In this document: positions 1 to 64,000 of the stretch, piece by piece
Numbering within the stretch: position 1 is the first letter of the stretch
How the letters are laid out: each line of letters starts with the position of its first letter
Source: a virus
Virus record (IMG/VR): IMGVR_UViG_3300007512_000009
Span: 1-64,000 of that record
Strand: one strand, 5' to 3'
Length of the DNA: 64,000 nucleotides
Notes under the pieces: model-generated
Database searches by the model: none
The model's input: the letters and a program-made list of their open reading frames with translations, nothing else
Told to the model about the DNA's origin: nothing
Position numbers and translations under genes: made by a program

Positions 1-429
1 TTTAAACAATACTTAAGAGAAATAGACCTAAACCCAGAAGAACCACCGTTCGACCCAACGGAACTTCCAGGCTTTCCATACTTACCATATGACCCGATGG
101 TGCCACCAAATCCTTATATGCCGGCTCCTCTACCCGACCCGTCGCAACCTAACCTACCAACCACACCAGAGTACCCTGATTTACCAGAGTATCCTAATAA
201 TCCTTATTGGGACCCCGACCTATTCCCACAATGGCCCTTCCCACCAGAGTATGTTCCATCAGGGCGTTTGCCTGAACCACCGTGGATACCAAGCAGGAGA
301 GATAGTGATGGCGATGGTATTCCAGACTGGGACGACGTTGACCCTCTAGACCCTTTAAATCCTAGTTTAACACCAACAAACCCATTAGCCCCAGAATATG
401 ATGAAGATGAAGATAATGTTATCGTTTAA
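1..429 (+). CDS. Pro/Asp/Tyr-rich internal-protein-like cargo, 5' end outside window
   Basis: The frame is open from base 1, so the true start lies upstream. The first visible residues, FKQYLRE, match the leader MKSFKQYLKE of the gene at 1165, so this looks like another leader-tagged protein cut off by the window edge. An L-R-E site falls right after the leader. The rest is low complexity and acidic, rich in Pro, Tyr and Trp, with one DSDGDG calcium-loop-like motif about 30 residues before the end. No enzyme fold is recognisable and the chain looks disordered. The last 14 bases overlap the next gene. Function unknown; a head-packed cargo protein is inferred from the leader and the neighbours. 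Confidence 0.7.
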   Translation, partial: FKQYLREIDLNPEEPPFDPTELPGFPYLPYDPMVPPNPYMPAPLPDPSQPNLPTTPEYPDLPEYPNNPYWDPDLFPQWPFPPEYVPSGRLPEPPWIPSRRDSDGDGIPDWDDVDPLDPLNPSLTPTNPLAPEYDEDEDNVIV

Positions 430-1168
430 GCAATACATCATAGAAGAGTTACCGACAAAGGAAATCAAAATTTCTGAGTTTCCTAATCCCCTATCTGCAC
501 GTCTAAAAGCAATCTTTCAAAAGAAGGGTGATATGGATGGTAGTCAGGGTGATGATGTGGTTAAAACCAAATCAAAAAGTTGGAAAGCAGGAAAACTTCG
601 CCCATCTCAATCAGCAATATATCTTGGTAAATCACTAGGAATGGCCGTTGGTGGTGTAAAAGGTGGAAATTTGGGTTCTATCGTTTCTAATGATAAACAC
701 ATTCTTGACGGTCATCACAGATGGGCAGCAACTATGCTATCAGAACCAACAGCAAAAATCGGAGGTATTGAAGCAAATCTAGGAATTGGTGATTTAGTTC
801 CTGTGCTTCGTGCGTTGGGTGATTCTATTGGTAATGCACGACGAGGTGAACCAACTGGTGGAGATATTAACATCTTTAAAGCAACAGTTAAAGATGCTAT
901 AGATGCTCTAACCACTGGTAAAAACATGGCCCCCCAGTTTTATAACAAAGAAAAATCACTTGCTTGGTTGGAATCAATTGGTGGAAAAGAAGGATTAGCA
1001 AAAAGACTTAAAGACCTACAAAGTCATAGACCACCAAAAGGTGCACCACCACGAATTGAAATGCCTGTTATTGATGCAGATAAAGGTGATGAGAAGTTAG
1101 CGGCTAAACTTCTAAGAAAAGGTAAACTGGATGTACGTGAACCGTATGCAAATGGGCAACAAGCATGA
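416..1168 (+). CDS. leader-tagged protein with ParB/Srx-like domain
   Basis: The start was taken at 416 because it gives MLSFKQYIIEE, the leader shared with the following genes; an in-frame ATG at 398 would only add six residues. An I-I-E site ends the leader. Around residues 85-105 the segment ILDGHHRWAATML matches the GHHR signature of the ParB/sulfiredoxin-like superfamily, members of which act as nucleases, CTPases or kinases. The C-terminal half is basic and helical. The gene overlaps both neighbours by a few bases, so translation is probably coupled. A DNA-acting protein carried in the capsid is an inference; no catalytic activity can be assigned from sequence alone. Confidence 0.7.
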   Translation: MLSFKQYIIEELPTKEIKISEFPNPLSARLKAIFQKKGDMDGSQGDDVVKTKSKSWKAGKLRPSQSAIYLGKSLGMAVGGVKGGNLGSIVSNDKHILDGHHRWAATMLSEPTAKIGGIEANLGIGDLVPVLRALGDSIGNARRGEPTGGDINIFKATVKDAIDALTTGKNMAPQFYNKEKSLAWLESIGGKEGLAKRLKDLQSHRPPKGAPPRIEMPVIDADKGDEKLAAKLLRKGKLDVREPYANGQQA

Positions 1169-1911
1169 AATCATTCAAGCAATATCTTAAAGAATCGACA
1201 GTATTGATGGACTTAATCAATAAATACGATGACCCATTCAGTTTTCTTGCAGCCTCTATGGATGCTATTGCTAACGGTACTCTCAAACTAAAACAAAGAG
1301 GACTAGCAAACGCTCGTGAATTGATTGCCGCTTGGAATAAAGTAAAGAAAAGAAAAATCAAACTGAAAGAAGCAACCGAATACATCTTAGAAAGAAGACA
1401 AGATTTAGTAAAGGGTTGGACATTTAAAAACAAGATTGCTACATCCACCACCGACTATAACTATTATCACATCCAACATATAATTAAAGAACCTAAAAAA
1501 TTTGGTTTAGATAAAAAGAAAATATTAAAAATTATTGAAGATAGTGCTAAGAATATGAGTGTACCAAACATCGAAGCATATGTAGAAGACCAATACGAAT
1601 CCCTTGGGAATGGTATTGTGGACAATGATGTATACATCGAAGAATACCTGAAGAAAAAAGGTTATTGTATGTTTGTCGTTGATAAGACACACGGTAGTGT
1701 TGAAGGATGGGATGAAAAATCTTGCAAAATGGGTGCAAAGGCTGTAGACGATAATTACCTACCATACGAAAGAGATGGATTCAAGTTGTTTGAAATTAAA
1801 CCTGTAAAGGGTAGACCTAAATACATCACCAACAAACTAGACTGGAATGACTTCGTAGAAGGTAAAAAAGCAAAACGAAAGTATGTTTCACCAATGGCAC
1901 AATTCAGATGA
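1165..1911 (+). CDS. leader-tagged protein of unknown function
   Basis: Starts MKSFKQYLKES, very close to the T4 internal-protein targeting peptide MKTYQEFIAE, with an L-K-E candidate cleavage site. The start codon overlaps the previous stop (ATGA). The 248-residue chain is Lys-rich and helical in the first half, with a more mixed C-terminal half (about 150-235). I recognise no enzyme motif. It ends by overlapping the ATGA start of the next gene. The position in a run of leader-tagged genes suggests a virion internal protein. Confidence 0.7.
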   Translation: MKSFKQYLKESTVLMDLINKYDDPFSFLAASMDAIANGTLKLKQRGLANARELIAAWNKVKKRKIKLKEATEYILERRQDLVKGWTFKNKIATSTTDYNYYHIQHIIKEPKKFGLDKKKILKIIEDSAKNMSVPNIEAYVEDQYESLGNGIVDNDVYIEEYLKKKGYCMFVVDKTHGSVEGWDEKSCKMGAKAVDDNYLPYERDGFKLFEIKPVKGRPKYITNKLDWNDFVEGKKAKRKYVSPMAQFR

Positions 1912-2357
1912 TTTCATTTAAACAATATGTCGTAGAGTTATTCGAAAAACCATACAAGTGGAAAAAGAAAAAAGATGATGATATAGAAGCAGTGTATCAA
2001 TCAGCAACAAGTTCGAAAGATATAATAAAGGTTATATTTTCAAAGGGGTGGTCAAGAGGAATTGATAACTTGTTATTTACAGTTGGCGGTGACACCGATA
2101 CCACTGGTGGTGGTGATGCATTCAGAATAATGTCAACCGTGTTGGATATTATTAAGGACTATATTAAAAACAATGACCCAGAAGGGATAAAGTTCGCCGC
2201 AAATAAGGACGAACTCTTTGGTCAAGACTCTGAAAAAACACAAAGTCGAGAGAAACTTTATAATAAAATGATTGAACGGTTTGCTAAAAAGGCAGGATAT
2301 AAGGTGCATGCGGATAAACATAAGTACGGTACACAGTATAAGTTGACCAAAAAATGA
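1908..2357 (+). CDS. leader-tagged paralogue A (TVLDIIKDYI / SREKLY domain)
   Basis: Leader MISFKQYVVE is followed by LFEKPYKWKKK, a start typical of conserved virion-associated proteins in marine T4-like phages (family recalled, not searched). The body carries GDAFRIMSTVLDIIKDYI and later SREKLYNKMIERFAKK, a pair of motifs shared with the products at 2354 and 3182. This shared domain is probably one compact fold of about 130 residues; its biochemical role is unknown. The gene overlaps both neighbours in ATGA fashion. It may have arisen by tandem duplication with 2354 and 3182. Confidence 0.7.
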   Translation: MISFKQYVVELFEKPYKWKKKKDDDIEAVYQSATSSKDIIKVIFSKGWSRGIDNLLFTVGGDTDTTGGGDAFRIMSTVLDIIKDYIKNNDPEGIKFAANKDELFGQDSEKTQSREKLYNKMIERFAKKAGYKVHADKHKYGTQYKLTKK

Positions 2358-2824
2358 TTTCATTTAAGCAATACATCACAGAGTTATTCGACAATCCACT
2401 GAAATGGAAAGAGTTTATCAAATCACCGAGAGCAAGAAAAGCAGAGTTTCGTGTAGGTGACTTTGGATATATTATCACTATTGAAATAGGTGACAAAGGA
2501 ATAGCACAACGAATGGGCGAAAAAGTGGCAGCATCAATTGAGTTTGGACTTGCAGATGAAAAAGGTGTATCAAAAGACGGTAGACAAAATAAACACAAAA
2601 TCTTAAACACAGGCAATGCAGGTTTAGTATTCTCTACAGTCATTGATTATGCAAAATATGTTATCAAACAAGAAGGTATCGGTAAGGTCATATTCACTGG
2701 ATGGGAGCCGTCACGACAAAAGTTATATTGGAAGTTGATGAAACGATTTTCGGGAAGCATTTTTAAGGGTGGTGTCGAACGAAAAGGTTCACGGTTCGTT
2801 GGACATATAGACAAGATAAAATAA
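2354..2824 (+). CDS. leader-tagged paralogue B
   Basis: Leader MISFKQYITELFDNPLKW parallels the previous gene closely, down to the ELF and KW positions. The body repeats the family pattern: NAGLVFSTVIDYAKYVIK, then SRQKLYWKLMKRF. An I-T-E candidate prohead-protease site ends the leader. The start overlaps the upstream stop and the stop overlaps the downstream start. Function unknown. Membership in a three-gene paralogous set is visible directly; head packaging is inferred from the leader. Confidence 0.7.
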   Translation: MISFKQYITELFDNPLKWKEFIKSPRARKAEFRVGDFGYIITIEIGDKGIAQRMGEKVAASIEFGLADEKGVSKDGRQNKHKILNTGNAGLVFSTVIDYAKYVIKQEGIGKVIFTGWEPSRQKLYWKLMKRFSGSIFKGGVERKGSRFVGHIDKIK

Positions 2825-3180
2825 TGAAATCATTTAAAGAATTTGTTAACGAACATTATGATGAATACGGTATTCCAATGGATGGTGGATTGAACCATGA
2901 CCATGATGGTATGGGACCACATAGTCATCCATGGGATGCACCGTTTGATTACGATAATTGGCCTCCATTAGAAGATTGGGAGAAGGAATGGGACCCAGAT
3001 GACCAAGACGGTGATGGGAAAAAAAATTGGGAAGACGATGATTATGTTCCACCAATTCCATGGGACGAAAACAATCCAGACCACCCAGATTATGTTCCTC
3101 CAGGCCCCGTTGGACCATTTTACCCAAACGCCCCTTTATACCCAAGCGACCCACCACAAGACCCACATTGGATAGTTTAA
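2824..3180 (+). CDS. leader-tagged acidic Pro/Trp/Asp-rich protein
   Basis: Starts MKSFKEFVNEH, the same leader class, with V-N-E at the candidate cut. After the leader the protein is almost entirely low complexity: His/Asp-rich, then Trp/Asp/Pro-rich, with one DQDGDGKKNWEDDD calcium-loop-like motif near residues 58-70 and a Pro-rich tail. It resembles the truncated first gene of the window in composition. It looks disordered and highly acidic, which would suit packing with polyamines or calcium, though that is a guess. No fold is recognisable. Confidence 0.65.
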   Translation: MKSFKEFVNEHYDEYGIPMDGGLNHDHDGMGPHSHPWDAPFDYDNWPPLEDWEKEWDPDDQDGDGKKNWEDDDYVPPIPWDENNPDHPDYVPPGPVGPFYPNAPLYPSDPPQDPHWIV

Positions 3181-3181
3181 C

Positions 3182-3616
3182 ATGGGTTTATTTTCTTCAC
3201 CATCTGAAATCGACATACAGTATGAAAACGACACTGATATAAGAGGTACATTTAAAGCAGGTGATACCGACTATAAAGTGTGGGGTAGACACAACTACCT
3301 AATGAGCGGAACTAGTTTGGGTGAGAATGTGTGGGAAATGTTTTTCGCTATGTGTGAAGATGATGACAAAATTTATGGTTTGCATGACACCAAACCAAAC
3401 GGTGCAGGAAATGCAGCCAAGGTGTTTGCAACGGTGATTGAATTCATGAGATATGTAAATAAAAAACATCAACCAAGCGATTTTGTTTTCTCTGCAAAAG
3501 ATGAAAAGCAACAAAGAATATACCTAAAGTTGATTGAAAGATATCAAAAACTTGGGGAAATAAATAACATATCCACCTCTGAAAAAGGAAACATAATTAA
3601 ATTTGAAGTCGTTTAA
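3182..3616 (+). CDS. paralogue C of the TVID/RIYLKL family, without leader
   Basis: The chain contains NAAKVFATVIEFMRYVNKK and QQRIYLKLIERYQKL, matching the shared domain of the genes at 1908 and 2354. It starts MGLFSSPSEIDIQY and has no FKQY leader, so it may act inside the infected cell, or reach the head by another route. It follows the previous stop by one base and overlaps the next gene by 14 bases. Function unknown. Confidence 0.65.
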   Translation: MGLFSSPSEIDIQYENDTDIRGTFKAGDTDYKVWGRHNYLMSGTSLGENVWEMFFAMCEDDDKIYGLHDTKPNGAGNAAKVFATVIEFMRYVNKKHQPSDFVFSAKDEKQQRIYLKLIERYQKLGEINNISTSEKGNIIKFEVV

Positions 3617-4805
3617 GCAATACATCTTAACAGAATCCAAAAATACACACCTAGAGCATCTTGAAGATGAAATCTGGAATGCGGGTTCTGCTGGCGCTGA
3701 CAACGCTATCAAATTTTTAAAAGGTGTATCAGACATGCTTACCAGCAATGTCAGTTCGTCCCACAATGTTACGGTTAAGTGGGATGGTGCACCTGCTATT
3801 ATTGCAGGAGTAAACCCAGAAAACAATAAATTCTTTGTTGGAACAAAAAGTGTATTTAATAAGGGTACACCAAAGATTAACTACACTAGTAGGGATGTTG
3901 ATAAAAACCACAGTGGTGACCTTGCTGTTAAGTTGAAAATTGCTCTAAATGAACTACCTAAAATTGGAATAAAGGGTGTGCTTCAGGGTGATTTTATGTT
4001 TGACTCCAGTAGTCTGGGTTCTATGAAAATGGACGGTAAAAGTCATACTACTTTCACACCCAACACCATAACTTACGCAGTGGAAGATGGTAGTCCTCAG
4101 TCTAAAGCAATTAAAGGTGCTAAAATGGGTATAGTATTTCACACTGAATACAAAGGTAAAATACTTGCTGACATGAAAGCATCATTCAGACCGAACATCA
4201 AAAAACTTAAAAAGACCAAAGCGGTATGGTTCAGAGATGCTGATTTTAAAGACGAAAGCGGTGCATCTACTTTAACTACTGGTGAAAAAAAATCTGTCGA
4301 TAAAGCAATCGAGAATGCATCTAGTAAACTAAGTAAGGCATCGGGATTTATTGATAACCTCCAAAGGGACATAACACCTAAAATAAAGACTTATGTAAAC
4401 AGTACGATTAAGAACGGTTTGTCCAATTCCGATTATAAAGGTTTCGTGTCTTATATAACTGACCAGTTTGACACAGCCATTAGTAAACTAAAGACAGACA
4501 GAGGCAAAGAGAATAAATCCAAAAATCGTGATGATGCTCTAAAATATCTTAAGACCAATAAATCGGGTCTTACCTCCCTGTTTGATTTACACAAATCATT
4601 GAGTGTAGCAAAAATGATGTTGATAAAAAAACTCGAAAAAATAGGTGGTATTGGTACATTTATTAGAACGGATGACGGATTCAAAGCAACAGCACCAGAG
4701 GGATTTGTGGCTGTTGATGATACAGGAAAAGCCTTAAAATTAGTGGATAGACTTGAATTTAGTCGGGCCAATTTTACGGTTGCAAAAAACTGGGTTAAGG
4801 GCTAA
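3603..4805 (+). CDS. leader-tagged nucleotidyltransferase/ligase-like protein (KWDG motif)
   Basis: TTG start giving MKSFKQYILTES, chosen because it places the conserved leader at the N-terminus. About residues 55-85 read VKWDGAPAIIAG followed by VGTKSVFN, the K-x-D-G motif I of covalent nucleotidyltransferases (DNA/RNA ligases, capping enzymes). Downstream GVLQGDFMF and MGIVFHTEYKG sit where motifs III and IV would fall. The C-terminal 200 residues are helical and Lys-rich. I believe homologues occur in T4-like marine phages as an uncharacterised family. If the reading is right it would be an ATP-dependent ligase or nucleotide-transferring enzyme packed in the head. Bases 4406-4438 are an exact copy of a segment of the fibre gene at 42318. 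Confidence 0.65.
   Translation: MKSFKQYILTESKNTHLEHLEDEIWNAGSAGADNAIKFLKGVSDMLTSNVSSSHNVTVKWDGAPAIIAGVNPENNKFFVGTKSVFNKGTPKINYTSRDVDKNHSGDLAVKLKIALNELPKIGIKGVLQGDFMFDSSSLGSMKMDGKSHTTFTPNTITYAVEDGSPQSKAIKGAKMGIVFHTEYKGKILADMKASFRPNIKKLKKTKAVWFRDADFKDESGASTLTTGEKKSVDKAIENASSKLSKASGFIDNLQRDITPKIKTYVNSTIKNGLSNSDYKGFVSYITDQFDTAISKLKTDRGKENKSKNRDDALKYLKTNKSGLTSLFDLHKSLSVAKMMLIKKLEKIGGIGTFIRTDDGFKATAPEGFVAVDDTGKALKLVDRLEFSRANFTVAKNWVKG
4406..4438 (+). repeat. 33-bp exact repeat, copy 1 (copy 2 at 43283-43315)
   Basis: The 33 bases from GATTAAGAAC through to TTATAA are identical at 43283-43315, on the same strand and in the same codon phase, encoding IKNGLSNSDY in both proteins. The host genes are otherwise unrelated: a ligase-like protein here, a tail fibre there. 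The flanking bases differ at once on both sides. Confidence 0.95.
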
Positions 4806-4811
4806 GACTGT

Positions 4812-4819
4812 TATAAATA
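4812..4819 (+). promoter_or_regulatory. T4-type late promoter
   Basis: Exact TATAAATA in the intergenic space 45 bases upstream of the gene at 4864. This is the -10 element recognised by the T4 late sigma factor gp55 with gp33 and the sliding clamp. It would start a transcript for the 4864-7254 gene run, with a GAGGGAA ribosome site just before 4864. Confidence 0.8.
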
Positions 4820-4863
4820 TATTGAATTTTTATCTTTTACAAACAACAACGAGGGAAATAAAA

Positions 4864-5064
4864 ATGGCTAGTAAAGAATGGGTAAGGTTTAATGAAGACG
4901 CAAAAGCAAAACAACATAGAACAGTACATGTTGAAAAATATGGTGGTGAATTTGTCTATCGTGGTAACAGCAGAGGCTGGCACTGGGTAAACGGTACTTC
5001 AACACCAAAACCTGAAGTTGCATCATTTAGCAAAAAGAAAAAAACAACAACAAAGCAAAAATAA
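4864..5064 (+). CDS. small basic protein, unknown
   Basis: 66 residues, MASKEWVRFNEDAKAKQHR at the start and a Lys-rich tail (KKKKTTTKQK). The middle contains YGGEFVYRGNSRGWHWV, an aromatic-rich patch that could bind nucleic acid. The start was chosen at 4864 because it follows a GAGGGAA ribosome site and a late promoter; a longer in-frame start at 4753 would run back into the previous gene. It overlaps the next start by one base. No leader of the FKQY type. Probably expressed late. Confidence 0.6.
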   Translation: MASKEWVRFNEDAKAKQHRTVHVEKYGGEFVYRGNSRGWHWVNGTSTPKPEVASFSKKKKTTTKQK

Positions 5065-5405
5065 TGAGCAATAGGGTTGATTATCTTAGAGAACGTGTGA
5101 TACGTAACATTATTGATAATGTTGTATTAAGCGAGGCGCCCGGCTCACCTGCTGTTGGTGGCGATGGTGGTGGTGGTACTAAATCAGGCGGCGGTGACAG
5201 TTATTTTACTGGAGGAGTTGCTGGGATGGAATTGGATAATGTTTTCTTTCCAACGGCAGATGTTATGAAACAAAAAATACAACAACCACAGTTTAATAAA
5301 GCACAACAATTATGGTTTATGAATAACTGGCAAAAATTACCACGTAATATCCAAGCACAAATGTTAAATTTATTAAAAAAGAAGAAGAAAAGATATGAAT
5401 ATTAA
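5064..5405 (+). CDS. leader-tagged small protein with Gly-rich linker
   Basis: 113 residues. The N-terminus MSNRVDYLRERVIRNI runs as a helix to VVLSEAPG, where L-S-E|A is an excellent gp21-type site. A Gly-rich stretch follows, then a helical C-terminal part ending KKKKKRYEY. The leader is longer than the FKQY class but ends in the same way. Overlaps both neighbours. Function unknown; probably a head internal protein. Confidence 0.65.
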   Translation: MSNRVDYLRERVIRNIIDNVVLSEAPGSPAVGGDGGGGTKSGGGDSYFTGGVAGMELDNVFFPTADVMKQKIQQPQFNKAQQLWFMNNWQKLPRNIQAQMLNLLKKKKKRYEY

Positions 5406-6327
5406 TTTTGAACAGTTTGACCCACTTGATAGAAAATCAAAGTCTACCATTATTAATGAGCAAAGAAAAAGAATGCCTAGAGGTGATATGCTTCAAAAGA
5501 TTATGAGTATGATAAACCAAGGTAAAAAAAAGAAAAGAGGCCCGCAACCTCAGGGAGCAGAACGCTCTATGATGCCTGGTGGTATGGATGACCTTGGTGG
5601 ATTGATGGGTATGATGCAAGGTCAGCAAAAACCTGGCCAAATGCCCCCAGAGATGGATATGTGGGATGCTTACTCTGGTAAAAAACAAAAATTCATGACA
5701 AAAAATGCTGAAGAAGGAAAGCCTGGACTAGAATCTTCAAGAGATATTAATGGTAACATCATGAAAGGTTACATGGATGCAGCCGCCTCAATGAGAATTT
5801 CACAACCCTCTGGTGGTAATGACCCAACTAAATTTAATGTTCCTCATGGGTCGGGTAGTGACCCAAGGATGGTTCGTGGATTATCACCAGAAGATTTACC
5901 ATTACAAATGGATTATAAACAATTAGACCAAATAAAGAAACCGTCATTAGAAGCAGGAATGAAAGACCCTCAGGTTGCCGCACCACATCAAACGCCTGGC
6001 GCACCTGTTGATATTCCAGATGGTATGGGTGGTACTGACCAACAAAAATCGCAAGCAATGAAAGGGGCCGCATTCTTTGGTGGTAAACCAGAAATGCCTG
6101 AACCACAACAAGGTGGAATGCCTGGCGGTGGTGGTGACATGGGTAGCATGATGCAACAAATGATGGGTGGTGGTCAACCTCAAGGTGGTGGTCAACCTCA
6201 AGGAATGCCTCCAATGCCGAAGATGGGTGGAAAAGAAGGTCAAGCACCAGACATGATACAAAAACTAATGTCAGACCCAAAAATCAAAAAATTTTTGCAA
6301 AAATTAATGCAAGGTATGAAAAAATAA
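5395..6327 (+). CDS. Met/Gly/Pro/Gln-rich protein
   Basis: 310 residues dominated by Met, Gly, Pro and Gln, with many GGM, MPG and QPQG repeats, especially at residues 240-275 (GGGQPQGGGQPQG). The N-terminus MNINFEQFDPLDRKSK continues to TIINEQRK, giving an I-N-E site near residue 23. The C-terminus (MIQKLMSDPKIKKFLQKLM) is an amphipathic helix. Composition suggests a disordered, Met-rich chain. The context among leader-tagged genes suggests a virion protein. I do not recognise the family. Confidence 0.6.
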   Translation: MNINFEQFDPLDRKSKSTIINEQRKRMPRGDMLQKIMSMINQGKKKKRGPQPQGAERSMMPGGMDDLGGLMGMMQGQQKPGQMPPEMDMWDAYSGKKQKFMTKNAEEGKPGLESSRDINGNIMKGYMDAAASMRISQPSGGNDPTKFNVPHGSGSDPRMVRGLSPEDLPLQMDYKQLDQIKKPSLEAGMKDPQVAAPHQTPGAPVDIPDGMGGTDQQKSQAMKGAAFFGGKPEMPEPQQGGMPGGGGDMGSMMQQMMGGGQPQGGGQPQGMPPMPKMGGKEGQAPDMIQKLMSDPKIKKFLQKLMQGMKK

Positions 6328-6328
6328 A

Positions 6329-6853
6329 ATGTCACTACAGAATAAAATATATCTACAAAGAATAATTCAGAATCTAAATGAGGCGAATTGGTTATCACCC
6401 ACCCCACCCCAACAGTCACCATGGCCACCAGAAACACCAGCCGAAGAAAACCCTTTTCAAGAATATTGGCCATTAAGACCACCCAAAAAAGTACCACATA
6501 GACCCGATTTTACCCCACATGATGAAATTCCAGGCGGGGCTGGTGGTGGAATGTCAGAAAAACAATTATTAAAACTTATCTGGTGGTTAATACATCAAAA
6601 GACTAGTTTGCTGGATGATAATTTTCTGGGTAGATTGTATTTAGGTCTACCAGAACCACCTAGTGATGCATGTAGGGCTGACCCCGTTTGTTATCAAGAA
6701 TACCTTGATGCATTATGGGCTTGGTTAGAAGATGCACTAGGTGACGCATTACAGGACTATTGGGATGAATATCAAGACTGGCTTGAAGACCATCCAGGCA
6801 GTAGTTTTTGGGATTGGTTACTCGCAATAGATTGGGGTCAGATGTTCTACTAA
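6329..6853 (+). CDS. Trp-rich protein with SLQNKIYLQRI leader
   Basis: Starts MSLQNKIYLQRIIQNLNEA, a leader almost identical to that of the gene at 15035, and ends it with L-N-E|A. A Pro/Trp-rich stretch follows, then a helical segment (QLLKLIWWLIHQKTSLL) and an acidic Trp-rich C-terminus (YWDEYQDWLEDHPGS). The stop overlaps the next start. The Trp content is unusually high. Function unknown; cargo inferred from the leader. Confidence 0.65.
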   Translation: MSLQNKIYLQRIIQNLNEANWLSPTPPQQSPWPPETPAEENPFQEYWPLRPPKKVPHRPDFTPHDEIPGGAGGGMSEKQLLKLIWWLIHQKTSLLDDNFLGRLYLGLPEPPSDACRADPVCYQEYLDALWAWLEDALGDALQDYWDEYQDWLEDHPGSSFWDWLLAIDWGQMFY

Positions 6854-7254
6854 TGTCTGACCATAATAAAGAAATACGAAATTTAACGGAATCCGTTAAT
6901 AACCTATATGAACAAGGTGGATGGCCTGGTGGTAGCGGTCAAATTGGAAGGTCTTTATGGCATTTGTTTTTATGGTGGCAATTCCAGAGGCGGATGCAAA
7001 AAATACTTGATGGAGGCGGGCTTAAGGGCTGGGCTCTTCGTATCTTCATGATGGGCTGTGACATGGGATGTTTATTTCAGATGTGGTTAGATGCAGGACA
7101 ACCTAGCAACTTTGAAGAATGGTTAGAAAGCCTAACGAATCCTTCTGATGATGATGATGTTACCCCTGATGACGGTGGTGGTGGTGGAACTGATACTAAA
7201 CCCCCACCCCCCATAGAATATCCAAAGAATTGGCCACCACCAATGCGGGCATAA
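6853..7254 (+). CDS. Trp/Gly-rich protein, probable leader-tagged cargo
   Basis: The start at 6853 overlaps the previous stop; an earlier in-frame ATG at 6808 is less likely. The N-terminus MSDHNKEIRNLTESVNN holds an L-T-E|S site. The middle is hydrophobic and Trp/Met-rich (LWHLFLWWQFQRRMQKIL, then GCDMGCLFQMWL), possibly membrane-active. The C-terminus is Asp/Gly/Pro-rich. It resembles its upstream neighbour in composition. No family recognised. Confidence 0.6.
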   Translation: MSDHNKEIRNLTESVNNLYEQGGWPGGSGQIGRSLWHLFLWWQFQRRMQKILDGGGLKGWALRIFMMGCDMGCLFQMWLDAGQPSNFEEWLESLTNPSDDDDVTPDDGGGGGTDTKPPPPIEYPKNWPPPMRA

Positions 7255-7262
7255 TATAAATA
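7255..7262 (+). promoter_or_regulatory. T4-type late promoter
   Basis: Exact TATAAATA starting right after the previous stop codon and 19 bases before the ATG at 7282, with an AAAGGAG ribosome site between. It would drive the small membrane protein and the large fusion gene at 7439. Confidence 0.8.
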
Positions 7263-7281
7263 ATAATAAAGGAGAAACGTT

Positions 7282-7425
7282 ATGATAGAAACAACAACAA
7301 TGTTAGCAAGTGCAGAAGGTTTTGTAGGAACTATTTGGTTCACAGCCTTGGTATTCATTGCGGGCGCATTTATTGGTGCACCAATGTGGAACTGGGTTAA
7401 AGCAAAATTCCCTTGGAATCAATAA
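7282..7425 (+). CDS. 47-residue single-pass membrane protein
   Basis: ATG preceded by a strong AAAGGAGAAA ribosome site and a late promoter. The product reads MIETTTMLASAEGFVGTIWF and then a hydrophobic segment (about residues 13-35, TALVFIAGAFIGAPMW) ending in the basic KAKFPWNQ tail. The layout is that of a small inner-membrane protein. Its position before the NMNAT/RimK fusion gives no direct functional clue. The good ribosome site is the main reason to believe it is real. Confidence 0.65.
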   Translation: MIETTTMLASAEGFVGTIWFTALVFIAGAFIGAPMWNWVKAKFPWNQ

Positions 7426-7438
7426 TAAGTAAAAATAG

Positions 7439-9574
7439 ATGGATTCATCAGATTTTATTAAGCAGTATATCCTCAATGAAAAACGTGATAAAGGGATAGT
7501 TTTTACCTTTGGTAGATTCAGTCCACCTCATGTAGGTCATGAATTATTAATTAATAAAGTCTTAAAAGTTGCTAAGCAACATAAGTTTGAACATGGAATT
7601 TATGCGAGTAAATCCCATGACAAAACAAGAAACCCTTTAAAATACAAAGACAAAATAGCATTCATGAAAAAAGCATTCAAGAATGCTAATGTTATTAACG
7701 ACCCTAAATTAATAAATCCGTTTTTTGTTGCAAAAAAACTCAGCGACAACGGATACAAACATGTAATCTTAGTTGTTGGTGGTGATAGAGTAGATGAAAT
7801 GGATAAAAACATTAGACCATACATCAACCACTCAGACCCAAATAAATCTTTCAACTTCGAAACTTTCAAAGTGGTAAGTGCGGGTCGACGTGACCCAGAC
7901 TCAAGTGATGTATCTGGTATGTCTGCATCTAAAATGAGAGCAACGGCAGCCGATGGAGATTTTGAAACTTTCAAATCTGGTGTTCCATCTGGAATGTCTG
8001 ATAAAGATGCACAAAAAATGTATAATACCATAAGGAAAGAAATGGGTATAAGAGAAGAAATAGAATCATTTTTTGATAGCATAGAATTGTTAGGTATCTC
8101 AGAGGAGAAATTAGTAAATCTAGCAAGAGAAAGACTATCAGAAGATGCTTTAAACTACATGAACCTTAACGAACAATCAGAAGATTCAAAACCAACCTTG
8201 GTTGTACTTTCAAAATACAGTGATAAAGACGACCAGAGTAATACAATAGAAAAAGTGGAAAAATCTGCAGATGAAATGGGTATCGATTTTTATTCAATAT
8301 CAGTAGACGATGCTTATATTGTAGACGAAGACATGTCTGACAATGAATTGGTTATCCATAATTATGATGGTAAAAACAATAAAATAACTATCGATACTGA
8401 AAACACGGTATGTTGGCCACGTGGTGGTGTATTAACAAATTTTTCTGGTGTTGGTTTATTAAGTGTGTTACAAGATTCAGACATATTTTGTGTTAATAAA
8501 CTGAGCAATATGGAATTGGCTAGAAACAAATATGCTACTGCGATGCTCCTAGAGAGGGAACAAATCTCATCACCCAGAACAGCACTAGTTTCTAGTGAAG
8601 AAGCAATTGATATAGCATTGGAAAAAATAGGTGGTGAATTCCCTGTCGTATTAAAAACTCTAACTGGTGCTGAGGGTATTGGTGTTTCTATTGTAGAATC
8701 GTATGAATCACTGGTAAGTGTATTACAATCTTTATGGAAATTTGATGCTGAAGTGATTATGCAGGAATATTTTGAGATTGAACACGATATAAGAACAATT
8801 GTTCTAGACAATGATATTATTGCCAGCATAAAAAGAGTAAAAGGCAGTAAAGATTTTAGAACCAATAAATCATTGGGCAATGACACAGAGTTGTACGAAC
8901 TTTCTGAAAAAGAGAAGTCATTAATATTAAAAACAGCAAAAGCATCTGGTTGTTATCTTTGTGGTGTAGACCATATAACTGTCGGTGAAGATGACCACAA
9001 AATCTTAGAGGTCAATGGTTCGCCCGGCAGCGGTGCTGACAAATATACAATTTATTTTGGTGATGAAGAATCGGGTGACGGTAAAATGGTCATTGATTAT
9101 ATAGTTGAATATATCACTGATAAAGACAACTGGAAATATTCTTCTAGAGAAATCGGTATGATAGAGCAAGTTGAAATTGAAGGTATTGGTACTCTTAATG
9201 CTAGAGCAGACACTGGAAACACTGGTCTTAACTCATTACATGCTGAGGATATTACAGTTGAAGATGGAAACGTTACATTTACCACAGAATTCGGTAAAAG
9301 TATAACTCTACCTCTTGATGATACCTCTAAAATAAGAATAGACAATGACCTAGAAAAAAGACCTGTTGTATTGTTTAATATCAAAATGGGTAAGAAGTCC
9401 TATAAAGATGTGCCGTTTACACTAAACGATAGAGATGGTATGGACTACTCGGTATTGCTTGGTCAAGATTTCTTAAAAAGAGCAAATTTTTCTGTTAATG
9501 TCAAAAAGAAATATGAACTGTCAGAGGATGAAAAAAAGATTTTAAATATTAAATTTAACCTTCTTGAGGCATAA
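7439..9574 (+). CDS. leader-tagged NMNAT + RimK-type ATP-grasp ligase + RimB-type protease fusion
   Basis: 711 residues in three recognisable parts. Residues 18-205 form a nucleotidyltransferase domain: GRFSPPHVGH (25-34) is the (T/H)xGH motif and SGMSASKMR (159-167) the second signature of the NMNAT/cytidylyltransferase family. Residues 253-565 form an ATP-grasp ligase: VVLKT (Lys406), DFRTNKSLGND (472-482, like RimK FRSN), and EVNGSPG (524-530). Residues 575-690 look like the retropepsin-like partner of RimK: ARADTGN (Asp591), SLHAED and VLLGQDFL (672-679). The N-terminus MDSSDFIKQYILNEK is a stretched version of the FKQY leader with L-N-E. Known relatives make NAD, add glutamate to protein tails, or cleave proteins; one polypeptide with all three is unusual. 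Confidence 0.8.
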   Translation: MDSSDFIKQYILNEKRDKGIVFTFGRFSPPHVGHELLINKVLKVAKQHKFEHGIYASKSHDKTRNPLKYKDKIAFMKKAFKNANVINDPKLINPFFVAKKLSDNGYKHVILVVGGDRVDEMDKNIRPYINHSDPNKSFNFETFKVVSAGRRDPDSSDVSGMSASKMRATAADGDFETFKSGVPSGMSDKDAQKMYNTIRKEMGIREEIESFFDSIELLGISEEKLVNLARERLSEDALNYMNLNEQSEDSKPTLVVLSKYSDKDDQSNTIEKVEKSADEMGIDFYSISVDDAYIVDEDMSDNELVIHNYDGKNNKITIDTENTVCWPRGGVLTNFSGVGLLSVLQDSDIFCVNKLSNMELARNKYATAMLLEREQISSPRTALVSSEEAIDIALEKIGGEFPVVLKTLTGAEGIGVSIVESYESLVSVLQSLWKFDAEVIMQEYFEIEHDIRTIVLDNDIIASIKRVKGSKDFRTNKSLGNDTELYELSEKEKSLILKTAKASGCYLCGVDHITVGEDDHKILEVNGSPGSGADKYTIYFGDEESGDGKMVIDYIVEYITDKDNWKYSSREIGMIEQVEIEGIGTLNARADTGNTGLNSLHAEDITVEDGNVTFTTEFGKSITLPLDDTSKIRIDNDLEKRPVVLFNIKMGKKSYKDVPFTLNDRDGMDYSVLLGQDFLKRANFSVNVKKKYELSEDEKKILNIKFNLLEA

Positions 9575-9589
9575 ATATAAAGGTTAAAT

Positions 9590-9597
9590 TATAAATA
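9590..9597 (+). promoter_or_regulatory. T4-type late promoter
   Basis: Exact TATAAATA 24 bases before the ATG at 9622, with a near match CATAAATA at 9570-9577 in the same gap and a GAGGATT ribosome site following. It would drive 9622 and the genes downstream. Confidence 0.8.
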
Positions 9598-9621
9598 CAT
9601 GAAAAGAGGATTATCACTACC

Positions 9622-10131
9622 ATGAAAACATATAAACAACTAATTGAGTCTATAGTGTCCGCACTACCCAGAACGTATACTGGTCATGTTCAGGATGGTC
9701 CCACTAATTCTGACACAGATGGGAATTTTCAAGATATCGAAAACCCAGAAATTGCAGATAGAATTAATGCAGCCCTAGCACACCTAAATAGACTTCCCAC
9801 TTCTAATCCTAAACAAAGAATTTCAGAGATAAAAGTGGCACTCAGTCATGCGGGTGTAGACTTTGACCACACTAGTGTAGGTATTAATGAAGGTGAAATG
9901 TTTGAAGTGCCAGCAAAAAGATGGGGCGGAAGACTAGGAATGGACGAAGATGGGAACTGGATAGATGATGATGGATTTGGAAATAATCCTCATGTTATCC
10001 AATTCGAATGGACTAGAAATGACCACATGTGGCACCTTGATGCAACGATGAAACCTGCTGTGTTGGGTGAGCAGTGGGAGTATGACCCAATAGATGACGA
10101 AGGAGAACCCAATTGGGATTACTGGAATTAA
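9622..10131 (+). CDS. leader-tagged protein (closest match to the T4 internal-protein leader)
   Basis: Starts MKTYKQLIESI, differing little from MKTYQEFIAEA of the T4 internal proteins IPI-IPIII, with L-I-E|S as the candidate cut. Residues 50-90 are helical (DRINAALAHLNRLP, ISEIKVALSHAGVDF), followed by GRLGMDEDGNWIDDDGFGNN and an acidic C-terminus. It has its own late promoter and ribosome site. The payload fold is not recognised. The leader is the best single piece of evidence for head targeting in this region. Confidence 0.7.
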   Translation: MKTYKQLIESIVSALPRTYTGHVQDGPTNSDTDGNFQDIENPEIADRINAALAHLNRLPTSNPKQRISEIKVALSHAGVDFDHTSVGINEGEMFEVPAKRWGGRLGMDEDGNWIDDDGFGNNPHVIQFEWTRNDHMWHLDATMKPAVLGEQWEYDPIDDEGEPNWDYWN

Positions 10132-10171
10132 ACCTAAAGGGTATATTATAAAGTGAATTTTTTTGATTATT

Positions 10172-10570
10172 ATGACAACAAAATTTGATAGATTGACTAA
10201 CAAAAACTATGTAATGTATGCAATGAAGCACTATAATAATCCTCAGTGCTTAGATATTGAAGAATTTTATAGTGATTTAAATAGAATAAAATACCTAAAG
10301 AGATTGTTTAGACGGTATTTGACATCGGGTGAGTTAAAAGAACGACTGGTTCTTAATCACTTAATCATCCTTTATAACGTATTCGGAATTGTGCCCACAA
10401 CTAGAATGTTATTCTATAGAATGGAGAAAGAATTCCATCCGATTTTAAAAACATGTATAGTTTACTTAAACATGTTACCAGAAGATAAAAATGCGGACAA
10501 AGTACATGAGGTAGATTTGTTAGTGATACCATTAGATAATAAAGTAATAAAGATATTAAGGGAAGTATAA
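10172..10570 (+). CDS. conserved T4-like phage protein, unknown
   Basis: Start placed at 10172 to give MTTKFDRLTNKNYVMYAMKH, which matches the usual start of this family as I remember it from T4-like cyanophages; a TTG at 10163 would add three residues. About 132 residues, mainly helical: FYSDLNRIKYLKRLFRRY, GELKERLVLNHLIILYNVFG, then an Ile/Val-rich end. No leader. It pairs with the gene at 10575 in related phages. Function unknown; it may act in virion assembly. Confidence 0.65.
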   Translation: MTTKFDRLTNKNYVMYAMKHYNNPQCLDIEEFYSDLNRIKYLKRLFRRYLTSGELKERLVLNHLIILYNVFGIVPTTRMLFYRMEKEFHPILKTCIVYLNMLPEDKNADKVHEVDLLVIPLDNKVIKILREV

Positions 10571-10574
10571 CACA

Positions 10575-11150
10575 ATGGTAGCGATATTTGACACATTTGT
10601 TGCTTACAAATTCATTAAAATCTTGACTACACCGTGGGAAAAAACAGACGCATTTAAACTCGGATTGATTGACAAAAAGGGTAATCCTCTTGTTAAACGT
10701 TCTAAGTTGAAAACCGATAAACAAAAGAAAGCATACACCATCGTTCATGTTCTAGTTTGGAACATAAAAAGATTATTAGATAAAATACCAATGACCCGCA
10801 CAAAACTGGGTTCGTTTGCTACTGCACTATGGTTACTTAAAGACAAAAAAGTAATTAAAAAGAAAGATACAGTAGAGAGTGTCTTTCTTGAATATACTGG
10901 TTTAAAACTAAAAAAGAAAAACATTATGGAATCATATCTAGATGGTGATAACCAAATAAAGGCTGGTATTTACATGTCTAGAAACACACTTCCTGAATTA
11001 TATGACTTTATAGATAATAAGGATACTATCATAGTTGAGCAGGAAACCCCTGAGGGTGAAATGTTAGGTGTTTTTATTTTTTCAGGTATCCATAAGAAAA
11101 CAGGTAATAAGGTGGTATTTTCAAATGAAGACGTTCTCAGAATTAGTTGA
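10575..11150 (+). CDS. conserved T4-like phage structural-type protein
   Basis: 191 residues starting MVAIFDTFVAYKFIKILTTP, then EKTDAFKLGLIDKKGN and KKAYTIVHVLVWNIKRLLDK. I recognise this as a conserved family of marine T4-like phages that is often listed among virion proteins; the role is not known. Pro/Gly content is low and the first 115 residues are helical and basic. It overlaps the start of the next gene by 26 bases. It has no FKQY-type leader. Confidence 0.65.
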   Translation: MVAIFDTFVAYKFIKILTTPWEKTDAFKLGLIDKKGNPLVKRSKLKTDKQKKAYTIVHVLVWNIKRLLDKIPMTRTKLGSFATALWLLKDKKVIKKKDTVESVFLEYTGLKLKKKNIMESYLDGDNQIKAGIYMSRNTLPELYDFIDNKDTIIVEQETPEGEMLGVFIFSGIHKKTGNKVVFSNEDVLRIS

Positions 11151-14100
11151 TAGTTTAAATGAAGATATAATATCCGAAGCAGTACCTGCTATGTCTTCTG
11201 GTAAGTCCGTAGCATCTTCTATGACCAATGCCACTGTTTCAAACCAAACGGCATACGCAGCCAAACCTATGGGTTGGAACAGATTAATAACAAGAGATGG
11301 TAGGGTAACTGCACCAACTACAAAGAAAGATTTTGTAAGAAACCTAATATCAATTATCGGTCAAGAAGAAGCAGAAAAATACCACAACGAATTTAAAGAA
11401 TATGTAGATTTGTTATGGGGTAAACGTGCTCAAGGTCATAGCGATTTGATGATTGACGTTGAAAAATCATTTGATAAATCAAACAGACCATACACTGAAT
11501 TTGAATTTACCACCACTGACGTTGAAAACATGAGGGATGGTCAAGGTGGTTATAGAGATGATGGTCAAGGTGGTTACGATGATGGTCGACAACCGACAAT
11601 GGATATCCAAGGTGGCGGTTACGATGGGCCTCTTATTGAACCACCAGATTGGACTGGGATATTTCCAACTACTGATGTATGTGCAAACCCGCCCTGTGGT
11701 CCACAGGATAGACCAATCCCACCACACAAACCATTTACAATAGGTCATGAAGGGGAAGTCGAAGATATACCACCACACACTGGGGCTTGTGAGTTCCCAC
11801 CTTGTTATGTAGACACTGGTGGTGACATCAACGTACAAACTCAAGACCCAAACCTAGGAATTGGGGATAGTGGAGAAGATGACCCTGACCCAATAGATAC
11901 CTCAAGTGTTGGTGGTGGTGACACAGTAATACCACCAACCATAGACGTTCAGACACAATCTGGAGATTCTAGTATAACACCAAGCGGTACTATTGACCCA
12001 ACAGACGATAATCTTTACATCGGTGGTGGTGATACCGACCCCGTCGACCCTGACGATGATTTTGAACTAAAAGGTAAAAAGAAAAAATGGTCAAATTATA
12101 ATGCATTTTTAAATGCTATGGGGTGGGATAAAAAATATGCAGTACAAGAAAAGTACACTTTAAATGATTTTCGTAGCAACAGTTTAAGTGAAGCAGAAAC
12201 GTTGCACTGGAATACCTTAGACGATGCTGAGAAAAAAGATTTCGCTAAACACGCTAAAATGAATGCTAATATTGTTTTGAAAAAGTCTTGGAAACAACTA
12301 AAATCTTCTGAGAAGAAAAAGTTAGCACAGATGATTAAGAAAACAACTGGTGGTGAGTTTGCTCTTGAAGAAGAACTCACACCTTCCCAAGCAAAGAAGA
12401 AAGAAGAAATCGTTCTTTCATTGAAGAAAAAGAAGAAAGAATTTCAAGAACGATATGGTAATGACTGGGAAAGTGTGATGCATGCGACTGCTACTAAGAT
12501 GGCAAAGAAAAATGAATCCATTAATGAAGACGACAATACCATAGGGATGGAACAATTAACTGCGTTGTTGGGTAGATGGGGTTCATCAGTTGTTCCAGGC
12601 ACGCCCCCTGATTACGACGGAGATGGCGTTGTGAACATGGCAGACATTTTGTGGCTTCTTGACCACTGGGGAGAAGATATTATAATTGGTTTCAATGGTG
12701 ATGACCAAGAAACACCACAGTTGGGTCTTGCACCATCTATTAAAAACAATGGTAACAAGGGTATATTGTCACGTGGTTTATTTGGTGAATCTATGTTGAG
12801 AGAAAGACCTACACCTCCCACACCTACCAAATATCCACAATCACCATATCCACCAAGACCACCTGACCCCATACTTCCAGGCGATGTTGTACCTGTGTCA
12901 CCAGATGGTGAACCATGGGACATCGAGGAAGCAATCGTTCGTGGTGATAGAAGCGGTGGAATGCCAACAGGTGCAGACCGTGGTAGTGATGAAAAACCAT
13001 TAATGAAGTGGTTGACTGAACTAGAAAGAGAACTAAAGAAAATGCGTTCTTCTTATGATAACGTAGATGCAGATGTTGCTATTTGGTTATATGGTAAGGG
13101 ACGTTCAGCAAAACAAACTGCAAAAGTCCTTGCTACCAGAAAAGAATCCGTTGAACTGGGTGAAGCAAAGATTTCCAGAAACCCTCAACTAAAAATCGGA
13201 CTCCATAAAGGAATCTCCGTTGGTAAGGGTAAAAAAGTCATCCTATCTAAAGGAATAAAGGGTAAAGGATGGACTCTAAATGCGGGTGACGAAGTAATTG
13301 CTTATCCGTATGATGGTGACAGGGTTGCAATACTCAATCCCAATAACGCTTGGGAGTTTGTAGCAAAACGACACATCAAAGGTGGATTTAGAGAATCCGC
13401 TAACGAAGCAGTAGATGAAGCAAAAGACAAACAAGGACATGTTACATTTGAGTTTAAATCACTTGCAGATTCATCAAAATTTGAAAAAGAGTTGAGAATT
13501 CTTAAACGAAAATTTAGTAAAATGTTCAATACCAAGTTATCTGGAAAAGAAGTGACCATACTTTTTGATAAAAGGTTTAGTACAAAAGATGAAGAATTCA
13601 GCACAAAAGATGTAGATATGGTTAGGGTTTTACAGCAAAAGCATAAAGGAAATCTATTAGATTGGTCTGGTAAAAACCCATTCGGTGTTGACACCAGACT
13701 ATTGAAAAAATCTGCATCAGACCTACGAAAAGAATCCGTAGATGCAACACGTTTTGTACGTGCACATGGTAAAACACCACGTGGTTCGGGAACTTGGTTC
13801 TTTACAATCCATCGAGGCGGTATTGAATTCGATAAGCATAAAGAAGGTAAAGATTATGTTAAAATCAAAGATACTTATTATACAGCCGCTGCCAAGAAAG
13901 CAGAAAAAATGCTTAAAAGTAAAAAACTATTTGTTGCTGAATCTGTAATTGTTAATGAAGAACTTGACCTAAGAGCATTTATTGAAAAAATCAAAAAAGC
14001 CTTTAAGATGAGGGATTTCGATAAAAGTGAACGAGCAAGAGCAAAAAGGATAAAAAAAGCAAACAGACAGTATAGTAAACTTTTAGGTCTACATGCTTCT

Positions 14101-14838
14101 TTTGACCCACTTGCTGAAGCAACCGTTTCTGAAGCACGAACGAAAGATGCTATCTTGGTTGTGCTCGATTCAATTGAAAAACTATCTAAGAAACACAAAT
14201 CAACCGTTGACAACATAGTTAAAGATACCAAACTTAAAAAAGATTTTGTGCAAGATGCAGTAGAATTTTGGTTGGACGATAAGAAAATCAAAAAGATGGG
14301 GTCTGGAAGGAATACCCATTACATGCCAGAATCTAACAGATATAGTCTTAGTGATTTTTTTGAATCAGTAGAAGAAGAAACTCCTGCTACAAACACAGCA
14401 GGTGTTGCTCATACTGGTGATGACCCAAGAGTTGGGATTAAAAAGAAAAAGAAGAAAAAGAAGAAAGGTGAATTATCCCCTAGAGGTATGACGATGATGA
14501 TGGATAATGCACAAGAAATTGGTGAATCCCTTGAACGTTCACTTCGTAGTTTAGCAACAAGTGATGAAACACCAAGATTTAGAAATGAATATTGTGGTCA
14601 TCCTGTTTTCAAGGTGAGCGAAGGTGAATTTGGTAAATGCAAAACTAGACGAGCAAAGGGTGAACGATGGAACAAATTCTTTGAGGATGATTCACCAAAT
14701 TATGGTGTTATTAGAAAATACTCAAGACGAAATCCAAATAAACCAATTGTTATTCAGAATGAACTAAATGGTGAAATGTCGATTTATCGTCGCAGAATGA
14801 ATGACCAACGACTAAAGCACAATAGAAGGATGAAATAA
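11125..14838 (+). CDS. leader-tagged mosaic polyprotein with dockerin-like domain
   Basis: 1237 residues; the start at 11125 gives MKTFSELVDSLNEDIISEA, a leader-like helix with L-N-E and I-S-E|A sites. The chain alternates folded-looking blocks with linkers carrying E-rich sites: SLSEAE (about 353), ESINEDD (about 470), ESVELGEAK (about 673), ESANEAVDEA (about 755), ESVDATRF (about 868), AESVIVNEEL (about 938), LAEATVSEA (about 996), SLSDFFESVEEE (about 1074). Residues 130-320 are Gly/Asp/Pro-rich. Residues 475-520 hold LLGRWG...YDGDGVVNMADILWLLDHWG, a dockerin/EF-hand-like calcium motif. I infer a polyprotein cut by the prohead protease into several internal proteins. No enzyme activity is evident. 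Confidence 0.7.
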   Translation: MKTFSELVDSLNEDIISEAVPAMSSGKSVASSMTNATVSNQTAYAAKPMGWNRLITRDGRVTAPTTKKDFVRNLISIIGQEEAEKYHNEFKEYVDLLWGKRAQGHSDLMIDVEKSFDKSNRPYTEFEFTTTDVENMRDGQGGYRDDGQGGYDDGRQPTMDIQGGGYDGPLIEPPDWTGIFPTTDVCANPPCGPQDRPIPPHKPFTIGHEGEVEDIPPHTGACEFPPCYVDTGGDINVQTQDPNLGIGDSGEDDPDPIDTSSVGGGDTVIPPTIDVQTQSGDSSITPSGTIDPTDDNLYIGGGDTDPVDPDDDFELKGKKKKWSNYNAFLNAMGWDKKYAVQEKYTLNDFRSNSLSEAETLHWNTLDDAEKKDFAKHAKMNANIVLKKSWKQLKSSEKKKLAQMIKKTTGGEFALEEELTPSQAKKKEEIVLSLKKKKKEFQERYGNDWESVMHATATKMAKKNESINEDDNTIGMEQLTALLGRWGSSVVPGTPPDYDGDGVVNMADILWLLDHWGEDIIIGFNGDDQETPQLGLAPSIKNNGNKGILSRGLFGESMLRERPTPPTPTKYPQSPYPPRPPDPILPGDVVPVSPDGEPWDIEEAIVRGDRSGGMPTGADRGSDEKPLMKWLTELERELKKMRSSYDNVDADVAIWLYGKGRSAKQTAKVLATRKESVELGEAKISRNPQLKIGLHKGISVGKGKKVILSKGIKGKGWTLNAGDEVIAYPYDGDRVAILNPNNAWEFVAKRHIKGGFRESANEAVDEAKDKQGHVTFEFKSLADSSKFEKELRILKRKFSKMFNTKLSGKEVTILFDKRFSTKDEEFSTKDVDMVRVLQQKHKGNLLDWSGKNPFGVDTRLLKKSASDLRKESVDATRFVRAHGKTPRGSGTWFFTIHRGGIEFDKHKEGKDYVKIKDTYYTAAAKKAEKMLKSKKLFVAESVIVNEELDLRAFIEKIKKAFKMRDFDKSERARAKRIKKANRQYSKLLGLHASFDPLAEATVSEARTKDAILVVLDSIEKLSKKHKSTVDNIVKDTKLKKDFVQDAVEFWLDDKKIKKMGSGRNTHYMPESNRYSLSDFFESVEEETPATNTAGVAHTGDDPRVGIKKKKKKKKKGELSPRGMTMMMDNAQEIGESLERSLRSLATSDETPRFRNEYCGHPVFKVSEGEFGKCKTRRAKGERWNKFFEDDSPNYGVIRKYSRRNPNKPIVIQNELNGEMSIYRRRMNDQRLKHNRRMK

Positions 14839-14839
14839 G

Positions 14840-15034
14840 ATGGGTATTTTTAAAGATAAATGGGCAGAGAACCTGATGAGGTCTAAAAAAGAACAAGCCA
14901 GTGAACCTTCGGAAGGTCTTGGTGATACAGTTAAGAAAATTACTAATGCTATGGGTATAAAACCTTGCGACGAGTGTGAGGAGAGAAGGAAAAGTCTTAA
15001 TAAGAAATTCCCATTTAAAAGGAAGAACAAATAA
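14840..15034 (+). CDS. small CxxC protein
   Basis: 64 residues: MGIFKDKWAENLMRSKKEQ, a Glu/Ser linker, then GIKPCDECEERRKSLNKKFP and a basic end. The KPCxxCxxRxxxLNKxFP pattern is one I know from small phage proteins near tail and lysis genes; its function is not established. One CxxC pair could bind metal as a dimer. Starts two bases after the previous stop. No leader. Confidence 0.6.
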   Translation: MGIFKDKWAENLMRSKKEQASEPSEGLGDTVKKITNAMGIKPCDECEERRKSLNKKFPFKRKNK

Positions 15035-15364
15035 GTGTCTTTACAAAACAAAATATATCTACAGAGAATACAACAAACCATTAAAGAACAATCCGCACAC
15101 GGCCATGAAGGACAATCTTGTGAGGAAGCACATCCAGACATGTCACATGAGGAGTGGGAAGCAACCCACGATGACCATGAAGGGTGTTCAACCTGTGGAG
15201 AATCCGTTATTACTGAAGAACAATTAACTGAAGCATTAATGGTTTTAAGTGAAGATAAAAAAGAAGTATGGAATCCATTTCCAGAGAGTTGGTGGAAACC
15301 TGAGCCTAAAGAAGAACCGACACTTGGTAGTCCAATGAAACCATTACATAAGTACAAAGTATGA
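15035..15364 (+). CDS. leader-tagged acidic protein (SLQNKIYLQRI class)
   Basis: GTG start directly after the previous stop, giving MSLQNKIYLQRIQQTIKEQS; eleven leader residues are identical to the gene at 6329, and the DNA is nearly identical over about 20 bases. I-K-E is the candidate cut. The body is His/Glu-rich with CEEAHPDMSHEEW and CSTCGES, a possible metal site. The C-terminus is Pro/Trp-rich. Function unknown; inferred head cargo. Confidence 0.65.
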   Translation: MSLQNKIYLQRIQQTIKEQSAHGHEGQSCEEAHPDMSHEEWEATHDDHEGCSTCGESVITEEQLTEALMVLSEDKKEVWNPFPESWWKPEPKEEPTLGSPMKPLHKYKV

Positions 15365-15657
15365 CTTTACAAAACAGACAATATTATAATAACATCCACG
15401 GTCTTAAAGAGGCTAGAGAGAAAACGCTTACTGTACTGTTTAAAACAGACGAGCAGATGATGGAACGGATATATGAAAGAGATTTGAAACGTGAGTTTAA
15501 GAAACTTTATAAGTCTACTAACTATGTAAAAAAGGGAAACTTCCGAGGTTTTGAGGTTGTATTCAAAGGTGAAGTAAAAGAACTAGTAAAAGTAACGAAA
15601 TACATTGAGAAATTGGACAGGAAAAATAAAATCTACGATAGCAAGGTGTTTTCATGA
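15361..15657 (+). CDS. leader-tagged basic small protein
   Basis: MTLQNRQYYNNIHGLKEAR is a diverged form of the SLQNKIYLQ leader with L-K-E|A. The remaining 80 residues are basic with alternating strands and helices (LTVLFKTDEQMMERIYERD, FRGFEVVFKGEVKELVKV), possibly a small alpha/beta fold. ATGA-type overlap with both neighbours. Function unknown. Confidence 0.65.
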   Translation: MTLQNRQYYNNIHGLKEAREKTLTVLFKTDEQMMERIYERDLKREFKKLYKSTNYVKKGNFRGFEVVFKGEVKELVKVTKYIEKLDRKNKIYDSKVFS

Positions 15658-15905
15658 AATCGTTTAAAGAATATCTAGAACTAAAAGAACATGACCCATG
15701 GAATTATCCAAACATTGACCACGACACATATCATGACTGGCTAAATTCATTGTCGTGGTGGGACAGACTTTTTGGAGTCCCTGGCCCTGAATACATGCCC
15801 AAAGGTTGGAGAAAACCAGTACCAGTACCACCAACACCATCAAAACCTGCCGACCCAATGAACCCTACAGACCCTTCAAACCCCATGCGTCGAGAAACAT
15901 ACTGA
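15654..15905 (+). CDS. leader-tagged Pro-rich small protein
   Basis: MKSFKEYLELKEH starts an 83-residue protein of the FKQY leader class with L-K-E. After it comes a Trp/His/Asp-rich part (DHDTYHDWLNSLSWWDRL) and a Pro-rich tail with PVPVPPTPSKPADP. It resembles the gene at 2824 in design: leader plus low-complexity acidic Pro-rich body. The start overlaps the previous stop. Function unknown. Confidence 0.65.
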   Translation: MKSFKEYLELKEHDPWNYPNIDHDTYHDWLNSLSWWDRLFGVPGPEYMPKGWRKPVPVPPTPSKPADPMNPTDPSNPMRRETY

Positions 15906-15920
15906 GTAAGGAAAACAAAA

Positions 15921-16442
15921 ATGAAAAAAATAATCGCACTGACAATATTATTATTAGCAACAACCGCAGTTGCTCAGAATCTGGAGGTAAATCATGATGA
16001 AAAAACTAATAATGGTGTTCGCAACGTTGACAATGACAAGCGGATGCGAAATGTTCCAAGAGGTGACTGGAGAGGCGCCAGCGAACACATCGAGTACAGT
16101 CGTGGACAGCGTACGAGAGCAGAGAGAACAGACGGACGAAATAACGAACGCATCAGAGGTGATTGGAAACGACTTAAAGAAGATAGACGACCAAGCAAAT
16201 TCAATTTTGAACGACATCGCACTAGTTCCAGAGGACAGAAATTACAACATCGACCCGACTCTAGAGAGCATAGAGGATTCCGCAGAAACAATCAAGGAAA
16301 CCGTGGACAACTCTCAGAAAGAGCAAATAAGGATAGACGAATCTCTAGAGGATTTAGAGCAAGCAAACAATCGTGTTGCTGCCGCTGTGGGTCAGATAGA
16401 GGAACTAGAGGACCTAGTCACAGAGTACGAACAGTCCGATAG
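15921..16442 (+). CDS. signal-peptide protein, Arg-rich, overlapping the next gene for 449 bases
   Basis: An AAGGA ribosome site precedes MKKIIALTILLLATTAVAQN, a textbook Sec signal peptide with an AVA|Q cut. Beyond about residue 26 the frame lies over the gene at 15994 and becomes strongly basic (RGDWRGASEH, RRPSKFNFERHR), ending in a Cys-rich tail (SCCCRCGSDRG). The open length of 173 codons in a second frame is striking. Arg-rich chains are a common by-product of shifting a Glu-rich frame, so only the signal peptide is well supported. It could be a small secreted lysis protein or part of an overlapping pair like Rz/Rz1. Confidence 0.45.
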   Translation: MKKIIALTILLLATTAVAQNLEVNHDEKTNNGVRNVDNDKRMRNVPRGDWRGASEHIEYSRGQRTRAERTDGRNNERIRGDWKRLKEDRRPSKFNFERHRTSSRGQKLQHRPDSREHRGFRRNNQGNRGQLSERANKDRRISRGFRASKQSCCCRCGSDRGTRGPSHRVRTVR

Positions 16443-16908
16443 GGAAGTTCGTAAAGAAGCACTAGAAAACTTATACGAGAACATTGCATTGTTCTTCACA
16501 ATTGGTTTTGCACTTATTGTGGGTGGTATATTTGTAATGTTCTGGGTAAGCAGAAAACTCGGTGGGACGATATTAGCAATCGGATTCCTTACTGTAGGTT
16601 TCGCAACCGCAAGTCAGTATTATCTTGAAGAGATGGCTCAAGTTGGGTTATACATCTTTATTGGTGGGTTCTTATTGACTGCTGTTATTGTTGGATTTAT
16701 GTTACTTAACGGAAAACATAACGAAAAAGCATTACTTGAAATTGTAGAACTCATTGAAGAAATGAAAGAACACCTTGACGATGAAGAGAGAAAAGAAATC
16801 TTTGGACGAGATGGGTTTGCTAGTCGTCTAACAAGTCCTATGACAAAGAAAATAGTATCTCAAATCAAAATCAAAAATGGATTTAAAAATTTAAACAAAA
16901 ATAAATAA
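15994..16908 (+). CDS. lipoprotein with coiled coil and C-terminal membrane helices, spanin-like
   Basis: A GGAGGT ribosome site precedes the ATG. MMKKLIMVFATLTMTSGC carries a lipobox-like end (TSGC, Cys18). Residues 25-150 are Glu/Gln/Asn-rich and predicted coiled coil. Three hydrophobic segments follow (about 164-185, 190-207, 216-238), then a charged 65-residue tail. An outer-membrane lipid anchor joined through a periplasmic coiled coil to inner-membrane helices is the layout of a unimolecular spanin, which fuses the two membranes at lysis; those usually have one C-terminal helix, so three is odd. Codon use inside the overlap (to 16442) favours GAG and GAC; after it, GAA and GAT. Confidence 0.6.
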   Translation: MMKKLIMVFATLTMTSGCEMFQEVTGEAPANTSSTVVDSVREQREQTDEITNASEVIGNDLKKIDDQANSILNDIALVPEDRNYNIDPTLESIEDSAETIKETVDNSQKEQIRIDESLEDLEQANNRVAAAVGQIEELEDLVTEYEQSDREVRKEALENLYENIALFFTIGFALIVGGIFVMFWVSRKLGGTILAIGFLTVGFATASQYYLEEMAQVGLYIFIGGFLLTAVIVGFMLLNGKHNEKALLEIVELIEEMKEHLDDEERKEIFGRDGFASRLTSPMTKKIVSQIKIKNGFKNLNKNK

Positions 16909-16952
16909 TAACAGTTTTAAACCCGTACAAACAGATAAAAAGGATTATCAGT

Positions 16953-17351
16953 ATGAAACCGAACAATTTTAGAAGTCTAAGCGAATCAGCGAGAAAGGTA
17001 TTAAATAGAGAATACACATGTTCTCCTACTAAAGAGCAGTTACAATCACTTATCACTGAGCAAGGTACAACCATGCCTGGCGAGGCAGCAATTCAATCAA
17101 TCATGAGCAACTGGGGTAATAATAACTGTGGTGGCCCATGGTGTGGAGATTTTAATGGTGATGGAGTTGTTGATGTACAAGACTTGCTATGGGTTCTTCA
17201 CAATTGGGGAGATTTTGGTCCTCAAGGCGCTCAAGCACCTGCACCTACTTTGACTACACAACGACCATCACAACGACCAACAACTGGAGGAGTCATGCGT
17301 CCCCCATCACAACGACCACAACGAAGCAATTTTGGGATTCGGAAGACGTAG
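16953..17351 (+). CDS. leader-tagged dockerin-like calcium-binding protein
   Basis: MKPNNFRSLSESARKVLNRE shares a leader type with the gene at 17409 and holds an L-S-E|S site. Residues 45-90 contain IQSIMSNWG, CGGPWCGDFNGDGVVDVQDL and LWVLHNWG, a dockerin/EF-hand-like calcium loop flanked by two short helices ending in WG. The same design occurs inside the mosaic protein at 11125. The tail is Pro/Gln/Arg-rich. A GGATTAT ribosome site precedes the start. Function unknown; dockerins normally bind cohesins, and I see no cohesin here. Confidence 0.65.
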   Translation: MKPNNFRSLSESARKVLNREYTCSPTKEQLQSLITEQGTTMPGEAAIQSIMSNWGNNNCGGPWCGDFNGDGVVDVQDLLWVLHNWGDFGPQGAQAPAPTLTTQRPSQRPTTGGVMRPPSQRPQRSNFGIRKT

Positions 17352-17408
17352 ATAATAATATAAACCCAGACTTGATAGAAAATTGATGTAGTTGGTTGTT
17401 CACTTAGT

Positions 17409-17861
17409 ATGAAACCAGAAGATTTCAGAAATTTAACAGAAAGTGCTAGGCAGATTTTGTCTGGTGAACCTTCATCACTAGTTGAATTCAACAACATGTT
17501 ACAGCCTAACTATCTTGAACGTGAATATGACCTTGATGACCTACCAGACGACCTCTTCCCAGAAAAAGAAGAAGAACCAGAAGAAATAACCCCCAACCCA
17601 TATGGTCTAACTCTTTTGGGAATTTTAGGTTTATTATCGAGAGGGCTTACATTTGCTCAAATTGCCGGAATGTATGGTGTACCCATATGGTTTGTGTTGC
17701 TGTTTCTGAGGGCAAACCCAGATTTGAGTCCAGACAACCCAATCACTGACCCATATAAACCAGGCGGAAAGGAAGAAGGCAACCCAGAGCATCCCGGCTG
17801 GGGTGGTGGTAGCAGGTGGAGAGTTGGTGCACCATCAGATAACCAACCACACCAAGCATAA
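17409..17861 (+). CDS. leader-tagged protein with hydrophobic centre
   Basis: MKPEDFRNLTESARQILSGE parallels the leader of the gene at 16953, with L-T-E|S. An acidic linker follows (DLDDLPDDLFPEKEEEPEE). Residues 60-102 hold two hydrophobic helices (YGLTLLGILGLLSRG and VPIWFVLLFLRANP) and the end is Pro/Gly-rich. A packed protein with a membrane-active centre could help DNA entry, but that is a guess. It converges on the resolvase gene with a 4-base gap. Confidence 0.6.
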   Translation: MKPEDFRNLTESARQILSGEPSSLVEFNNMLQPNYLEREYDLDDLPDDLFPEKEEEPEEITPNPYGLTLLGILGLLSRGLTFAQIAGMYGVPIWFVLLFLRANPDLSPDNPITDPYKPGGKEEGNPEHPGWGGGSRWRVGAPSDNQPHQA

Positions 17862-17865
17862 ATTT

Positions 17866-18423
17866 TTATAAAATTTCGAAAAAATAATACTTACAGATGA
17901 AGTAGGAATCCACGATATCACTGACTGGATTACCTACTTTTTCTCTATTTGGAATCATTATTTCTTTTAGGTCGATACCAGTTTCTTTCAACCAAGCATC
18001 ATACATATCGTCTTTGGTTGCATTGCCTTTACCAGTAGCAAATTTTTTAATAACTGATGGGGAGTAAGTATCGAACGGTGTGTTTGATTCCCAAAGTTTG
18101 TGTTTCAATAACCCTGTATTTTCCGCAACTTGAAATACACGACCAGTTGCGTTGAATGCATACCCTTCTATTGCTACAAAATCGAATTTGAAACAATGCT
18201 GAACCGCCCAATGAGATATCATCTCAAACCGTTCTTCATCTGATTTATGTTTTTTGGGCTGCAAAGTTCCGTGAAACTCTGAGTGTTCACCGAATTTCTT
18301 TGCTAGTTTTTTAACCGAAGTCAAATAATAAAATTGACAATTTCGGAAATCCCATCGTTTTCCAATATGAGTACATATTGCAGGGGATGTCATACTATAA
18401 TCTATGCCGGCTATCCGTTGCAT
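17866..18423 (-). CDS. RuvC-like Holliday junction resolvase
   Basis: Start chosen at 18423 (MQRIAGIDYSMTSPAI), since the longer reading from 18438 needs a TTG and covers a late-promoter-like element. The RNase H-fold carboxylates are visible: Asp in GIDYS, Glu in AIEGYAF, a GKGNATKDDM segment and a final Asp pair in SDIVDSYF. At 185 residues it matches RuvC. RuvC-type enzymes cut four-way junctions; in T4-like phages this job is usually done by the unrelated gp49, so this gene may resolve branched DNA before packaging. GATAAATA sits five bases upstream of the start and there is no ribosome site. Confidence 0.75.
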   Translation of the reverse strand: MQRIAGIDYSMTSPAICTHIGKRWDFRNCQFYYLTSVKKLAKKFGEHSEFHGTLQPKKHKSDEERFEMISHWAVQHCFKFDFVAIEGYAFNATGRVFQVAENTGLLKHKLWESNTPFDTYSPSVIKKFATGKGNATKDDMYDAWLKETGIDLKEIMIPNREKVGNPVSDIVDSYFICKYYFFEIL

Positions 18424-18442
18424 ATTTTTATTTATCAATTTT

Positions 18443-18544
18443 TTAGAATATTGTCAAGAGGAATCGTCCGATGACAACACCGATAAAAAAACCACCAACA
18501 ATAAACACCCCAGTTCCAATGCGTTCTCCCACACTACCTTCCAT
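18443..18544 (-). CDS. 33-residue membrane peptide
   Basis: A short frame between the protease and resolvase genes: MEGSVGERIGTGVFIVGGFF followed by IGVVIGRFLLTIF. Residues 10-32 are a clean hydrophobic helix with small residues at regular spacing. It lies on the same strand as both neighbours with gaps of 10 and 19 bases. AAGG lies directly before the ATG, so translation would be poor or coupled. Real but tiny phage membrane peptides are common; evidence is limited to position and hydrophobicity. Confidence 0.4.
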   Translation of the reverse strand: MEGSVGERIGTGVFIVGGFFIGVVIGRFLLTIF

Positions 18545-18554
18545 CCTTAATAAT

Positions 18555-19370
18555 TTAATAATTCTGTTCCATCTCTTCATTCAACATCTCCAATTCTATC
18601 CAATCTAGGTGTTTAGCAATAATAACTGCTGAACATTCCGTTATATCGTCAACACCTTTATAATTTTTCAGTACCGTAAACGTGCTTATAATCCCAACCA
18701 AGTATTTTTTACCTTCAAATCTGGTAAAAACCCCACCACCGCTATCACCAAACCAAACTGATATTGGTCTTGGGATAAATTTCATAGTATTTGGTTCTTC
18801 AACAATTGTACCGAAGTACCTGAACACTTTGTATTTACTGTATTTTTTATATCCAAAGGAGAAACCGACAGTTGTTATTGGGTCATACCTTTCCATCCAT
18901 TCAACACATCCAATTTTTGCGGGTTTGTATTTTGAATCACACTCTAAGAAAATAATACCAATATCATTTTTTACCCGCCCTAATGTATTGCTGTAATGGG
19001 GATGCAACACCATTTTCTTGACACCAATTTCTTCATCGTCACCAAACTTTACCGAGAAAATTGAATCATCGTCTATACAATGACCTGCCGTTAGAACTAC
19101 ATCAGGACGAATAAGAGTACCACTACCAATTAATCTTCCATCCGAGTCATGTAGACTACCTACAGACGGATAAGGGTCGTTGCCTTGAGTTACCCTGTTG
19201 AACCATTCTGATAGTGGGTCAACAAGAAGAACGGAATCAACAGGAGTAACAGTGTTGTTTATTTCTGGTGTGGGGACTGGGACTAAATCGGAGGATGAAT
19301 TTCTGCTAACACATCCTATTATTAATAAGCATAACAAAAGGACTGAGAAATATTTAGTTGTCCTAACCAT
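18555..19370 (-). CDS. trypsin-like serine protease lipoprotein
   Basis: 271 residues. The first 20 (ending CLLIIGC) form a lipoprotein signal with lipid-anchored Cys20. The S1-family triad is complete: His97 in LTAGHC, Asp136 in KNDIGII, Ser210 in GDSGGG. A Ser/Pro/Thr linker (21-60) joins anchor and enzyme. It should be exported and held on the periplasmic or outer face of the membrane. A membrane-anchored trypsin-like enzyme is unusual for a phage; roles might be removal of receptors, destruction of competing phage proteins or help at lysis. An exact TATAAATA lies six bases before the ATG. Confidence 0.85.
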   Translation of the reverse strand: MVRTTKYFSVLLLCLLIIGCVSRNSSSDLVPVPTPEINNTVTPVDSVLLVDPLSEWFNRVTQGNDPYPSVGSLHDSDGRLIGSGTLIRPDVVLTAGHCIDDDSIFSVKFGDDEEIGVKKMVLHPHYSNTLGRVKNDIGIIFLECDSKYKPAKIGCVEWMERYDPITTVGFSFGYKKYSKYKVFRYFGTIVEEPNTMKFIPRPISVWFGDSGGGVFTRFEGKKYLVGIISTFTVLKNYKGVDDITECSAVIIAKHLDWIELEMLNEEMEQNY

Positions 19371-19376
19371 ACGTAT

Positions 19377-19384
19377 TATTTATA
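19377..19384 (-). promoter_or_regulatory. T4-type late promoter (minus strand)
   Basis: Exact TATAAATA read leftwards, followed by ATACGT and then the ATG of the protease. With the element at -13 to -6, transcription would begin at or beside the start codon, giving a leaderless mRNA. Confidence 0.65.
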
Positions 19385-19434
19385 AGCCGTGGCACCTTTA
19401 ATAACAATACTGAGTGAAGAGGAGAATATTCTCG

Positions 19435-20340
19435 TCAAGGACAAACGCTCTCATGAAGGCAGGTTAACTCGTCGACTTCGGTGGGATTCAATCTTCTCCC
19501 AACCACCCAAAAACATGTCTTTTCATTTTCGGTGTCAATGTTCTCTCTCATCCATCGATGTGCCTTCCCCTCATAGATGTCATCCAACGGAACATCTCCA
19601 ATATTTTCCCAAACAGATTTTGAGTACGCATGCTTGGTCAACACAATCTCATAATCATCAAATTCTGTTATCTCTTCTTCTGGAAAATTCTCGTATTTGA
19701 ATCTATCGAGATGCTTATTGATACTTTTAGTCCTATCACAAAAAGAAACACCCACAATGCGTTTTACCTTTTTATTGTACTTTTTAAGACCACGTATGAT
19801 ACCTGCAAATTGGATACCACTTCCCACTGGAATCACCAAATTATCTAATTCATCAGGTATGTTTGCAACTTGGTCGGTAACACCATCGAAAATCGCTTCT
19901 GGGTTGGACTCTAGAGAGATTGCAAATTTGATTAACTTGTATCCGTTATGTGCGATGATTTTCTTTTTAGCACCTGCATCAATAGCAGTGGTCATACCGT
20001 GTCCTGCTACAATGCGAATGTCCGCACCATAGAACTTACTCAACCGCATCATATGGTGGTTGTAAAGTGTTTCCTTTTTAGTACCACCGACAGCGATTAT
20101 GCATTTGAATCCGTGTTCCTGTGCAACCTTTGCGATGATAGCGGATTGGGGACTGTGCACACTGCTAGCAGTGACTACACCACCGTTGTGATTGTCCCTA
20201 ATGTCATCGTGGATTTCATCGAAAAGTTGTACCGCTTGACGTACCTTACCACCATTAACGTGAGTATCCCCAAAGGGTGTGTAAAGGTCATCACGTTTGT
20301 AGAAAATTTTATTATAATACTCGACAGGGGTAACGTCCAC
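19435..20340 (-). CDS. PLP-dependent enzyme, ACC deaminase / D-cysteine desulfhydrase-like
   Basis: GTG start. Residues 14-36 read YKRDDLYTPFG then VNGGKVRQA, where the Lys is the probable PLP-binding residue of fold type II enzymes. ASSVHSPQSAIIAKVA is the substrate/phosphate region equivalent to GGIQSNQTR in ACC deaminase, and VIPVGSGIQFAGIIRGL fits the glycine-rich phosphate loop. About 301 residues, close to the family norm. The reaction cannot be fixed: deamination or desulfhydration of an amino acid, or, as in some phages, modification of DNA bases. TATAAATA lies four bases before the start. No ribosome site visible. Confidence 0.7.
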   Translation of the reverse strand: MDVTPVEYYNKIFYKRDDLYTPFGDTHVNGGKVRQAVQLFDEIHDDIRDNHNGGVVTASSVHSPQSAIIAKVAQEHGFKCIIAVGGTKKETLYNHHMMRLSKFYGADIRIVAGHGMTTAIDAGAKKKIIAHNGYKLIKFAISLESNPEAIFDGVTDQVANIPDELDNLVIPVGSGIQFAGIIRGLKKYNKKVKRIVGVSFCDRTKSINKHLDRFKYENFPEEEITEFDDYEIVLTKHAYSKSVWENIGDVPLDDIYEGKAHRWMRENIDTENEKTCFWVVGRRLNPTEVDELTCLHESVCP

Positions 20341-20344
20341 ATTG

Positions 20345-20352
20345 TATTTATA
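20345..20352 (-). promoter_or_regulatory. T4-type late promoter (minus strand)
   Basis: Exact TATAAATA read leftwards, followed by CAAT and the GTG start of the PLP enzyme. As at 19377, the predicted start of transcription falls on the start codon. Confidence 0.65.
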
Positions 20353-20373
20353 GAAAGATTTCTAGACCCACAA

Positions 20374-20406
20374 GATACCCCTCTCCTGATATCGAGAAGG
20401 GGGTAT
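20374..20406. repeat. imperfect hairpin, related to a second copy at 20578-20602
   Basis: ATACCCC and TCTC pair with GAGA and GGGGTAT around a CTGATATC centre. A shortened relative (GATACCCC, TCCTGATATC, AGAAAG) occurs at 20578-20602, so the two flank the palindrome array. No T-run follows, so it is not a standard terminator. Confidence 0.6.
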
Positions 20407-20422
20407 TTAAGACAGATGTTCA

Positions 20423-20551
20423 GCATGTTCACGGAGGGGCGGGAATATATCTTCCCGTGTCCACGGAGCCGGCTGGCTTCTTATCTTATGAGCCCCTACC
20501 GTGCTCACGGAGAGCGTTTCTTGTACCTTCCTTGACTTTCCGTGGTCACGG
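20423..20551. promoter_or_regulatory. array of four CCGTGNNCACGG palindromes
   Basis: Copies at 20455-20466, 20499-20510 and 20540-20551 are perfect (CCGTGTCCACGG, CCGTGCTCACGG, CCGTGGTCACGG); 20423-20434 keeps only the right half intact. Start-to-start spacings are 32, 44 and 41 bases, near whole helical turns. Each is followed by AG or GG. The stretch is more GC-rich than its surroundings and lies between divergent genes. It looks like a multi-site operator for a dimeric repressor/activator or an origin-type iteron set. A further TTGAC-C-GTCAA palindrome lies at about 20560-20570. Confidence 0.7.
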
Positions 20552-20626
20552 GGAGATGTTGACCGTCAATCATTGACGATACCCCTTCCTGATATCAGAA
20601 AGACATATGACGACGTACTGTCAGTG

Positions 20627-20643
20627 CCATATGAATAATATGG
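20627..20643. promoter_or_regulatory. CCATAT-N5-ATATGG inverted repeat next to the -35 box
   Basis: A 6-bp inverted repeat with a GAATA centre ends two bases before the TTGACA of the promoter at 20645. Its position suits an operator or activator site for that promoter. Confidence 0.4.
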
Positions 20644-20644
20644 G

Positions 20645-20673
20645 TTGACAGAAGCCTCTCGGCATGGTATAAT
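20645..20673 (+). promoter_or_regulatory. perfect sigma70 promoter for the CobS-like gene
   Basis: TTGACA, 17 bases, TATAAT, then ACACGTT. A consensus match at both boxes and spacer predicts strong early transcription by the host RNA polymerase. The predicted start near 20680 rules out the in-frame ATG at 20679 as translation start. Confidence 0.9.
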
Positions 20674-20720
20674 ACACGTTGGAATTAATATTCGAAACAT
20701 ATACAGGAGATATTCGAAAA

Positions 20721-21926
20721 ATGACAGGTAAAACACTAAAACGAAAAAATGACTTCCTTGAAGCAATGCGTAATGCAGGTATGGGTTCAGAAGTAACTCG
20801 ACAAGACTTGCTCGACCTTTGTGCTTCAACAGGTATCTACAATGTAATCCCATCGTGGATAACTCATGACAAGACTCGTCGCACAAGTGATAGAAATGTC
20901 TTTGCAATGCATGAGTTGGGTTATGTTGCACAAACTCCTGAAGCGGTTGTTCCTGCCCCTGCCCCTGTGCAGGGTGCAGTTGAGCAACCTTCTTTAACTA
21001 CTGCGTCCATGATTATGGGTATGACTGGTGGTGAACGAGATACTCTCATTCCTGAAAAAATCAACACATATGTCCCATGGGGTAACTTCAAAGATGTTGC
21101 ACAAATCGTGAAAGCAAAGATTTTTTATCCTTGCTTCGTGACTGGTCTTTCAGGTAATGGTAAGACCACCATGATTGAGCAAGTATGTGCGAAAGCGAAG
21201 CGTGACTGCTATCGTGTGAATATCACTCGTCAAACTGACGAAGATGACCTACTAGGTGGATTCCGCCTAATCAACGGTAACACAGTGTGGCAAGACGGCC
21301 CAGTTGTTTCCGCTATGAAAAATGGTGGTGTTCTTCTTCTTGACGAAGTTGACCTTGCATCACATAACGTTATGTGCCTGCAACCTGTCCTTGAAGGTAA
21401 AGGTGTTTTCCTTAAGAAAATCGGTGAATGGGTAACACCTGCAGCCGGCTTCACAGTGTTCGCAACCGCAAATACCAAAGGTAAAGGTAGCGATGATGGT
21501 CGCTTCATCGGTACTAGCGTTATGAACGAAGCATTCCTTGACCGATTCCCTGTGACACTTGAGCAAGAATATGCTCCTCAAAACACTGAGGAAAAAATTC
21601 TTCGCAAAGCGATGGAATCAGTGGATATCGACGATAATGATTTCGCAAAGCACCTAACCAAATGGGCAGGTATCATCCGCAAGTCATTCTACGAAGGTGG
21701 AGTTGATGAAATAATCTCGACTCGTCGCCTCGTGGACATCGTGAAAGCACTCGCAATCTTTGGTGGTGATAAGCCCAAAGCACTCGCAATGTGCCTCGCT
21801 CGATTCGATGATGACACCAAGCAAGGTTTCATGGATTTATACGACAAGGTTGACGGTGATGTTGACCTTAACAATGTAGCAGACACCGACGCAACAGACG
21901 AGGATTCAAACTCATGCCCATTTTAA
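20721..21926 (+). CDS. cobS: CobS-like AAA+ ATPase
   Basis: The start at 20721 follows an AGGAGAT ribosome site about 40 bases into the transcript; a frame ATG at 20679 lies at the predicted +1. 401 residues. An N-terminal domain (1-65, with VIPSWITHDKTRR) precedes a Pro-rich linker and a MoxR/CobS-type AAA+ module: Walker A GLSGNGKTT (about 142-150), DEDDLLGGFRLINGN, Walker B GVLLLDEVD (about 203-211), then FATANTKGKG. CobS is a subunit of aerobic cobaltochelatase; the phage form is a core gene of T4-like cyanophages whose real role is unsettled. The N-terminal domain recurs in the gene at 22977. Confidence 0.85.
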   Translation: MTGKTLKRKNDFLEAMRNAGMGSEVTRQDLLDLCASTGIYNVIPSWITHDKTRRTSDRNVFAMHELGYVAQTPEAVVPAPAPVQGAVEQPSLTTASMIMGMTGGERDTLIPEKINTYVPWGNFKDVAQIVKAKIFYPCFVTGLSGNGKTTMIEQVCAKAKRDCYRVNITRQTDEDDLLGGFRLINGNTVWQDGPVVSAMKNGGVLLLDEVDLASHNVMCLQPVLEGKGVFLKKIGEWVTPAAGFTVFATANTKGKGSDDGRFIGTSVMNEAFLDRFPVTLEQEYAPQNTEEKILRKAMESVDIDDNDFAKHLTKWAGIIRKSFYEGGVDEIISTRRLVDIVKALAIFGGDKPKALAMCLARFDDDTKQGFMDLYDKVDGDVDLNNVADTDATDEDSNSCPF

Positions 21927-22015
21927 TGTACGACGATTTCGATACTCAGATTCAATGTGAAGAGATGGAAGGGTTCATCCCTTCTGCGGAGGACTACCAA
22001 GAATGCATATCTTGA
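21914..22015 (+). CDS. possible 33-residue acidic peptide
   Basis: Overlaps the last bases of the CobS-like gene and the first of the gene at 22003. Reads MPILMYDDFDTQIQCEEMEG, then FIPSAEDYQECIS. AGGA lies ten bases upstream. Without it the interval would be untranslated and would only carry the ribosome site for 22003. Weak evidence. Confidence 0.35.
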   Translation: MPILMYDDFDTQIQCEEMEGFIPSAEDYQECIS

Positions 22016-22191
22016 GCCACCCAAACACACTTGAATTGTTTTCATTTAAAATTTTGCATCCTGATTTGGTTCAAGTCAAAAAAGACTGTAAACCATACAC
22101 TGAAGACATCCGTGATGGATTTTACTCTATGCGACTTGCCCGCCAACTATGGGAAGCACTAATATCACAAGGATTTGAAAGGTCACTATGA
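22003..22191 (+). CDS. small protein with WEALISQGF C-terminal motif
   Basis: 62 residues with a GGAGG ribosome site. The end, SMRLARQLWEALISQGFERS, matches ARTFWDSLIKQGF in the next gene and GRKYWDSLIQGGY in the one after. The three are therefore related, at least in this C-terminal helix. Overlaps the next gene (ATGA). Function unknown; early expression from the promoter at 20645 is likely. Confidence 0.6.
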   Translation: MHILSHPNTLELFSFKILHPDLVQVKKDCKPYTEDIRDGFYSMRLARQLWEALISQGFERSL

Positions 22192-22418
22192 ACCCCGAAC
22201 TTCGCTCAAAAAACTATATTTTAACCAAACGTGGGACAGGTTGTGCATATATGTTTAAACCATATACAGGATGTGTCAAAGTGTTAATTAATAATGGTCA
22301 CGGATGGCGTACATATGATTCCGCTATGGTTGCGGGTAACTACGCAATCGCACAAGCAAGGACATTTTGGGATTCCCTAATTAAACAAGGATTTAATAAA
22401 CAACATGAAAACGCATGA
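22188..22418 (+). CDS. small protein with FWDSLIKQGF motif
   Basis: 76 residues, MNPELRSKNYILTKRGTGCA at the start, then an alpha/beta-looking middle (GCVKVLINNGHGWRTYDS) and the shared C-terminal helix ARTFWDSLIKQGFNKQ. Second of three related genes. Overlaps both neighbours. Function unknown. Confidence 0.6.
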   Translation: MNPELRSKNYILTKRGTGCAYMFKPYTGCVKVLINNGHGWRTYDSAMVAGNYAIAQARTFWDSLIKQGFNKQHENA

Positions 22419-22887
22419 AATAAAAACATTTAGAAAAACGTACAGACAATATATCAAGCCTTGTGTATTTGAAGGTTACAGACTCGCTGTCCTCTTTGAC
22501 GAAAAAGACACAGTTAAAAACCTTGGTGCTAGGTGGGATAAAGAAGAACAAATTTGGTGGATTCCAAAAGACAAGTTAAACAACAACGATGGTAGGGTTG
22601 GAACTGTTCATGAGTATTTGAATGCCAACAGCATGATTGTTGGTCAGTACGGTGCTAATGCAGATGCGGGATATATCGAACAAAATGGTACACCTAAAAT
22701 GTATTCCCTTATGCATAATGGTAATACGGTATCTGTTGCATGGTACGAAGAGTACGATGCAGTAAGATTCAACCGAGAAGGTATTGCTAGCGAATGGATG
22801 ACCATTGAAGAAGGTAGAAAATATTGGGATTCTCTAATACAAGGTGGATACAGCCGTATGTGGGGGACACACCCAAAAAATGTTTGA
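22405..22887 (+). CDS. DUF5710-type protein with YWDSLIQGGY motif
   Basis: 160 residues. Residues 26-50 (LAVLFDEKDTVKNLGARWDK followed by EEQIWWIPKD) match the DUF5710 pattern, a small domain found in plasmid and phage primase-like proteins. The C-terminal half repeats the design of the two preceding genes, ending GRKYWDSLIQGGYSRMWG. It therefore looks like DUF5710 fused to the shared module. The stop codon lies within the -35 box of the next promoter. Confidence 0.65.
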   Translation: MKTHEIKTFRKTYRQYIKPCVFEGYRLAVLFDEKDTVKNLGARWDKEEQIWWIPKDKLNNNDGRVGTVHEYLNANSMIVGQYGANADAGYIEQNGTPKMYSLMHNGNTVSVAWYEEYDAVRFNREGIASEWMTIEEGRKYWDSLIQGGYSRMWGTHPKNV

Positions 22888-22912
22888 CATACTACAGCCG
22901 TTGTGGTATAAT
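22884..22912 (+). promoter_or_regulatory. sigma70 promoter, consensus boxes
   Basis: TTGACA, 17 bases containing AGCCGTTGTGG, TATAAT. The -35 box overlaps the TGA of the upstream gene. Drives the gene at 22977 and those following. Confidence 0.9.
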
Positions 22913-22920
22913 ACACGTTA

Positions 22921-22934
22921 AGCCCCATGGGGCT
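22921..22934 (+). promoter_or_regulatory. perfect palindrome at the predicted mRNA 5' end
   Basis: AGCCCCATGGGGCT begins about one base after the expected transcription start of the promoter at 22884 and is followed by an A-run. A hairpin at +1 would protect the mRNA from 5' decay; alternatively it is an operator. Confidence 0.55.
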
Positions 22935-22976
22935 AAAAAACAAAACCGTTTCTAGAATATAAAGGAAGAAACAAAA

Positions 22977-23420
22977 ATGGATATGAAAAATAAATATAGC
23001 GTTATTAATTATAATTTTGATGATGTAAGTCCAGAGTGGACATACGACAATTTGACAGATGCACGAAAAGCATATGTAGATAGAATTTTAGAATTTGGTG
23101 AAGCCGTTGGGATTGACCTCTCAGAGATGACCTTCTCAAGAAAGCAACTTAAAGCAGTATCTCTCAGTTTTAAGGACAACGATGACGTTCCGAACTGGAT
23201 TGTAAAAGACCACGACCGTCGTGCAATGCAAGGTGTGTATACTATACCAGAAGTTGTTGAAAAGTTTACTGGTGAGTCACCATTGTCGACAATGGTATTA
23301 GTAATAAAAGAAGATGCTGAAGAAGATGCTGACCAATCAGCATACCAGTATGATGACATCGACCCGACCTCTAGTGAGATTGAGTCAATTATTGCTGAAC
23401 TTGAAGAATCCGTAAAATAA
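22977..23420 (+). CDS. small paralogue of the CobS-like N-terminal domain
   Basis: 147 residues, ribosome site AAAGGAAG. The segment FSRKQLKAVSLSFKDNDDVP then NWIVKDHDRRAMQG matches VTRQDLLDLCASTGIYNVIP then SWITHDKTRR of the CobS-like protein, so the two share an N-terminal domain. The remaining C-terminal part is acidic (EDAEEDADQSAYQYDDID). It could regulate or adapt the ATPase, or be the remnant of a partner. Function unknown. Confidence 0.6.
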   Translation: MDMKNKYSVINYNFDDVSPEWTYDNLTDARKAYVDRILEFGEAVGIDLSEMTFSRKQLKAVSLSFKDNDDVPNWIVKDHDRRAMQGVYTIPEVVEKFTGESPLSTMVLVIKEDAEEDADQSAYQYDDIDPTSSEIESIIAELEESVK

Positions 23421-23435
23421 GAAAGGTCTGAACTC

Positions 23436-23708
23436 ATGTTAATCAGAAGTACGTTTCAATATTCCGATGCTTTAAAAGCAATTATTAAGTTAAACAATAA
23501 AATTGATAATGGGGACTTTCAATGGATGCCAATTGAGCAGAGAATCGGGGCTTTATATTCAGCCAATATCGTTGCTGAAACTTTAATGAAGCAAGATGAG
23601 GGTTATTTTACTGATGACGAAATTTATTTTATGATGGGTGCATATAATTCAATCGGTGATGAAATAAACAAAATAACCACTGGTGACCATTCAGAAGACT
23701 GGAGTTAA
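23436..23708 (+). CDS. small acidic helical protein, unknown
   Basis: 90 residues, MLIRSTFQYSDALKAIIKLN at the start; helical and acidic to the end (DEINKITTGDHSEDWS). AAAGG precedes the start. No family recognised. In the early/middle transcript from 22884. Confidence 0.55.
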   Translation: MLIRSTFQYSDALKAIIKLNNKIDNGDFQWMPIEQRIGALYSANIVAETLMKQDEGYFTDDEIYFMMGAYNSIGDEINKITTGDHSEDWS

Positions 23709-23711
23709 TGA

Positions 23712-24032
23712 GTGTTAAAAGTAACTAATAATGGAAAAATAGTACATGCAGTTCTTACCTTCCCAACTAACGAAGAAAGAACCAAATTTTTCGAAACTAA
23801 TTGTTTAGAAAAACACGGTATATCCGAGAATACGTTGGATACAAAAAATGCTTGTTTCATTGATAGCATTAATATTAATCGTTTAGCGGAAATTATTAAA
23901 TTTACTAGAGATAATTTTAGTGGTGTTGAATTTAATACTAGTTGTGGTGGTAATAACCTAAAAGACTGTAGTAAATATGAACGAAAACACGGTAGCCTTT
24001 GCAATTATTGTCAATATATGGAGTTCGGTTAA
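23712..24032 (+). CDS. small protein with C-terminal cysteine cluster
   Basis: GTG start with a GGAG ribosome site seven bases upstream. 106 residues; residues 80-104 carry SCGGNNLKDCSKYERKHG followed by SLCNYCQYME, four Cys in a C-x8-C-x10-C-x2-C layout that could bind zinc. The first half is alpha/beta (VLTFPTNEERTKFF). Function unknown. Confidence 0.55.
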   Translation: MLKVTNNGKIVHAVLTFPTNEERTKFFETNCLEKHGISENTLDTKNACFIDSININRLAEIIKFTRDNFSGVEFNTSCGGNNLKDCSKYERKHGSLCNYCQYMEFG

Positions 24033-24038
24033 AAAAAG

Positions 24039-24398
24039 ATGATTAAAGCACATAATAACAATAATAATAAAAAATTAAAAAGGACTGACAGTGACACTAT
24101 TTTGATAAATCTTAATAATGTGACACGTGCAGACCTTAACAAATGTTTAAAAAATGGTATTTGTGAAGTTAAAACCACCAACAATAAAGGTGTAGAAGAG
24201 GTAATTTATTGTACCCTTAAAGAATTCCATATGGAAAGTGAAAAAGCAAATGATTGGGTTGATTATTCCTATGAGAGTAATATCCTTGTTGTTTGGGATA
24301 TGAACGGAGATGAATGGCGAGGTGGAAAATGGGTTCAAGTTCACATAAATAATATTACACACTTTGAACAACTAACAGGAGTATTGAGAACATCATGA
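24039..24398 (+). CDS. DUF2693-like small protein
   Basis: 119 residues. An Asn-rich start (HNNNNNKKLKR) is followed by RADLNKCLKNGICEVKTTN, VIYCTLKEFHMES and ILVVWDMNGDEWRGGKWVQV, a layout resembling DUF2693 (SH3-like phage protein with a V.F.K..G..R...CTL and VWD...WR core). The end, NITHFEQLTGV, is also common in such phage proteins. Role unknown. Overlaps the next gene (ATGA). Confidence 0.5.
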   Translation: MIKAHNNNNNKKLKRTDSDTILINLNNVTRADLNKCLKNGICEVKTTNNKGVEEVIYCTLKEFHMESEKANDWVDYSYESNILVVWDMNGDEWRGGKWVQVHINNITHFEQLTGVLRTS

Positions 24399-24595
24399 TT
24401 ACATATAATATCGGAGATTCAGTAGTAGAAAGAGATTCTAAAAGAAAAGGTAAAGTTTTAGACCTTCTAGAAGAAAAAAATCCAAACACGGGCGATATCA
24501 CATATTCTGCGGTTAAAGTCCAATTCCCAGATGGGGAAACAGATTGGGTAAATACAGAAAAAGTTTCTATCATGTTAATAGAAAATAGCAGTTAA
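24395..24595 (+). CDS. small beta-barrel (KOW/Tudor-like) protein
   Basis: 66 residues: MITYNIGDSVVERDSKRKGK, VLDLLEEKNPNTG, YSAVKVQFPDGETDWVNTEK. The GDxVxxxxxxxxGxVxxL...VxFxDGxxxWVxxxxV pattern is typical of small SH3-like barrels that bind nucleic acid or protein. Specific role unknown. Confidence 0.55.
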   Translation: MITYNIGDSVVERDSKRKGKVLDLLEEKNPNTGDITYSAVKVQFPDGETDWVNTEKVSIMLIENSS

Positions 24596-24644
24596 TAGAA
24601 TCTTTTAATATATCTTTCCTAATAAATACTTTTGGAGAGGATAC

Positions 24645-24887
24645 ATGTCTATATCTAATAAAAAGGGGAAAAACGACTGGAAAGAACCCGAAGATAAGAC
24701 TAAATGGCTTCTTGATTTGATTGAGGCAGGTGAGTCAGTGGTAAAAGGATATGAACAATACCTATTAAATAGGGTAGACCACATAGAGTTAGCAAAATTG
24801 ATGACAATGCTACATGATTTATTACCAATGTCTATTAATGACAATTATGATGATGATGGTAATGAAAAAAAGAAGAAGAATAGTTGA
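24645..24887 (+). CDS. small helical acidic protein, unknown
   Basis: 80 residues with a GGAGAGG ribosome site. Helical (WLLDLIEAGESVVKGYEQYL, LAKLMTMLHDLLP) with a mixed Asp/Lys tail. The stop codon lies inside the -35 box of the next promoter. No family recognised. Confidence 0.55.
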   Translation: MSISNKKGKNDWKEPEDKTKWLLDLIEAGESVVKGYEQYLLNRVDHIELAKLMTMLHDLLPMSINDNYDDDGNEKKKKNS

Positions 24888-24912
24888 CATCTTAGAGCCG
24901 TTCTGGTATAAT
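24884..24912 (+). promoter_or_regulatory. sigma70 promoter, consensus boxes
   Basis: TTGACA, 17 bases containing AGCCGTTCTGG, TATAAT. The -35 box overlaps the upstream TGA. Its leader carries a CCGATG/CATCGG hairpin at 24942-24977, ending ten bases before the AAGGAG ribosome site of 24995. Confidence 0.9.
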
Positions 24913-24994
24913 AAACATTCGTTAAGAGGATACGCAATCTCCCGATGGGTTGAGTGTCTGACAAAGTGAAGCATCGGAAAAAGGAGAACTGATT

Positions 24995-25273
24995 ATGGCA
25001 ATGCCCTCAGTTTCGAAACGTAGACAGGTAATCAACTACCTAACTAACTCTGACAATGGTCTTACTGCTTCAGAAGCAAAAAGCCGTTATGGAATCAAAC
25101 GACTTGCAACAGTTATGCATTACATTAAGGCTCAACTTGAGTCAAATGGTAATTGGGAAGTTGTTACAGAAACCACACCACGTGGTAACACTCGATATTT
25201 TATCAATGACATTCATCCAAACCGTACTTACGGTTTTAACCGAATGGGTAAACGAGTACTTGCTACTGCATAA
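24995..25273 (+). CDS. winged-helix DNA-binding protein candidate
   Basis: 92 residues. SKRRQVINYLTNSDNGLTAS, EAKSRYGIKRLATVMHYIKA and then TTPRGNTRYFIN show the helix / helix-turn-helix / wing order of a small winged-helix regulator. An 80-base leader and a strong promoter suggest high early expression. It could bind one of the palindromic sites in this region, but nothing links them directly. Confidence 0.6.
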   Translation: MAMPSVSKRRQVINYLTNSDNGLTASEAKSRYGIKRLATVMHYIKAQLESNGNWEVVTETTPRGNTRYFINDIHPNRTYGFNRMGKRVLATA

Positions 25274-25357
25274 CCTTCTTCTCAAAAGAAGGAATTCCTC
25301 TCTAGTGGTGGAGGAAGATACGACCACCACTAGATTTGAACACACACACACACACAA
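25274..25357 (+). other. two hairpins and an AC repeat in the 25273-25370 gap
   Basis: CCTTCTT/AAGAAGG (25274-25292) follows the stop codon directly. CTAGTGGTGG/CCACCACTAG (25302-25311 with 25324-25333) is a perfect 10-bp stem with a 12-base loop. An (AC) repeat runs at about 25340-25355 up to the AAGGAG ribosome site of 25370. No T-run follows either stem, so RNA processing or translational control is more likely than termination. Confidence 0.55.
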
Positions 25358-25369
25358 GGAGATAAAATT

Positions 25370-25585
25370 ATGGCAAACCCCTACGAGTTACGATACGACA
25401 TTTACCAGAACGCAAGACAATCATTATCGGAAAAATTCTATAATGATTACGAAATTTGGAATAACTGGCAGTTTGATGAACAGGCAAAGGGTGAGTGTCC
25501 TATCAAGGAACGACCGTTAATGCCGACACACGAACAAGTTTTGGTAGAAGCAGAAAAAATTTACAGTTTTGTTCAACAAAAATAA
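25370..25585 (+). CDS. conserved small marine-phage protein
   Basis: 71 residues: MANPYELRYDIYQNARQSLS, EKFYNDYEIWNNW, ending VEAEKIYSFVQQK. I recognise the MANPYELRYDI...IW..W...AEKIY.FV pattern as a small conserved family in marine T4-like phages, with no known function. AAGGAG ribosome site; the leader holds the 10-bp hairpin described above. Confidence 0.65.
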   Translation: MANPYELRYDIYQNARQSLSEKFYNDYEIWNNWQFDEQAKGECPIKERPLMPTHEQVLVEAEKIYSFVQQK

Positions 25586-25589
25586 ATAG

Positions 25590-25739
25590 ATTTTCTTTGA
25601 TAAGTGAATAACCGTTCCTGTGGAAAAGCAGAGGCATTTTTAGACCCTAATACCCTATGCGGGTGTGATGGTGAAGATGATGTAAGATTCATTACCACTT
25701 TACACTGTGGGGCCTCGCAGTGGGAACGATAATTGATGA
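25590..25739 (+). ncRNA. possible structured RNA, 150 bases
   Basis: No convincing gene lies between 25585 and 25783. The stretch has short self-complementary parts, TACCC/GGGTG around 25650-25663 and CACTG/CAGTG around 25703-25722, and ends at the strong palindrome at 25740. This could be a small RNA or an untranslated region with its own terminator. I found no known RNA family and no promoter. Confidence 0.3.
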
Positions 25740-25763
25740 AAGACCCCTTGTACAAGGGGTCTT
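25740..25763 (+). terminator. perfect 24-base palindrome, probable terminator
   Basis: AAGACCCCTTG and CAAGGGGTCTT form a perfect stem with a TA centre, followed by the T-rich CGTCTTAT. It stands between the early operon and a late promoter at 25771, so it probably ends the transcript from 24884. Confidence 0.7.
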
Positions 25764-25770
25764 CGTCTTA

Positions 25771-25778
25771 TATAAATA
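25771..25778 (+). promoter_or_regulatory. T4-type late promoter
   Basis: Exact TATAAATA with only four bases (ATAT) before the ATG at 25783; the expected transcription start would fall on the start codon. No ribosome site. Confidence 0.65.
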
Positions 25779-25782
25779 ATAT

Positions 25783-26049
25783 ATGGATAAAGTGTATGAA
25801 ATTGTTGAGGTTATTTGGGTTGATGCTGAAGAAATCGGTGAAACTGGGTGGAACAACCTAAAATCCCAAATCCGTGATGCTAAGAAACCTTGCCCTAAAA
25901 TGAAATCTGTAGGTTACCTAGTTTATCAAAATGATAAACATATATCTCTATTATCCACCGTGGGAAAAGATTTAGCATCTACTTTAGAAAAAATACCCTC
26001 AGGGTTTATAATTGAAATTAACAAGTTAACCAAGGTTGAAAAAAAATAA
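25783..26049 (+). CDS. conserved phage protein, unknown
   Basis: 88 residues: VYEIVEVIWVDAEEIGETGW, then AKKPCPKMKSVGYLVY, HISLLSTVG and LEKIPSGFIIEI. I know this VGYxVYxxxxHISLLST pattern from small phage proteins; its function is unknown. Preceded directly by a late promoter, which suggests a leaderless transcript. Confidence 0.6.
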   Translation: MDKVYEIVEVIWVDAEEIGETGWNNLKSQIRDAKKPCPKMKSVGYLVYQNDKHISLLSTVGKDLASTLEKIPSGFIIEINKLTKVEKK

Positions 26050-26052
26050 AAA

Positions 26053-26343
26053 ATGATTTACGAATATAAATGCCGTGAATGTGAAGAAATATGGGAAGAA
26101 ATTCTTCCTATGTCGAAGTTCGACAAGCCCATGAAAAATAAATGTCCACACTGCGATGCTAAAAAAGGTAGCGTTTACAGATACGTAAGTACTGCACCCG
26201 CAATGCAAATGGATATGCAAATGGACATCAAAAAACCACATAATATGGGTGGATTCCAAGATGCAATGCAACGAATGGTGGAGTCGCCTGGCGTAAAAGG
26301 TACACCAGAGGCAGAACTACTTAAAGGTAAACATCTGAGTTGA
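26053..26343 (+). CDS. FmdB-type zinc-ribbon protein
   Basis: 96 residues. MIYEYKCRECEEIWEEILPM and then KNKCPHCDAKKGSVYRYVST match the FmdB/CxxC zinc-ribbon family (two CxxC pairs about 30 residues apart, starting with an aromatic YEYxC). Members are small putative regulators. The C-terminus is Met-rich (AMQMDMQMDIKK). Its stop lies inside the -35 box of the promoter for the PurZ-type gene. Confidence 0.7.
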   Translation: MIYEYKCRECEEIWEEILPMSKFDKPMKNKCPHCDAKKGSVYRYVSTAPAMQMDMQMDIKKPHNMGGFQDAMQRMVESPGVKGTPEAELLKGKHLS

Positions 26344-26368
26344 CAACCGAAAGCCCGTAGTGTATAAT
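26340..26368 (+). promoter_or_regulatory. sigma70 promoter for the PurZ-type gene
   Basis: TTGACA, 17 bases, TATAAT; the -35 overlaps the TGA of the zinc-ribbon gene. Spacer contains AAGCCCGTAGTG. Confidence 0.85.
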
Positions 26369-26405
26369 AATATTACAAACGAACTCTAATTAGAAAAGGA
26401 AGTAT

Positions 26406-27497
26406 ATGATGATTGAAAATGGTAAGGTAAACTTTTTGATTGATGGACAATGGGGAAGCACTGGTAAAGGTAAACTAGCAGGTTATCTTTATAGTAAACA
26501 TCCAGAACTGACAATGGCAATAAGTGATAATATGCCTAATGCAGGACATACTTTTACAAGAGATGGAAAGAACTTCATTTTTAAAGCACTACCTACTGGT
26601 GTTCTATTTGACGGAGTGACATCGCTAATCGGACCACAATCAGTTATTGGTGAAGAACAATTTCAATACGAAATGGAAATGGTAAAAAATGAAATTGGTC
26701 ATTACCCGAAAATCATAATTCACCCGATGGCATGCGTTGTCACAGCAAGTGATAAAGATGCGGAAGCAGAAATCGTCAGCAAAATGGCAAGCACTGGACA
26801 AGGTTCGTGTGCAGCCACTGTTAAGAAAATGTGGAGAGCGGGCGAAGCAAACCTTGCTAAAAACAGCAAAATCTTAGAACCTTTCGTGGGTGATACACAT
26901 GAATTTTTACAAGAAAATTTAAAGAATGGTGGAACAGCACTTTCAGAAGGAAGTCAAGGTTTTGACCTTTCAATGAATTGCGGTCATTCTTATCCCCATA
27001 CAACATCTCGTGATTGTCTTATCGGTCGAATGATGGACAACGCAGGTTGTTCGGTCAAATCAGTTGGTAGTATCATTGCTTGTCTTCGAACTCTGCCTAT
27101 TCGTGTAGGTAGCACAGAAAATACCAGTGGCCCCTACTACGATGACCAAGTTGAACTAAATTGGGGTGATGTTTCAAATATGTGTGGGTATGATGTTGAA
27201 GAAAAAACAACAGTGACTCAAAGAATCCGTCGTGTGTTTACAATGTCGGAACAGCAAACACGCAAATTCTGTGAGTACGTGCGACCAGACTATGCATTTT
27301 TGAATTTCGTTAATTACTATGATGAACCAATGGACAGACTAGATGCAATAAATGATGTAGCAAGCATTTTGAATGAATACGGATGTGATTTAACACTACT
27401 TGGTACTGGTGCTGAACTCGATGCAATGGAAATGACTGACAATGCAACCATATCTACACAACATACAGAATTGTTAAAAAATACTCAATGTTTATGA
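26406..27497 (+). CDS. purZ: adenylosuccinate synthetase homologue, PurZ-type
   Basis: 363 residues. IDGQWGSTGKGKL (13-25) is the GTQWGDEGKGK loop of PurA, but the catalytic Asp (E. coli Asp13) is Ser18. Other family landmarks: PNAGHTF, ALPTGVLF, STGQG, EGSQGFDLSMNCG (about 181) and YPHTTSRD (about 197). Ser at this position marks phage PurZ enzymes, which join aspartate to dGMP on the way to 2-aminoadenine (base Z). The length also fits PurZ better than the roughly 430 residues of PurA. No DatZ, MazZ or DpoZ partner is seen in the window, so ordinary purine synthesis remains possible. ATGA overlap with a nucleotide kinase. Confidence 0.75.
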   Translation: MMIENGKVNFLIDGQWGSTGKGKLAGYLYSKHPELTMAISDNMPNAGHTFTRDGKNFIFKALPTGVLFDGVTSLIGPQSVIGEEQFQYEMEMVKNEIGHYPKIIIHPMACVVTASDKDAEAEIVSKMASTGQGSCAATVKKMWRAGEANLAKNSKILEPFVGDTHEFLQENLKNGGTALSEGSQGFDLSMNCGHSYPHTTSRDCLIGRMMDNAGCSVKSVGSIIACLRTLPIRVGSTENTSGPYYDDQVELNWGDVSNMCGYDVEEKTTVTQRIRRVFTMSEQQTRKFCEYVRPDYAFLNFVNYYDEPMDRLDAINDVASILNEYGCDLTLLGTGAELDAMEMTDNATISTQHTELLKNTQCL

Positions 27498-28078
27498 GTA
27501 ATAACACAATAATTCATTGCGTAATAGGGCAAGCAGGCTCTGGTAAATCAACTTTTATACTCCAAAATTTTCCATCGGAAGAACACATTTTTTACAACGT
27601 GGGTTCTATCCTAAGAAAGATGTTCGGTGCCAGCATTGGCAAGAAACAAGATGGTAATAAAAACACGTGGGATTTTGCAGACCCTTTAGTTTATAACGTG
27701 TTTGACCATTGTCATCATATATCAAGAACTCATAATGTACCAATGGTTTCTGATGGGTTTCCGAGAAATATTAATCAACTGGACTATATAGACAAAGTGC
27801 TTAGAGTCGCTGAATATGGTAAAGTTGAAATAAACTTTCATTTATTAGATATCAGTGAAAAAGAGCAGGTACGTAGAATATTGGAAAGAAATGGTCAACT
27901 TGACCAGTACCATATAGAAAGGATTGCTGAATCACGACATAACTTTGAATGCGTTATAGAACGTCTTGAAGGTATCCTTCTTGGTGAAACCGAAAACCTT
28001 GTCTACAACTTAAACTGGTATAAACAAGAAAACGGTTCATTTCAAAAAATTAGTACAGTTAAGCATTCTAGAATATAA
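27494..28078 (+). CDS. adenylate-kinase-like NMP kinase
   Basis: Start at 27494 (ATGA overlap with the PurZ-type gene) rather than 27488. P-loop GQAGSGKST near residue 12 and DGFPRN near residue 80, the adenylate kinase signature. About 194 residues, close to short-lid adenylate kinases; the C-terminus is diverged. Coupling to the PurZ-type gene suggests it phosphorylates the product (d)AMP or dZMP. Substrate is inferred, not shown. Confidence 0.7.
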   Translation: MSNNTIIHCVIGQAGSGKSTFILQNFPSEEHIFYNVGSILRKMFGASIGKKQDGNKNTWDFADPLVYNVFDHCHHISRTHNVPMVSDGFPRNINQLDYIDKVLRVAEYGKVEINFHLLDISEKEQVRRILERNGQLDQYHIERIAESRHNFECVIERLEGILLGETENLVYNLNWYKQENGSFQKISTVKHSRI

Positions 28079-28081
28079 ATA
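28074..28081 (+). promoter_or_regulatory. T4-type late promoter
   Basis: Exact TATAAATA overlapping the stop of the kinase gene, followed by ATACGTT and the ATG at 28089. The sequence downstream repeats that at 19377 (TATAAATAATACGT). Leaderless late transcript predicted. Confidence 0.65.
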
Positions 28082-28088
28082 ATACGTT

Positions 28089-28646
28089 ATGGCAGATTTT
28101 AGTATTAACATCCCAGACGAATATTTAGATGGTTCTGAAGACTTCGGTTTCACTACTATAGATTCTAATGAATTTGAACAAGCCGAGGCAGTAGAAAGAG
28201 AAATTACTGCTGATGTCGCTGAAGAATTAACATCGGGTCTTGTATCAAAAATAACAGGTCTTGAAGGAAAGATTAATGCGGTTCTTTTAAGGCTTAATGA
28301 TTCGACTCAAGACGATGACGATTTGATTCAATCTATTGATATGGTACGTATTGAAGAAAAAATTGATAAAATCCTCTCTATGGAAAACACGGAGATGATG
28401 TCTGCTCTAAACCAACAAGGAGAGAACATCCGTGCAGTTATTGATGAAGTAGAGGAAAGGAAAAACTTATTAGACGACCAATATAAAAAGAAATTATCAG
28501 AGGTCGAAAAAACGGTTATGCCTCTATTAATCAATCTAACTAAAAACCCAGAACGAGAGTATTTAAAGTGGCCCGACCGAGCGTCAAAGGTAAGGGGTTA
28601 TATACAAAGAGTATTAACACTCACAAGAGGAGATGAAAGTACTTGA
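28089..28646 (+). CDS. acidic coiled-coil protein, unknown
   Basis: 185 residues. An acidic N-terminus (NIPDEYLDGSEDFGF) precedes long heptad-like helices (LVSKITGLEGKINAVLLRL, EEKIDKILSME, VEERKNLLDDQYKKKLSEVE) and a folded end WPDRASKVRGYIQRVL. Dimeric or trimeric coiled coil likely. Late promoter directly upstream suggests a virion or assembly role. No family recognised. Confidence 0.55.
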   Translation: MADFSINIPDEYLDGSEDFGFTTIDSNEFEQAEAVEREITADVAEELTSGLVSKITGLEGKINAVLLRLNDSTQDDDDLIQSIDMVRIEEKIDKILSMENTEMMSALNQQGENIRAVIDEVEERKNLLDDQYKKKLSEVEKTVMPLLINLTKNPEREYLKWPDRASKVRGYIQRVLTLTRGDEST

Positions 28647-28688
28647 CAAAATTTGTGACAGTGAACTTTTTAGGATTATTTTTATATT

Positions 28689-29372
28689 ATGAAAACAAAA
28701 CAAAACTTTAACCATATCGGTCTAGCCGACTCGATTATCGAATTAGATACCACATATCGTAACAATAAACGATGGTATAAAATACCAAATGGGGAACTCT
28801 ACCCCAGTGTCACAACCGTTACTGGTTGGGGAAAAAGAGCATTTTTTGCTGAGTGGCGAAGAAAAAACCCAGAAGAATCAAAATTATCGCTATCAAGAGG
28901 TACTGCTTTTCACTCTCTAGTTGAAAACTACCTTAACAACGACGAAGATTTTTTAAAAGGTCAATCTTCCGATTGTATGTTTTTGTTTGAGCAATTTAAA
29001 TCATTACTGGATGGAAAAATTAGTAATATCCGTGCACAAGAAGTGCCATTGTATAGTAATACATTAAGGTTAGCCGGCAGGGTAGACTGTGTTGCAGATT
29101 ATGATGGTACTTTAAGCATTATCGACTTTAAAACTAGTAAAGCAGAGAAAAAAGAAGAATGGGTTGAAAGTTATTTCGCTCAAGCAACTGCTTATGCTAT
29201 TATGTGGAAAGAAATGACTGGTGAAACAATAGACCAAATTGTTATTTTGATATCATCTATGGACGGTTCAAGTCAAGAATTTGTTAAAAAACCTGTTAAG
29301 TACGTACCCGTCTTAAAAAAGATGATAGATGGGTATTGGAAAGACAACATACCACACGATTTTAGTTATTAA
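28689..29372 (+). CDS. PD-(D/E)xK nuclease, RecB/Exo-like
   Basis: 227 residues. Motifs of the RecB-like nuclease family: YPSVTTVTGWG at the N-terminus, RGTAFHSLVE, then RLAGRVDCVADYDG and LSIIDFKTSK, where D...DFK gives the D-x(n)-(D/E)-x-K core. FAQATAYAIMWKEM matches the QxxxY motif. These enzymes degrade or trim DNA ends; a conserved gene in T4-like marine phages. Converges on the next gene with a 4-base overlap. Confidence 0.8.
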   Translation: MKTKQNFNHIGLADSIIELDTTYRNNKRWYKIPNGELYPSVTTVTGWGKRAFFAEWRRKNPEESKLSLSRGTAFHSLVENYLNNDEDFLKGQSSDCMFLFEQFKSLLDGKISNIRAQEVPLYSNTLRLAGRVDCVADYDGTLSIIDFKTSKAEKKEEWVESYFAQATAYAIMWKEMTGETIDQIVILISSMDGSSQEFVKKPVKYVPVLKKMIDGYWKDNIPHDFSY

Positions 29373-30985
29373 GGTGATGTTTTCCTCATATAGGTTACAT
29401 CTATTCTTGGCCTCCAATCTATTATATTTGCATCTTTAGAAAAGTATTTGCATTGATTAATCCAATATACAAAATAAGTTGGTAATTCATCGGCTGGAAC
29501 ATTCGGCCAATCAAACTCGGCAGTAAGGCCATTGGTATCGTAAGGATAATATAACATCAGTCTGCAATCGCCTGTCCTGTTAGTCATAGCATCAGTCACC
29601 AAATCAGTAACGTTAATATGATATTGCGTTCCTTGCTCTACATCAAATAATTGAGAATATGTTGCTCCATTGGCGATTGGGAACTCTAAATCTGATGTGT
29701 CTTTGACATCAGTTGTTCCAACTGAACTACCTCCACTTGCTCCCCAATAACTGGCACTTCCAGCATGTCCGCCAGTAAAGTCCGTTACATCAACTATGTT
29801 CACGCCTGATGCACTGGCCAGTGCATCACTAACATTACCATCATTGCCTGCATTATCCATTGTAAGTGTAATTTTAGTACCACTTGAACCTTGTTTTGCA
29901 GTAATACCCAAGTCGTGGCCTGATTGACCATTTCCCTCCGAGGCATATATGAAGCGACCAGCGACCACCCCATTAATAGCATTGATAATAAAATCTGCCA
30001 CCATGTCATCGTTTTCAGATGCGTCAAGGGTGCCAATTGTGATTGTGTTAGGAGCGGCCGTTGCTTGATTGATATCATCTTTGTCTTCATCAAGTAAAAT
30101 TGTAACAGCCGTGCCACCTAAACCACCCGCAGAGGTTGGTATCGATATCGTAAACGAAGCGTCCGCATCGCTGGTGGTGTAGCCAGTTGTATCAATCGCA
30201 TCCACTGCAGTTGCAAGTCTATCTCCACCTTTATAAGACCACCATCCTGTATTTTCCATTGAACCTGCTGTATAACCGTTTGATGCACCGTCTGCACTAG
30301 ACCCTCTAGTAACTCTGGCAACTCTTATAGTAACATCTCCTTGAGCAAGATGTGATGGTACAACTGGCGGATGGTTTCCATCAGTCTGTTGGAATATCCC
30401 ACTAGCATCAGCATCTCGGGCATGTGTTTGTACTGAATCTACCGTTAATACTAATGTTGCTCGAACGACAGTATCACCAGTAGTAATACCATCAATAGTA
30501 ACCCCACCCGATGGGAATGGTGAGGGATTCCCCCAATCGGAAGATTTGAAATACATTGTGCCTCTTTTTGCGGGTGTTGATAACCATCCGTCCCTCCAAA
30601 CACCAACACCACCACCGGCTAGAGAATCTTCATGGTTGAAACCATAAGAAAAATCTGTAGACTGCACGTTGTTGTGACTGCCAGTCCAGATATGAGTAAA
30701 GGCTGAACCTATTGTAAAATAACCGTCGGAACTTGACCCAGCGTATAAATGATGTATGTCTTGGTCGTACAGGTACGTTGCACTGGTAGTACCTGTACCG
30801 CCCAAACCAGAACCATGGTCTGTATATGTTGCACCAAGGTCACCCCTGACATCGTATAGTGTCATGTCTTCTGTTGGATACCATCTTGATAAAAGTAAGG
30901 TCGGGTTGGGCGTATCAATATCAGTGAATCCTATATCAGCATCTTGATGTCTTAAGGCTGTTAATCTATGTCTTGCAAGTGTCAT
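29369..30985 (-). CDS. virion structural protein, decoration or fibre type
   Basis: 538 residues, rich in Gly/Thr/Ser/Asp with beta-strand periodicity. Residues 150-250 (TVVRATLVLTVD, DVTIRVARVTRGS, GWWSYKGGDRL) resemble DNRLRE-type surface domains; residues 300-400 (TITIGTLDASENDDM, IINAINGVVAGRFIYA, GTKITLTMDNAG) resemble a repeat common in phage structural proteins. No signal peptide. Likely a head or tail surface protein; which one cannot be told. No ribosome site; probably translated after 30995. Confidence 0.6.
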   Translation of the reverse strand: MTLARHRLTALRHQDADIGFTDIDTPNPTLLLSRWYPTEDMTLYDVRGDLGATYTDHGSGLGGTGTTSATYLYDQDIHHLYAGSSSDGYFTIGSAFTHIWTGSHNNVQSTDFSYGFNHEDSLAGGGVGVWRDGWLSTPAKRGTMYFKSSDWGNPSPFPSGGVTIDGITTGDTVVRATLVLTVDSVQTHARDADASGIFQQTDGNHPPVVPSHLAQGDVTIRVARVTRGSSADGASNGYTAGSMENTGWWSYKGGDRLATAVDAIDTTGYTTSDADASFTISIPTSAGGLGGTAVTILLDEDKDDINQATAAPNTITIGTLDASENDDMVADFIINAINGVVAGRFIYASEGNGQSGHDLGITAKQGSSGTKITLTMDNAGNDGNVSDALASASGVNIVDVTDFTGGHAGSASYWGASGGSSVGTTDVKDTSDLEFPIANGATYSQLFDVEQGTQYHINVTDLVTDAMTNRTGDCRLMLYYPYDTNGLTAEFDWPNVPADELPTYFVYWINQCKYFSKDANIIDWRPRIDVTYMRKTSP

Positions 30986-30994
30986 TTTTAATTA

Positions 30995-31777
30995 TTATGA
31001 ACCACAAATTCTGATATCAGCAGTTCCTGTACCATCAATTACTACTCGTAGTCCTTCTGGTTTTGATGCTTCAATGAATATTGTTCCAAATTTAAGTAGT
31101 GGGAATCCATGCGCCAAAGCACCGCTTCCTGCTGTTAAACTGGTTGCTGCCGTTGCTCCAATATAAACATCTGAAGGCCCCAAATTTGTAACTCTGAATC
31201 CTGTGGTGAATGTACCTGCGGGAAGGGTTGTTCGTGCTAGGTCTGAGGTTTGGTCGATTGTAACGCCCCCTGAGGTAAATCCGTAAGAGGGGATAGCAAC
31301 AGTAAGAACATCAACATCACCGATGTTATTTGTGCTGGCTGCCAGTTTAACATCACCTGTTATTTGTGCAGTAATACCAAGAAGACCATTAGAAGCAACA
31401 CAAACTGTAGCACCGACACCAAAACCTTTAACTGTACTAATGTAATCTAAAGTACCACCTACGATTTTATCCACAGTACCACCATGTAATGTGACACCAG
31501 CAATACTTAGAGATGCACCACCACAAATTTCGATTGGTACTGCTAAAGTACCTGATGTGTTACCTGCACACGGTACGAATGTTTGACTTGGTGCATTGGT
31601 ATATGCGATAGGCAGTGGTGCGGTATTTGTTAATATAGAGTCTACACCATCACCTCCAACATTAATTTTAACTTCCTGCCAATGTCCAACATTGTCCCCA
31701 CCATAATCAGTGGCAAAGGTAGCCCCCGAAGGGTCGGTTGATGTAAGTTGAACGTTATCAGATGTTATTTGAGCCAT
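30995..31777 (-). CDS. virion structural protein, unknown
   Basis: 260 residues, a GGAGAA ribosome site before MAQITSDNVQLTSTDPSG. Gly/Thr/Val-rich beta-type chain (LAVPIEICGGASLSIAGVTL, VTNLGPSDVYIGATA, GLRVVIDGTGTADIRICGS). The end resembles small capsid-decoration or fibre modules (TNLGPxxVYIG). First gene of a two-gene minus-strand unit with 29369. Confidence 0.55.
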   Translation of the reverse strand: MAQITSDNVQLTSTDPSGATFATDYGGDNVGHWQEVKINVGGDGVDSILTNTAPLPIAYTNAPSQTFVPCAGNTSGTLAVPIEICGGASLSIAGVTLHGGTVDKIVGGTLDYISTVKGFGVGATVCVASNGLLGITAQITGDVKLAASTNNIGDVDVLTVAIPSYGFTSGGVTIDQTSDLARTTLPAGTFTTGFRVTNLGPSDVYIGATAATSLTAGSGALAHGFPLLKFGTIFIEASKPEGLRVVIDGTGTADIRICGS

Positions 31778-31805
31778 TATCGGTATTCTCCAATATTAAT
31801 ATATG

Positions 31806-31835
31806 TTGACAGATATTATCTACTTATTATATATA
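31806..31835 (+). promoter_or_regulatory. possible sigma70 promoter for the gp33-like gene
   Basis: TTGACA, 18 bases, TATATA. The -10 box is imperfect and the region is AT-rich, so the exact box is uncertain. Confidence 0.5.
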
Positions 31836-31867
31836 AAATGTAAAAATACACAAAAGGGAGCATACTT

Positions 31868-32086
31868 TTGATTGAATCTACCGAATTTTGTAAGAAGGTT
31901 GAGAATCTTATTCTCAACGACACTTATGATAACTATATAGAGGCTGTTCTACGAGTATGTGATGAGGAGAGTCTTGAACCTTTTATGGGAGCAAGATTGC
32001 TTAGTCAACCCATCAAAGAGAAAATTAAAGAAGAAGGTCAAACAATAAATTTATTGCCGTCTAAGACTAAACTTCCTCTTGAATAA
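31868..32086 (+). CDS. late transcription coactivator, gp33-like
   Basis: TTG start supported by a GGGAG ribosome site seven bases upstream. 72 residues: YDNYIEAVLRVCDEESLEPF, LLSQPIKEKIKEEGQ and the hydrophobic tail INLLPSKTKLPLE. The YxEAvl.xCeE...i..kIk.Ea pattern and tail match the small gp33 family, which bridges the late sigma gp55-RNA polymerase and the sliding clamp. Gene order gp33 then gp32 agrees with T4-like phages. Fits the many TATAAATA late promoters. Confidence 0.7.
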   Translation: MIESTEFCKKVENLILNDTYDNYIEAVLRVCDEESLEPFMGARLLSQPIKEKIKEEGQTINLLPSKTKLPLE

Positions 32087-32092
32087 CAATAA

Positions 32093-32121
32093 TTGACTAA
32101 ATACAGCCGTTCTGATACAAT
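32093..32121 (+). promoter_or_regulatory. sigma70 promoter for gp32
   Basis: TTGACT, 17 bases containing AGCCGTTCTGA, TACAAT; one mismatch in each box. Same spacer motif as the promoters at 22884 and 24884. Confidence 0.8.
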
Positions 32122-32181
32122 ACACATTAATCGTTTATACAAAACTCCGTTTACACACAATACAAAAAAAGGAAAATATAT

Positions 32182-33090
32182 ATGAGTTTTAGCAAGATGA
32201 AAAAGTCCACAGGAAACACTAGCAATCTGATGGACGAACTAAACAAAATCTCTTCAGGTAGTGGTAAGAAAGACTACAATGACGAGAGATTTTGGAAACC
32301 AACACGTGATAAATCAGACAATGGATACGCAGTTATCCGATTTCTTCCACCTGTAGATGGTGAGGATGTACCATGGGTTCGTGTCTTTAATCATGGGTTT
32401 AAAGGTAAAGGTGGATGGTTGATTGATAATTGTCCTACAACTATTGGTAAGAAATGTCCTGTTTGTGAAGCAAATAATGCATTATGGAACAGTGGTCTTG
32501 AATCAGACAAAGACATTGCTCGTAACCGTAAGCGAAAATTACAATACATTTCAAATATCGTGGTTGTTGAAGATTCAAAAAATCCTGATGCAGAAGGTAA
32601 AGTGTTTTTATATAAATTCGGTAAGAAGATTTTTGATAAGATTCAAGAAGTTCTTCAACCAGAGTTTGAAGATGAAGACCCAATGAACCCATTCGATTTC
32701 TGGAAAGGTGCAAATTTTAAAATTAAAATACGCAAAGTCGGTGGATTTGTGAATTATGATAAAAGCGAATTCACTACGCCAACTGCTTTTGCAGATGGTG
32801 ATGATGGAGCACTAGAAATAATCTGGAAAAAACAATATAAGTTGCAAGAATTTATTGGTGATGACCAGTTCAAATCGTATGATGAATTGAAATCACGGAT
32901 GGACATGGTTCTTGGTGGTGGTGGTGTTGCTACATCTGCTGTGGAAGTGTCTGAAAAGAAAGATATCCCATATCCAAAGAGTAATCCATTTGGTGAACCG
33001 AAAGCGGAAGAAAAAGCGGAAGAAGTAAGCGATAGTGAAGAAGGTGAAGATGCATTAGCCTACTTTGAAAGACTCGCTAACGAAGATTAA
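32182..33090 (+). CDS. 32: single-stranded DNA-binding protein gp32
   Basis: 302 residues. The basic N-terminus (SFSKMKKSTGNTSNL) is the cooperativity region. The OB-fold core has YAVIRFLPPVDGEDVPWVRV, a zinc site HGFKGKGGWLIDNCP with KKCPVCEAN, and KFGKKIFDKIQEVLQP. The acidic C-terminus (EEVSDSEEGEDALAYFERL) recruits replication proteins. Binds ssDNA in replication, recombination and repair. AAAGGAAA ribosome site; own promoter and strong terminator. Confidence 0.92.
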   Translation: MSFSKMKKSTGNTSNLMDELNKISSGSGKKDYNDERFWKPTRDKSDNGYAVIRFLPPVDGEDVPWVRVFNHGFKGKGGWLIDNCPTTIGKKCPVCEANNALWNSGLESDKDIARNRKRKLQYISNIVVVEDSKNPDAEGKVFLYKFGKKIFDKIQEVLQPEFEDEDPMNPFDFWKGANFKIKIRKVGGFVNYDKSEFTTPTAFADGDDGALEIIWKKQYKLQEFIGDDQFKSYDELKSRMDMVLGGGGVATSAVEVSEKKDIPYPKSNPFGEPKAEEKAEEVSDSEEGEDALAYFERLANED

Positions 33091-33113
33091 TTTTTTATAA
33101 TTTATTCTTATTT

Positions 33114-33151
33114 ACAACGGACGTGTCTAATTAGTTTAGTACGTCCGTTGT
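33114..33151. terminator. strong hairpin terminator between convergent genes
   Basis: Perfect 11-bp stem ACAACGGACGT / ACGTCCGTTGT with a 16-base loop, followed by TTTATATTATT. Serves gp32 on the plus strand; the T-rich stretch before the stem on the other side could serve the tape-measure gene too. Confidence 0.85.
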
Positions 33152-33160
33152 TTTATATTA

Positions 33161-34639
33161 TTACCACTGATTCGAAGGTATATGAGGGTTATAATCATTT
33201 CTAGAAGACATTGGTGGTTGGGAAAACGAATTATTTTCTATGTGGGTAATTAAATTATTATTATTTGTAGGACTACTAGGAAATATGGTGGGAACGTTAT
33301 CAGCCATTGAAAGTCTTGTATTTTCTCTTTGCAGTTCAAGACCAGTATTTGATGGTACTGATTGAACATCACCACCGAGGCCCAACATGTCCCTGGCCGC
33401 ATCTGCTATGTCATCACCAATCCAAGGTATATGTGTCAACATGTTTATAACATTGTTAATTGACTTTTTCAATTGTGTAAATATCCAACTAAAGAAATCA
33501 CCAACCGCTTCAATAGGAATAGCAACAAGTCCCATGACCAAATTAAATCGGCTTTTTAAAGTTGACCCAATATTACCAAAGAAATCACCAATCAAATCAA
33601 CAAAATTAATGTCTTTTAAGTCTTTAAAAAATTTAGCCGCACCGTCTAAACCTATCCAACCCATCACTGTTTCTAGCAAGCCCAATACTGAATCCATTAC
33701 TAATTCTGGCATACCAACCATCCAATTTAGTAAAAATTGTCCCAAATCTTCAAGTGCACCTGTGATGTCACCAGAAAACAATTTTTGGAATCCACTAATT
33801 AAATTACCAAAAATGCCTTCAAACACTGCGGAAAAATCATCCATCGATATCAGTCCAAAGGTGAAAAATTCTATAATGCTACCTATAAAGTCACCAATAC
33901 CACCTAGTATATCACCGCTTGCAAATTTATCCCAAGAGCGTATGGTTGCTTCTACCAGTGACCATATTATAGAAATCGGTAAAAGAAACTTAGAGAATGC
34001 TTTACCTAATTGGAAAAATACCTTAAATATCTTTCCCATATGTTTAAATTGAGGAGCAATGAATTTAAAAACAAACTTACCTATTTCAATAAATGGTTTA
34101 AGTATTTTACCGATAACCCTAAAAAACTTACCTAGGGCCTTAAAAAATGTACCAACCTTTTGTAGTCTTCCACCTTTAGAAAAAACTGTTAACCATTTAC
34201 CCCATTTGATGTTTGCAATCCACTGGAAAAAACTGTTTATTTTCTTTACCCCAGGCAACTTACTCATAATTGACCCAACCTGACCAAAAATTCCAGCAAC
34301 AATTCCTGCTGCCAATGCAGGTACTGCTAATAAAAGCAGTTTAACAATACCTGTTAAATTAGTATCTTTAAATGGTTGCGTCATCTCTGATTTAGCATCA
34401 AGGAATGCGTCTTGAAAACCTTCAAGAAGATTTAACATAAAACTTTCACGCTCTCTCTTTTCTTCTTTCGCTTTGGTCTTGGACTCTTGGCCCATTTTAC
34501 TAATACCCGCAGAAACTTTTTTAACTTCCTTGGTTTGTTTTGCATCTTCTACATTAAGTGCTTTTTCATTAGCAAGCATAATATTCTTAGTGAATATACT
34601 TGTTATCGATAGATTTTCTGGGTTATTATCATTAGCCAT
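33161..34639 (-). CDS. tape measure / gp29-like candidate
   Basis: 492 residues. After an N-terminal Lys/Glu-rich helix (50-85) the centre is a long series of hydrophobic helices with Gly/Phe/Ile (LLLLAVPALAAGIVAGIFG, GKFFRVIGKILKPFIEIG, FLLPISIIWSLVEATI), typical of tape measure proteins; the end is Asn/Ser/Pro-rich. T4 gp29 has 590 residues, so a somewhat shorter tail is possible. The gene follows the gp26 frameshift cassette, as tape measures do after their chaperone genes. TATAAATA is six bases before the ATG. Confidence 0.65.
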   Translation of the reverse strand: MANDNNPENLSITSIFTKNIMLANEKALNVEDAKQTKEVKKVSAGISKMGQESKTKAKEEKRERESFMLNLLEGFQDAFLDAKSEMTQPFKDTNLTGIVKLLLLAVPALAAGIVAGIFGQVGSIMSKLPGVKKINSFFQWIANIKWGKWLTVFSKGGRLQKVGTFFKALGKFFRVIGKILKPFIEIGKFVFKFIAPQFKHMGKIFKVFFQLGKAFSKFLLPISIIWSLVEATIRSWDKFASGDILGGIGDFIGSIIEFFTFGLISMDDFSAVFEGIFGNLISGFQKLFSGDITGALEDLGQFLLNWMVGMPELVMDSVLGLLETVMGWIGLDGAAKFFKDLKDINFVDLIGDFFGNIGSTLKSRFNLVMGLVAIPIEAVGDFFSWIFTQLKKSINNVINMLTHIPWIGDDIADAARDMLGLGGDVQSVPSNTGLELQRENTRLSMADNVPTIFPSSPTNNNNLITHIENNSFSQPPMSSRNDYNPHIPSNQW

Positions 34640-34645
34640 ACGATT

Positions 34646-34653
34646 TATTTATA
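34646..34653 (-). promoter_or_regulatory. T4-type late promoter (minus strand)
   Basis: Exact TATAAATA read leftwards, then AATCGT and the ATG of the tape-measure candidate. It starts three bases past the end of the frameshift extension. Confidence 0.65.
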
Positions 34654-34655
34654 CC

Positions 34656-35530
34656 TTAAAATTTGTTCTGCTCATTCTTTTTATTTTCTTCTTTAATAAA
34701 TTTAGTTAATAAAGTTATGTATACTTGTCTTTCCCATGGTAACATATTTTCTAAATCATTCAATGAATAGTTGTGGTGTTGCATCATTGAAAAATTTGTT
34801 TGATAATAGTTAATTAACGTATCATGACAAAGACCTATGCGAAAAAATCCTGTAGTTTCTCCATTGTAACTGAATTTTCATTTAAACAACTATCACATTT
34901 GAAATTTATCACTTTTTGCATTTTAGGCATCGTTTCAAAGAATTTTTGTATCTTCTCAAATTGCAAGTGGTTAAGACTATCTACGAAATCTGATAGTTCT
35001 TCATCTGTAGAATCTTTTGCCTCATGAACTGTTTTAGCATCATAAATCTTGTCTATGCACATATTTACCACTTTAAGAGGGTTTTCCTTCATGTTTGGTG
35101 AATCAAGCATACCAAAAGTAGGATATCTCATAACAACACCAATGTCATCAGTCAGTTGAATTTTGCTGTCATGACCTTCAGTTTTAATAACACCGACATC
35201 AGAAAGGTTTACTCCGACAAGACATTCATGTTCACATTTTTCACACTTTAACTTTAGTTTGACCGTTTCACCTACCGATTTCGACCTCAAATTTAAAAAT
35301 AGATATTCAATATCAAAAACGGGTAGTGTTTGAACATCAACGTCATCACTTTCTATACAGTTATTAATGATGGTTTTAACTGCATTTGCTAATTCTCTGT
35401 CATCTTCCGATTCAACGGCCATCAATAAAATTTTTTCTTCTTTAACCAAAAACGGTCTATAGTTAATTGTATCACCGTTAGACGGTAATTTTAGACTGTA
35501 TTTTGGTGTTGCAACTTTTGGTAGTGCCAT
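34656..35530 (-). CDS. predicted gp26 -1 frameshift product (gp26 plus 61 residues)
   Basis: The slippery heptamer T_TTT_TTC at 34847-34841 lies in gp26 frame (GAT TTT TTC) two codons before its stop. A -1 shift continues RIGLCHDTLINYYQTNF, then MMQHHNYSLNDLENMLPWER and QVYITLLTKF to a stop at 34656, giving about 291 residues. The extension looks protein-like, begins without its own start codon, and ends just before the tape-measure gene. This mirrors lambda G/GT and similar tape-measure chaperone pairs. An independent small gene starting at one of the internal ATGs (gp51-like) is the alternative. Confidence 0.6.
34835..35530 (-). CDS. 26: baseplate hub / tape-measure chaperone gp26-like
   Basis: 231 residues. 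MALPKVATPKYSLKLPSNGD and INYRPFLVKEEKILLMAVES are the hallmark start of the T4 gp26 family. Two Cys pairs, CEKCEHEC and CDSC, suggest a zinc site. In T4, gp26 is needed for hub assembly; in related phages the family acts with the tape measure. GGAGAT ribosome site. The end carries a -1 slippery sequence. Confidence 0.8.
   Translation of the reverse strand: MALPKVATPKYSLKLPSNGDTINYRPFLVKEEKILLMAVESEDDRELANAVKTIINNCIESDDVDVQTLPVFDIEYLFLNLRSKSVGETVKLKLKCEKCEHECLVGVNLSDVGVIKTEGHDSKIQLTDDIGVVMRYPTFGMLDSPNMKENPLKVVNMCIDKIYDAKTVHEAKDSTDEELSDFVDSLNHLQFEKIQKFFETMPKMQKVINFKCDSCLNENSVTMEKLQDFFA
34841..34847 (-). promoter_or_regulatory. -1 ribosomal slippery site TTTTTTC
   Basis: Read leftwards T_TTT_TTC in phase with gp26, followed by GCA TAG. 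Matches the X XXY YYZ pattern for tandem tRNA slippage. A nearby stop codon can raise slippage efficiency. Confidence 0.6.
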
Positions 35531-35550
35531 ACTATATCATCTCCTATAAA

Positions 35551-36303
35551 TTATAACCAATTACCCATACCCCCAATGTTGAAGCCAGTTATCTCCTGTA
35601 AAGTAGCCGCTCCACCATCTGCCCAAACCTCAAACAATTGTGAAAAGTTGAATGGATTACCATACTCTCCACCTAAAATTCCTAACTCCTGCAGAGTACC
35701 ACCCAGACCTTCGTCGAAATTTCTTACTGCAGGTACATCATATAAAAACTCTGCGGCCACTGCACCACCAAAAGAAATAATGGTGGGTACATACCTTCTG
35801 AATGCTAGGGTGACTGATTGTTGAGCAATAGCACCACCACCTTCATTGCTGAGCGTTAATTCACCGATTGCTTTAGGGAACACTTCTTCTACCCTTATTC
35901 GATAAATGGGCATATCAAACTCATTGAGTACGTATATGTACATATCACATTTGTAGTCATCATAATAGGCAAGTCTACCACTTCTTGGGTCTACTATACC
36001 ATCCATCCAAGTTTCAAAAACCCTTCTCTCCCACATATCTTTACCCAAAAATAAATTCAATGTTATTTCTGAACCATAAAGTGAATCATATGGTATCTCT
36101 CTTGAAGGCCCTGCATAATTTTTATCGGGTGCGGTGGCAATTGACCTGCCGGGCGCTGAAACTGAATTACACATTAAACTCATCCTGTTGCCCTGAGCGA
36201 AGTCGGAAATACCTAAAAATCCACTAAATTCAATTAAGTATTTGTTTGGTGTAAATACACCAAACTTCTTTATATTATTTATCATTCTATCTATTCTTGG
36301 CAT
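35551..36303 (-). CDS. tail-tube-like protein (gp54 or tube paralogue)
   Basis: 250 residues. RMSLMCNSVSAPGRSIATAP, then SREIPYDSLYGSEITLNLFL, VFETWMDGIVDP, YYDDYKCDMYIYVL and RVEEVFPKAIGELTLS follow the order of the T4 gp19 tail tube fold. T4 tube protein has 163 residues and gp54 has 320, both with this fold. The true gp19 normally follows gp18, beyond this window, so a gp54-like tube initiator is more likely. Confidence 0.65.
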   Translation of the reverse strand: MPRIDRMINNIKKFGVFTPNKYLIEFSGFLGISDFAQGNRMSLMCNSVSAPGRSIATAPDKNYAGPSREIPYDSLYGSEITLNLFLGKDMWERRVFETWMDGIVDPRSGRLAYYDDYKCDMYIYVLNEFDMPIYRIRVEEVFPKAIGELTLSNEGGGAIAQQSVTLAFRRYVPTIISFGGAVAAEFLYDVPAVRNFDEGLGGTLQELGILGGEYGNPFNFSQLFEVWADGGAATLQEITGFNIGGMGNWL

Positions 36304-36317
36304 GTTTATTCTCTAAG

Positions 36318-36325
36318 TATTTATA
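36318..36325 (-). promoter_or_regulatory. T4-type late promoter (minus strand)
   Basis: Exact TATAAATA read leftwards, 14 bases before the ATG of the tube-like gene; AGAGAAT between them may act as ribosome site. Confidence 0.75.
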
Positions 36326-36329
36326 ACAA

Positions 36330-36971
36330 CTACCGCAAACTATCCATAACATCGTCATGACTTTTCTTCCAGACTCTTTGTTTAGACCATTTCTTAAATT
36401 GTTCAGTTGGCAATCGTATTGCTGAGTTCCAATCGGGAGAAGGTATTAATAACATTTCCGACCTGAACCTAGTCCTTAGGTATTTTTTAAAACAGGGTTT
36501 ATACCATTTTAACCTTGATGCACTCTTTAACCAGTCATATGTAACCCTGAGTCTTGTGAACTCATCATATTGGGTGTTATTTGAATAGTCATCCAAATGG
36601 TTTAATAGTATTTGTCTATATCTTGGTGCAATGTAGTGTAGGTTAAGACCCGTGATGTATGTTTTAGTCACGTCCAAGGTTATGACAAGAGGGAAGGTGT
36701 CGTAGTATTTAAGTGTGGCCCTACCCTTAGGTAGATATCTGAAAGTAAACATTTTACCAGTCTGGTCACCAGAAACAAGACTTCTTAAAGAAGTCTGAGG
36801 GCCTTTTTTAATATGTGATGCCTGTGCAACATCATCATATCCATATTTTTTACCTTCTGAGATTCTGCTAACAGTATCTTTGAACCATCTCCATGATTGT
36901 TTGGTTTCTGGGTCAACCTCAGACATAGAGGAAAGAGTTTTAAGTTTACCAAATGGATTCCGTTTAGCCAT
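36330..36971 (-). CDS. conserved virion protein of T4-like phages
   Basis: 213 residues: MAKRNPFGKLKTLSSMSEVD, QSWRWFKDTVSRI, RATLKYYDTFPLVITLDV, GLNLHYIAPRYRQILL, then SRLKWYKPCFKKYLRTRF. I recall this YYDTFPLV...G.N.HY...R..LL pattern from conserved structural proteins of marine T4-like phages; its role is not known and it may be related to DNA-end or neck proteins. Overlaps the gp4 gene by eight bases. Confidence 0.65.
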   Translation of the reverse strand: MAKRNPFGKLKTLSSMSEVDPETKQSWRWFKDTVSRISEGKKYGYDDVAQASHIKKGPQTSLRSLVSGDQTGKMFTFRYLPKGRATLKYYDTFPLVITLDVTKTYITGLNLHYIAPRYRQILLNHLDDYSNNTQYDEFTRLRVTYDWLKSASRLKWYKPCFKKYLRTRFRSEMLLIPSPDWNSAIRLPTEQFKKWSKQRVWKKSHDDVMDSLR

Positions 36972-37425
36972 GTTTCTTTTTTTTATTTCCTTTTTTATAT
37001 AACACGTCTTCTGTTAAAATCTTAAAGTTCCATCCCTTGTTTTCAGCAAATTCTCTGGCTGCTTTCCATTTAGCACTGTTAACACCCCATCTCATAACTT
37101 CTGTTATATACCTTCTAGTAGGTTTTTCTCTCTTTTCTGGTGCTTTGCACTGTGCTTTTGGTTTAACTTCAATCAAAGTTATTTCTTTAAAACCCTTTTT
37201 ATTTATTGTTTCAACTATGAAATCAACAAAATACCTGTGTATTTTGTTGTCTTTCGGTGATTTATATGGAACAACCACCTCTTCTGAACCCCAGTTTAAA
37301 ACTGAACTGGTGCTGTCACAAAAAACCATAAATCGTCTTTCCCATAAAGACCTATATACCACTTTGGTTGGGTCACCTAGATATTTTGAAGGATTTTTTA
37401 CTCTGTATTTTCCCTTATATGCCAT
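36964..37425 (-). CDS. 4: head completion protein gp4
   Basis: 153 residues: KGKYRVKNPSKYLGDPTKVV, YRSLWERRFMVFCD, VVVPYKSPKDNKIHRYFVDF and TLIEVKPKAQ. This is the gp4 (50/65) family of T4-like phages, which finishes the filled head before tail joining; the DF..E.K residues resemble a TnsA-type nuclease core. A TATAAATA lies 11 bases upstream. Confidence 0.85.
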   Translation of the reverse strand: MAYKGKYRVKNPSKYLGDPTKVVYRSLWERRFMVFCDSTSSVLNWGSEEVVVPYKSPKDNKIHRYFVDFIVETINKKGFKEITLIEVKPKAQCKAPEKREKPTRRYITEVMRWGVNSAKWKAAREFAENKGWNFKILTEDVLYKKGNKKKKHG

Positions 37426-37436
37426 AATCTATATTT

Positions 37437-37448
37437 TATTTATAAATA
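37437..37448. promoter_or_regulatory. palindromic divergent late promoter TATTTATAAATA
   Basis: TATAAATA is present on both strands and shares four bases: leftward at 37437-37444 for gp4, rightward at 37441-37448 for gp48. Confidence 0.75.
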
Positions 37449-37473
37449 ACTATAGGTATTTCTGTATATGCTT

Positions 37474-37481
37474 TATAAATA
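37474..37481 (+). promoter_or_regulatory. T4-type late promoter
   Basis: Second exact TATAAATA, 18 bases before the gp48 ATG, with a GGGAG ribosome site between. Confidence 0.8.
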
Positions 37482-37499
37482 AACTGGGAGTTATTATAA

Positions 37500-38651
37500 A
37501 TGGTAGATAATCAAGACGTACAAGCAAGTGGTGGTATTTTTGGACAATTGTCTGATGCTGTTACTGGGACACTTGCAGATTTAGGTAATCTAGGTTTAGA
37601 CCAAATGGCTGCCTCAGGTAATTTAGATAACTGGGATGGTCAAAACCCCACCAACCTAGAATATCCACCAACGATGCATTCTAATCCTAATGAGGGTAAC
37701 ATTATTTTGTTTAAAATGTGGAATAAAAAGAGTGCTAAATTTAGTGGTACTCAATTTTCTACCAGAAATTTTGTAGAAACTGAGACTGAGCAAATAGATA
37801 ATTTAAGCCAAGGGTCATGTCCCGCTTGTCATCAATATTCAAATTCTTCAGTATTTTCACACGATTTTGGTGCAAATTGTAACGAGGTAACTAATGAAAC
37901 TGTTGTTGAAGAAACAAGAGAATTAGTTGAAGATACTAGGTTAGGTAAAGCAACAGAAGAATCTAAAGATACTATTGCACTTTTTATGCCTAGAGGACTT
38001 AAAAATTCTGATACTATTGAATACTCTGATGTAGATTTTGGTCTTATCAAGGGTATTATGGAAGGAAATTTAGCATCTTTAATTCCAGGCATGGCACAAA
38101 AGGCAGCAGGTCTTGTTGATGGTCTTGCTCAGATAACTAACACCGAATTGAATACATCATCTGCAATAAACGCAATAACGGGTGCTGTTAGAAACCCTAG
38201 ACAAGAGCAGTTATTCAACGGTGTTGGATTCAGAACTTTTGATTTCACCTTCAATTTCTTTCCTAAGAATGCAAATGAATCTTTATTAGTTAAACAGATA
38301 TGTGATGTTTTTAGATTTCATGCTTATCCAGAATCTGTTGGTGCTAATGCTTTTTGGCGATTTCCTTCAGAATTTGAAATTAAATTTGCAAACTTAACTG
38401 TTCCTACAGCAAACCCATGGCAGCAAATACAAGGTCTATTTGGTGTAGGAGATGACGATGTTGAACAAATACAAGAAAATTATTGGATTAATCGAGTAGG
38501 CAGATGTGTTTTAACCAGTGTTAATGTAGAATATTTTCCGAATGATGCAATGTCTACATTTAGAAGTGGTGCACCTACTGCAGTAAATCTTAGTCTTACC
38601 TTCCAAGAAATGCATCAAATGGATAGGGCAGCAATAAAATTAGGTTATTAA
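37500..38651 (+). CDS. 48: baseplate tail tube cap gp48
   Basis: 383 residues. IALFMPRGLKNSDTIEYSDV and NPRQEQLFNGVGFRTFDFTF with FFPKNANES belong to the gp48 family, which closes the baseplate and starts the tail tube with gp54. The N-terminus is disordered. Two Cys-containing segments (CPACHQYS, FGANCNE) are unusual. First gene of the long late operon up to 46785. Confidence 0.8.
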   Translation: MVDNQDVQASGGIFGQLSDAVTGTLADLGNLGLDQMAASGNLDNWDGQNPTNLEYPPTMHSNPNEGNIILFKMWNKKSAKFSGTQFSTRNFVETETEQIDNLSQGSCPACHQYSNSSVFSHDFGANCNEVTNETVVEETRELVEDTRLGKATEESKDTIALFMPRGLKNSDTIEYSDVDFGLIKGIMEGNLASLIPGMAQKAAGLVDGLAQITNTELNTSSAINAITGAVRNPRQEQLFNGVGFRTFDFTFNFFPKNANESLLVKQICDVFRFHAYPESVGANAFWRFPSEFEIKFANLTVPTANPWQQIQGLFGVGDDDVEQIQENYWINRVGRCVLTSVNVEYFPNDAMSTFRSGAPTAVNLSLTFQEMHQMDRAAIKLGY

Positions 38652-38652
38652 T

Positions 38653-39579
38653 ATGGTTTATTTTAGTAAATTTCCAAGAGTAAACTACACCTTTGATAAT
38701 GGTAAAACCAATAAAATGGCCATTGACATTATGAAAAGAGTGGGGTTTAAAAGCACTACCAAGGCCAACGCAGGTATGTTTGCTGAGCATAATGTTATGG
38801 ATGGTGATACACCAGAAATGCTAGCACATAAAATCTATGGTAGTTCCGAACTACACTGGGTCATTTTGCTTTTTAATGACATTATTAACCCTGACTATGA
38901 CTGGCCAATGTCTAGTAGAAAATTGGAAAGTTTCATTAAGAAAAAGTATCCAGGCAAGGCATTTTTTGTTACAGATGAAAGCGGTGGAACAGGAACTTTT
39001 GCTGATGTACATTTTGAGAGAAATTGGACTGTTCTTGGTATAGATGGTAATACATATGATGATTTACAAAAAACATCTTATGGTCAAACAAATGCGGCCT
39101 TGATACATAGATGGAATAAGAGTCTTTCAAAACTAGAAGTGACAGGTGTTTCAGGTACTTTTTCTACAGGTGACTATATTGTTGCTATTGGCACTTCTGC
39201 AGACGGTTCTACATATAATGTCGGTGCATATCTTGCTAGGGTCGTTGACCAAAACCATGCATCAGTACATCATTTTGAAAATTCAATAGATAAAACTATA
39301 CTTAATCCACTTGGTGCACCACCAACTGGTGGTACTGGGGAACAAGCAGTTGTTGGTCATACCGCTGGCGGACAGACCATTGGTACAACAGGTGATAATT
39401 CAACATATGATGATACTTTATTGCAAAACTATATTGTCGGTTTAACCGACACATATACTAAAACCAATTTTGAATACGAAACAGAAGAAAATGAAAAGAA
39501 AAGAACAATTAAATTGGTTAGGCCAGATTATATAGCCAAAGTGGTTAGAGAATTTGAAGCATTGATGAGGAGTAGATAA
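38653..39579 (+). CDS. 53: baseplate wedge gp53
   Basis: 308 residues. FPRVNYTFDNGKTNKMAIDI then HNVMDGDTPEMLAHKIYGSS and ELHWVILLFNDIINPDYDWP form the gp53 family core with a LysM-like fold. An insertion at about 115-250 (GTADVHFERN..., GDYIVAIGT) makes it longer than T4 gp53 (196). The end returns to the family with KKRTIKLVRPDYIAKVVREF. Confidence 0.85.
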   Translation: MVYFSKFPRVNYTFDNGKTNKMAIDIMKRVGFKSTTKANAGMFAEHNVMDGDTPEMLAHKIYGSSELHWVILLFNDIINPDYDWPMSSRKLESFIKKKYPGKAFFVTDESGGTGTFADVHFERNWTVLGIDGNTYDDLQKTSYGQTNAALIHRWNKSLSKLEVTGVSGTFSTGDYIVAIGTSADGSTYNVGAYLARVVDQNHASVHHFENSIDKTILNPLGAPPTGGTGEQAVVGHTAGGQTIGTTGDNSTYDDTLLQNYIVGLTDTYTKTNFEYETEENEKKRTIKLVRPDYIAKVVREFEALMRSR

Positions 39580-39581
39580 TC

Positions 39582-41111
39582 TTGCCTAAAGAACACGACT
39601 CATATGAAATATTAAATGATGTTGTAATTGGTAAGGTTGAACTTATCTCAGATAACGGTGGTGCATTAAATGTTACAGATATGGTAAAACATATCAGCAT
39701 TTACGAAGACATAAAAAAACCATATCTAACTGGCTATGTTTACATACAGGATGCTATGAATATTAGTAAACATCTTCCTATAACTGGACATGAAACGTTA
39801 TTGATAGACTTTAAAACGCCAGGTATTGAAAATTCGCAATATATTACCCTTGAGATGGATGTGTTTTCTGTTACTGATAGAACCCGAACGAAAAACGATA
39901 GAGCAGAAATGTATAAGTTGAATTTCTCTTCGAAAATACGAAAAATCAACGAACAAATAAGGATAAACCAAAACTTTAAAGGTTCATGTTCCAGTGTGAT
40001 TAGTCGACTAATAGAAAACATCTTTCCAAAAGACACAATATTTAACATTGAACCAACCCAATATGACTTTGATTTTGTAATACCAAATTTAAAACCACTG
40101 GATACAATTGAGTTTATCTCTAAGAAGGCAATTTCTTGTACCCCACCACACAATGCTAACTTCATGCATTATGAATCAATGGTTGATGGTCAAGTTTTCG
40201 TGTCTTTAGGATTTCTTACAAATAACGATGTGGTAAGAAATTATGAAATGAGAACCAGTGGTTATTACGGAGATAATCTTCTTAAACAAAGATTTAATAT
40301 ACAAGATTTTGAACTAGTTGGCGATTTTAATAGGTATGAAGACTTATCCAATGGTGTTTACATGAGTACCTTAGTTACCCATGACATAACCACAAAACAA
40401 ATAAAAACCTACCGACAGACTGGTGCTCATCATGAGAGTGACACTATTGAGGAGTATGGTATATTACCCCAAAAAAGCAAGTGGACTAGTGTATCTGTTG
40501 TAAATATGGGTTTAGACCACGTAGGTCCAACATATTTTAGGCCTAAACAAATGTACGCATATACTGGTGACATGGGTGCACCAACATCAAATAATCCCAG
40601 CCCTACATGGTATTATAAAGAAGACGGACAATATTTTTTTAGCGACGATGGTAAATTGCTTGACCAAGAATCAGTTGATATGATTGAAGAGGGTAGTGAC
40701 ATTACAATGCGTGAAAACAATTCAGTTAATTTCAACCCAGAAGATTATCTTCTGAAAAATAGAATGACCTCTGGTGCACTTGGTAATACTAGGATAAATA
40801 TAAGGGTAGCGGGTGATTCAACATTAACTTCAGGTATGATAGTAAGCATAAAAGTACCTTCAACTGAACCCTTAGACAAAGATAGTACCGAGTGGTGGGA
40901 CCCATATTATAGTGGTAAGTATATGATTACCGCAATTAGACATTTAATTGATAACATTGGTGGTGGATATACTAGCATTTTAGAGTTATCTAGAGATTCG
41001 TTACCCAATAAAATACCAGACAAAAAGACTTTCGATTTAGGTGAGGATTATAATGAATCTGCATGGCGTAGAGTAGAAGAATTACAACAAGGTAATCTTT
41101 TAGGAATATAA
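39582..41111 (+). CDS. baseplate hub gp27-like
   Basis: TTG start with GAGGAG upstream. 509 residues: IGKVELISDNGGALNVTDMV, IYEDIKKPYLTGYVYIQDAM and SSVISRLIENIFPKD with PLDTIEFISKKAISC. This layout matches gp27-type hub proteins, which hold the gp5 spike. T4 gp27 has 391 residues, so this one is enlarged at the C-terminus. Confidence 0.7.
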   Translation: MPKEHDSYEILNDVVIGKVELISDNGGALNVTDMVKHISIYEDIKKPYLTGYVYIQDAMNISKHLPITGHETLLIDFKTPGIENSQYITLEMDVFSVTDRTRTKNDRAEMYKLNFSSKIRKINEQIRINQNFKGSCSSVISRLIENIFPKDTIFNIEPTQYDFDFVIPNLKPLDTIEFISKKAISCTPPHNANFMHYESMVDGQVFVSLGFLTNNDVVRNYEMRTSGYYGDNLLKQRFNIQDFELVGDFNRYEDLSNGVYMSTLVTHDITTKQIKTYRQTGAHHESDTIEEYGILPQKSKWTSVSVVNMGLDHVGPTYFRPKQMYAYTGDMGAPTSNNPSPTWYYKEDGQYFFSDDGKLLDQESVDMIEEGSDITMRENNSVNFNPEDYLLKNRMTSGALGNTRINIRVAGDSTLTSGMIVSIKVPSTEPLDKDSTEWWDPYYSGKYMITAIRHLIDNIGGGYTSILELSRDSLPNKIPDKKTFDLGEDYNESAWRRVEELQQGNLLGI

Positions 41112-41114
41112 CTT

Positions 41115-42314
41115 ATGAGGAAAGAGTTAACAGATGAATTAGGATTTGCTTGGTTTCAAGGAGTTGTTGAAGATAGAAACGACCCATTGATGCTTGGTAG
41201 ATGTCGTGTCAGATGTCTGGGTTTTCATACTATGAACAAAGATAGCCTTCCCACAAAAGATTTACCGTGGGCACATCCTATGAGTCCAATTACATCTGCA
41301 TCTATGAATGGTATAGGTCAAACACCTTTGGGTATGGTGGAGGGAACATGGGTAATAGGTTTCTTCCGTGATGGATTCGAGAAACAACAACCAATAATAA
41401 TAGGTACTTTGCCTGGTATCCCGCAGGAAGTATCGAATCCTGAATATGGTTTCAATGACCCTACAGGTACATATCCTAAAGACGATTACATTTTCGAGCC
41501 TGATACTAATAGACTCGCTAGGGGCATAACTAAAGATACCATTGTAGAAACTAAGATGGATAATTTGGATATAATGGACGAGGCTACATCCACAGGTGTA
41601 TCAAGCACCGTTCAAGAACCTTACTATGATAGTGCTTCTTTATATCCATTCTCTCATGTTACAGAAACAGAAAGCGGTCACATCGTACAAATGGATGATA
41701 CCCCAGGCAACGAAAGAATAAACATACATCACAAATCTGGTGCTTTCATAGAAATACTACCAGATGGTTCTATGGTTAGAAAATCTGCGGGTGAAAACGG
41801 ACTAGACTGGGTTACCGTAAATAACCAATATGTGCATGTTAAGGGTAATCAAAATATTACAGTAGATGGTAATGCAAACATTTATATTAAGAATGACTCC
41901 TACACAAAAACAGATGGTAATAGTAGGGTGGATGTAGTGGGTAATTATGAGTTAAATGTGGGTGGTGTCGCAACATTCAATGCCGGTAGTGGTAATTCTG
42001 TTATTAATATGGAAACTGGCTCTTTAAATATAGATAACGCTACTGGTATAAATCTAAACGGTGGTGGTGTGGGTAGTAATGTGTTTAGTGATGGTGAACC
42101 CTCTGACGAATCACCGATTATAATATTACCACCAGAGGGTTGGGAGTATCCTGATGGTGATGGTGGTGATAATTGGCAATCATTACATGAAGTTACTCCA
42201 GAATCCGTAGGATTCCCAGAAAATCCAGAAGTCGGTGACGAAACAACATTAGCAAATGGGAATAGTTATGTTTGGACTGGTGAAGAATTCGGGGGTTGGG
42301 TAGAATTGGAATAA
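41115..42314 (+). CDS. gp5-like hub/spike protein without lysozyme domain
   Basis: 399 residues. The N-terminal OB domain is clear: WFQGVVEDRNDPLMLGRCRV, MVEGTWVIGFFRDGFEKQQP and IIIGTLPGIPQ. After a linker the chain goes directly to a VgrG/gp5-type beta-helix (HKSGAFIEILPDGS, VHVKGNQNITVDGNANIYI). T4 gp5 has a lysozyme between these parts; none is seen. The C-terminus is acidic with Pro/Gly. Confidence 0.8.
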   Translation: MRKELTDELGFAWFQGVVEDRNDPLMLGRCRVRCLGFHTMNKDSLPTKDLPWAHPMSPITSASMNGIGQTPLGMVEGTWVIGFFRDGFEKQQPIIIGTLPGIPQEVSNPEYGFNDPTGTYPKDDYIFEPDTNRLARGITKDTIVETKMDNLDIMDEATSTGVSSTVQEPYYDSASLYPFSHVTETESGHIVQMDDTPGNERINIHHKSGAFIEILPDGSMVRKSAGENGLDWVTVNNQYVHVKGNQNITVDGNANIYIKNDSYTKTDGNSRVDVVGNYELNVGGVATFNAGSGNSVINMETGSLNIDNATGINLNGGGVGSNVFSDGEPSDESPIIILPPEGWEYPDGDGGDNWQSLHEVTPESVGFPENPEVGDETTLANGNSYVWTGEEFGGWVELE

Positions 42315-42317
42315 GAT

Positions 42318-44552
42318 ATGGTAGATTTAAATTTATCAAAAAATGCAGAAACAGCAAAAACAATTGTAACTAGTTTACAAAACTCTGGTGTTGATTTATC
42401 CATATCTGAAGAAGATAATTCTGAAATAGTAGTTACATCATCACGTGATTTAACTATATCAGAAACAAATGATATTTCTGCCTACAAAAAAGAAATCTTA
42501 GATGAAATTTCTAGCAAAATAACCACTAGTGACACTGGTACTTATCCCAAGAGAGTGTTTAGGACTGCCTCAATATCATCTGATTCTGGTATAGTTAAAT
42601 TACAGTCGCAAATAGGTTCACAAGGTGTCGCTACTATTAATGGTAGCACTGGTGAGGTAGAAGTAGTAAACAGTGTTTGTGGTGAAACTGGTGATGTTCA
42701 CGTGGTTTGTACATTCAATAGTGCAACTGGTGCAGTAGAAGGTGTAAACTCATTTAATGGTGCTACTGGTATAATAGAAGGTGTTAATAGTATAAATGGT
42801 TCTACTGGTGCTGTTACTCTAACAGATTTGGTTGGAGTTAGTACCTTTAATGGTTTATCTGGTGCTATAGACACCTCATCTCTCGTTTTAACAGTTGCAG
42901 GTCTTAGTGCAGGCTCATCCGTACAAACGATGAACGGATTGGTAATAAACCAAGGTAAATCTGGTGACTCTTTATCCATAGCAATAGGTGGCACTGCTTT
43001 AATCGGTGCACCACTGGATGCAGATACTAACTCACTAGGTGCTAATATAGCAATAGGAAATGGTGCACTTGGTACCAATACCACTGGATTATATAATACT
43101 GCAATCGGATATGGTGCTATCTATAGCGATTCTGATGGAACTGGTAGTGTAGCAATTGGACATGCATGTTCTTACAATGCCAATGGTTCATATAATACAT
43201 CCATTGGACACCAAGCATTTAAAAACGGTGATGGAACCAAAAATGTCGCCATAGGACAAGAGGCATTATATAATGCAGGTGTGATTAAGAACGGTTTGTC
43301 CAATTCCGATTATAATGTTGCTATTGGTGCTAGTGCAGGTCACGGTTTATCTCATGGGATTAACAATATCTTTATTGGATATGATACCCGACCAACTGCT
43401 TCAGAAATTAGCAATCAAATTGCAATAGGTAACACCTCAAGTGCATATCTATATACGGCTGCAGGTATTTCTGCGGGTGGTGCTACATTTGGTAGTAATA
43501 TAATTGTTCATGGTGGTATTTCAGCGAATTCAGGAATTTCAACTGCAGGAAACTTGAATGTGGGTGGTGGTACACTTCAAGGAGTAAACAATTTTGATGG
43601 TGGTACTCTGTCATTCGTTGGTGCTGGTAATATAATCCATAATAGTGGTGGGATTTCTTCGAGTGTAGTGCAAGCAACAGCAGTTATTGGGACTTGGATG
43701 GTTAATAAGGCAGGATTTTCTTCAGATGGTTATCTCCGTCACAGTGGTGGTATTTCCGCTGGCGGAAATTTAGAAACCCAAGCAGATTTGCACGTTGCAG
43801 AAAATATAGAACACGTTGGAGATACTAATACAAAAGTGGGATTCACCACGGACAGAGTAGAATTTGTCGCAGGTGGTGTTACATTTGCATACGGGGTATC
43901 TGGTGCATTTTATGCTAATAAGGGTATTACAGTAACTGGAAATGTATTAATTAGTGGTGGTATTTCAGCAAATGCAGGTATATCTACCTCAGGTCGAGTA
44001 GATGCAAACAAATTGTGGGTAACGAATGGGATATCATCAGACCATGCCATAACAACGTCCCATAACATTATCGGTTCATTCGGTAGGTGTACTAGTTCAG
44101 GTATTTCTTCAAATGCAGGTATTTCAACTGCAAGCGGAATTCAATTTTCTGATGGAAGCATTGCAACATCATATACAGACACAATAGGTGTTTACGTAAC
44201 TAATGGAAGTAGAACGATTACAACAGGAATAAAAGGAAGAAAAATAATACCCTATGATTGTACAGTTACCGAGTGGGTTGTTACTGGTTCTACTTCAGGC
44301 AGTATAACGTGGGATGTTAACTGGGGTAAAACGTCTGCATGGCCTAATGCACTTGCATCTGTAGGATTTAGCGGTAATGGTTCATCACCGCAACTGGGTG
44401 CAACAGCATCGCAATCCTATGTCTTAATACCTACCGCTTGGACAAAATCGGGATTTAGTGCGGGTGATGTTATACAATTTGAAGTAGATTCCGTGTCTAC
44501 TATAACTGACTGTGAATTGGCATTAAAAATTAAAAGGATGGATGGTACATAA
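42318..44552 (+). CDS. long tail fibre-type protein
   Basis: 744 residues. After a helical start, residues 110-190 carry NG-x-TG-x-V repeats (FNGATGIIEGVNSINGSTGA). Residues 235-375 have YadA-like AIG repeats (NIAIGNGALGTNT, NTAIGYGAIYS, NVAIGQEALYNA). Residues 380-620 carry GGISANAGIST repeats. A globular tip (VTEWVVTGSTSGSITWDVNW) ends the chain. A trimeric fibre that may recognise the host. Contains the second copy of the 33-bp repeat between two AIG units. Confidence 0.75.
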   Translation: MVDLNLSKNAETAKTIVTSLQNSGVDLSISEEDNSEIVVTSSRDLTISETNDISAYKKEILDEISSKITTSDTGTYPKRVFRTASISSDSGIVKLQSQIGSQGVATINGSTGEVEVVNSVCGETGDVHVVCTFNSATGAVEGVNSFNGATGIIEGVNSINGSTGAVTLTDLVGVSTFNGLSGAIDTSSLVLTVAGLSAGSSVQTMNGLVINQGKSGDSLSIAIGGTALIGAPLDADTNSLGANIAIGNGALGTNTTGLYNTAIGYGAIYSDSDGTGSVAIGHACSYNANGSYNTSIGHQAFKNGDGTKNVAIGQEALYNAGVIKNGLSNSDYNVAIGASAGHGLSHGINNIFIGYDTRPTASEISNQIAIGNTSSAYLYTAAGISAGGATFGSNIIVHGGISANSGISTAGNLNVGGGTLQGVNNFDGGTLSFVGAGNIIHNSGGISSSVVQATAVIGTWMVNKAGFSSDGYLRHSGGISAGGNLETQADLHVAENIEHVGDTNTKVGFTTDRVEFVAGGVTFAYGVSGAFYANKGITVTGNVLISGGISANAGISTSGRVDANKLWVTNGISSDHAITTSHNIIGSFGRCTSSGISSNAGISTASGIQFSDGSIATSYTDTIGVYVTNGSRTITTGIKGRKIIPYDCTVTEWVVTGSTSGSITWDVNWGKTSAWPNALASVGFSGNGSSPQLGATASQSYVLIPTAWTKSGFSAGDVIQFEVDSVSTITDCELALKIKRMDGT
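43283..43315 (+). repeat. 33-bp exact repeat, copy 2
   Basis: Identical to 4406-4438. Here it encodes IKNGLSNSDY between the units NVAIGQEALYNA and NVAIGASAGHG, lengthening that repeat unit compared with its neighbours, so the fibre looks like the receiver. Confidence 0.95.
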
Positions 44553-45664
44553 TGGCTGAGTATAATGGTTCAAGTGTAGTTATTTATTATGTAGATGGTG
44601 GAGCAGGTAGTGATTCCAATGCGGGAACAGGGGTAACTGCGGCCTGGAAGACTTTGGAGAAAGGATTCGATGAGATGTCAGGTTTTAATGATGGTGATGA
44701 ACTCCGCATTATGAAAACAGGCAATGATGCAGTTAATTATAGACCTGCAACAGCGTTAACCGCAGATTGGGCGAGTAAAGAAATCATTATGAATGGTGCA
44801 GGCACTTCTACTGATGGTGGTCTTGTGGATGGGACAATCATAGAAATAAATGGCAGTTCATTGGATAGTTCTACCCCGATGGTGAAGGTCACCAGTTCGT
44901 CTCTTGACGCAACTATTTTTTCACACATTAAATTTCAGGCTGCTGATACTGCTCAACATTGTGTAGAGGCAACGGTTGCTAATGCACACAATGTCACCTT
45001 TGTGAACTGTCAGTTTACTCAGGCAACCAGTCATGGGTTGTACACTAACAATCTTGCTAATTATTGGAACTTAATTAACTGTAGGTTTGATAATAACGGT
45101 GGTGAAGGTTGTCATATGCAATCCTCCAACTTTAATTTAGTTTATAAATGTTTGTTTGACCATAATGCTGGTGACGGTGGTAGGTTTGGCATTTTTGCCA
45201 GAATCACAGAATGTATATTTCATAGCAACGGTGATGATGGGTTGTACGTAAGCAATTCGGGCAGCATGGTTTGTAATTGTATTTTTGATGAAAATAATAG
45301 TGATGGTGTATACAGGACAGGAAGTGGTCAAAGTTGTTTTGTCAATAACGTTTACAGCAACAATGGTTCACAGCCGCACAACACAGCATCGGGTACGGAA
45401 ACAAGAAACTTTTATAATGCCTATTTTGGCAATCCATCAAACAGGCTAGGGTACACATCTGGTACAGACCACCAGTCACTTTACAATTATATTCAGGGAG
45501 CAACGACTGAATGGGGTTCAACACCAGACCATGATTACACACCAGACTATAATTCAGATTTGATTGATGGTGGGATGCCCACACAATTTAGGTCGTTTGG
45601 AAGCACAACAGACACAATAGGCCCAAACAAATGGGTGAACACAGAAAGTATTAGCGTTTTTTAG
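44552..45664 (+). CDS. right-handed beta-helix spike/fibre protein
   Basis: 370 residues. Starts YYVDGGAGSDSNAGTGVTAA, the usual opening of pectate-lyase-like proteins (DG..GSDSNAGT...PW.TL). Residues 130-290 hold PbH1-type coils: NVTFVNCQFTQATSHGLYT, NLINCRFDNNGGEGCH, LVYKCLFDHNAGDGG, ITECIFHSNGDDGLYV, MVCNCIFDENNSDGVY. Such proteins often bind or cut surface polysaccharide. No catalytic residues can be named. Its start overlaps the fibre gene stop. Confidence 0.75.
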   Translation: MAEYNGSSVVIYYVDGGAGSDSNAGTGVTAAWKTLEKGFDEMSGFNDGDELRIMKTGNDAVNYRPATALTADWASKEIIMNGAGTSTDGGLVDGTIIEINGSSLDSSTPMVKVTSSSLDATIFSHIKFQAADTAQHCVEATVANAHNVTFVNCQFTQATSHGLYTNNLANYWNLINCRFDNNGGEGCHMQSSNFNLVYKCLFDHNAGDGGRFGIFARITECIFHSNGDDGLYVSNSGSMVCNCIFDENNSDGVYRTGSGQSCFVNNVYSNNGSQPHNTASGTETRNFYNAYFGNPSNRLGYTSGTDHQSLYNYIQGATTEWGSTPDHDYTPDYNSDLIDGGMPTQFRSFGSTTDTIGPNKWVNTESISVF

Positions 45665-45674
45665 GAGGTTTATT

Positions 45675-45941
45675 ATGGCTAGTCCAATAGCAAGATTATT
45701 TACAGATTCAGCAGGCGGAGTCATTTTAGCACCAGGCGGTGGTAATGTATTTGTCAATGGTCAACCGATTTCTGTTATGGGTGATATTGTTCAAGGACAT
45801 GGTGAGCATGCTCATTCTGCACCTACTATATTAACTGGTTCTAGCACAGTACGTGCAGGTGGTAAAGGTGTTGTCAGAACAGTAGATACAGCAACTTGCG
45901 GTCACGATGTCATTTCTTCTTCTAATGTATATGCAGGATAA
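45675..45941 (+). CDS. PAAR-type spike tip protein
   Basis: 88 residues, AGGAGG ribosome site. GNVFVNGQPISVMGDIVQGH, TILTGSSTVRAGGKGV and ATCGHDVISS fit the PAAR-repeat cone that sharpens the gp5/VgrG spike (T4 gp5.4). The His and Cys residues (HGEHAH, CGH) could hold the metal at the tip. Confidence 0.85.
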   Translation: MASPIARLFTDSAGGVILAPGGGNVFVNGQPISVMGDIVQGHGEHAHSAPTILTGSSTVRAGGKGVVRTVDTATCGHDVISSSNVYAG

Positions 45942-45948
45942 CTAAATT

Positions 45949-46785
45949 ATGACACTTTATTCACACGAAACATTTTCTACAGTATTAACTAACCCTGATG
46001 GTACTACAGGAGCAATACCTATTTCTTCTCCACCTTTGTCTGAAGAGGAAAAAGATGTAATTGCTCTAGCATTTGGAACTACTAGTCCATTTAAAAATCC
46101 AATGGCCAATTATATTACTACTAGTCAGAATGGTTTAAGTGGTGCAAGTGTCCTTTTGGTGGCTAGAAATGAGGATGCAGAAGATGAATTGTATGGTCTA
46201 TTAACATCCACTATTAGTAATGTTGTGTCATTACACGATAATTTAAATAGTAGCGACACAAATCCTAACTTTTTAAATCACACTAATAGGCTTAGTGGTA
46301 CTTCTGGTGGTAAAACCTATTTAAATAATGACGGTGGTCTATATGGTTTTGGTGGTCTTCAAGGTATAGCATCTTCCTATAACAATGTCAGAGAGGCTAT
46401 GAGGGGACAAACAGCATCTGTAGAAGACAACTACTCAATATTTTTTACTAGTATATTGACTGTGGGTGAAAGCATAATGTCTGATATTATGGATTTTGGA
46501 AAAGATGGTAGTGGTGTAACTGGACAAATTGGTGGTATCACAATTAGCGAATTAAATGCTGACCAAATATCAACAATAAACACCACAGCAACAGATTTGA
46601 CCACGGCTGTTGTCGATAACATTGATGCAGATAACACTCACCTTTCTATAGCGGTAGATTACCTCAAAAAGTTCGGTAACGGTATGCGTATTTTGGGGAT
46701 GAACAAAGACACATACTTTGGAAGAAAACTTTTAGATGTGATGCAAACAGATATATTAGAGGACGAATTGGACGATTTAACTTGA
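45949..46785 (+). CDS. baseplate-region protein, unknown
   Basis: 278 residues; begins MTLYSHETFSTVLTNPDGTT. The middle is Gly/Ser/Asn-rich (RLSGTSGGKTYLNNDGG, GLYGFGGLQGIASSYNNVRE), then helical (GKKLLDVMQ-type end, DILEDELDDLT). Position between the PAAR tip and gp25 suggests a baseplate part. I recognise no named family. Confidence 0.55.
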   Translation: MTLYSHETFSTVLTNPDGTTGAIPISSPPLSEEEKDVIALAFGTTSPFKNPMANYITTSQNGLSGASVLLVARNEDAEDELYGLLTSTISNVVSLHDNLNSSDTNPNFLNHTNRLSGTSGGKTYLNNDGGLYGFGGLQGIASSYNNVREAMRGQTASVEDNYSIFFTSILTVGESIMSDIMDFGKDGSGVTGQIGGITISELNADQISTINTTATDLTTAVVDNIDADNTHLSIAVDYLKKFGNGMRILGMNKDTYFGRKLLDVMQTDILEDELDDLT

Positions 46786-46786
46786 A

Positions 46787-46803
46787 TATAAATATTATAA
46801 ATA
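46787..46803 (+). promoter_or_regulatory. two tandem T4-type late promoters
   Basis: Exact TATAAATA at 46787-46794 and again at 46796-46803, right after the preceding stop. They lead the second late transcript (membrane/GAF-like protein, gp25, gp6 and onward). Confidence 0.8.
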
Positions 46804-46840
46804 CAGTATATTTTATATTCAAAAATTTTACTAGGAATTG

Positions 46841-47491
46841 ATGATTTTGTTAAATACAACGGAAACAAATAACCAACTTGGTATTGACGTAATGGGGTCA
46901 TGGGTTGAAGTAGGAATGGTATTGGCCGCTATTGCTGTTGGTGTATTTCTAGCAATCCCTGCTATTAAATCAATAATCAACAAAAGAAAAACAACATACC
47001 CCTGCTCCCAAAAATTTAGAAAGACCCATTCTAGAATACATGAATTTTTAACCGAGATTAGGGTCAAAATGGGTGCTGACCGTGCTTCTATGCTTCAATT
47101 TCATAATGGTGGAAAATTTCTAGATGGTTCTTCAGTAAAAAAGTTTTCTTTAACACACGAATCTTGTGTGGTTGGAATATCAGAATCGATGTCCCTAAGA
47201 CAAAACCTCTTAGCATCTACGTTTGTTGAAGCGTTAGAACACTTATCAAAAGATGACCCAACAATAGAGGTAACGTCTAATCTTCATGATAGCCACTTTA
47301 AAAGACACTTGGAAGCAAACCATACCTTAGTTTTTTCTTTAGTCCCTATAAAAGATGTAAGGGGTGCATTGACAATAGGATTCCTACTAGTTGAGTGGTG
47401 TAATTGGGACAAAGCAGATTTAATAAATGACGATAAGGTACTGGTTGAAATACCTCAGTATGCAAGACACATAGAAGGACAACTATACTAA
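46841..47491 (+). CDS. membrane protein with GAF-like domain
   Basis: ATG at 46841 with AGGA eight bases upstream; a TTG at 46838 is in frame but less likely. 216 residues. One membrane helix near residues 21-42 (VEVGMVLAAIAVGVFLAIPA), then a cytosolic-looking domain: IHEFLTEIRVKMGADRASML, QFHNGGKFLDG, VFSLVPIKDVRGALTIGFLL. The order resembles GAF domains (RaSmLqFHNG and a ...G.l.ig.l... end). Unusual between baseplate genes. Could sense a small molecule in the infected cell, or sit in the tail. Confidence 0.55.
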   Translation: MILLNTTETNNQLGIDVMGSWVEVGMVLAAIAVGVFLAIPAIKSIINKRKTTYPCSQKFRKTHSRIHEFLTEIRVKMGADRASMLQFHNGGKFLDGSSVKKFSLTHESCVVGISESMSLRQNLLASTFVEALEHLSKDDPTIEVTSNLHDSHFKRHLEANHTLVFSLVPIKDVRGALTIGFLLVEWCNWDKADLINDDKVLVEIPQYARHIEGQLY

Positions 47492-47492
47492 T

Positions 47493-47873
47493 ATGGCCAG
47501 ATGGAAAGACCTAGATTTAAACTTCACAGCACATCCTGTTACAGGTGATTTAACCACACTGGAAGATGATGATGCTGTAAAAAGGTCAATAAGAAATATT
47601 GTTTATATGTCGGCATACGAGAAACCTTTCCACCCAGAGATAAATGTGGGTATAAGAGATTTGCTATTTGAACAACTATCACCAATCACAGCATTACGTA
47701 TTAGAGAAAAAATAATTGACTCAATAAAAAACTTTGAACCAAGAGCAAATCTGATGGAGGTTCAAGTTTTTGCTGATGCTGACAGGAACTCATTTGCAGT
47801 AAAAATATACTTTAGGATAGTCAATCTACCAGACCCTATTGTACTTGATTTAACACTAGAGAGGTTAAGATAA
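47493..47873 (+). CDS. 25: baseplate wedge gp25
   Basis: 126 residues. LDLNFTAHPVTGDLTTLEDD, AVKRSIRNIVYMSAYEKPFH and PEINVGIRDLLFEQ are hallmarks of the gp25/TssE family, which starts the sheath at the baseplate. Confidence 0.92.
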   Translation: MARWKDLDLNFTAHPVTGDLTTLEDDDAVKRSIRNIVYMSAYEKPFHPEINVGIRDLLFEQLSPITALRIREKIIDSIKNFEPRANLMEVQVFADADRNSFAVKIYFRIVNLPDPIVLDLTLERLR

Positions 47874-47874
47874 C

Positions 47875-49713
47875 ATGGCTACTACTAATTCAAATTTAAC
47901 CATTAATAATTTAGATTTTGATGCAATCAAAAACAATCTTAAAAGTTACCTGTCTGGACAGACTGCATTTACAGATTATAACTTCGAAGGTGCTGGTATC
48001 AACATCCTTTTAGACCTTTTAGCATATAATACCCACTATGAGGCCTTTTACAATAACATGATTGCTAATGAAATGTTTTTAGATAGTGCCATAGACAGAA
48101 GTAATATTGTTTCTATAGCAAAGCATCTGGGATATGTACCAAACTCAGTTAGAGGTTCTCAAGCAACAGTGAATGTCGTTCTTGGCAGCACGGTTGGAAT
48201 AAATGCAGGCGATTATCTTTCTATAGGTAGCGTTTTTTCAACAACTAAAGATGGCACCAACTACACATTTGTAAATACCAGTACTTCTACTATAGACCCA
48301 GATGCATCTAATGGATATCACATTAATAATTTAGTTATAACTGAAGGTAAATACGAGTCACATTCTTGGATTAAAGATGATAAACAATCAGACCAGAAAT
48401 TTATTATACCTTCAGCAAATGTAGACACAACATCATTAATAGTCAGAGTACAAAACTCTACTACTGATGACTCTGGTTATAGTGATGGTTGGAATTTATC
48501 TACAGATTATAATGAAGTTACATCCACGTCTAGAGCATATTTTCTACAAGAAGTAGAAGGTGGTAAATTTGAAATTTATTTCGGTGATGGTGTAGTGGGC
48601 AAAAAGCCTGACGATGGTAATTTAATTATTGCTAAGTATTTAACTTCTAACGGTTCTGTTACTAATAACATAGGTGTTAATGACGCAAGCGGTTCTAGGT
48701 CGTTTTCATATGGTTCTGGTAATGCGGTATCTGTAGTATCACCATCAGCAGGTGGTTCTGAAAGAGAATCAATCGATTCAGTTAGATTTTATGCACCTCT
48801 ATCATACCAAACTCAGGGTAGAGCAGTAACTGTAGACGATTATAAATCAATCTTAGTCAGCGATTACCCAGACATTGACTCGATTAGCATTTGGGGTGGA
48901 GAAGAAAACGACCCACCAGAATATGGTAGGGTAATTATTGCTTTCAAACCATCATCGGGTACTGTCATCTCACAAACAACAAAAGATAGTATTATTGATA
49001 CTTTAGTTTCTAGTAAAAATATTGTGGGTCTTCAGGCTAAGATTATTGACCCTAATTACATTTATATTAGGGTCAATACAGAAATTAATTATAATCCCGA
49101 TTATTTGTCTATTAGTGCTGACTCTCTTAAGACTTTGGTCAATAACGCAATAATTAATTTCGGTGATACTAACTTAGACAAATTCGAAAAAGGTCTTAGA
49201 TATTCAAAACTTATTAAAGAAATCGATGATGTCGATACAACTGCTATATTAAGTAATGAAACATCATATAATATGGAATATAGACTCTACCCTGTTGAAG
49301 ACCCAGTTAATGCTTCATATGTTGTAGACTTTTTAAATCCCATATATCATCCACACAGTGCACACTCTTCTGTAGTTAGTAGTACACCATTTTCTTATAC
49401 AGATACAGCAGACAACATCCAAAGAACAGCGTATATTGATGACGATGGAGATGGACTTTTAAGAACTTGGTATTACTTGGGTGGTTTAAAAACGGTAATT
49501 AATAGCAACATAGGAACTATAGACTATGCTAGTGGTGTAATAAATATTAACAACATTACCATTAACTCTGTAGTTTCTGATGCATTTATTAAGATTATTG
49601 CTCAACCAGCCAACAAAGACATAGACAGCAGAAGAGATACAATCTTGTTGATTGATAATGATGACCCTACTGCGATAACAATAACAACAACTCCGAGTAC
49701 TTATTTAATCTAA
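47875..49713 (+). CDS. 6: baseplate wedge gp6
   Basis: 612 residues. LTINNLDFDAIKNNLKSYLS, GAGINILLDLLAYNTHYEAF and SNIVSIAKHLGYVP match gp6, the J-like wedge protein that forms the inner baseplate ring. RAVTVDDYKSILVSDYPDID follows in the conserved second domain. Length is close to T4 gp6 (660). Confidence 0.9.
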   Translation: MATTNSNLTINNLDFDAIKNNLKSYLSGQTAFTDYNFEGAGINILLDLLAYNTHYEAFYNNMIANEMFLDSAIDRSNIVSIAKHLGYVPNSVRGSQATVNVVLGSTVGINAGDYLSIGSVFSTTKDGTNYTFVNTSTSTIDPDASNGYHINNLVITEGKYESHSWIKDDKQSDQKFIIPSANVDTTSLIVRVQNSTTDDSGYSDGWNLSTDYNEVTSTSRAYFLQEVEGGKFEIYFGDGVVGKKPDDGNLIIAKYLTSNGSVTNNIGVNDASGSRSFSYGSGNAVSVVSPSAGGSERESIDSVRFYAPLSYQTQGRAVTVDDYKSILVSDYPDIDSISIWGGEENDPPEYGRVIIAFKPSSGTVISQTTKDSIIDTLVSSKNIVGLQAKIIDPNYIYIRVNTEINYNPDYLSISADSLKTLVNNAIINFGDTNLDKFEKGLRYSKLIKEIDDVDTTAILSNETSYNMEYRLYPVEDPVNASYVVDFLNPIYHPHSAHSSVVSSTPFSYTDTADNIQRTAYIDDDGDGLLRTWYYLGGLKTVINSNIGTIDYASGVININNITINSVVSDAFIKIIAQPANKDIDSRRDTILLIDNDDPTAITITTTPSTYLI

Positions 49714-49717
49714 TTAT

Positions 49718-51772
49718 ATGGCACTAATCCCCCTACATCTTGGACAAGATGGTATTACCCTTCATGCTATTAGTGGTATATCTGCCAGTGTTGATGATGG
49801 TGCATCTCACCAAAATAAAGACAGGATTCCTGAATTTGTTGCTACTGACCATACGTCTTTTATGACTTTTTTACAAGCATACTATGAATGGATGGAAACA
49901 GAAGGTAATCCTAAATATGAATCTCTTAAAATGTTAGACAGAAGAGATGTGGATGATACTGTTGATGATTTTGTTAAATACTTCTCTAAAGAGTTTATTC
50001 AGAATTTCCCAGAAACATTTGCTAGTACTAGTACAGACAAAAGAAAACTTATTAAAAACATTAAAGATTTTTACTATGCAAAAGGCACTGAAAAATCCTA
50101 TAAGTTATTGTTTAGACTTTTATTTGATGAAACACCTGAATTTAAATATCCAAGTAATGAAATAATAAAAGCATCAGATGCCAATTGGACAGAACCATTA
50201 GTATTAAAACTATCTAAAACTAACGATATATCCAATATATTCGAAATGTTGGGTAGAAAACTAGAACAAAGACACCCGTGGTCTAATGAAATTTTAGCAT
50301 ATGGATTTATTGAAAATATGTTAACATACCACAAAGAAGGTTATGGTGTTATTGAGGTAGAGTTATCAGGCATATTTGGTGACTTTGAATCAGAGAAAGA
50401 AGTTCAAATCACTTTACCTAGTGGTACTACAATATATGAATACGTTTATCCAACCTTAGCAAGCATAGGAGTTTCTTCTGGTGCCAGCGGTACTAATTAT
50501 TCTGTGGGCGACCAAATTACTATCAGTGGAAGCAGTATGGGTGTTGGTGCGTTAGGAGAGGTTACATCAGTTGGTCTTAGTGGTGAGATAAACAGAATTG
50601 AACTATTAAATACAGGTATTAATTACAGGTCTATTGAAAGTTTAACCGCTACAATATCTTCTAACGGTGGTACTGGTAGTGGTGCTACTCTTGGTATTAC
50701 TGGTGGTGGTAACATTCAAAGGAAGAAAGGATACTGGTCTGGGAATGCAGGGTTGTTAAGTTCTTCCAACAAATTACAAGACAATGACTACTACCAATCA
50801 TTTTCTTATGTGATTAAATCATCTAAAAATCTTAAAGATTATGCGGATACGGTAAAGAGAATTATACATCCCGCAGGGTTCAAATTATTTGGTAATACTC
50901 TTCTATCCGAAATCATGTCTGCAGGGGGTACTTTAAGTCCCACACTTAAAAAATATGAAGTACCGCTTAGTGGTCATTATACACCATATAGGTTTACAAC
51001 TGAAAGAAATCTCAGAGCAAACGGTATTGGTGGGTCTGGTGGAACAGACTTATATCCAGACGGATATGGTTGGTCTGCGGGTGCAACTGGATTTGTAGTG
51101 GGAGAAACAGCAAGTACTGTCCATGCAGTTGTCGGTGGTTCTGGCCCTCTAGGGGGTGTTACTCATAGAAATGAAAGTATAGGTTCGGGTGCATCACATG
51201 GAACTGCTGATTCTCAAGGGCCTGGTGGTACACTGAATGGCCCTCAGGGCAACCAGTTTAATGTTGTAGGTGGTATTTGGGGAGCATCTGGAATGTCATC
51301 TGGTGAAACTGGTTATGGTTCAACGCTAGCAGGTGCTGGCTATTGGGAGATTTATTGTCACCCCAATTCTAGAAACATAACCAATATACCCAACAAAAAA
51401 GGTCTTACAACAGATAGACTTTTCTTAACTTCAGCAGAAGGTCAATTAAATGGTTGGGGTATTTGTACTGGTCAGTTTGATGTGGGTGAATACATAATAC
51501 AAAAGAGTCCTCATTCACAATTAGCCATAGGCAAAGTTGGTGCTGTTGATTTTATGGGTGGTATGTTTTATATTGATGTTAACACCATAAGCGGTGTTTT
51601 TCTACCTTATAATCAAGATATGATTGGTGGCTCTGTAGGATTAGCAACTGGAAAGTCTTGGGGTAAAACAGGTTACATAAATAGTATAGGTCGTAGTGTA
51701 GGTTCAACTACTAACTATAACGAAATGAATTATGTAACCATTCAAGACTTCTTATTTGGAATAGAGAGATGA
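49718..51772 (+). CDS. baseplate wedge, gp7-like
   Basis: 684 residues. N-terminus: FVATDHTSFMTFLQAYYEWM, then LIKNIKDFYYAKGTEKSYKL and LLFRLLFDETPEFKYP. This is a conserved wedge component after gp6 in marine T4-like phages, at the gp7 position; T4 gp7 is larger (1032). The C-terminal 250 residues are Gly-rich beta (GGSGPLGGVTHRNESIGSG). Confidence 0.7.
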   Translation: MALIPLHLGQDGITLHAISGISASVDDGASHQNKDRIPEFVATDHTSFMTFLQAYYEWMETEGNPKYESLKMLDRRDVDDTVDDFVKYFSKEFIQNFPETFASTSTDKRKLIKNIKDFYYAKGTEKSYKLLFRLLFDETPEFKYPSNEIIKASDANWTEPLVLKLSKTNDISNIFEMLGRKLEQRHPWSNEILAYGFIENMLTYHKEGYGVIEVELSGIFGDFESEKEVQITLPSGTTIYEYVYPTLASIGVSSGASGTNYSVGDQITISGSSMGVGALGEVTSVGLSGEINRIELLNTGINYRSIESLTATISSNGGTGSGATLGITGGGNIQRKKGYWSGNAGLLSSSNKLQDNDYYQSFSYVIKSSKNLKDYADTVKRIIHPAGFKLFGNTLLSEIMSAGGTLSPTLKKYEVPLSGHYTPYRFTTERNLRANGIGGSGGTDLYPDGYGWSAGATGFVVGETASTVHAVVGGSGPLGGVTHRNESIGSGASHGTADSQGPGGTLNGPQGNQFNVVGGIWGASGMSSGETGYGSTLAGAGYWEIYCHPNSRNITNIPNKKGLTTDRLFLTSAEGQLNGWGICTGQFDVGEYIIQKSPHSQLAIGKVGAVDFMGGMFYIDVNTISGVFLPYNQDMIGGSVGLATGKSWGKTGYINSIGRSVGSTTNYNEMNYVTIQDFLFGIER

Positions 51773-51779
51773 TACTAAT

Positions 51780-53771
51780 ATGGCATTAAAAGCGACACTA
51801 AAAACTCATATTTTACAAAAATTAATAGATGATTTTCGTATAAATTCTGGTAATTCAAATTTTATCTTTGTTGCAAGAGGAACTTCGTGGTCAAACGACA
51901 GTTCTGCACCAACATATGTTGATAACACAGAATCATATAATGATTTACATAAGAGAATGATTGCCGCTAAAAGGATTACATCCACTGATGCCTATCTTAT
52001 GGTCCCCAAAAATACTTGGGTTAGTGGTACTACCTATAGTATGTACACAGATGACGATGATATGTCTGGAATCACATTTTGGTCTACAAATTCAGAAAAT
52101 AACATATATAAATGCATCTATAACGGTCAAACTGGTGGTAACACATCTAGTGCATTAAATACCTCAGATTCTCCAAGAGGCACATCAAATAATGTAATAA
52201 CTACTGGTGATGGATATCAATGGAAATTCATGTTTAAAGTACCAGAAAACTGGAATAGATTTATCACTGACGACTACATTCCAGTTAAAAAGTTGACACT
52301 ACAAGATGGGGTTTCAGAAAAGTTTGATGATGAAAGACAACTACAATATCATGTGCAATATAATGCTGTAAATGGTTCTATAGATTATATCGATATAACT
52401 AGTGCAGGGAATTCGTATGGTAATAACATCAACGCAGTATATACTGATGCTAACCCAGCACTCCCTAAAACTATATTAACGGATGCGACAACTGGTGAAG
52501 GTACTACTGGTACTGGTGTTCTTAGAACCGTAGATTCTACCGTAGACGATTTTTATAATTCCTACTCGCTCAACATTGTTAAGGGTACAGGAATAGGTCA
52601 GTTCAGAAGAATTCAAGACTATAAAGGTGAAACTAGAACATGTACCGTAGATAACTGGACTATATTACCAGACACATCTAGTTTTTTCGAAATAATGCCC
52701 GAAGCAATCATTGATGGTGATGGTACTGGGGCTGTAGCCAGACCATTTTGTGATGGTGTTACTCTTAGCGGTATTGAAGTTATTAATAAAGGTAGCGGTT
52801 TTACTAGAGCAACCGTAAAAATAAAAACTACTAATAGTAGTGGGGCAACATTTGAACCAATATTAAGTCCATATGGTGGTCACGGTTCAGACCCAGTTTC
52901 CGAAATTCCACCGACCAGACTTATGATTTTAGCCAAACTAGACAGGGATGAATCGGGCATTACTTCTGGAAAATTGTATACTGGTTCTTTTCCTTTAAGA
53001 AACGACTTTAGACAATATGGTATAATCAGAAATCCTACGTTAGCAACTGGTGATAGTAAAGGTAAAATCGCAGGTTCAGAGGTAGACTCTGTTACAGACA
53101 TTAAAATCAGTGCCGCCACAGGTTCTGTTTATGGTGCTGGCGATTTTGTAGAGGATGATATTGTATTTGGGGAATCTAGCATAGCCTGCGGTAAGGTATT
53201 ACAATGGTTTAGAAATACTGATATTTCAAAAGGCACTCTTAGGTTATTAAATGTAGGTACTAAATTCAAAATTGGTGAATATGTTGTAGGATTGGGTACT
53301 GGTAGCGATTGGTCTTCAAGTAACAAAGGTAGTGGCTATGTACAATACCAAGACGAAACGGACATCACTCAAACTAACAACCATTATAGGTTGACTACTG
53401 CATTAGAAATTAGGTCAACCGCAGGGAATTCTGGTGACACCTATGGTATTGCCCATAGCAATAGATTTGATTTAGACCAAATTATCATGGGTTCATCTGG
53501 TAGTTCTGCTACTGTAATTGAATATATTCCAAGCGGTGGACAAACTGCAACGTTGTATTTAAGTAATGTTATCGGTAGTTCTGGTGCAGATTATCACGGA
53601 TTTACTGTAGGAGAAAACCTGTCAGGGGTAACTGTTTCGTCTGTAATAAATAAAATATATATACCCGAATTTAATAAAGGTTCAGGTCAACTGTTATATA
53701 TAAATAATGTAACACCTGTCAGTAGACATAATGAACAGGAAGAGGAAATTAAAATTATCATAGACATATGA
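51780..53771 (+). CDS. 8: baseplate wedge gp8-like
   Basis: 663 residues. NFIFVARGTSWSNDSSAPTY, MIAAKRITSTDAYLMVPKNT and GDGYQWKFMFKVPENWNRFI match the gp8 wedge family, twice the T4 length (334). Repeated beta modules fill the C-terminal half. Confidence 0.8.
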   Translation: MALKATLKTHILQKLIDDFRINSGNSNFIFVARGTSWSNDSSAPTYVDNTESYNDLHKRMIAAKRITSTDAYLMVPKNTWVSGTTYSMYTDDDDMSGITFWSTNSENNIYKCIYNGQTGGNTSSALNTSDSPRGTSNNVITTGDGYQWKFMFKVPENWNRFITDDYIPVKKLTLQDGVSEKFDDERQLQYHVQYNAVNGSIDYIDITSAGNSYGNNINAVYTDANPALPKTILTDATTGEGTTGTGVLRTVDSTVDDFYNSYSLNIVKGTGIGQFRRIQDYKGETRTCTVDNWTILPDTSSFFEIMPEAIIDGDGTGAVARPFCDGVTLSGIEVINKGSGFTRATVKIKTTNSSGATFEPILSPYGGHGSDPVSEIPPTRLMILAKLDRDESGITSGKLYTGSFPLRNDFRQYGIIRNPTLATGDSKGKIAGSEVDSVTDIKISAATGSVYGAGDFVEDDIVFGESSIACGKVLQWFRNTDISKGTLRLLNVGTKFKIGEYVVGLGTGSDWSSSNKGSGYVQYQDETDITQTNNHYRLTTALEIRSTAGNSGDTYGIAHSNRFDLDQIIMGSSGSSATVIEYIPSGGQTATLYLSNVIGSSGADYHGFTVGENLSGVTVSSVINKIYIPEFNKGSGQLLYINNVTPVSRHNEQEEEIKIIIDI

Positions 53772-53790
53772 TAATGGAATAACTACTAAT

Positions 53791-56700
53791 ATGCCACAAA
53801 ATTACGACGCACAATTGTTTAATAAAACCCCTTATTATGATGACTATGATGAGGACAAGAGATTTCTTAGGTCTTTATTTAAGCCAGGCGTTGCTATTCA
53901 AGCACGTGAATTGACTCAACTTCAGACTGTTCTTCAAACGCAAATTGAAAGAATGGGTAGTCACATATTTGATAATGGAGCAGTAATCGCAGGTGGTGGT
54001 ATTGCTGAATCTAAAATCAACTATGCACGATTAGGTACTGCTGATGCATTAACTTCTACTGCATTAAGCAGTTTAGTCGGCCAGCAAATTTATGACCCGA
54101 ATCACATAAACGGTGTTGTGCTACACGTACTTAGTGGTTCTACTTTAAGTTCAGACCCTAATCAAGTAGTATTTTACCAATATACATCCAATGGTATTTT
54201 CACAGAGGGTACTCAAATAGGTACTACTGGTTCTGACAGCGTTGGTGTGACTTTTTCAATTGCTAATTCAGGTACTACAGCACCATCAATCGGGGCTGAT
54301 GCAAACATATTTACAGTAGATGACGGTATTTTCTATGTTGATGGATATTTTATTAGAAATTCAAAACAATCAGCAGTACCGTACTACACAACAGGTAATT
54401 ATAGTGCCACCACTGGTGATAGTAGATATAGAGGGTTCGGAAGCCCAACATCATCTGTAGGTTGGAGTGTTGAAAGAACAGTAACAGACCATAATGGTGA
54501 TGTTAGCCTTCGTGACCCATCTGCAGGATTTAACAATTATAATGCGCCGGGCGCAGACAGATATACAGTAAATCTTACATTAAGTCATGTCCCATTTGAT
54601 GGTTCTATTGGAAGTGCTTCTGGTCTTACATTCGATAATAAGGATTTTGTTGAATTGGTAAGGGTAGTGGGTGGTAGTAGTACAAAAACAGTAAAATACA
54701 CAGATTATGCAGAAATTGAAGAAACTTTTGCTAGAAGGACTTTCGATGAATCTGGTAATTACACAGTTAATGCACCTAAGTTGAGGGTAATATCTCACGG
54801 TTCAGTGTTCTCACCATCTGATAGTACAAAATTTGCTGTGGGTATTGACCCTAATAAGTCTTATGTGGGTGGGTTTGAGGTAGATACACAAAGTGTTGCA
54901 TATCTTGAGGTAGATAAAACTAGAGATATAGGTGAAGTACCTGCATATGGTGAAAATCTTGATACAGCACTTGGTAATTATGTATTAGTTAATAGAACTG
55001 ATGTTGATGGTGGATTTGGTGGTGCATCTCAAGGAGATTTTAATGAATCTGCACTAGCAATGAGCAAGCAAAGGTCTTTTAGTATCTGGAAAGATTTCTC
55101 AATCTCTGGTACATCAATTGGTTCATGTAATCTTAGAACAATTGTCAATAACCCTGATGATAAAAATCTCAAAGCGTACCTTTTCAATGTGGGTATGAGT
55201 TCCGATGGTGCATCTGGTTATAAGTTTTCCTCTGCAGGATATCTAGTTGCTGATGATACAGGGAGCGGACATACTGGTGCTACTGGTGTTTTCTTTAAAC
55301 TCAAAGCAGATGCTAGTGGTTGGACTGGACCACATGATGCAGGTAAACGCTCTCTTATATTCCCAGTTGCAAATAATAAAACAATTGGTAAGTCTGGTCC
55401 TGCATATGAATCAAAATACAATTCTAAATTTGTAGTACAAAAAACTTCGACAGCACACTTTAGTAGTGATGCGGATGGTTCTACAGTTTCCATGTCTGAT
55501 TCTATAGGTTTATTAGACGCAGATGATGATAATTATGTAGTATGGTTTGGTGCAACTTCTGATACTTATACAGGTGTGTCTGCCTCTATTTTAGACCCCT
55601 CTGAATATAATATAAAAATATACGGTGCTGACTCTACCAATGCTAAATTTGTTTTAAGCCTTGTGGGTATGTCTGGACCAGCAGATGGTTCTACAGCATC
55701 GATTTTACATCCAGTAATCTATAATTCAAACAGGATTACTACTAATACTGGTCAAAAAGTATACAGGACTCTTACCCAGACTACACAGTCTTCTACAACA
55801 GTATCTACCTCAGAAACTGTATATTTTAACGGTGCTACGTCCGCTAAATTTATTTTAAACCATGCTCATGTTTATGATGTAAAAGAAGTTTCTAATGAGG
55901 GTAACGACATTGCTCTGAGCGATATAACCATAGAAGATGGTCAAAGACAGTCTGCATTCCATAGAAGTTCTGTTTATATCCCTGTAAGTTCACTAGTACT
56001 GGTTGGTTCGGAATACAGATGCCTGTTCACCTATGACTACTATGCACACTCTGGTATTGGCCCAGTTACAGTTAACAGTTATCCAGATTCGTATGAAGAT
56101 GTCCCAGAATTTAATGACCCAGATAGCGGTAAAATTTTAAAACTAAGAGAACATATAGATTTTAGACCTGTACAAAATTCTGATAATACTTATACAGAAT
56201 TTGGTATACCATTCTTTAAAAATAATAACTCATATTCTCAAATAGGCTATAGTTACTATTTACCCAGAATAGACAAAATTTCACTTTGCAAAGATAGAAC
56301 ATATAGAGTCATAAAAGGTGTACCTTCAATAAATCCACAATCACCACAGACATCCTCTGAGGACATGGATTTGTATTTGTTGAAAATTAAACCTTACGTA
56401 TTTAACCTAGGTAAAGATGTCGATGCAAAATACATTGACAATAGACGATTTACCATGAAAACAATAGGTGAATTAGAAAATCAAGTAGAAAACGTTGAAA
56501 GGGACAGACATCTAGAATCGATGTATACCTCTGCGGTCGCTCTAGGGGCTGCAGTGACATCTACGACTCTTATTGAAGAAGGTACTCTAATAGACGATTT
56601 TAGTGGACATGCATTTGGTGATGTATCAAATAGAGATAACAATTGCAGTATGGACTTTAAAGACAGAGGGCTTAAAGCACCATTTACCACAAATGCATTA

Positions 56701-58866
56701 AAATTTGATGTTAACACATTACCTTCAGGGTTAACATTGACTTCTGGTAGAGTTGTAACTTACGACTTCACAGAAGAGAAGGCACTAGGTGTATCGTTTG
56801 GTACTAGTTCGCTGAAAGTCAACCCTTATGGTAATACAGATTTCTTAGGTTATCTAAAACTAAATCCTGCATCTGATTTTTGGTATGATACAGAAACCAA
56901 TCCAGAGGTTTTGGTCAATTCATTTGGTGAAAACAACCAATATCAAACAACAGGGAACGCATGGCAAGCAGGACGTTCTGCGGGTTGGGGTAGCGAATAT
57001 GGTGAATGGAGAAGTCACTGGTTGGGTTCAGAAGAGTTGAATGAAACCATGTCGAAAGTAGACCCCTTAGACAGAAATTATAAATTACCAGTAAAATCAG
57101 CAAGGGCCCAGTTACCTGACAGAGTTCTAAGAGAATCTAACGATAGAACAGTGGATGAAAGTATTGTTCCTTATATGAGGTCAGTAGGTGTTACTTTTGA
57201 TGCTACTGGTTTATTGCCTGGTTCAACAGTTTATGCTTTATTTGATGGTGTATTGGTGGGTGCATCCGGCACAGGTTACTCGGTTAGTAGTCAAGGTGCA
57301 GTTAGCGGTAGAGTTACAGTTGGTAACTCCTATTTAACAGGTGAGAAGACATTTAGATTAACAAACAGTAATACAGACACTTTAAGTAGTACAACAACTG
57401 CAGCCGATGCTAAATTCTATTCACAAGGTTTGTTAAATAGCAAAAGTTCTAATATCATCTCAGATAGACCTGCTATGTCTAGAAGGAAATCTGTTAACAG
57501 CGATAGCATCATTAGCGGACCATATTTGAACACAGTGGATGGTAATTATTCTTCTGTTCAAAACGGATTAGACCCTCTAACACAAGAAATAATTGTGGAT
57601 GCGGGTGCTTTCCCTCAAGGTGTATTCTTAAGTAGTGTTGAGTTATTCTTTAAGAAAGCAGATACTTCTTTACCAGTAACAATCGACATCAGACCCGTTG
57701 TTAATGGTGCACCACACGATTTCTTAGTAGTACCTCATTCAGAAGTTACAGTATTACCAACTACAACTTCGGACGGGCCTAATGGTGGATTAGGAACTAA
57801 ATTTAGTTTTGAATCACCAGTTTATTTACCGCCTGGAAATTGGGCTATCGGTATAATGTCTAATAGTAGCAATAATATATTGTTTAAGGCAGAAGTTGGT
57901 AATGTTTGGTTAGATATAGATGGTACACAAAATGCAAACTCAGACATCTATGGTGGTATGGGATACGGTAATGGAATTCGCCCAGGCAAAATGTTTAAAC
58001 CTTTAAATAATGGTTCTAGACAAAGTAGCAGTCTTGAAAGTGTTACCATGAATGTTCATAGGTGCAGTTTCAGTGGTGGTTCTTTAACCAAAGAACAAAG
58101 AACTCTAATATTAGATGCTACAATGTCATCAGGTTCAACAGCATATGGTCATATAGCAAACGTTGTTAGCAATGACCAGTTATTTACATCAAGTAGCGTA
58201 AGACCTATTTATGATTTGAAGGTCAATGGTGTTAGGTATTCTGGTATTATACCAAATAAAGATGTTACTTTAGTGAAACAAGAAACAATAGATGAAACAG
58301 GTGATATGCAATTAGAGGTAGAATATGGTAGCACTACATCTTCCCTATTAACCCCTGTGTTAGATATGGATAGGATTGGGTCGGTGTTAATCCATGATAG
58401 ATTTACTTGGGCTGTAGTTGGTGCTGATACTGGTTCGGTTCTAGGTGAAACACAAAAGAACTCTGCAGGAGCACCTACTATTGCAAGATATGTATCCAAA
58501 AAATTACATTTTGGTAATTTGATTGCTGACGATTTGAGGGTCTATCTAGACATTGCTCGAAATCAAGGACATGTCAAAGTATTCGCTAAGGTAAACAACG
58601 ATGATGAAGATTTTAACAATATAAAATGGGTTCAACTATATAAGGATGGTGATGCTGAAAAGGAATGGTGGACCGACAGCCAAGCGGAAGTGCTAACACC
58701 AATAGAATTCATGCCGCAGTCCAGTCCAGTTGTCACTTCTTTAGGTGAATTTGATGTTTATGCAATCAAGATTGTGATATTTGGTAGCGATTTGGGTGAA
58801 GGGGATGCAACAGGGATGCCAACAATCAAGAATTTGAGAGCGGTAGCACTAAAGTCTACGGTTTAA
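53791..58866 (+). CDS. giant baseplate protein, gp10/DUF4815-like
   Basis: 1691 residues, the longest gene here. N-terminus YDDYDEDKRFLRSLFKPGVA then IQARELTQLQTVLQTQIERM is the DUF4815 start found in T4-like marine phages at the gp10 position. The body is repeated beta-strand modules; residues 1300-1500 include LPVTIDIRPVVNGAPHDFLV and WAIGIMSNSSNN, a carbohydrate-binding-like sandwich. It probably links the wedge to fibres. Confidence 0.75.
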   Translation: MPQNYDAQLFNKTPYYDDYDEDKRFLRSLFKPGVAIQARELTQLQTVLQTQIERMGSHIFDNGAVIAGGGIAESKINYARLGTADALTSTALSSLVGQQIYDPNHINGVVLHVLSGSTLSSDPNQVVFYQYTSNGIFTEGTQIGTTGSDSVGVTFSIANSGTTAPSIGADANIFTVDDGIFYVDGYFIRNSKQSAVPYYTTGNYSATTGDSRYRGFGSPTSSVGWSVERTVTDHNGDVSLRDPSAGFNNYNAPGADRYTVNLTLSHVPFDGSIGSASGLTFDNKDFVELVRVVGGSSTKTVKYTDYAEIEETFARRTFDESGNYTVNAPKLRVISHGSVFSPSDSTKFAVGIDPNKSYVGGFEVDTQSVAYLEVDKTRDIGEVPAYGENLDTALGNYVLVNRTDVDGGFGGASQGDFNESALAMSKQRSFSIWKDFSISGTSIGSCNLRTIVNNPDDKNLKAYLFNVGMSSDGASGYKFSSAGYLVADDTGSGHTGATGVFFKLKADASGWTGPHDAGKRSLIFPVANNKTIGKSGPAYESKYNSKFVVQKTSTAHFSSDADGSTVSMSDSIGLLDADDDNYVVWFGATSDTYTGVSASILDPSEYNIKIYGADSTNAKFVLSLVGMSGPADGSTASILHPVIYNSNRITTNTGQKVYRTLTQTTQSSTTVSTSETVYFNGATSAKFILNHAHVYDVKEVSNEGNDIALSDITIEDGQRQSAFHRSSVYIPVSSLVLVGSEYRCLFTYDYYAHSGIGPVTVNSYPDSYEDVPEFNDPDSGKILKLREHIDFRPVQNSDNTYTEFGIPFFKNNNSYSQIGYSYYLPRIDKISLCKDRTYRVIKGVPSINPQSPQTSSEDMDLYLLKIKPYVFNLGKDVDAKYIDNRRFTMKTIGELENQVENVERDRHLESMYTSAVALGAAVTSTTLIEEGTLIDDFSGHAFGDVSNRDNNCSMDFKDRGLKAPFTTNALKFDVNTLPSGLTLTSGRVVTYDFTEEKALGVSFGTSSLKVNPYGNTDFLGYLKLNPASDFWYDTETNPEVLVNSFGENNQYQTTGNAWQAGRSAGWGSEYGEWRSHWLGSEELNETMSKVDPLDRNYKLPVKSARAQLPDRVLRESNDRTVDESIVPYMRSVGVTFDATGLLPGSTVYALFDGVLVGASGTGYSVSSQGAVSGRVTVGNSYLTGEKTFRLTNSNTDTLSSTTTAADAKFYSQGLLNSKSSNIISDRPAMSRRKSVNSDSIISGPYLNTVDGNYSSVQNGLDPLTQEIIVDAGAFPQGVFLSSVELFFKKADTSLPVTIDIRPVVNGAPHDFLVVPHSEVTVLPTTTSDGPNGGLGTKFSFESPVYLPPGNWAIGIMSNSSNNILFKAEVGNVWLDIDGTQNANSDIYGGMGYGNGIRPGKMFKPLNNGSRQSSSLESVTMNVHRCSFSGGSLTKEQRTLILDATMSSGSTAYGHIANVVSNDQLFTSSSVRPIYDLKVNGVRYSGIIPNKDVTLVKQETIDETGDMQLEVEYGSTTSSLLTPVLDMDRIGSVLIHDRFTWAVVGADTGSVLGETQKNSAGAPTIARYVSKKLHFGNLIADDLRVYLDIARNQGHVKVFAKVNNDDEDFNNIKWVQLYKDGDAEKEWWTDSQAEVLTPIEFMPQSSPVVTSLGEFDVYAIKIVIFGSDLGEGDATGMPTIKNLRAVALKSTV

Positions 58867-58874
58867 AAAGAAGA

Positions 58875-58882
58875 TATAAATA
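58875..58882 (+). promoter_or_regulatory. T4-type late promoter
   Basis: Exact TATAAATA just after the preceding stop and 21 bases before the ATG at 58904; AATAGGAAAA between serves as ribosome site. Confidence 0.8.
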
Positions 58883-58903
58883 CTAATAGGAAAATAGTAA
58901 AAA

Positions 58904-60382
58904 ATGGGAACATCGACAACAACACCACCTTCAGGAACAACATCAGACCCAGTACCTAGTCTGTATTTGTCTGATACATTTTATACATGGTATAATAATA
59001 CCAATGATTTGATTAACAAAGTAAATCCGATTGAGGTCTATACCATTCGTGGTATTACTCATAGTGACCATAGTGTTACCTATCAAGCAGGTGGTACTAA
59101 TGATTTCGAAGGTGTTACCCTTGATGATTTAGGAAATGGTAACTGGAGAATTGGTTACATCCTTCCAGAGAAGATTACTGGTGGTCATACTTGGTATCAA
59201 CATGCTGATTTTAAAAAGGGCCCATCTGGTCACATTGCAAATAGTTTTTGTGGTAGAACTGGTGAAATCGTTGGTGCGAATACCGTAAGTGGTAGATATC
59301 CAGAAATAACTGGTGGTACAGGTAATATTACTGGTTGTGTCATCGAAATTAATAGTCTTTTGGCATCAGCAGGTGGTACTATCTCCCTTACTGCGGGTGA
59401 CATTTCTGGTTCTCTTGGACGTGCTACTGGCCCACAAGGTTACATATTAGGTTCGACTGTTGATGGGTCACCAATCCAAGAACCAATCAGATTGTTCCAA
59501 GGTTACGTTGATACCTTACAGGATGCTTTGTTTTTGGTAGGACATGCGGGTGACACAGCAGGTATTGGTTCTCCACCGAGAGCAGTATTCGGTAGCAGTA
59601 CAGTACCTTCTCACCCAAGCCATTCGAGTTCTTTGGTAACAATTGATTCGATAGGTATGTCTGGTGCTTCATATGACCAACACGGTCTTGTAATTAGCCA
59701 AAACCTCAATAAAGGGTATCATATTAAGTCCTCCACTGGTGGATTTGGTCTAGCGGCCTCTGGAGGCGTCTACATTGATATTCAAAGCGGTGCAGGTAAC
59801 ACTGGTTCATTTGTTATCAAAAAATCTACTGTTGCAGAATCTGGATACTCTGCAGGTACTGAATTGTTTAAAATAGACCCCGACAGTACCATGCATTTAA
59901 CCAATATAATTCAGGATTCTGCAAGCAACACAGCAACTGGCGTATCGGCTGGATATTTTTTAATTTCTGATGCTAACAGTAAAATGGTATGGAAGAATGC
60001 ACCAGAGGGTGCATGGGAGTATTCTACTGACTCTGTCATAGAGAATGCACAATGGTTCAAACTGAATAATGTTCCTGATAATGTCATAGGGTCGACCGAT
60101 AGTCACATGTTAACAGTTTATTGGAGTAATGGTTCAGCCCAAGGTCAATATTCCCCAACTGGTACAATGAAGGTGCAAACCACGGCCGACAGTGCCGACG
60201 CAGTTACCATTTCAAATACAGTAACATTCCACGGAAACGGCTCTAATGATGGCGGAGGTACTATAATTAACAAAGTATTTGGCGAAAAAACGATGCTTGT
60301 TGAACCCAATGGTCATGCTGGCCAGTTCTATATCTATCACAGCCCAAGAGGTGGAAACCTTGAATACTATATATGGTCATAA
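58904..60382 (+). CDS. virion fibre-type protein
   Basis: 492 residues. LSDTFYTWYNNTNDLINKVN near residue 20 is the standard start of phage fibre-attachment proteins (LSDTF..W...TN..I). Beta-rich, Gly/Ser-rich body; the end YIYHSPRGGNLEYYIWS resembles a fibre tip. Has its own late promoter. Might be a short tail fibre or whisker. Confidence 0.6.
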   Translation: MGTSTTTPPSGTTSDPVPSLYLSDTFYTWYNNTNDLINKVNPIEVYTIRGITHSDHSVTYQAGGTNDFEGVTLDDLGNGNWRIGYILPEKITGGHTWYQHADFKKGPSGHIANSFCGRTGEIVGANTVSGRYPEITGGTGNITGCVIEINSLLASAGGTISLTAGDISGSLGRATGPQGYILGSTVDGSPIQEPIRLFQGYVDTLQDALFLVGHAGDTAGIGSPPRAVFGSSTVPSHPSHSSSLVTIDSIGMSGASYDQHGLVISQNLNKGYHIKSSTGGFGLAASGGVYIDIQSGAGNTGSFVIKKSTVAESGYSAGTELFKIDPDSTMHLTNIIQDSASNTATGVSAGYFLISDANSKMVWKNAPEGAWEYSTDSVIENAQWFKLNNVPDNVIGSTDSHMLTVYWSNGSAQGQYSPTGTMKVQTTADSADAVTISNTVTFHGNGSNDGGGTIINKVFGEKTMLVEPNGHAGQFYIYHSPRGGNLEYYIWS

Positions 60383-60417
60383 CAAAAATGAAAAAAAGGT
60401 TAAATTAATAAAAAAAT

Positions 60418-61425
60418 ATGGCATCAAAAACAATAAGATATAGTTATTTACTAACAGGTGGTAGAGTGAGTGGCGGCTCTGGTGGAACACCAGACAACGA
60501 TGACCTTACCGAACATGGTGCGAGTACGTATAGAACATATACTGTAGGTATCGATGATAAATTTTCAAAAGGAGATTCTAAACGAGCAAGAGGCAGTGTG
60601 ATGGAAGCACTTGGACCATATCCATATGGAACAGAATATATATTATACGCTGAAGGTGGATGCGGTGATTTTGTTTTGGGTACTACTTGCCAACAGCAAG
60701 TTGGTGGTGAAACATTAAATGCAATAGTGACATTATGGGAACACACTACTAGCCATAACTTTAACATTTGGCCAGGTAATACAAATGGATATATTCTTGG
60801 TATAGCAAATGTTGGCCCGACTGGTGGTACAGGACTCAACGGGCCGACGGGGCCTGGACACAGTGGTGGTTACACAGCCAATAGTGCAGGTACTGGTGGA
60901 AAAGTTTTTCATGGTACTACACATGGTTGGTCTGGTGGTGGTTGTTCTTGGGATGTTAGGGACATAAATAGAATAATAAATCCAGACGATTACAGAACTG
61001 TATGTACAGATTTCGAAATAGATGCTATCACCCAAGGTATTGATTATACTGCTTTATTATATAATGAAAGTGGTAATACACTGGATTTGACCAACACCAT
61101 TACCCACATGGAAGAGTTAAAACATAAAATATATAACAACCACACTATTTACGGTACTGCCAATGCGAATTTTTCTATAAGTGGATGTGTAATAATGGAT
61201 TCCAACGGAGATTCTTTTACTATAAATGCTATTTCAGGTGGAACACCAGATAATGGTAATGTATCTCAGTTTACTACTCTTTATTATCATTGGTCTATAG
61301 CCGATGATGCATTTGATGTAATTAGAGATGGAATTCTTTCTGACTATACAGCAGGAACTGGTGGTAGCCAAGGAGCATTAGATTCTGTTCATAAATTACG
61401 AACACTATACGATAGCAGGAATTGA
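60418..61425 (+). CDS. virion protein with collagen-like segment
   Basis: 335 residues. Residues 120-155 have NVGPTGGTGLNGPTGPGHSG, a collagen-like tract. The C-terminal part (INRIINPDDYRTVCTDFEID then LYNESGNTLDLTNTITHMEE) is helical. Lies between the fibre-type gene and gp13, where T4 has gp12 and wac. Role unknown; a neck or fibre protein is likely. Confidence 0.55.
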   Translation: MASKTIRYSYLLTGGRVSGGSGGTPDNDDLTEHGASTYRTYTVGIDDKFSKGDSKRARGSVMEALGPYPYGTEYILYAEGGCGDFVLGTTCQQQVGGETLNAIVTLWEHTTSHNFNIWPGNTNGYILGIANVGPTGGTGLNGPTGPGHSGGYTANSAGTGGKVFHGTTHGWSGGGCSWDVRDINRIINPDDYRTVCTDFEIDAITQGIDYTALLYNESGNTLDLTNTITHMEELKHKIYNNHTIYGTANANFSISGCVIMDSNGDSFTINAISGGTPDNGNVSQFTTLYYHWSIADDAFDVIRDGILSDYTAGTGGSQGALDSVHKLRTLYDSRN

Positions 61426-61434
61426 ACATAAAAT

Positions 61435-62184
61435 ATGGCTACACCAACATCCAGACAGACTCTTAAAGAATACTCACTACGAAGGTTGGGTCATCCTGTC
61501 ATCGAAATTAATATTGATGACTCTCAGATGGAAGATAACCTTGATGATGCTATCCAATTCTTCCAAGAATACCACTTTGATGGTGTGCTTCAAGTATATT
61601 TAAAACACCAAGTCACATCAAGTGATATAACTAATGGTTATATAGACATGGATGCTGTTGATTCGAATGTAGTTTCTGTAACTAAACTATTCAATCTCGC
61701 TGTAAATTCAGTAAATCTCTTCGATGTTTCCTACCAACTTGCATTGAACGACTTCTTTGGTACTTTTACTTCAGGTACTTTAACTAATTACACACTAAAC
61801 AAGCAACACCTAGAAATGTTGGAAGACATTTTAGACCCAGAAAAGAATATACGATTTAATAAGGTGCAAAATAGATTATATGGTGATTTTAATTGGAGCG
61901 ATGATTTGGATGCTGATGATTATCTTGTTATAGAAGCATATTCAAAGTTAGACCCAGAAACTTATACAGAAATTTATAATGATAGACTATTAAAAAAATA
62001 TACTACTGCATTATTTAAAAGAACATGGGGCAGTAACTTATCGAAATTTGAAGGTGTTCAATTGCCTGGCGGAATCCAATTTAACGGTCAAAGGATTTTG
62101 GATGAGGCTAGAGAAGAAATTCAAAAGATAGAAGAAGAGGTGCAAGAAACTTATGAATTACCACCAGACTTCAGTGTAGGATAA
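61435..62184 (+). CDS. 13: neck protein gp13
   Basis: 249 residues. LKEYSLRRLGHPVIEINIDD and QMEDNLDDAIQFFQEYHFDG are the hallmark of gp13, which with gp14 closes the filled head and binds the tail. YNDRLLKKYTTALFKRTWGS near the end is also conserved. Confidence 0.9.
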   Translation: MATPTSRQTLKEYSLRRLGHPVIEINIDDSQMEDNLDDAIQFFQEYHFDGVLQVYLKHQVTSSDITNGYIDMDAVDSNVVSVTKLFNLAVNSVNLFDVSYQLALNDFFGTFTSGTLTNYTLNKQHLEMLEDILDPEKNIRFNKVQNRLYGDFNWSDDLDADDYLVIEAYSKLDPETYTEIYNDRLLKKYTTALFKRTWGSNLSKFEGVQLPGGIQFNGQRILDEAREEIQKIEEEVQETYELPPDFSVG

Positions 62185-62203
62185 AAGGGGTTAAATAACA
62201 TTT

Positions 62204-63076
62204 ATGGCTATTAATCCACATTTTAAACCCCAAAAAGGTGAACAAGATATAATTGAAGACTTGACCGTAGAAACGATTAAAATTCACGGTCATGATTTTA
62301 TATATTTACCAAGAACACTAGTTAAAGAAGATGAATTGTTTGGTGAAGATGTACTATCTAAATTCACCAATGGGATAGAGTTGGAAATGTATATTGAATC
62401 TGTAGACGGATTTGAGGGCGAAGGTGATTTTATCTCTAAATTTGGTCTTGAAATTAGGGATTCGATGAGTTTGGTATTGTCTAAGAAAAGATTTACACAA
62501 GAGGTGACACCTGTAGTACCTACTGTTTTAACTCCTAGAGAGGGGGATTTGATTTATTTTCCCAAAACACAGGGTATTTTTGAAATCAAATTCGTAGAAC
62601 ATGAAAACCCATTCTACCAATTAAACAAACTATATACCTATAAACTTTCATGTGAGTTATTCCAATACAGTCAAGAAGATATCGATACTGGTTGGACAAA
62701 TGTGGATAAAATTGAATCCGACAGGATGGATTTTGTCGTTGAATTAACTATGACTGGTGGTGTAACTGGTACGTTTGAAACTGGTGAATATATATTTGAT
62801 AATGCAACGTATGCTACTTCAACCAACACCGCAGAAGTTATCAAATGGACATCTTCTACTAAGGTTATGCAAATTGCAGGTCAATCTGGTAATATCGGAC
62901 TGGTTGGGGTCACAGGACAATGTGGTGGATATGCAGTTGTCGGTTCTACAGCATCACCATCAACTACTACTGTCATCCCTACAGACACCTATTCCGATAA
63001 TAGGGATTTCCAAATTGAAGCAGATGATATATTTGACTTTACTGACCAAGACCCATTCTCAGAGGGTAATTATTAA
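62204..63076 (+). CDS. 14: neck protein gp14
   Basis: 290 residues. MAINPHFKPQKGEQDIIEDL, IKIHGHDFIYLPRTLVKEDE and DFISKFGLEIRDSMSLVLSK are typical of gp14. Residues 185-260 hold a Gly/Thr-rich insertion (GGVTGTFETGEYIFDNAT). Follows gp13 in the T4 order. Confidence 0.9.
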   Translation: MAINPHFKPQKGEQDIIEDLTVETIKIHGHDFIYLPRTLVKEDELFGEDVLSKFTNGIELEMYIESVDGFEGEGDFISKFGLEIRDSMSLVLSKKRFTQEVTPVVPTVLTPREGDLIYFPKTQGIFEIKFVEHENPFYQLNKLYTYKLSCELFQYSQEDIDTGWTNVDKIESDRMDFVVELTMTGGVTGTFETGEYIFDNATYATSTNTAEVIKWTSSTKVMQIAGQSGNIGLVGVTGQCGGYAVVGSTASPSTTTVIPTDTYSDNRDFQIEADDIFDFTDQDPFSEGNY

Positions 63077-63918
63077 TGTTTGAGATTTTTTATAACAAAG
63101 CAGTAAGAAAACTCACAGTAGCAATGGGTTCTCTGTTCAACAATATTCATGTTGTAAGAACCGATGCTGATGGTGATATCACATCTCAAATTCGTGTACC
63201 CTTAGGTTACGGGCCGAAAGAAAAATGGATTAGAAGACTTAGAGAATCCAACTCTCTTGCGGATGATACTAATGATGTAGAAATTACTTTACCGAGATTA
63301 AGTTTCGAAATGAATAGTATCCATTATGACCCTGCTAGAAAGAAAAATACCATGCAAAAAAGATGGTATAGACACACCGATAATACTAAATTATATACAA
63401 ACTACATAGAAGTACCCTATGATTTTGAGTTTAGTGTTACTGCTATGGTGAAATTTATGGAAGATGGGTTGTGTATTATGGAGCAAATTTTACCATATTT
63501 CACTCCTGAGTTTACTGTTACTATCAACTTTAATGACATTAATCAATCTGTTGATATCCCTATTATCCTTAACTCTGTAGAAGTGAATGAAGAATATGAA
63601 GGTGATTTTGATGCACGAAGATTGATTACTTTTGACATGTCGTTCACAGCGAAATCCAACGTGTTTGGCCCAACAAAAACAAGCCAACCTATTCAAACAG
63701 CAATTGCTACTATCTGGGAGCCAAATTCATTCTACCACGATGGTACATCTCTTGGTATGTCTGGTACAACTGCAGCCATGTCCAAACTTACTGTCGGTGT
63801 TACGGGACCAAGTGGTGCGTCTTCTGGTGTGGATACCTTCACTGGATTTACTGTGGGAACTAGAGTTTATGGTATGACTGGAGAAGATGGTATAAGTCTT
63901 GATGGAACTAATTTATGA
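63076..63918 (+). CDS. 15: tail terminator / sheath stabiliser gp15
   Basis: 280 residues. FYNKAVRKLTVAMGSLFNNI, RVPLGYGPKEKWIRRLRESN and PYDFEFSVTAMVKFMEDGLC belong to the gp15 family, which caps the finished tail and joins it to the neck. GAGGG ribosome site; overlaps the next start. Confidence 0.9.
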   Translation: MFEIFYNKAVRKLTVAMGSLFNNIHVVRTDADGDITSQIRVPLGYGPKEKWIRRLRESNSLADDTNDVEITLPRLSFEMNSIHYDPARKKNTMQKRWYRHTDNTKLYTNYIEVPYDFEFSVTAMVKFMEDGLCIMEQILPYFTPEFTVTINFNDINQSVDIPIILNSVEVNEEYEGDFDARRLITFDMSFTAKSNVFGPTKTSQPIQTAIATIWEPNSFYHDGTSLGMSGTTAAMSKLTVGVTGPSGASSGVDTFTGFTVGTRVYGMTGEDGISLDGTNL

Positions 63919-64000
63919 GTGATAATGATAAAAAGAAAAGTGTTAATGAAAAAATTGCAGATGCTCTCGATATAAACCTTGATAATGATAAAACAAAACC
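63915..64000 (+). CDS. 16: start of gp16-like small terminase, 3' end outside window
   Basis: ATGA overlap with gp15. Visible: MSDNDKKKSVNEKIADALDI and then NLDNDKTKP. The position after gp15 and the short acidic/basic start with EKIADALDI fit the small terminase subunit of T4-like phages. Only 28 codons are visible. Confidence 0.6.
   Translation, partial: MSDNDKKKSVNEKIADALDINLDNDKTK

Follow-up and report, generated by a model that had tools for sequence, protein, structure and literature searches.

What is the role of the short leaders that open so many neighbouring genes in positions 1-17,861 of this marine T4-like phage? The window analysed is a stretch of 64,000 nucleotides of a 126-kb genome, and a first-pass annotation had read the leaders as T4-like capsid-targeting sequences on a large set of head-cargo proteins. 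We consider it very probable that they are capsid-targeting sequences (CTS) of the T4 internal-protein (IP) type, used as swappable tags on head cargo. A minimum of eight neighbouring proteins bear the tag, and the number may be as high as nineteen. The CTS match, the presence of gp21 and gp22, recurrence in relatives and relatives found in virions all uphold that first reading, whilst the number of leaders of this type and the unrelatedness of their bodies had been overstated.

All nine leader sequences quoted at first were located in the block. Across the 126-kb genome, five ATG codons open the pattern M..[FY]..[FY][ILV].E, a strict form derived from T4; all five lie inside the block, vs 0.09 expected from the frequency of the pattern at non-start codons (Poisson 4e-8). 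The broader motif [ILV]xE lies within the first 24 residues of 18 of the 25 complete block genes, whereas outside the block 28 of 109 genes have it there (Fisher 2.3e-5), against a background of 27% of internal 24-mers from the same proteins. With the truncated first gene the total is 19, so "about twenty" was the right count; these comprise eight close CTS variants, three diverged leaders and eight other N-termini ending in [ILV]xE, so that only about 11 of the 19 are CTS-like. Seven block genes (g07, g09, g14, g17, g18, g20 and g24) have no leader. As about a quarter of any gene set has [ILV]xE by chance, individual leaders that are not CTS-like are weaker cases, and the broad count, present in about a quarter of other genes, was dropped as evidence for single genes.

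In T4, CTS mutants show that targeting depends on residues 4 and 7 and processing on residues 8 and 10, and ten residues are sufficient (PMC9026906). The block leaders exhibit F/Y at 4, Y/F at 7, I/L/V at 8 and E at 10, the four positions important in the T4 CTS, so the proposed likeness holds at the residues that matter there (PMC9026906). The eight close variants show the T4 targeting residues (aromatic 4 and 7). All genes given here lie on the plus strand: g01 (1..429; FKQYLRE at base 1, truncated, start off the contig; body proline-rich and acidic), g02 (416..1168; MLSFKQYIIE, with a DGHHRW motif in the body), g03 (1165..1911; MKSFKQYLKE; no relative found among named phages), g04 (1908..2357; MISFKQYVVE; DUF6934-like body opening LFEKP), g05 (2354..2824; MISFKQYITE; body opening LFDNP), g06 (2824..3180; MKSFKEFVNE; body proline-rich and acidic), g08 (3603..4805; quoted as MKSFKQYILTE, but with a TTG start codon, (TTG)KSFKQYILTE, which is ATG in the closest relative) and g23 (15654..15905; MKSFKEYLELKE; short proline-rich body). 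The diverged leaders fit the targeting residues only approximately: g15 (7439..9574; MDSSDFIKQYILNE), whose product combines cytidylyltransferase/NMNAT-like, RimK ATP-grasp and protease-like domains, g16 (9622..10131; MKTYKQLIE, first listed among the close variants) and g19 (11125..14838; MKTFSELVDSLNEDIISE|A), with a 1,237-residue product.

The cleavage residues recur where the search left them free. In a set of 74 leaders in which only the first seven residues were fixed and positions 8 and 10 were unconstrained, position 10 is Glu in 55 (74% vs 5.5% background) and Asp in one, and position 8 is Ile or Leu in 62 (84%). Among 80 leaders the residue after Glu is Ala in 26 (33% vs 7% background, ~5x), and Val at position 8 is rare (3 of 80), though permitted by the search pattern. 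The prohead protease gp21 (PF03420, E = 7.5e-44), which the first-pass annotation had suggested looking for outside the window, is encoded at 72-75 kb of the genome together with the scaffold gp22 (PF25623, 1.9e-66), 55 kb downstream of the leader block.

The remaining eight leaders are of other types: g10 (5064..5405) ends in VLSE|A, g11 (5395..6327) in IINE|Q, type B opens g12 (6329..6853; MSLQNKIYLQRI...LNE|A), g21 (15035..15364; GTG start, IKE|Q) and g22 (15361..15657; LKE|A), type C opens g25 (16953..17351; MKPNNFRSLSE|S) and g26 (17409..17861; MKPEDFRNLTE|S), and type D opens g13 (6853..7254; NKEIRNLTESVNNLYE). A narrower form of our reading, compatible with it, confines the head tags to the roughly 11 genes with CTS-like leaders and takes types B, C and D as unrelated features whose [ILV]xE is a chance occurrence; we regard it as a serious possibility whilst leaning slightly against it. 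In its favour, [ILV]xE is present in 26-27% of the N-termini of other genes or of internal 24-mers, and types B-D are hardly found beyond this genome and the related locus L009. However, types B, C and D each recur on different bodies within the genome, type B resembles the start of a gene at 71976, which holds a T4 core-gene position in the prohead-core gene cluster, and in L009 the Glu is kept in the type-D gene and in the orthologues of g10 (VMNE|A) and g11 (IVE|Q).

Could the shared N-termini instead be remnants of gene duplication in one protein family? The bodies had been called mutually unrelated, which is mostly so, but g04, g05 and g07 (3182..3616) form one family. Within it g04 and g05 are tagged and the paralogue g07 is not, beginning MG-LFSSP at the predicted cut site, so that the junction between leader and body coincides with that site. 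In relatives the CTS-like leader stands on about 40 body clusters that share no detectable similarity apart from it. The family reading is therefore highly improbable, whereas the claim of a portable tag is borne out by dozens of unrelated bodies. Degenerate DNA for MKSFKQYIxE matches 34 stretches in viral contigs, each opening a reading frame, whilst a codon-permuted control gave no matches in those contigs.

The leader is both conserved and modular among relatives, where it recurs at the same place; a failure to do so had been named at first as grounds for rejecting the head-cargo reading. For example, S3, F4, K5, Y7, I8 and E10 of the g02 leader are unchanged across three relatives, and in L009 a g03-type and a g04-type domain are fused behind a single leader, MKSFKQYISE. 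The g08 body, DUF6267 (PHROG 455), is tagged in Melnitz, in C48C1 and in the majority of 80 viral loci, and untagged in P-HM2, P-RSM6, S-SZBM1 and S-8S56; the leader of some DUF6267 proteins, such as MFSFKGYSSSG, retains the aromatic residues with the cut site absent. Tagged bodies in relatives include SAM lyase, kinases and adenylate-kinase-like, HD_4 (alarmone-hydrolase-like), ADP-ribosyltransferase-like and NMNAT-like proteins, and the tagged set changes between close relatives. The predicted fold of DUF6267 (pLDDT 82) has no significant match in the PDB; its weak matches include DNA/RNA ligase nucleotidyltransferase domains (E 0.3-4), so a ligase-like reading of its KWDGAPA motif is no more than a lead. 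An AlphaFold model of g02 (pLDDT 42, from four sequences only) was set aside.

Published virion mass spectrometry (MS) of related cyanophages supports the packaging of tagged proteins. An MS-detected nucleotidyltransferase carries the leader in three phages: S-CREM2 (cytidylyltransferase, MKNFSSFLTEA), S-SCSM1 (NMNAT, MKSFLQFLKEA) and S-SZBM1 (cytidylyltransferase, MRFRQFIIEA), and in S-CREM2 so do the detected SAM hydrolase (MKDFDSFLEE) and kinase (MKRFDAFLTE). Homologues of the g15 nucleotidyltransferase are virion proteins in cyanophages. In the same material the strict leader opens 4 of 52 MS-detected non-structural proteins vs 2 of 464 undetected proteins (p = 0.0012), and a broader pattern, set after the S-CREM2 list had been seen, opens 7 of 52 vs 7 of 464 (p = 1.4e-4); as the sequences share ancestry, both p-values are optimistic. 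Most of the non-structural proteins detected there have no leader, S-SZBM1 proteins 191 and 192 and S-SCSM1 protein 30 bear one and were undetected, and CsCl-purified virions may contain contaminants, according to the S-CREM2 authors (PMC10665884). That the leader directs proteins elsewhere (tail, membrane or replication compartment) and merely resembles the T4 CTS is very unlikely given these detections, the Ala enriched after Glu, and the cleavage residues Glu10 and Ile/Leu8, for which a different targeting signal would have no evident need; this reading and that of a single family were weighed and set aside.

Among known systems the closest are T4 IPI, IPII and IPIII (Mullaney and Black; PMC9026906), with a ten-residue leader (aromatic residues at 4 and 7, I/L at 8, E at 10) that is followed by Ala beyond the cut and stands on unrelated bodies, in a genome that also encodes gp21 and gp22. 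All three had been said to start MKTYQEFIAE; two genes in the T4 record do begin MKTYQEFIAEA, but the IPI leader is merely similar (PMC9026906). T4 has three IPs and Alt (PMC9026906) vs 8-19 genes here, and the T4 IPs are small and basic, whereas the products of this marine T4-like lineage, many acidic or enzymatic, span 83 to 1,237 residues and pI 4.1 to 9.9, the largest being 139 kDa, which marks them as CTS-tagged cargo and not as members of the IP families. One tagged body in a relative (locus L125, MKSFKQYISE) is ADP-ribosyltransferase-like, its match just under the Pfam cut-off, and recalls T4 Alt, a head-packaged ADP-ribosyltransferase cut by gp21 but a single gene. The propeptide of T4 Alt is seven residues long. 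IP loci of T-even phages are likewise hotspots, where the IP genes are non-homologous and are identified through the leader, with at least 10 types reported (Repoila 1994; Silas 2025, PMC12373910), although the characterised ones are anti-restriction inhibitors of Tequatrovirus (PMC12373910) and the bodies here are enzyme-like and belong to Kyanoviridae-like phages. Head propeptides of the giant phages SPN3US and phiKZ are also N-terminal, cut by a gp21-like protease and borne by ejected proteins, but are mostly >100 residues with other cleavage motifs (PMC5694885). Homologous or analogous enzymes (NMNAT/cytidylyltransferase, kinase, SAM hydrolase) occur in cyanophage virions, and the accessible parts of those reports put forward no packaging signal (PMC10665884, PMC9602691, PMC9146016, PMC3037559), which the leader here would supply. 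The principle of the CTS tag is already known from T-even phages; what looks new is the scale, the enzyme cargo and the marine lineage, and a search of the open-access literature turned up no previous description of CTS-like leaders in either cyanophages or pelagiphages.

During prohead assembly, aromatic residues 4 and 7 would dock each protein on the scaffold core, and gp21 cleavage behind the Glu of (I/L)xE|A would release the body, which would remain with the DNA in the head and probably be ejected into the next host; we infer injection and action in the host from the enzyme content. The tagged proteins may instead be scaffold or core components that build the head, with no delivery to the host, as the head-assembly defects of T4 IPIII mutants (PMC9026906), the type-B-like gene at 71976 and several low-complexity, proline-rich, acidic block bodies suggest, but this is unlikely, as many tagged bodies in relatives are enzymes, for which a structural role is implausible, and the tagged set turns over among close relatives. 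Under the head-cargo reading, unrelated bodies, many of them enzymes, would gain, lose or replace the N-terminal leader, giving the phage a changing set of pre-made proteins.

More broadly, marine T4-like phages may share a general, fast-swapped head-loading system, in which a ten-residue tag (perhaps with three further leader classes) places ten to twenty or more proteins in each head, including NMNAT-like, SAM-depleting, HD_4, kinase and ADP-ribosyltransferase-like enzymes in relatives, and the host is re-programmed before phage genes are expressed; we hold this to be evenly balanced. Tags on dozens of unrelated proteins in relatives would explain how proteins are pre-loaded for delivery to the host. 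The leader offers a sequence rule for predicting which of the many proteins of unknown function encoded by abundant marine T4-like phages are carried in virions, and a mechanism for the published, unexplained detection of nucleotidyltransferases, kinases and a SAM hydrolase in virions. Head cargo, the take-over of the host ahead of gene expression and the way in which swappable delivery tags evolve thereby become open to direct test.

All nine leaders which the first-pass annotation had read as T4-like capsid-targeting sequences (CTS) were found among the 26 genes (g01–g26, in order) that occupy bases 1–17,861 on a single strand, with frequent stop-to-start overlaps. Close variants of MKSFKQYIxE open eight genes (g01–g06, g08 and g23; g01 is cut off at the contig end), and diverged leaders open g15 (MDSSDFIKQYILNE), g16 (MKTYKQLIE) and g19 (MKTFSELVDSLNE...ISEA). 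In eight more genes the N-terminus is of another kind and likewise ends in [ILV]xE: type B (MSLQNKIYLQRI; g12, g21, g22), reused at 118,379 and similar to how a prohead-core cluster gene at 71,976 begins; type C (MKPxxFRxL[ST]ESAR; g25, g26); type D (NKxxRNLTExVNNLYE; g13), also present at 117.7 kb and in the related locus L009; and g10 and g11, outside these types. Seven of the 26 genes carry no leader. The window covers bases 1–64,000 of a 126,210 base record, which we place among the marine T4-like phages on the basis of its genes and its relatives (Pelagibacter phage HTVC008M, Methylophilales phages Melnitz and T4-like cyanophages; records give family Kyanoviridae). The gp21 prohead protease, which the annotation proposed to look for outside the window, is present (PF03420) with the gp22 scaffold (PF25623) at 72–75 kb, adjoining a gene read as gp23. 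L009 (73–3892) joins genes like those of the contig's 119–123 kb end to g02 (416–1168), therefore the tagged (leader-bearing) block probably extends upstream of base 1. Close to the block, the opposite strand encodes a trypsin-family protease with a lipoprotein-like signal (18555–19370) and a PLP-dependent enzyme of the PALP family (19435–20340).

The T4 CTS has 10 residues, of which 4 and 7 control targeting and 8 and 10 processing; gp21 cuts after L/I-x-E, and Asp at position 10 blocks processing (PMC9026906). Two genes in the T4 record begin MKTYQEFIAEA. A strict pattern derived from the T4 mutational data (aromatic 4 and 7, I/L/V 8, E 10) occurs at five ATG codons genome-wide, all within the block, with 0.09 expected; the 99 observed against 1.8 expected in related loci are inflated, because these loci were chosen partly via a search pattern that covers the DUF6267 leader, and share ancestry. 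The annotation's count of about twenty [ILV]xE genes reflects a real enrichment within the first 24 residues (18/25 block genes versus 28/109 elsewhere), but about a quarter are expected by chance (27% of internal 24-mers match). Across viral contigs, 34 stretches match the degenerate coding sequence of MKSFKQYIxE, every one opening a reading frame, with many different bodies, whilst a codon-permuted control matches none. With residues 1–7 alone fixed, position 10 was Glu in 55 and Asp in one of 74 leaders of shared ancestry, and position 8 was Ile or Leu in 62; Val occupied position 8 in only 3/80 though I/L/V were allowed equally, and Ala directly followed Glu in 26/80 versus 7% (shared ancestry makes p-values optimistic). 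Judged by sequence, these residues are arranged as in a gp21 substrate. DUF6267 leaders resembling MFSFKGYSSSG (L033, L035–L038, L044, L049, L063 and others) keep both aromatics and lose (I/L)xE; such proteins are possibly targeted yet uncut.

The clearest modular case, found within the window itself, is g04 (1908–2357; MISFKQYVVE/LFEKP, slash marking the predicted cut) and g05 (2354–2824; MISFKQYITE/LFDNP) beside their paralogue g07 (3182–3616), which begins MG/LFSSP, so that the leader is absent exactly up to the predicted cut. The DUF6267 body starts KNTHLEH right behind a leader in Melnitz, in C48C1 and in the majority of 80 viral loci, and sits directly behind the start codon in P-HM2, P-RSM6, S-SZBM1 and S-8S56. 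Its neighbouring nucleotidyltransferase is distributed differently, with a leader in Melnitz, P-RSM6, DSL-LC02, S-SZBM1, S-CREM2 and S-SCSM1 and none in P-HM2. The closest relative, L009, has g03 fused to a g04-type domain behind a single leader; there, different tagged genes stand in for other window genes, and two further ones are found upstream of g02. Aligning 37 tagged proteins gives the consensus MKSFKQYIxE, then next to nothing conserved. The bodies, proposed to be mutually unrelated, are mostly so, with g04, g05 and g07 forming one family; the leader's presence or absence on g07 and DUF6267 and its many bodies point to the portable tag that had been suggested.

Among the bodies, g15 (7439–9574) combines cytidylyltransferase/NMNAT-like, RimK ATP-grasp and protease-like domains, g08 (3603–4805) is DUF6267, g04, g05 and g07 are DUF6934-like, and g02 has a DGHHRW motif resembling, by eye, ParB-like proteins. 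Tagged bodies in relatives include SAM lyase, zeta-like and adenylate kinases, SET, HNH, protein kinase, HD_4 (a family whose members include alarmone hydrolases) and ADP-ribosyltransferase-like proteins, a repertoire of the kind expected for early host-delivered proteins. The tagged ADP-ribosyltransferase-like protein in L125 (10599–11495) recalls T4 Alt; it adjoins a tagged HD_4-type protein (leader end at 10579), the same protein as in L107 (279–845). In g08 and its homologues KWDGAPA is invariant (K59, D61, G62) and recalls ligase/nucleotidyltransferase motif I; the DUF6267 AlphaFold model is good (pLDDT 82), but in the PDB it matches NAD+-dependent DNA ligases and RNA ligases weakly. DxDGDG calcium-loop-like motifs are common to proteins at 1–429, 2824–3180, 11125–14838 and 16953–17351, and a GDGVVxxxDxLWxLxxWG stretch common to g19 and g25 looks like a dockerin by eye and has no Pfam match.

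Published virion proteomics bear on packaging. The S-CREM2 SAM hydrolase, kinase and cytidylyltransferase detected by MS (PMC10665884, Table 3) each have a strict leader, versus 0/161 undetected proteins (Fisher 0.0027). ORF13 and ORF136 have near-leaders, and the virion-detected Cas9-like HNH protein ORF12 (L096:7704–10313) carries RFASFMAEA at about residue 18, which suggests that the nuclease is tagged or that its start was mis-called. Contamination is raised as an alternative in that paper. The S-SCSM1 NMNAT, annotated 'virion protein', has the leader MKSFLQFLKEA, and seven of the genes between mazG and DNA primase (L102:26358–33307), the majority there, are annotated as virion proteins, several without a CTS-like leader, which may reflect an additional way of packaging or a further kind of leader. 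In S-SZBM1 virions (PMC9146016) the cytidylyltransferase (MRFRQFIIEA) was detected, and the neighbouring leaderless DUF6267 and strict-leader proteins 191 and 192 were not. Pooled, with the S-SZBM1 and S-SCSM1 records covered in part, 4/52 detected non-structural versus 2/464 undetected proteins have the strict leader (p = 0.0012); this is the cleaner figure, because the broader pattern (7/52 versus 7/464, p = 1.4e-4) was set after viewing the S-CREM2 list. Sullivan 2010 (PMC3037559) likewise reports the cytidylyltransferase family from S-SM1 virions, and the accessible text of the cyanophage virion papers proposes no packaging signal for virion enzymes.

The CTS reading is well supported for MKSFKQY-like leaders, and moderately so for g15, g16 and g19, with types B–D as candidates; by analogy with T4 internal proteins and Alt, injection into the host is likely. 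Leader-based internal protein loci are already established in T-even phages (Repoila 1994; PMC12373910), and the view of the CTS as a means for T4-like phages to package varied proteins is established too (PMC9026906). What appears to be new is how many tagged genes a genome carries, the enzymes among their products, their occurrence in a marine lineage and the connection of the leader with unexplained virion enzymes.

Follow-up and report, generated by a model that had tools for sequence, protein, structure and literature searches.

The lambda G and GT proteins pair a short tail assembly chaperone (TAC) with a longer form carrying a −1 extension; the extension adjoins the tape measure gene, and the lambda slippery site is G_GGA_AAG. 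T4-like phages have a TAC pair in genes 26 and 51, and a study by Vladimirov, Gautam and Davidson (Virology 566:9-15, 2022) reportedly names both genes in its abstract. The T4-like chaperone scheme is already published (Vladimirov, Gautam and Davidson 2022), as is the link between the T4 hub genes and tape-measure chaperones that an earlier note on this DNA had put forward on the strength of a fused gp26-gp51 form. Two other papers, both citing Vladimirov et al. 2022, report two arrangements in T4-like phages: poly-T −1 signals within TAC-N genes in some (PMC12846349), and a short gene alongside a fused long gene in others (PMC10885494).

The phage described here carries the same genes in their frameshift form and is a new uncultivated member of this group. 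Among the closest described systems are those of Kyanoviridae cyanophages, whose gp26 proteins are about 43 to 45% identical to its own (about 45% at most) and which have the same heptamer and the same −1 extension, although in GenBank their gp26 and gp51 are annotated as separate genes or gp51 is omitted. The extension is unannotated in the GenBank entries for L082 (KF156338), L083 (NC_031944), L087, L089, and L097, in all of which the frame and the heptamer are intact.

Organization of the gp26 locus

The window, meaning the whole stretch of 64,000 nucleotides that was analyzed, is part of a 126 kb virus record. No near-identical DNA was found in phage records, and a separate 4.3 kb contig (L001) has a gp26 and junction identical to those of the window. 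The features of the locus are as follows.

35551-36303, minus strand: preceding gene, a tail-tube-like protein of 250 aa (phrog_45 tail tube, 1.3e-34)
35530-34835, minus strand: gp26, the predicted short chaperone (TAC-N), 0 frame, 231 aa (Pfam T4_baseplate, PF12322, 1.6e-68, 231 bits against a curated cut-off of 24.5; phrog_150, 7.7e-73; the N-domain of the model resembles solved tail assembly chaperones)
34862-34859, minus strand: Shine-Dalgarno-like GGAG, 11 nt before the heptamer, a candidate frameshift stimulator (anti-Shine-Dalgarno pairing compared with synonymous recoding)
34847-34841, minus strand: slippery heptamer T_TTT_TTC, in phase (read directly; T_TTT_TT(C/T/G) in 76/76 non-redundant junctions)
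34835-34837, minus strand: TAG stop of gp26, 0 frame (read directly)
34841-34656, minus strand: −1 frame extension, gp51 (predicted TAC-C), 61 codons plus TAA (phrog_634, 1.2e-27; conserved in relatives; homologous to the T4 gp51 C terminus)
33161-34639, minus strand: next gene, 492 aa, probable tape measure protein (phrog_305 tape measure, a weak match at 5.1e-6; directly after the extension)

The 3′ end of gp26 reads CTA CAG GAT TTT TTC GCA TAG, with one codon (GCA) between the heptamer and the stop. An open −1 frame extends from 34877 to a TAA at 34658-34656, and the first codon after a −1 slip would be CGC (34841-34839), giving an extension that starts RIGLCHDT and ends NEQNKF. The earliest ATG, GTG, or TTG in this frame is an ATG at 34787, 18 codons into the extension, and the match to phrog_634 ("baseplate hub assembly catalyst," gp51), which covers residues 8 to 71 of the −1 frame query, begins upstream of that Met. 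The extension also matches the C-terminal end of phrog_150; an NCBIfam search gave no relevant match, and a sequence search of solved structures gave none. These readings agree with the earlier note, which had described an in-phase T_TTT_TTC near the gp26 end and a protein-like −1 frame, open for 61 codons and beginning upstream of any start codon in that frame. Its proposal of a programmed −1 frameshift in gp26 is strongly supported by the sequence comparisons, with the heptamer present and a conserved gp51 frame at −1 throughout the junctions compared below. Because the window's open reading frames of at least 100 aa contain 191 in-frame X_XXY_YYZ motifs, the heptamer alone is weak evidence, and conservation carries the case.

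Chaperone, extension, and next gene had also been likened to lambda G/GT. For chaperone and extension the analogy is strongly supported, and identification of the next gene as the tape measure gene is plausible from its weak match and its position. Elsewhere in the window, a gp4-like gene (36964-37425, minus strand) ends with A_AAA_AAG in frame, 9 nt ahead of the stop, and with a −1 frame that is open for 63 codons, overlaps the next gene, and may be due to chance.

Conservation of the heptamer and the extension

Among 80 relatives on viral contigs the gp26 end is complete in 79, and all 79 have T_TTT_TTC or T_TTT_TTT with a gp51-like frame at −1, which answers the question of heptamer conservation raised with the original proposal; in one of them (L074) the extension is interrupted. 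A wider set, combining the viral contigs with annotated cyanophages and other T4-like phages and with redundancy removed, contains 76 junctions from marine phages, Straboviridae, Pootjesviridae, and Stenotrophomonas phages. Having been gathered by the heptamer pattern itself, this set has the heptamer in 76/76 junctions (T_TTT_TTC in 57, T_TTT_TTT in 18, and T_TTT_TTG in 1), always with the gp51 frame at −1; T4, S16, the Ackermannviridae-type phages, two incomplete or broken loci, and one T4 stretch without the genes were left out. The heptamer and extension are present in Straboviridae outside the T4 group, in Pootjesviridae, and in one Stenotrophomonas phage. Substitutions per codon position in the extension across relatives are 0.29, 0.16, and 0.50 for positions 1, 2, and 3, and this third-position excess indicates that the extension evolves as protein.

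The sole T_TTT_TTG, which codes for Phe-Leu, is in Rhizobium phage RHph_N34 (L088; gp26 end near 2190). Six relatives (L007, L009, L016, L061, L067, and L080) keep the heptamer and have the 0-frame stop 9 to 42 nt further downstream, so the distance between slip site and stop varies.

The same comparisons bear on whether gp51 is a separate small gene of 43 aa starting at the ATG at 34787, with the heptamer incidental. Such a gene is annotated in GenBank for Syn1, S-RIM8, and OLIVR5, and a Met at the position of 34787 is common in relatives. However, conservation starts 18 codons upstream of this Met, directly joined to gp26; in 30 of the 76 junctions the −1 frame contains no start codon through extension codon 15; and a Shine-Dalgarno-like site accompanies an early start in only 2, leaving 74 without such a start. 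The heptamer is moreover invariant, and T4 gp51 holds the upstream part within one protein. On the grounds of conservation and of the absent starts and Shine-Dalgarno sites, an independent gp51 start was rejected, and a separate gene is highly unlikely.

Sequence signals around the heptamer

In relatives the segment upstream of the heptamer is usually GAG GGR, and the window has GGAG. Predicted anti-Shine-Dalgarno pairing of this segment in relatives is −6.29 kcal/mol, compared with −4.83 kcal/mol in synonymous recodings of the same peptides (z of −8.8), and the corresponding values in the window are −6.4 and −4.1 kcal/mol. Codon choice is biased accordingly, with GAG at 31/49 Glu sites upstream of the heptamer (25% background) and GGR at 52/72 Gly sites (35% background). 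Shine-Dalgarno-like elements in −1 frameshifting are spaced 9 to 14 nt, according to a review (PMC5009743). The upstream GGAG is a candidate stimulator that would probably help −1 slippage. That the element is stronger than synonymous codon choice predicts is a detail that we did not find described in the sources covered, which do not include Vladimirov et al. 2022.

Downstream of the heptamer no significant RNA structure was found in the window, where the fold is no better than shuffles (z of about 0), and a downstream stem-loop or pseudoknot was rejected as a stimulator there. The mean z in relatives is −1.4, and downstream structure may matter in them.

A Shine-Dalgarno-like element shortly before the gp26 stop could instead retain the ribosome, with the extension made by termination-reinitiation coupled to that stop; Shine-Dalgarno-like elements that precede a gene end can take part in coupling (PMC5009743), and a TAATG overlap occurs in some of the Ackermannviridae-type relatives. 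In the window, however, no start codon lies close to the stop, the first in the −1 frame being 50 nt downstream, and reinitiation leaves both the invariant heptamer and the in-frame long form of T4 unexplained. We regard it as extremely unlikely. RNA polymerase slippage on the T run, rather than ribosomal slippage, could also make a long form, the site containing six to eight T bases in a row, but most relatives have a short T6C with its codon phase fixed as T_TTT_TTC, whereas polymerase slippage does not need a fixed phase and longer T runs would be expected; it is likewise extremely improbable. The invariance of F229 and F230 in the gp26 alignment might suggest that a conserved Phe-Phe motif gives rise to the heptamer as a side effect; this is vanishingly improbable, since the first Phe codon is TTT in 76/76 junctions (elsewhere in these genes Phe is TTT at 70% and TTC at 30%), the preceding codon ends in T in 76/76 (44 to 73% for the same residues elsewhere in the same genes), and T4 gp26 keeps FF and writes it TTC TTT. 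By codon usage the heptamer pattern has a naive log10 P of −26.9, a value that ignores shared ancestry.

Relationship to T4 gp26 and gp51

T4 genes 26 and 51, held to be separate in the proposal examined here, are indeed two genes, with gene 26 on the minus strand and gene 51 divergent from it on the plus strand. T4 gp51 (249 aa) itself, however, combines a complete gp26-like domain and the extension within a single frame, and both parts are homologous to the window's, colinear across the junction. T4 gp26 consists of the short domain alone; its gene has neither heptamer nor extension and is followed by gene 25, and other T4-type phages with a separate long gene likewise have a gp26 without heptamer and extension. 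With both a short and a long gene, T4 needs no frameshift.

Several comparisons support this homology. PF12322 matches T4 gp51 residues 1 to 201 (3.9e-52) and also matches T4 gp26, and phrog_150 aligns with T4 gp51 over positions 13 to 280 of its 282 (2.6e-84). BLAST of the extension finds T4 gp51 at 3e-8, and profile comparisons link T4 gp51 to both the domain (1.7e-11) and the extension (8.5e-7). A profile of spliced marine proteins, from which T4 was left out, aligns with T4 gp51 through the junction (7e-9) and with T4 gp26 up to the junction only (1.1e-16). A profile of marine gp26 only does not find T4 gp51 (0.16), and the link between the window family and T4 gp51 requires the spliced profile, Pfam, or profile-profile comparison.

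Ackermannviridae-type phages keep the −1 extension and have no standard heptamer. In this group (L093, L095, and L116-L133, Ackermannviridae and similar) the extension (..DLLSYFVMCDELK..MPWHLD) directly follows the gp26 stop with no X_XXY_YYZ; in Dickeya-type members the stop and a start overlap as TAATG, and the corresponding sequence in others is TAATT. In Vibrio phage D508 (L094:2169 region) the gp26 stop overlaps an ATG (TAATGG) able to start the −1 extension, an arrangement that suggests reinitiation instead of frameshifting in that phage.

Predicted structures

The AlphaFold model of gp26 has a pLDDT of 91, and the top structural matches of its residues 1 to 96 are 3fgx (Z of 8.0), the HK97 tail assembly chaperone 2ob9 (7.7), and YqbN 3klu (7.1), followed by matches with Z of 5.0 and 2.7; Foldseek alone gave no match under E 0.001. 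The resemblance to lambda G/GT goes through this fold likeness to HK97 gp13 and YqbN, not through demonstrated sequence similarity, and the slippery site differs as well, lambda having G_GGA_AAG and the window T_TTT_TTC. The predicted model of a T4-type gp51 has an order of elements similar to gp26 plus three extra C-terminal helices, and comparison of this model with PDB structures gave no match to a chaperone fold.

Discussion

From sequence, model, and analogy, the locus very probably encodes the two tail assembly chaperones of a marine T4-like phage, in which gp26 would be the short TAC-N and a −1 frameshift on T_TTT_TTC would yield a long TAC-NC. In the mechanism that we infer, which includes slippage itself and its efficiency as well as binding partners and chaperone activity, most ribosomes would stop at the gp26 TAG and give the short form, and a minority, probably aided by the upstream Shine-Dalgarno-like GGAG, would slip to give gp26 as far as DFF followed by the 61 residues of the extension. 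If lambda gpG and gpGT are a guide, many short and few long copies would coat the tape measure protein, and the extension would recruit tail tube subunits.

The value of the finding lies in confirming the scheme in a further phage, in showing how widely it is conserved, and in a candidate Shine-Dalgarno stimulator. The finding corrects a widespread gap in annotation: in many marine T4-like phages the gp51 of about 60 residues is listed separately or omitted, and the best interpretation is that it forms the frameshifted tail of gp26. It also supports reading T4 genes 26 and 51, whose products have long been called hub assembly proteins, as the tape-measure chaperone pair. The relatives also form a large natural set for asking how the ratio of short to long forms is set. 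As a tentative proposal, possible rather than probable, an internal Shine-Dalgarno sequence, like that of dnaX, may contribute more than downstream RNA structure to stimulating the frameshift across marine T4-like phages, with related lineages reaching the long form otherwise, T4 by separate short and long genes and Ackermannviridae possibly by stop-start coupling. If true, this would be one gene family with several interchangeable means of setting the same protein ratio.
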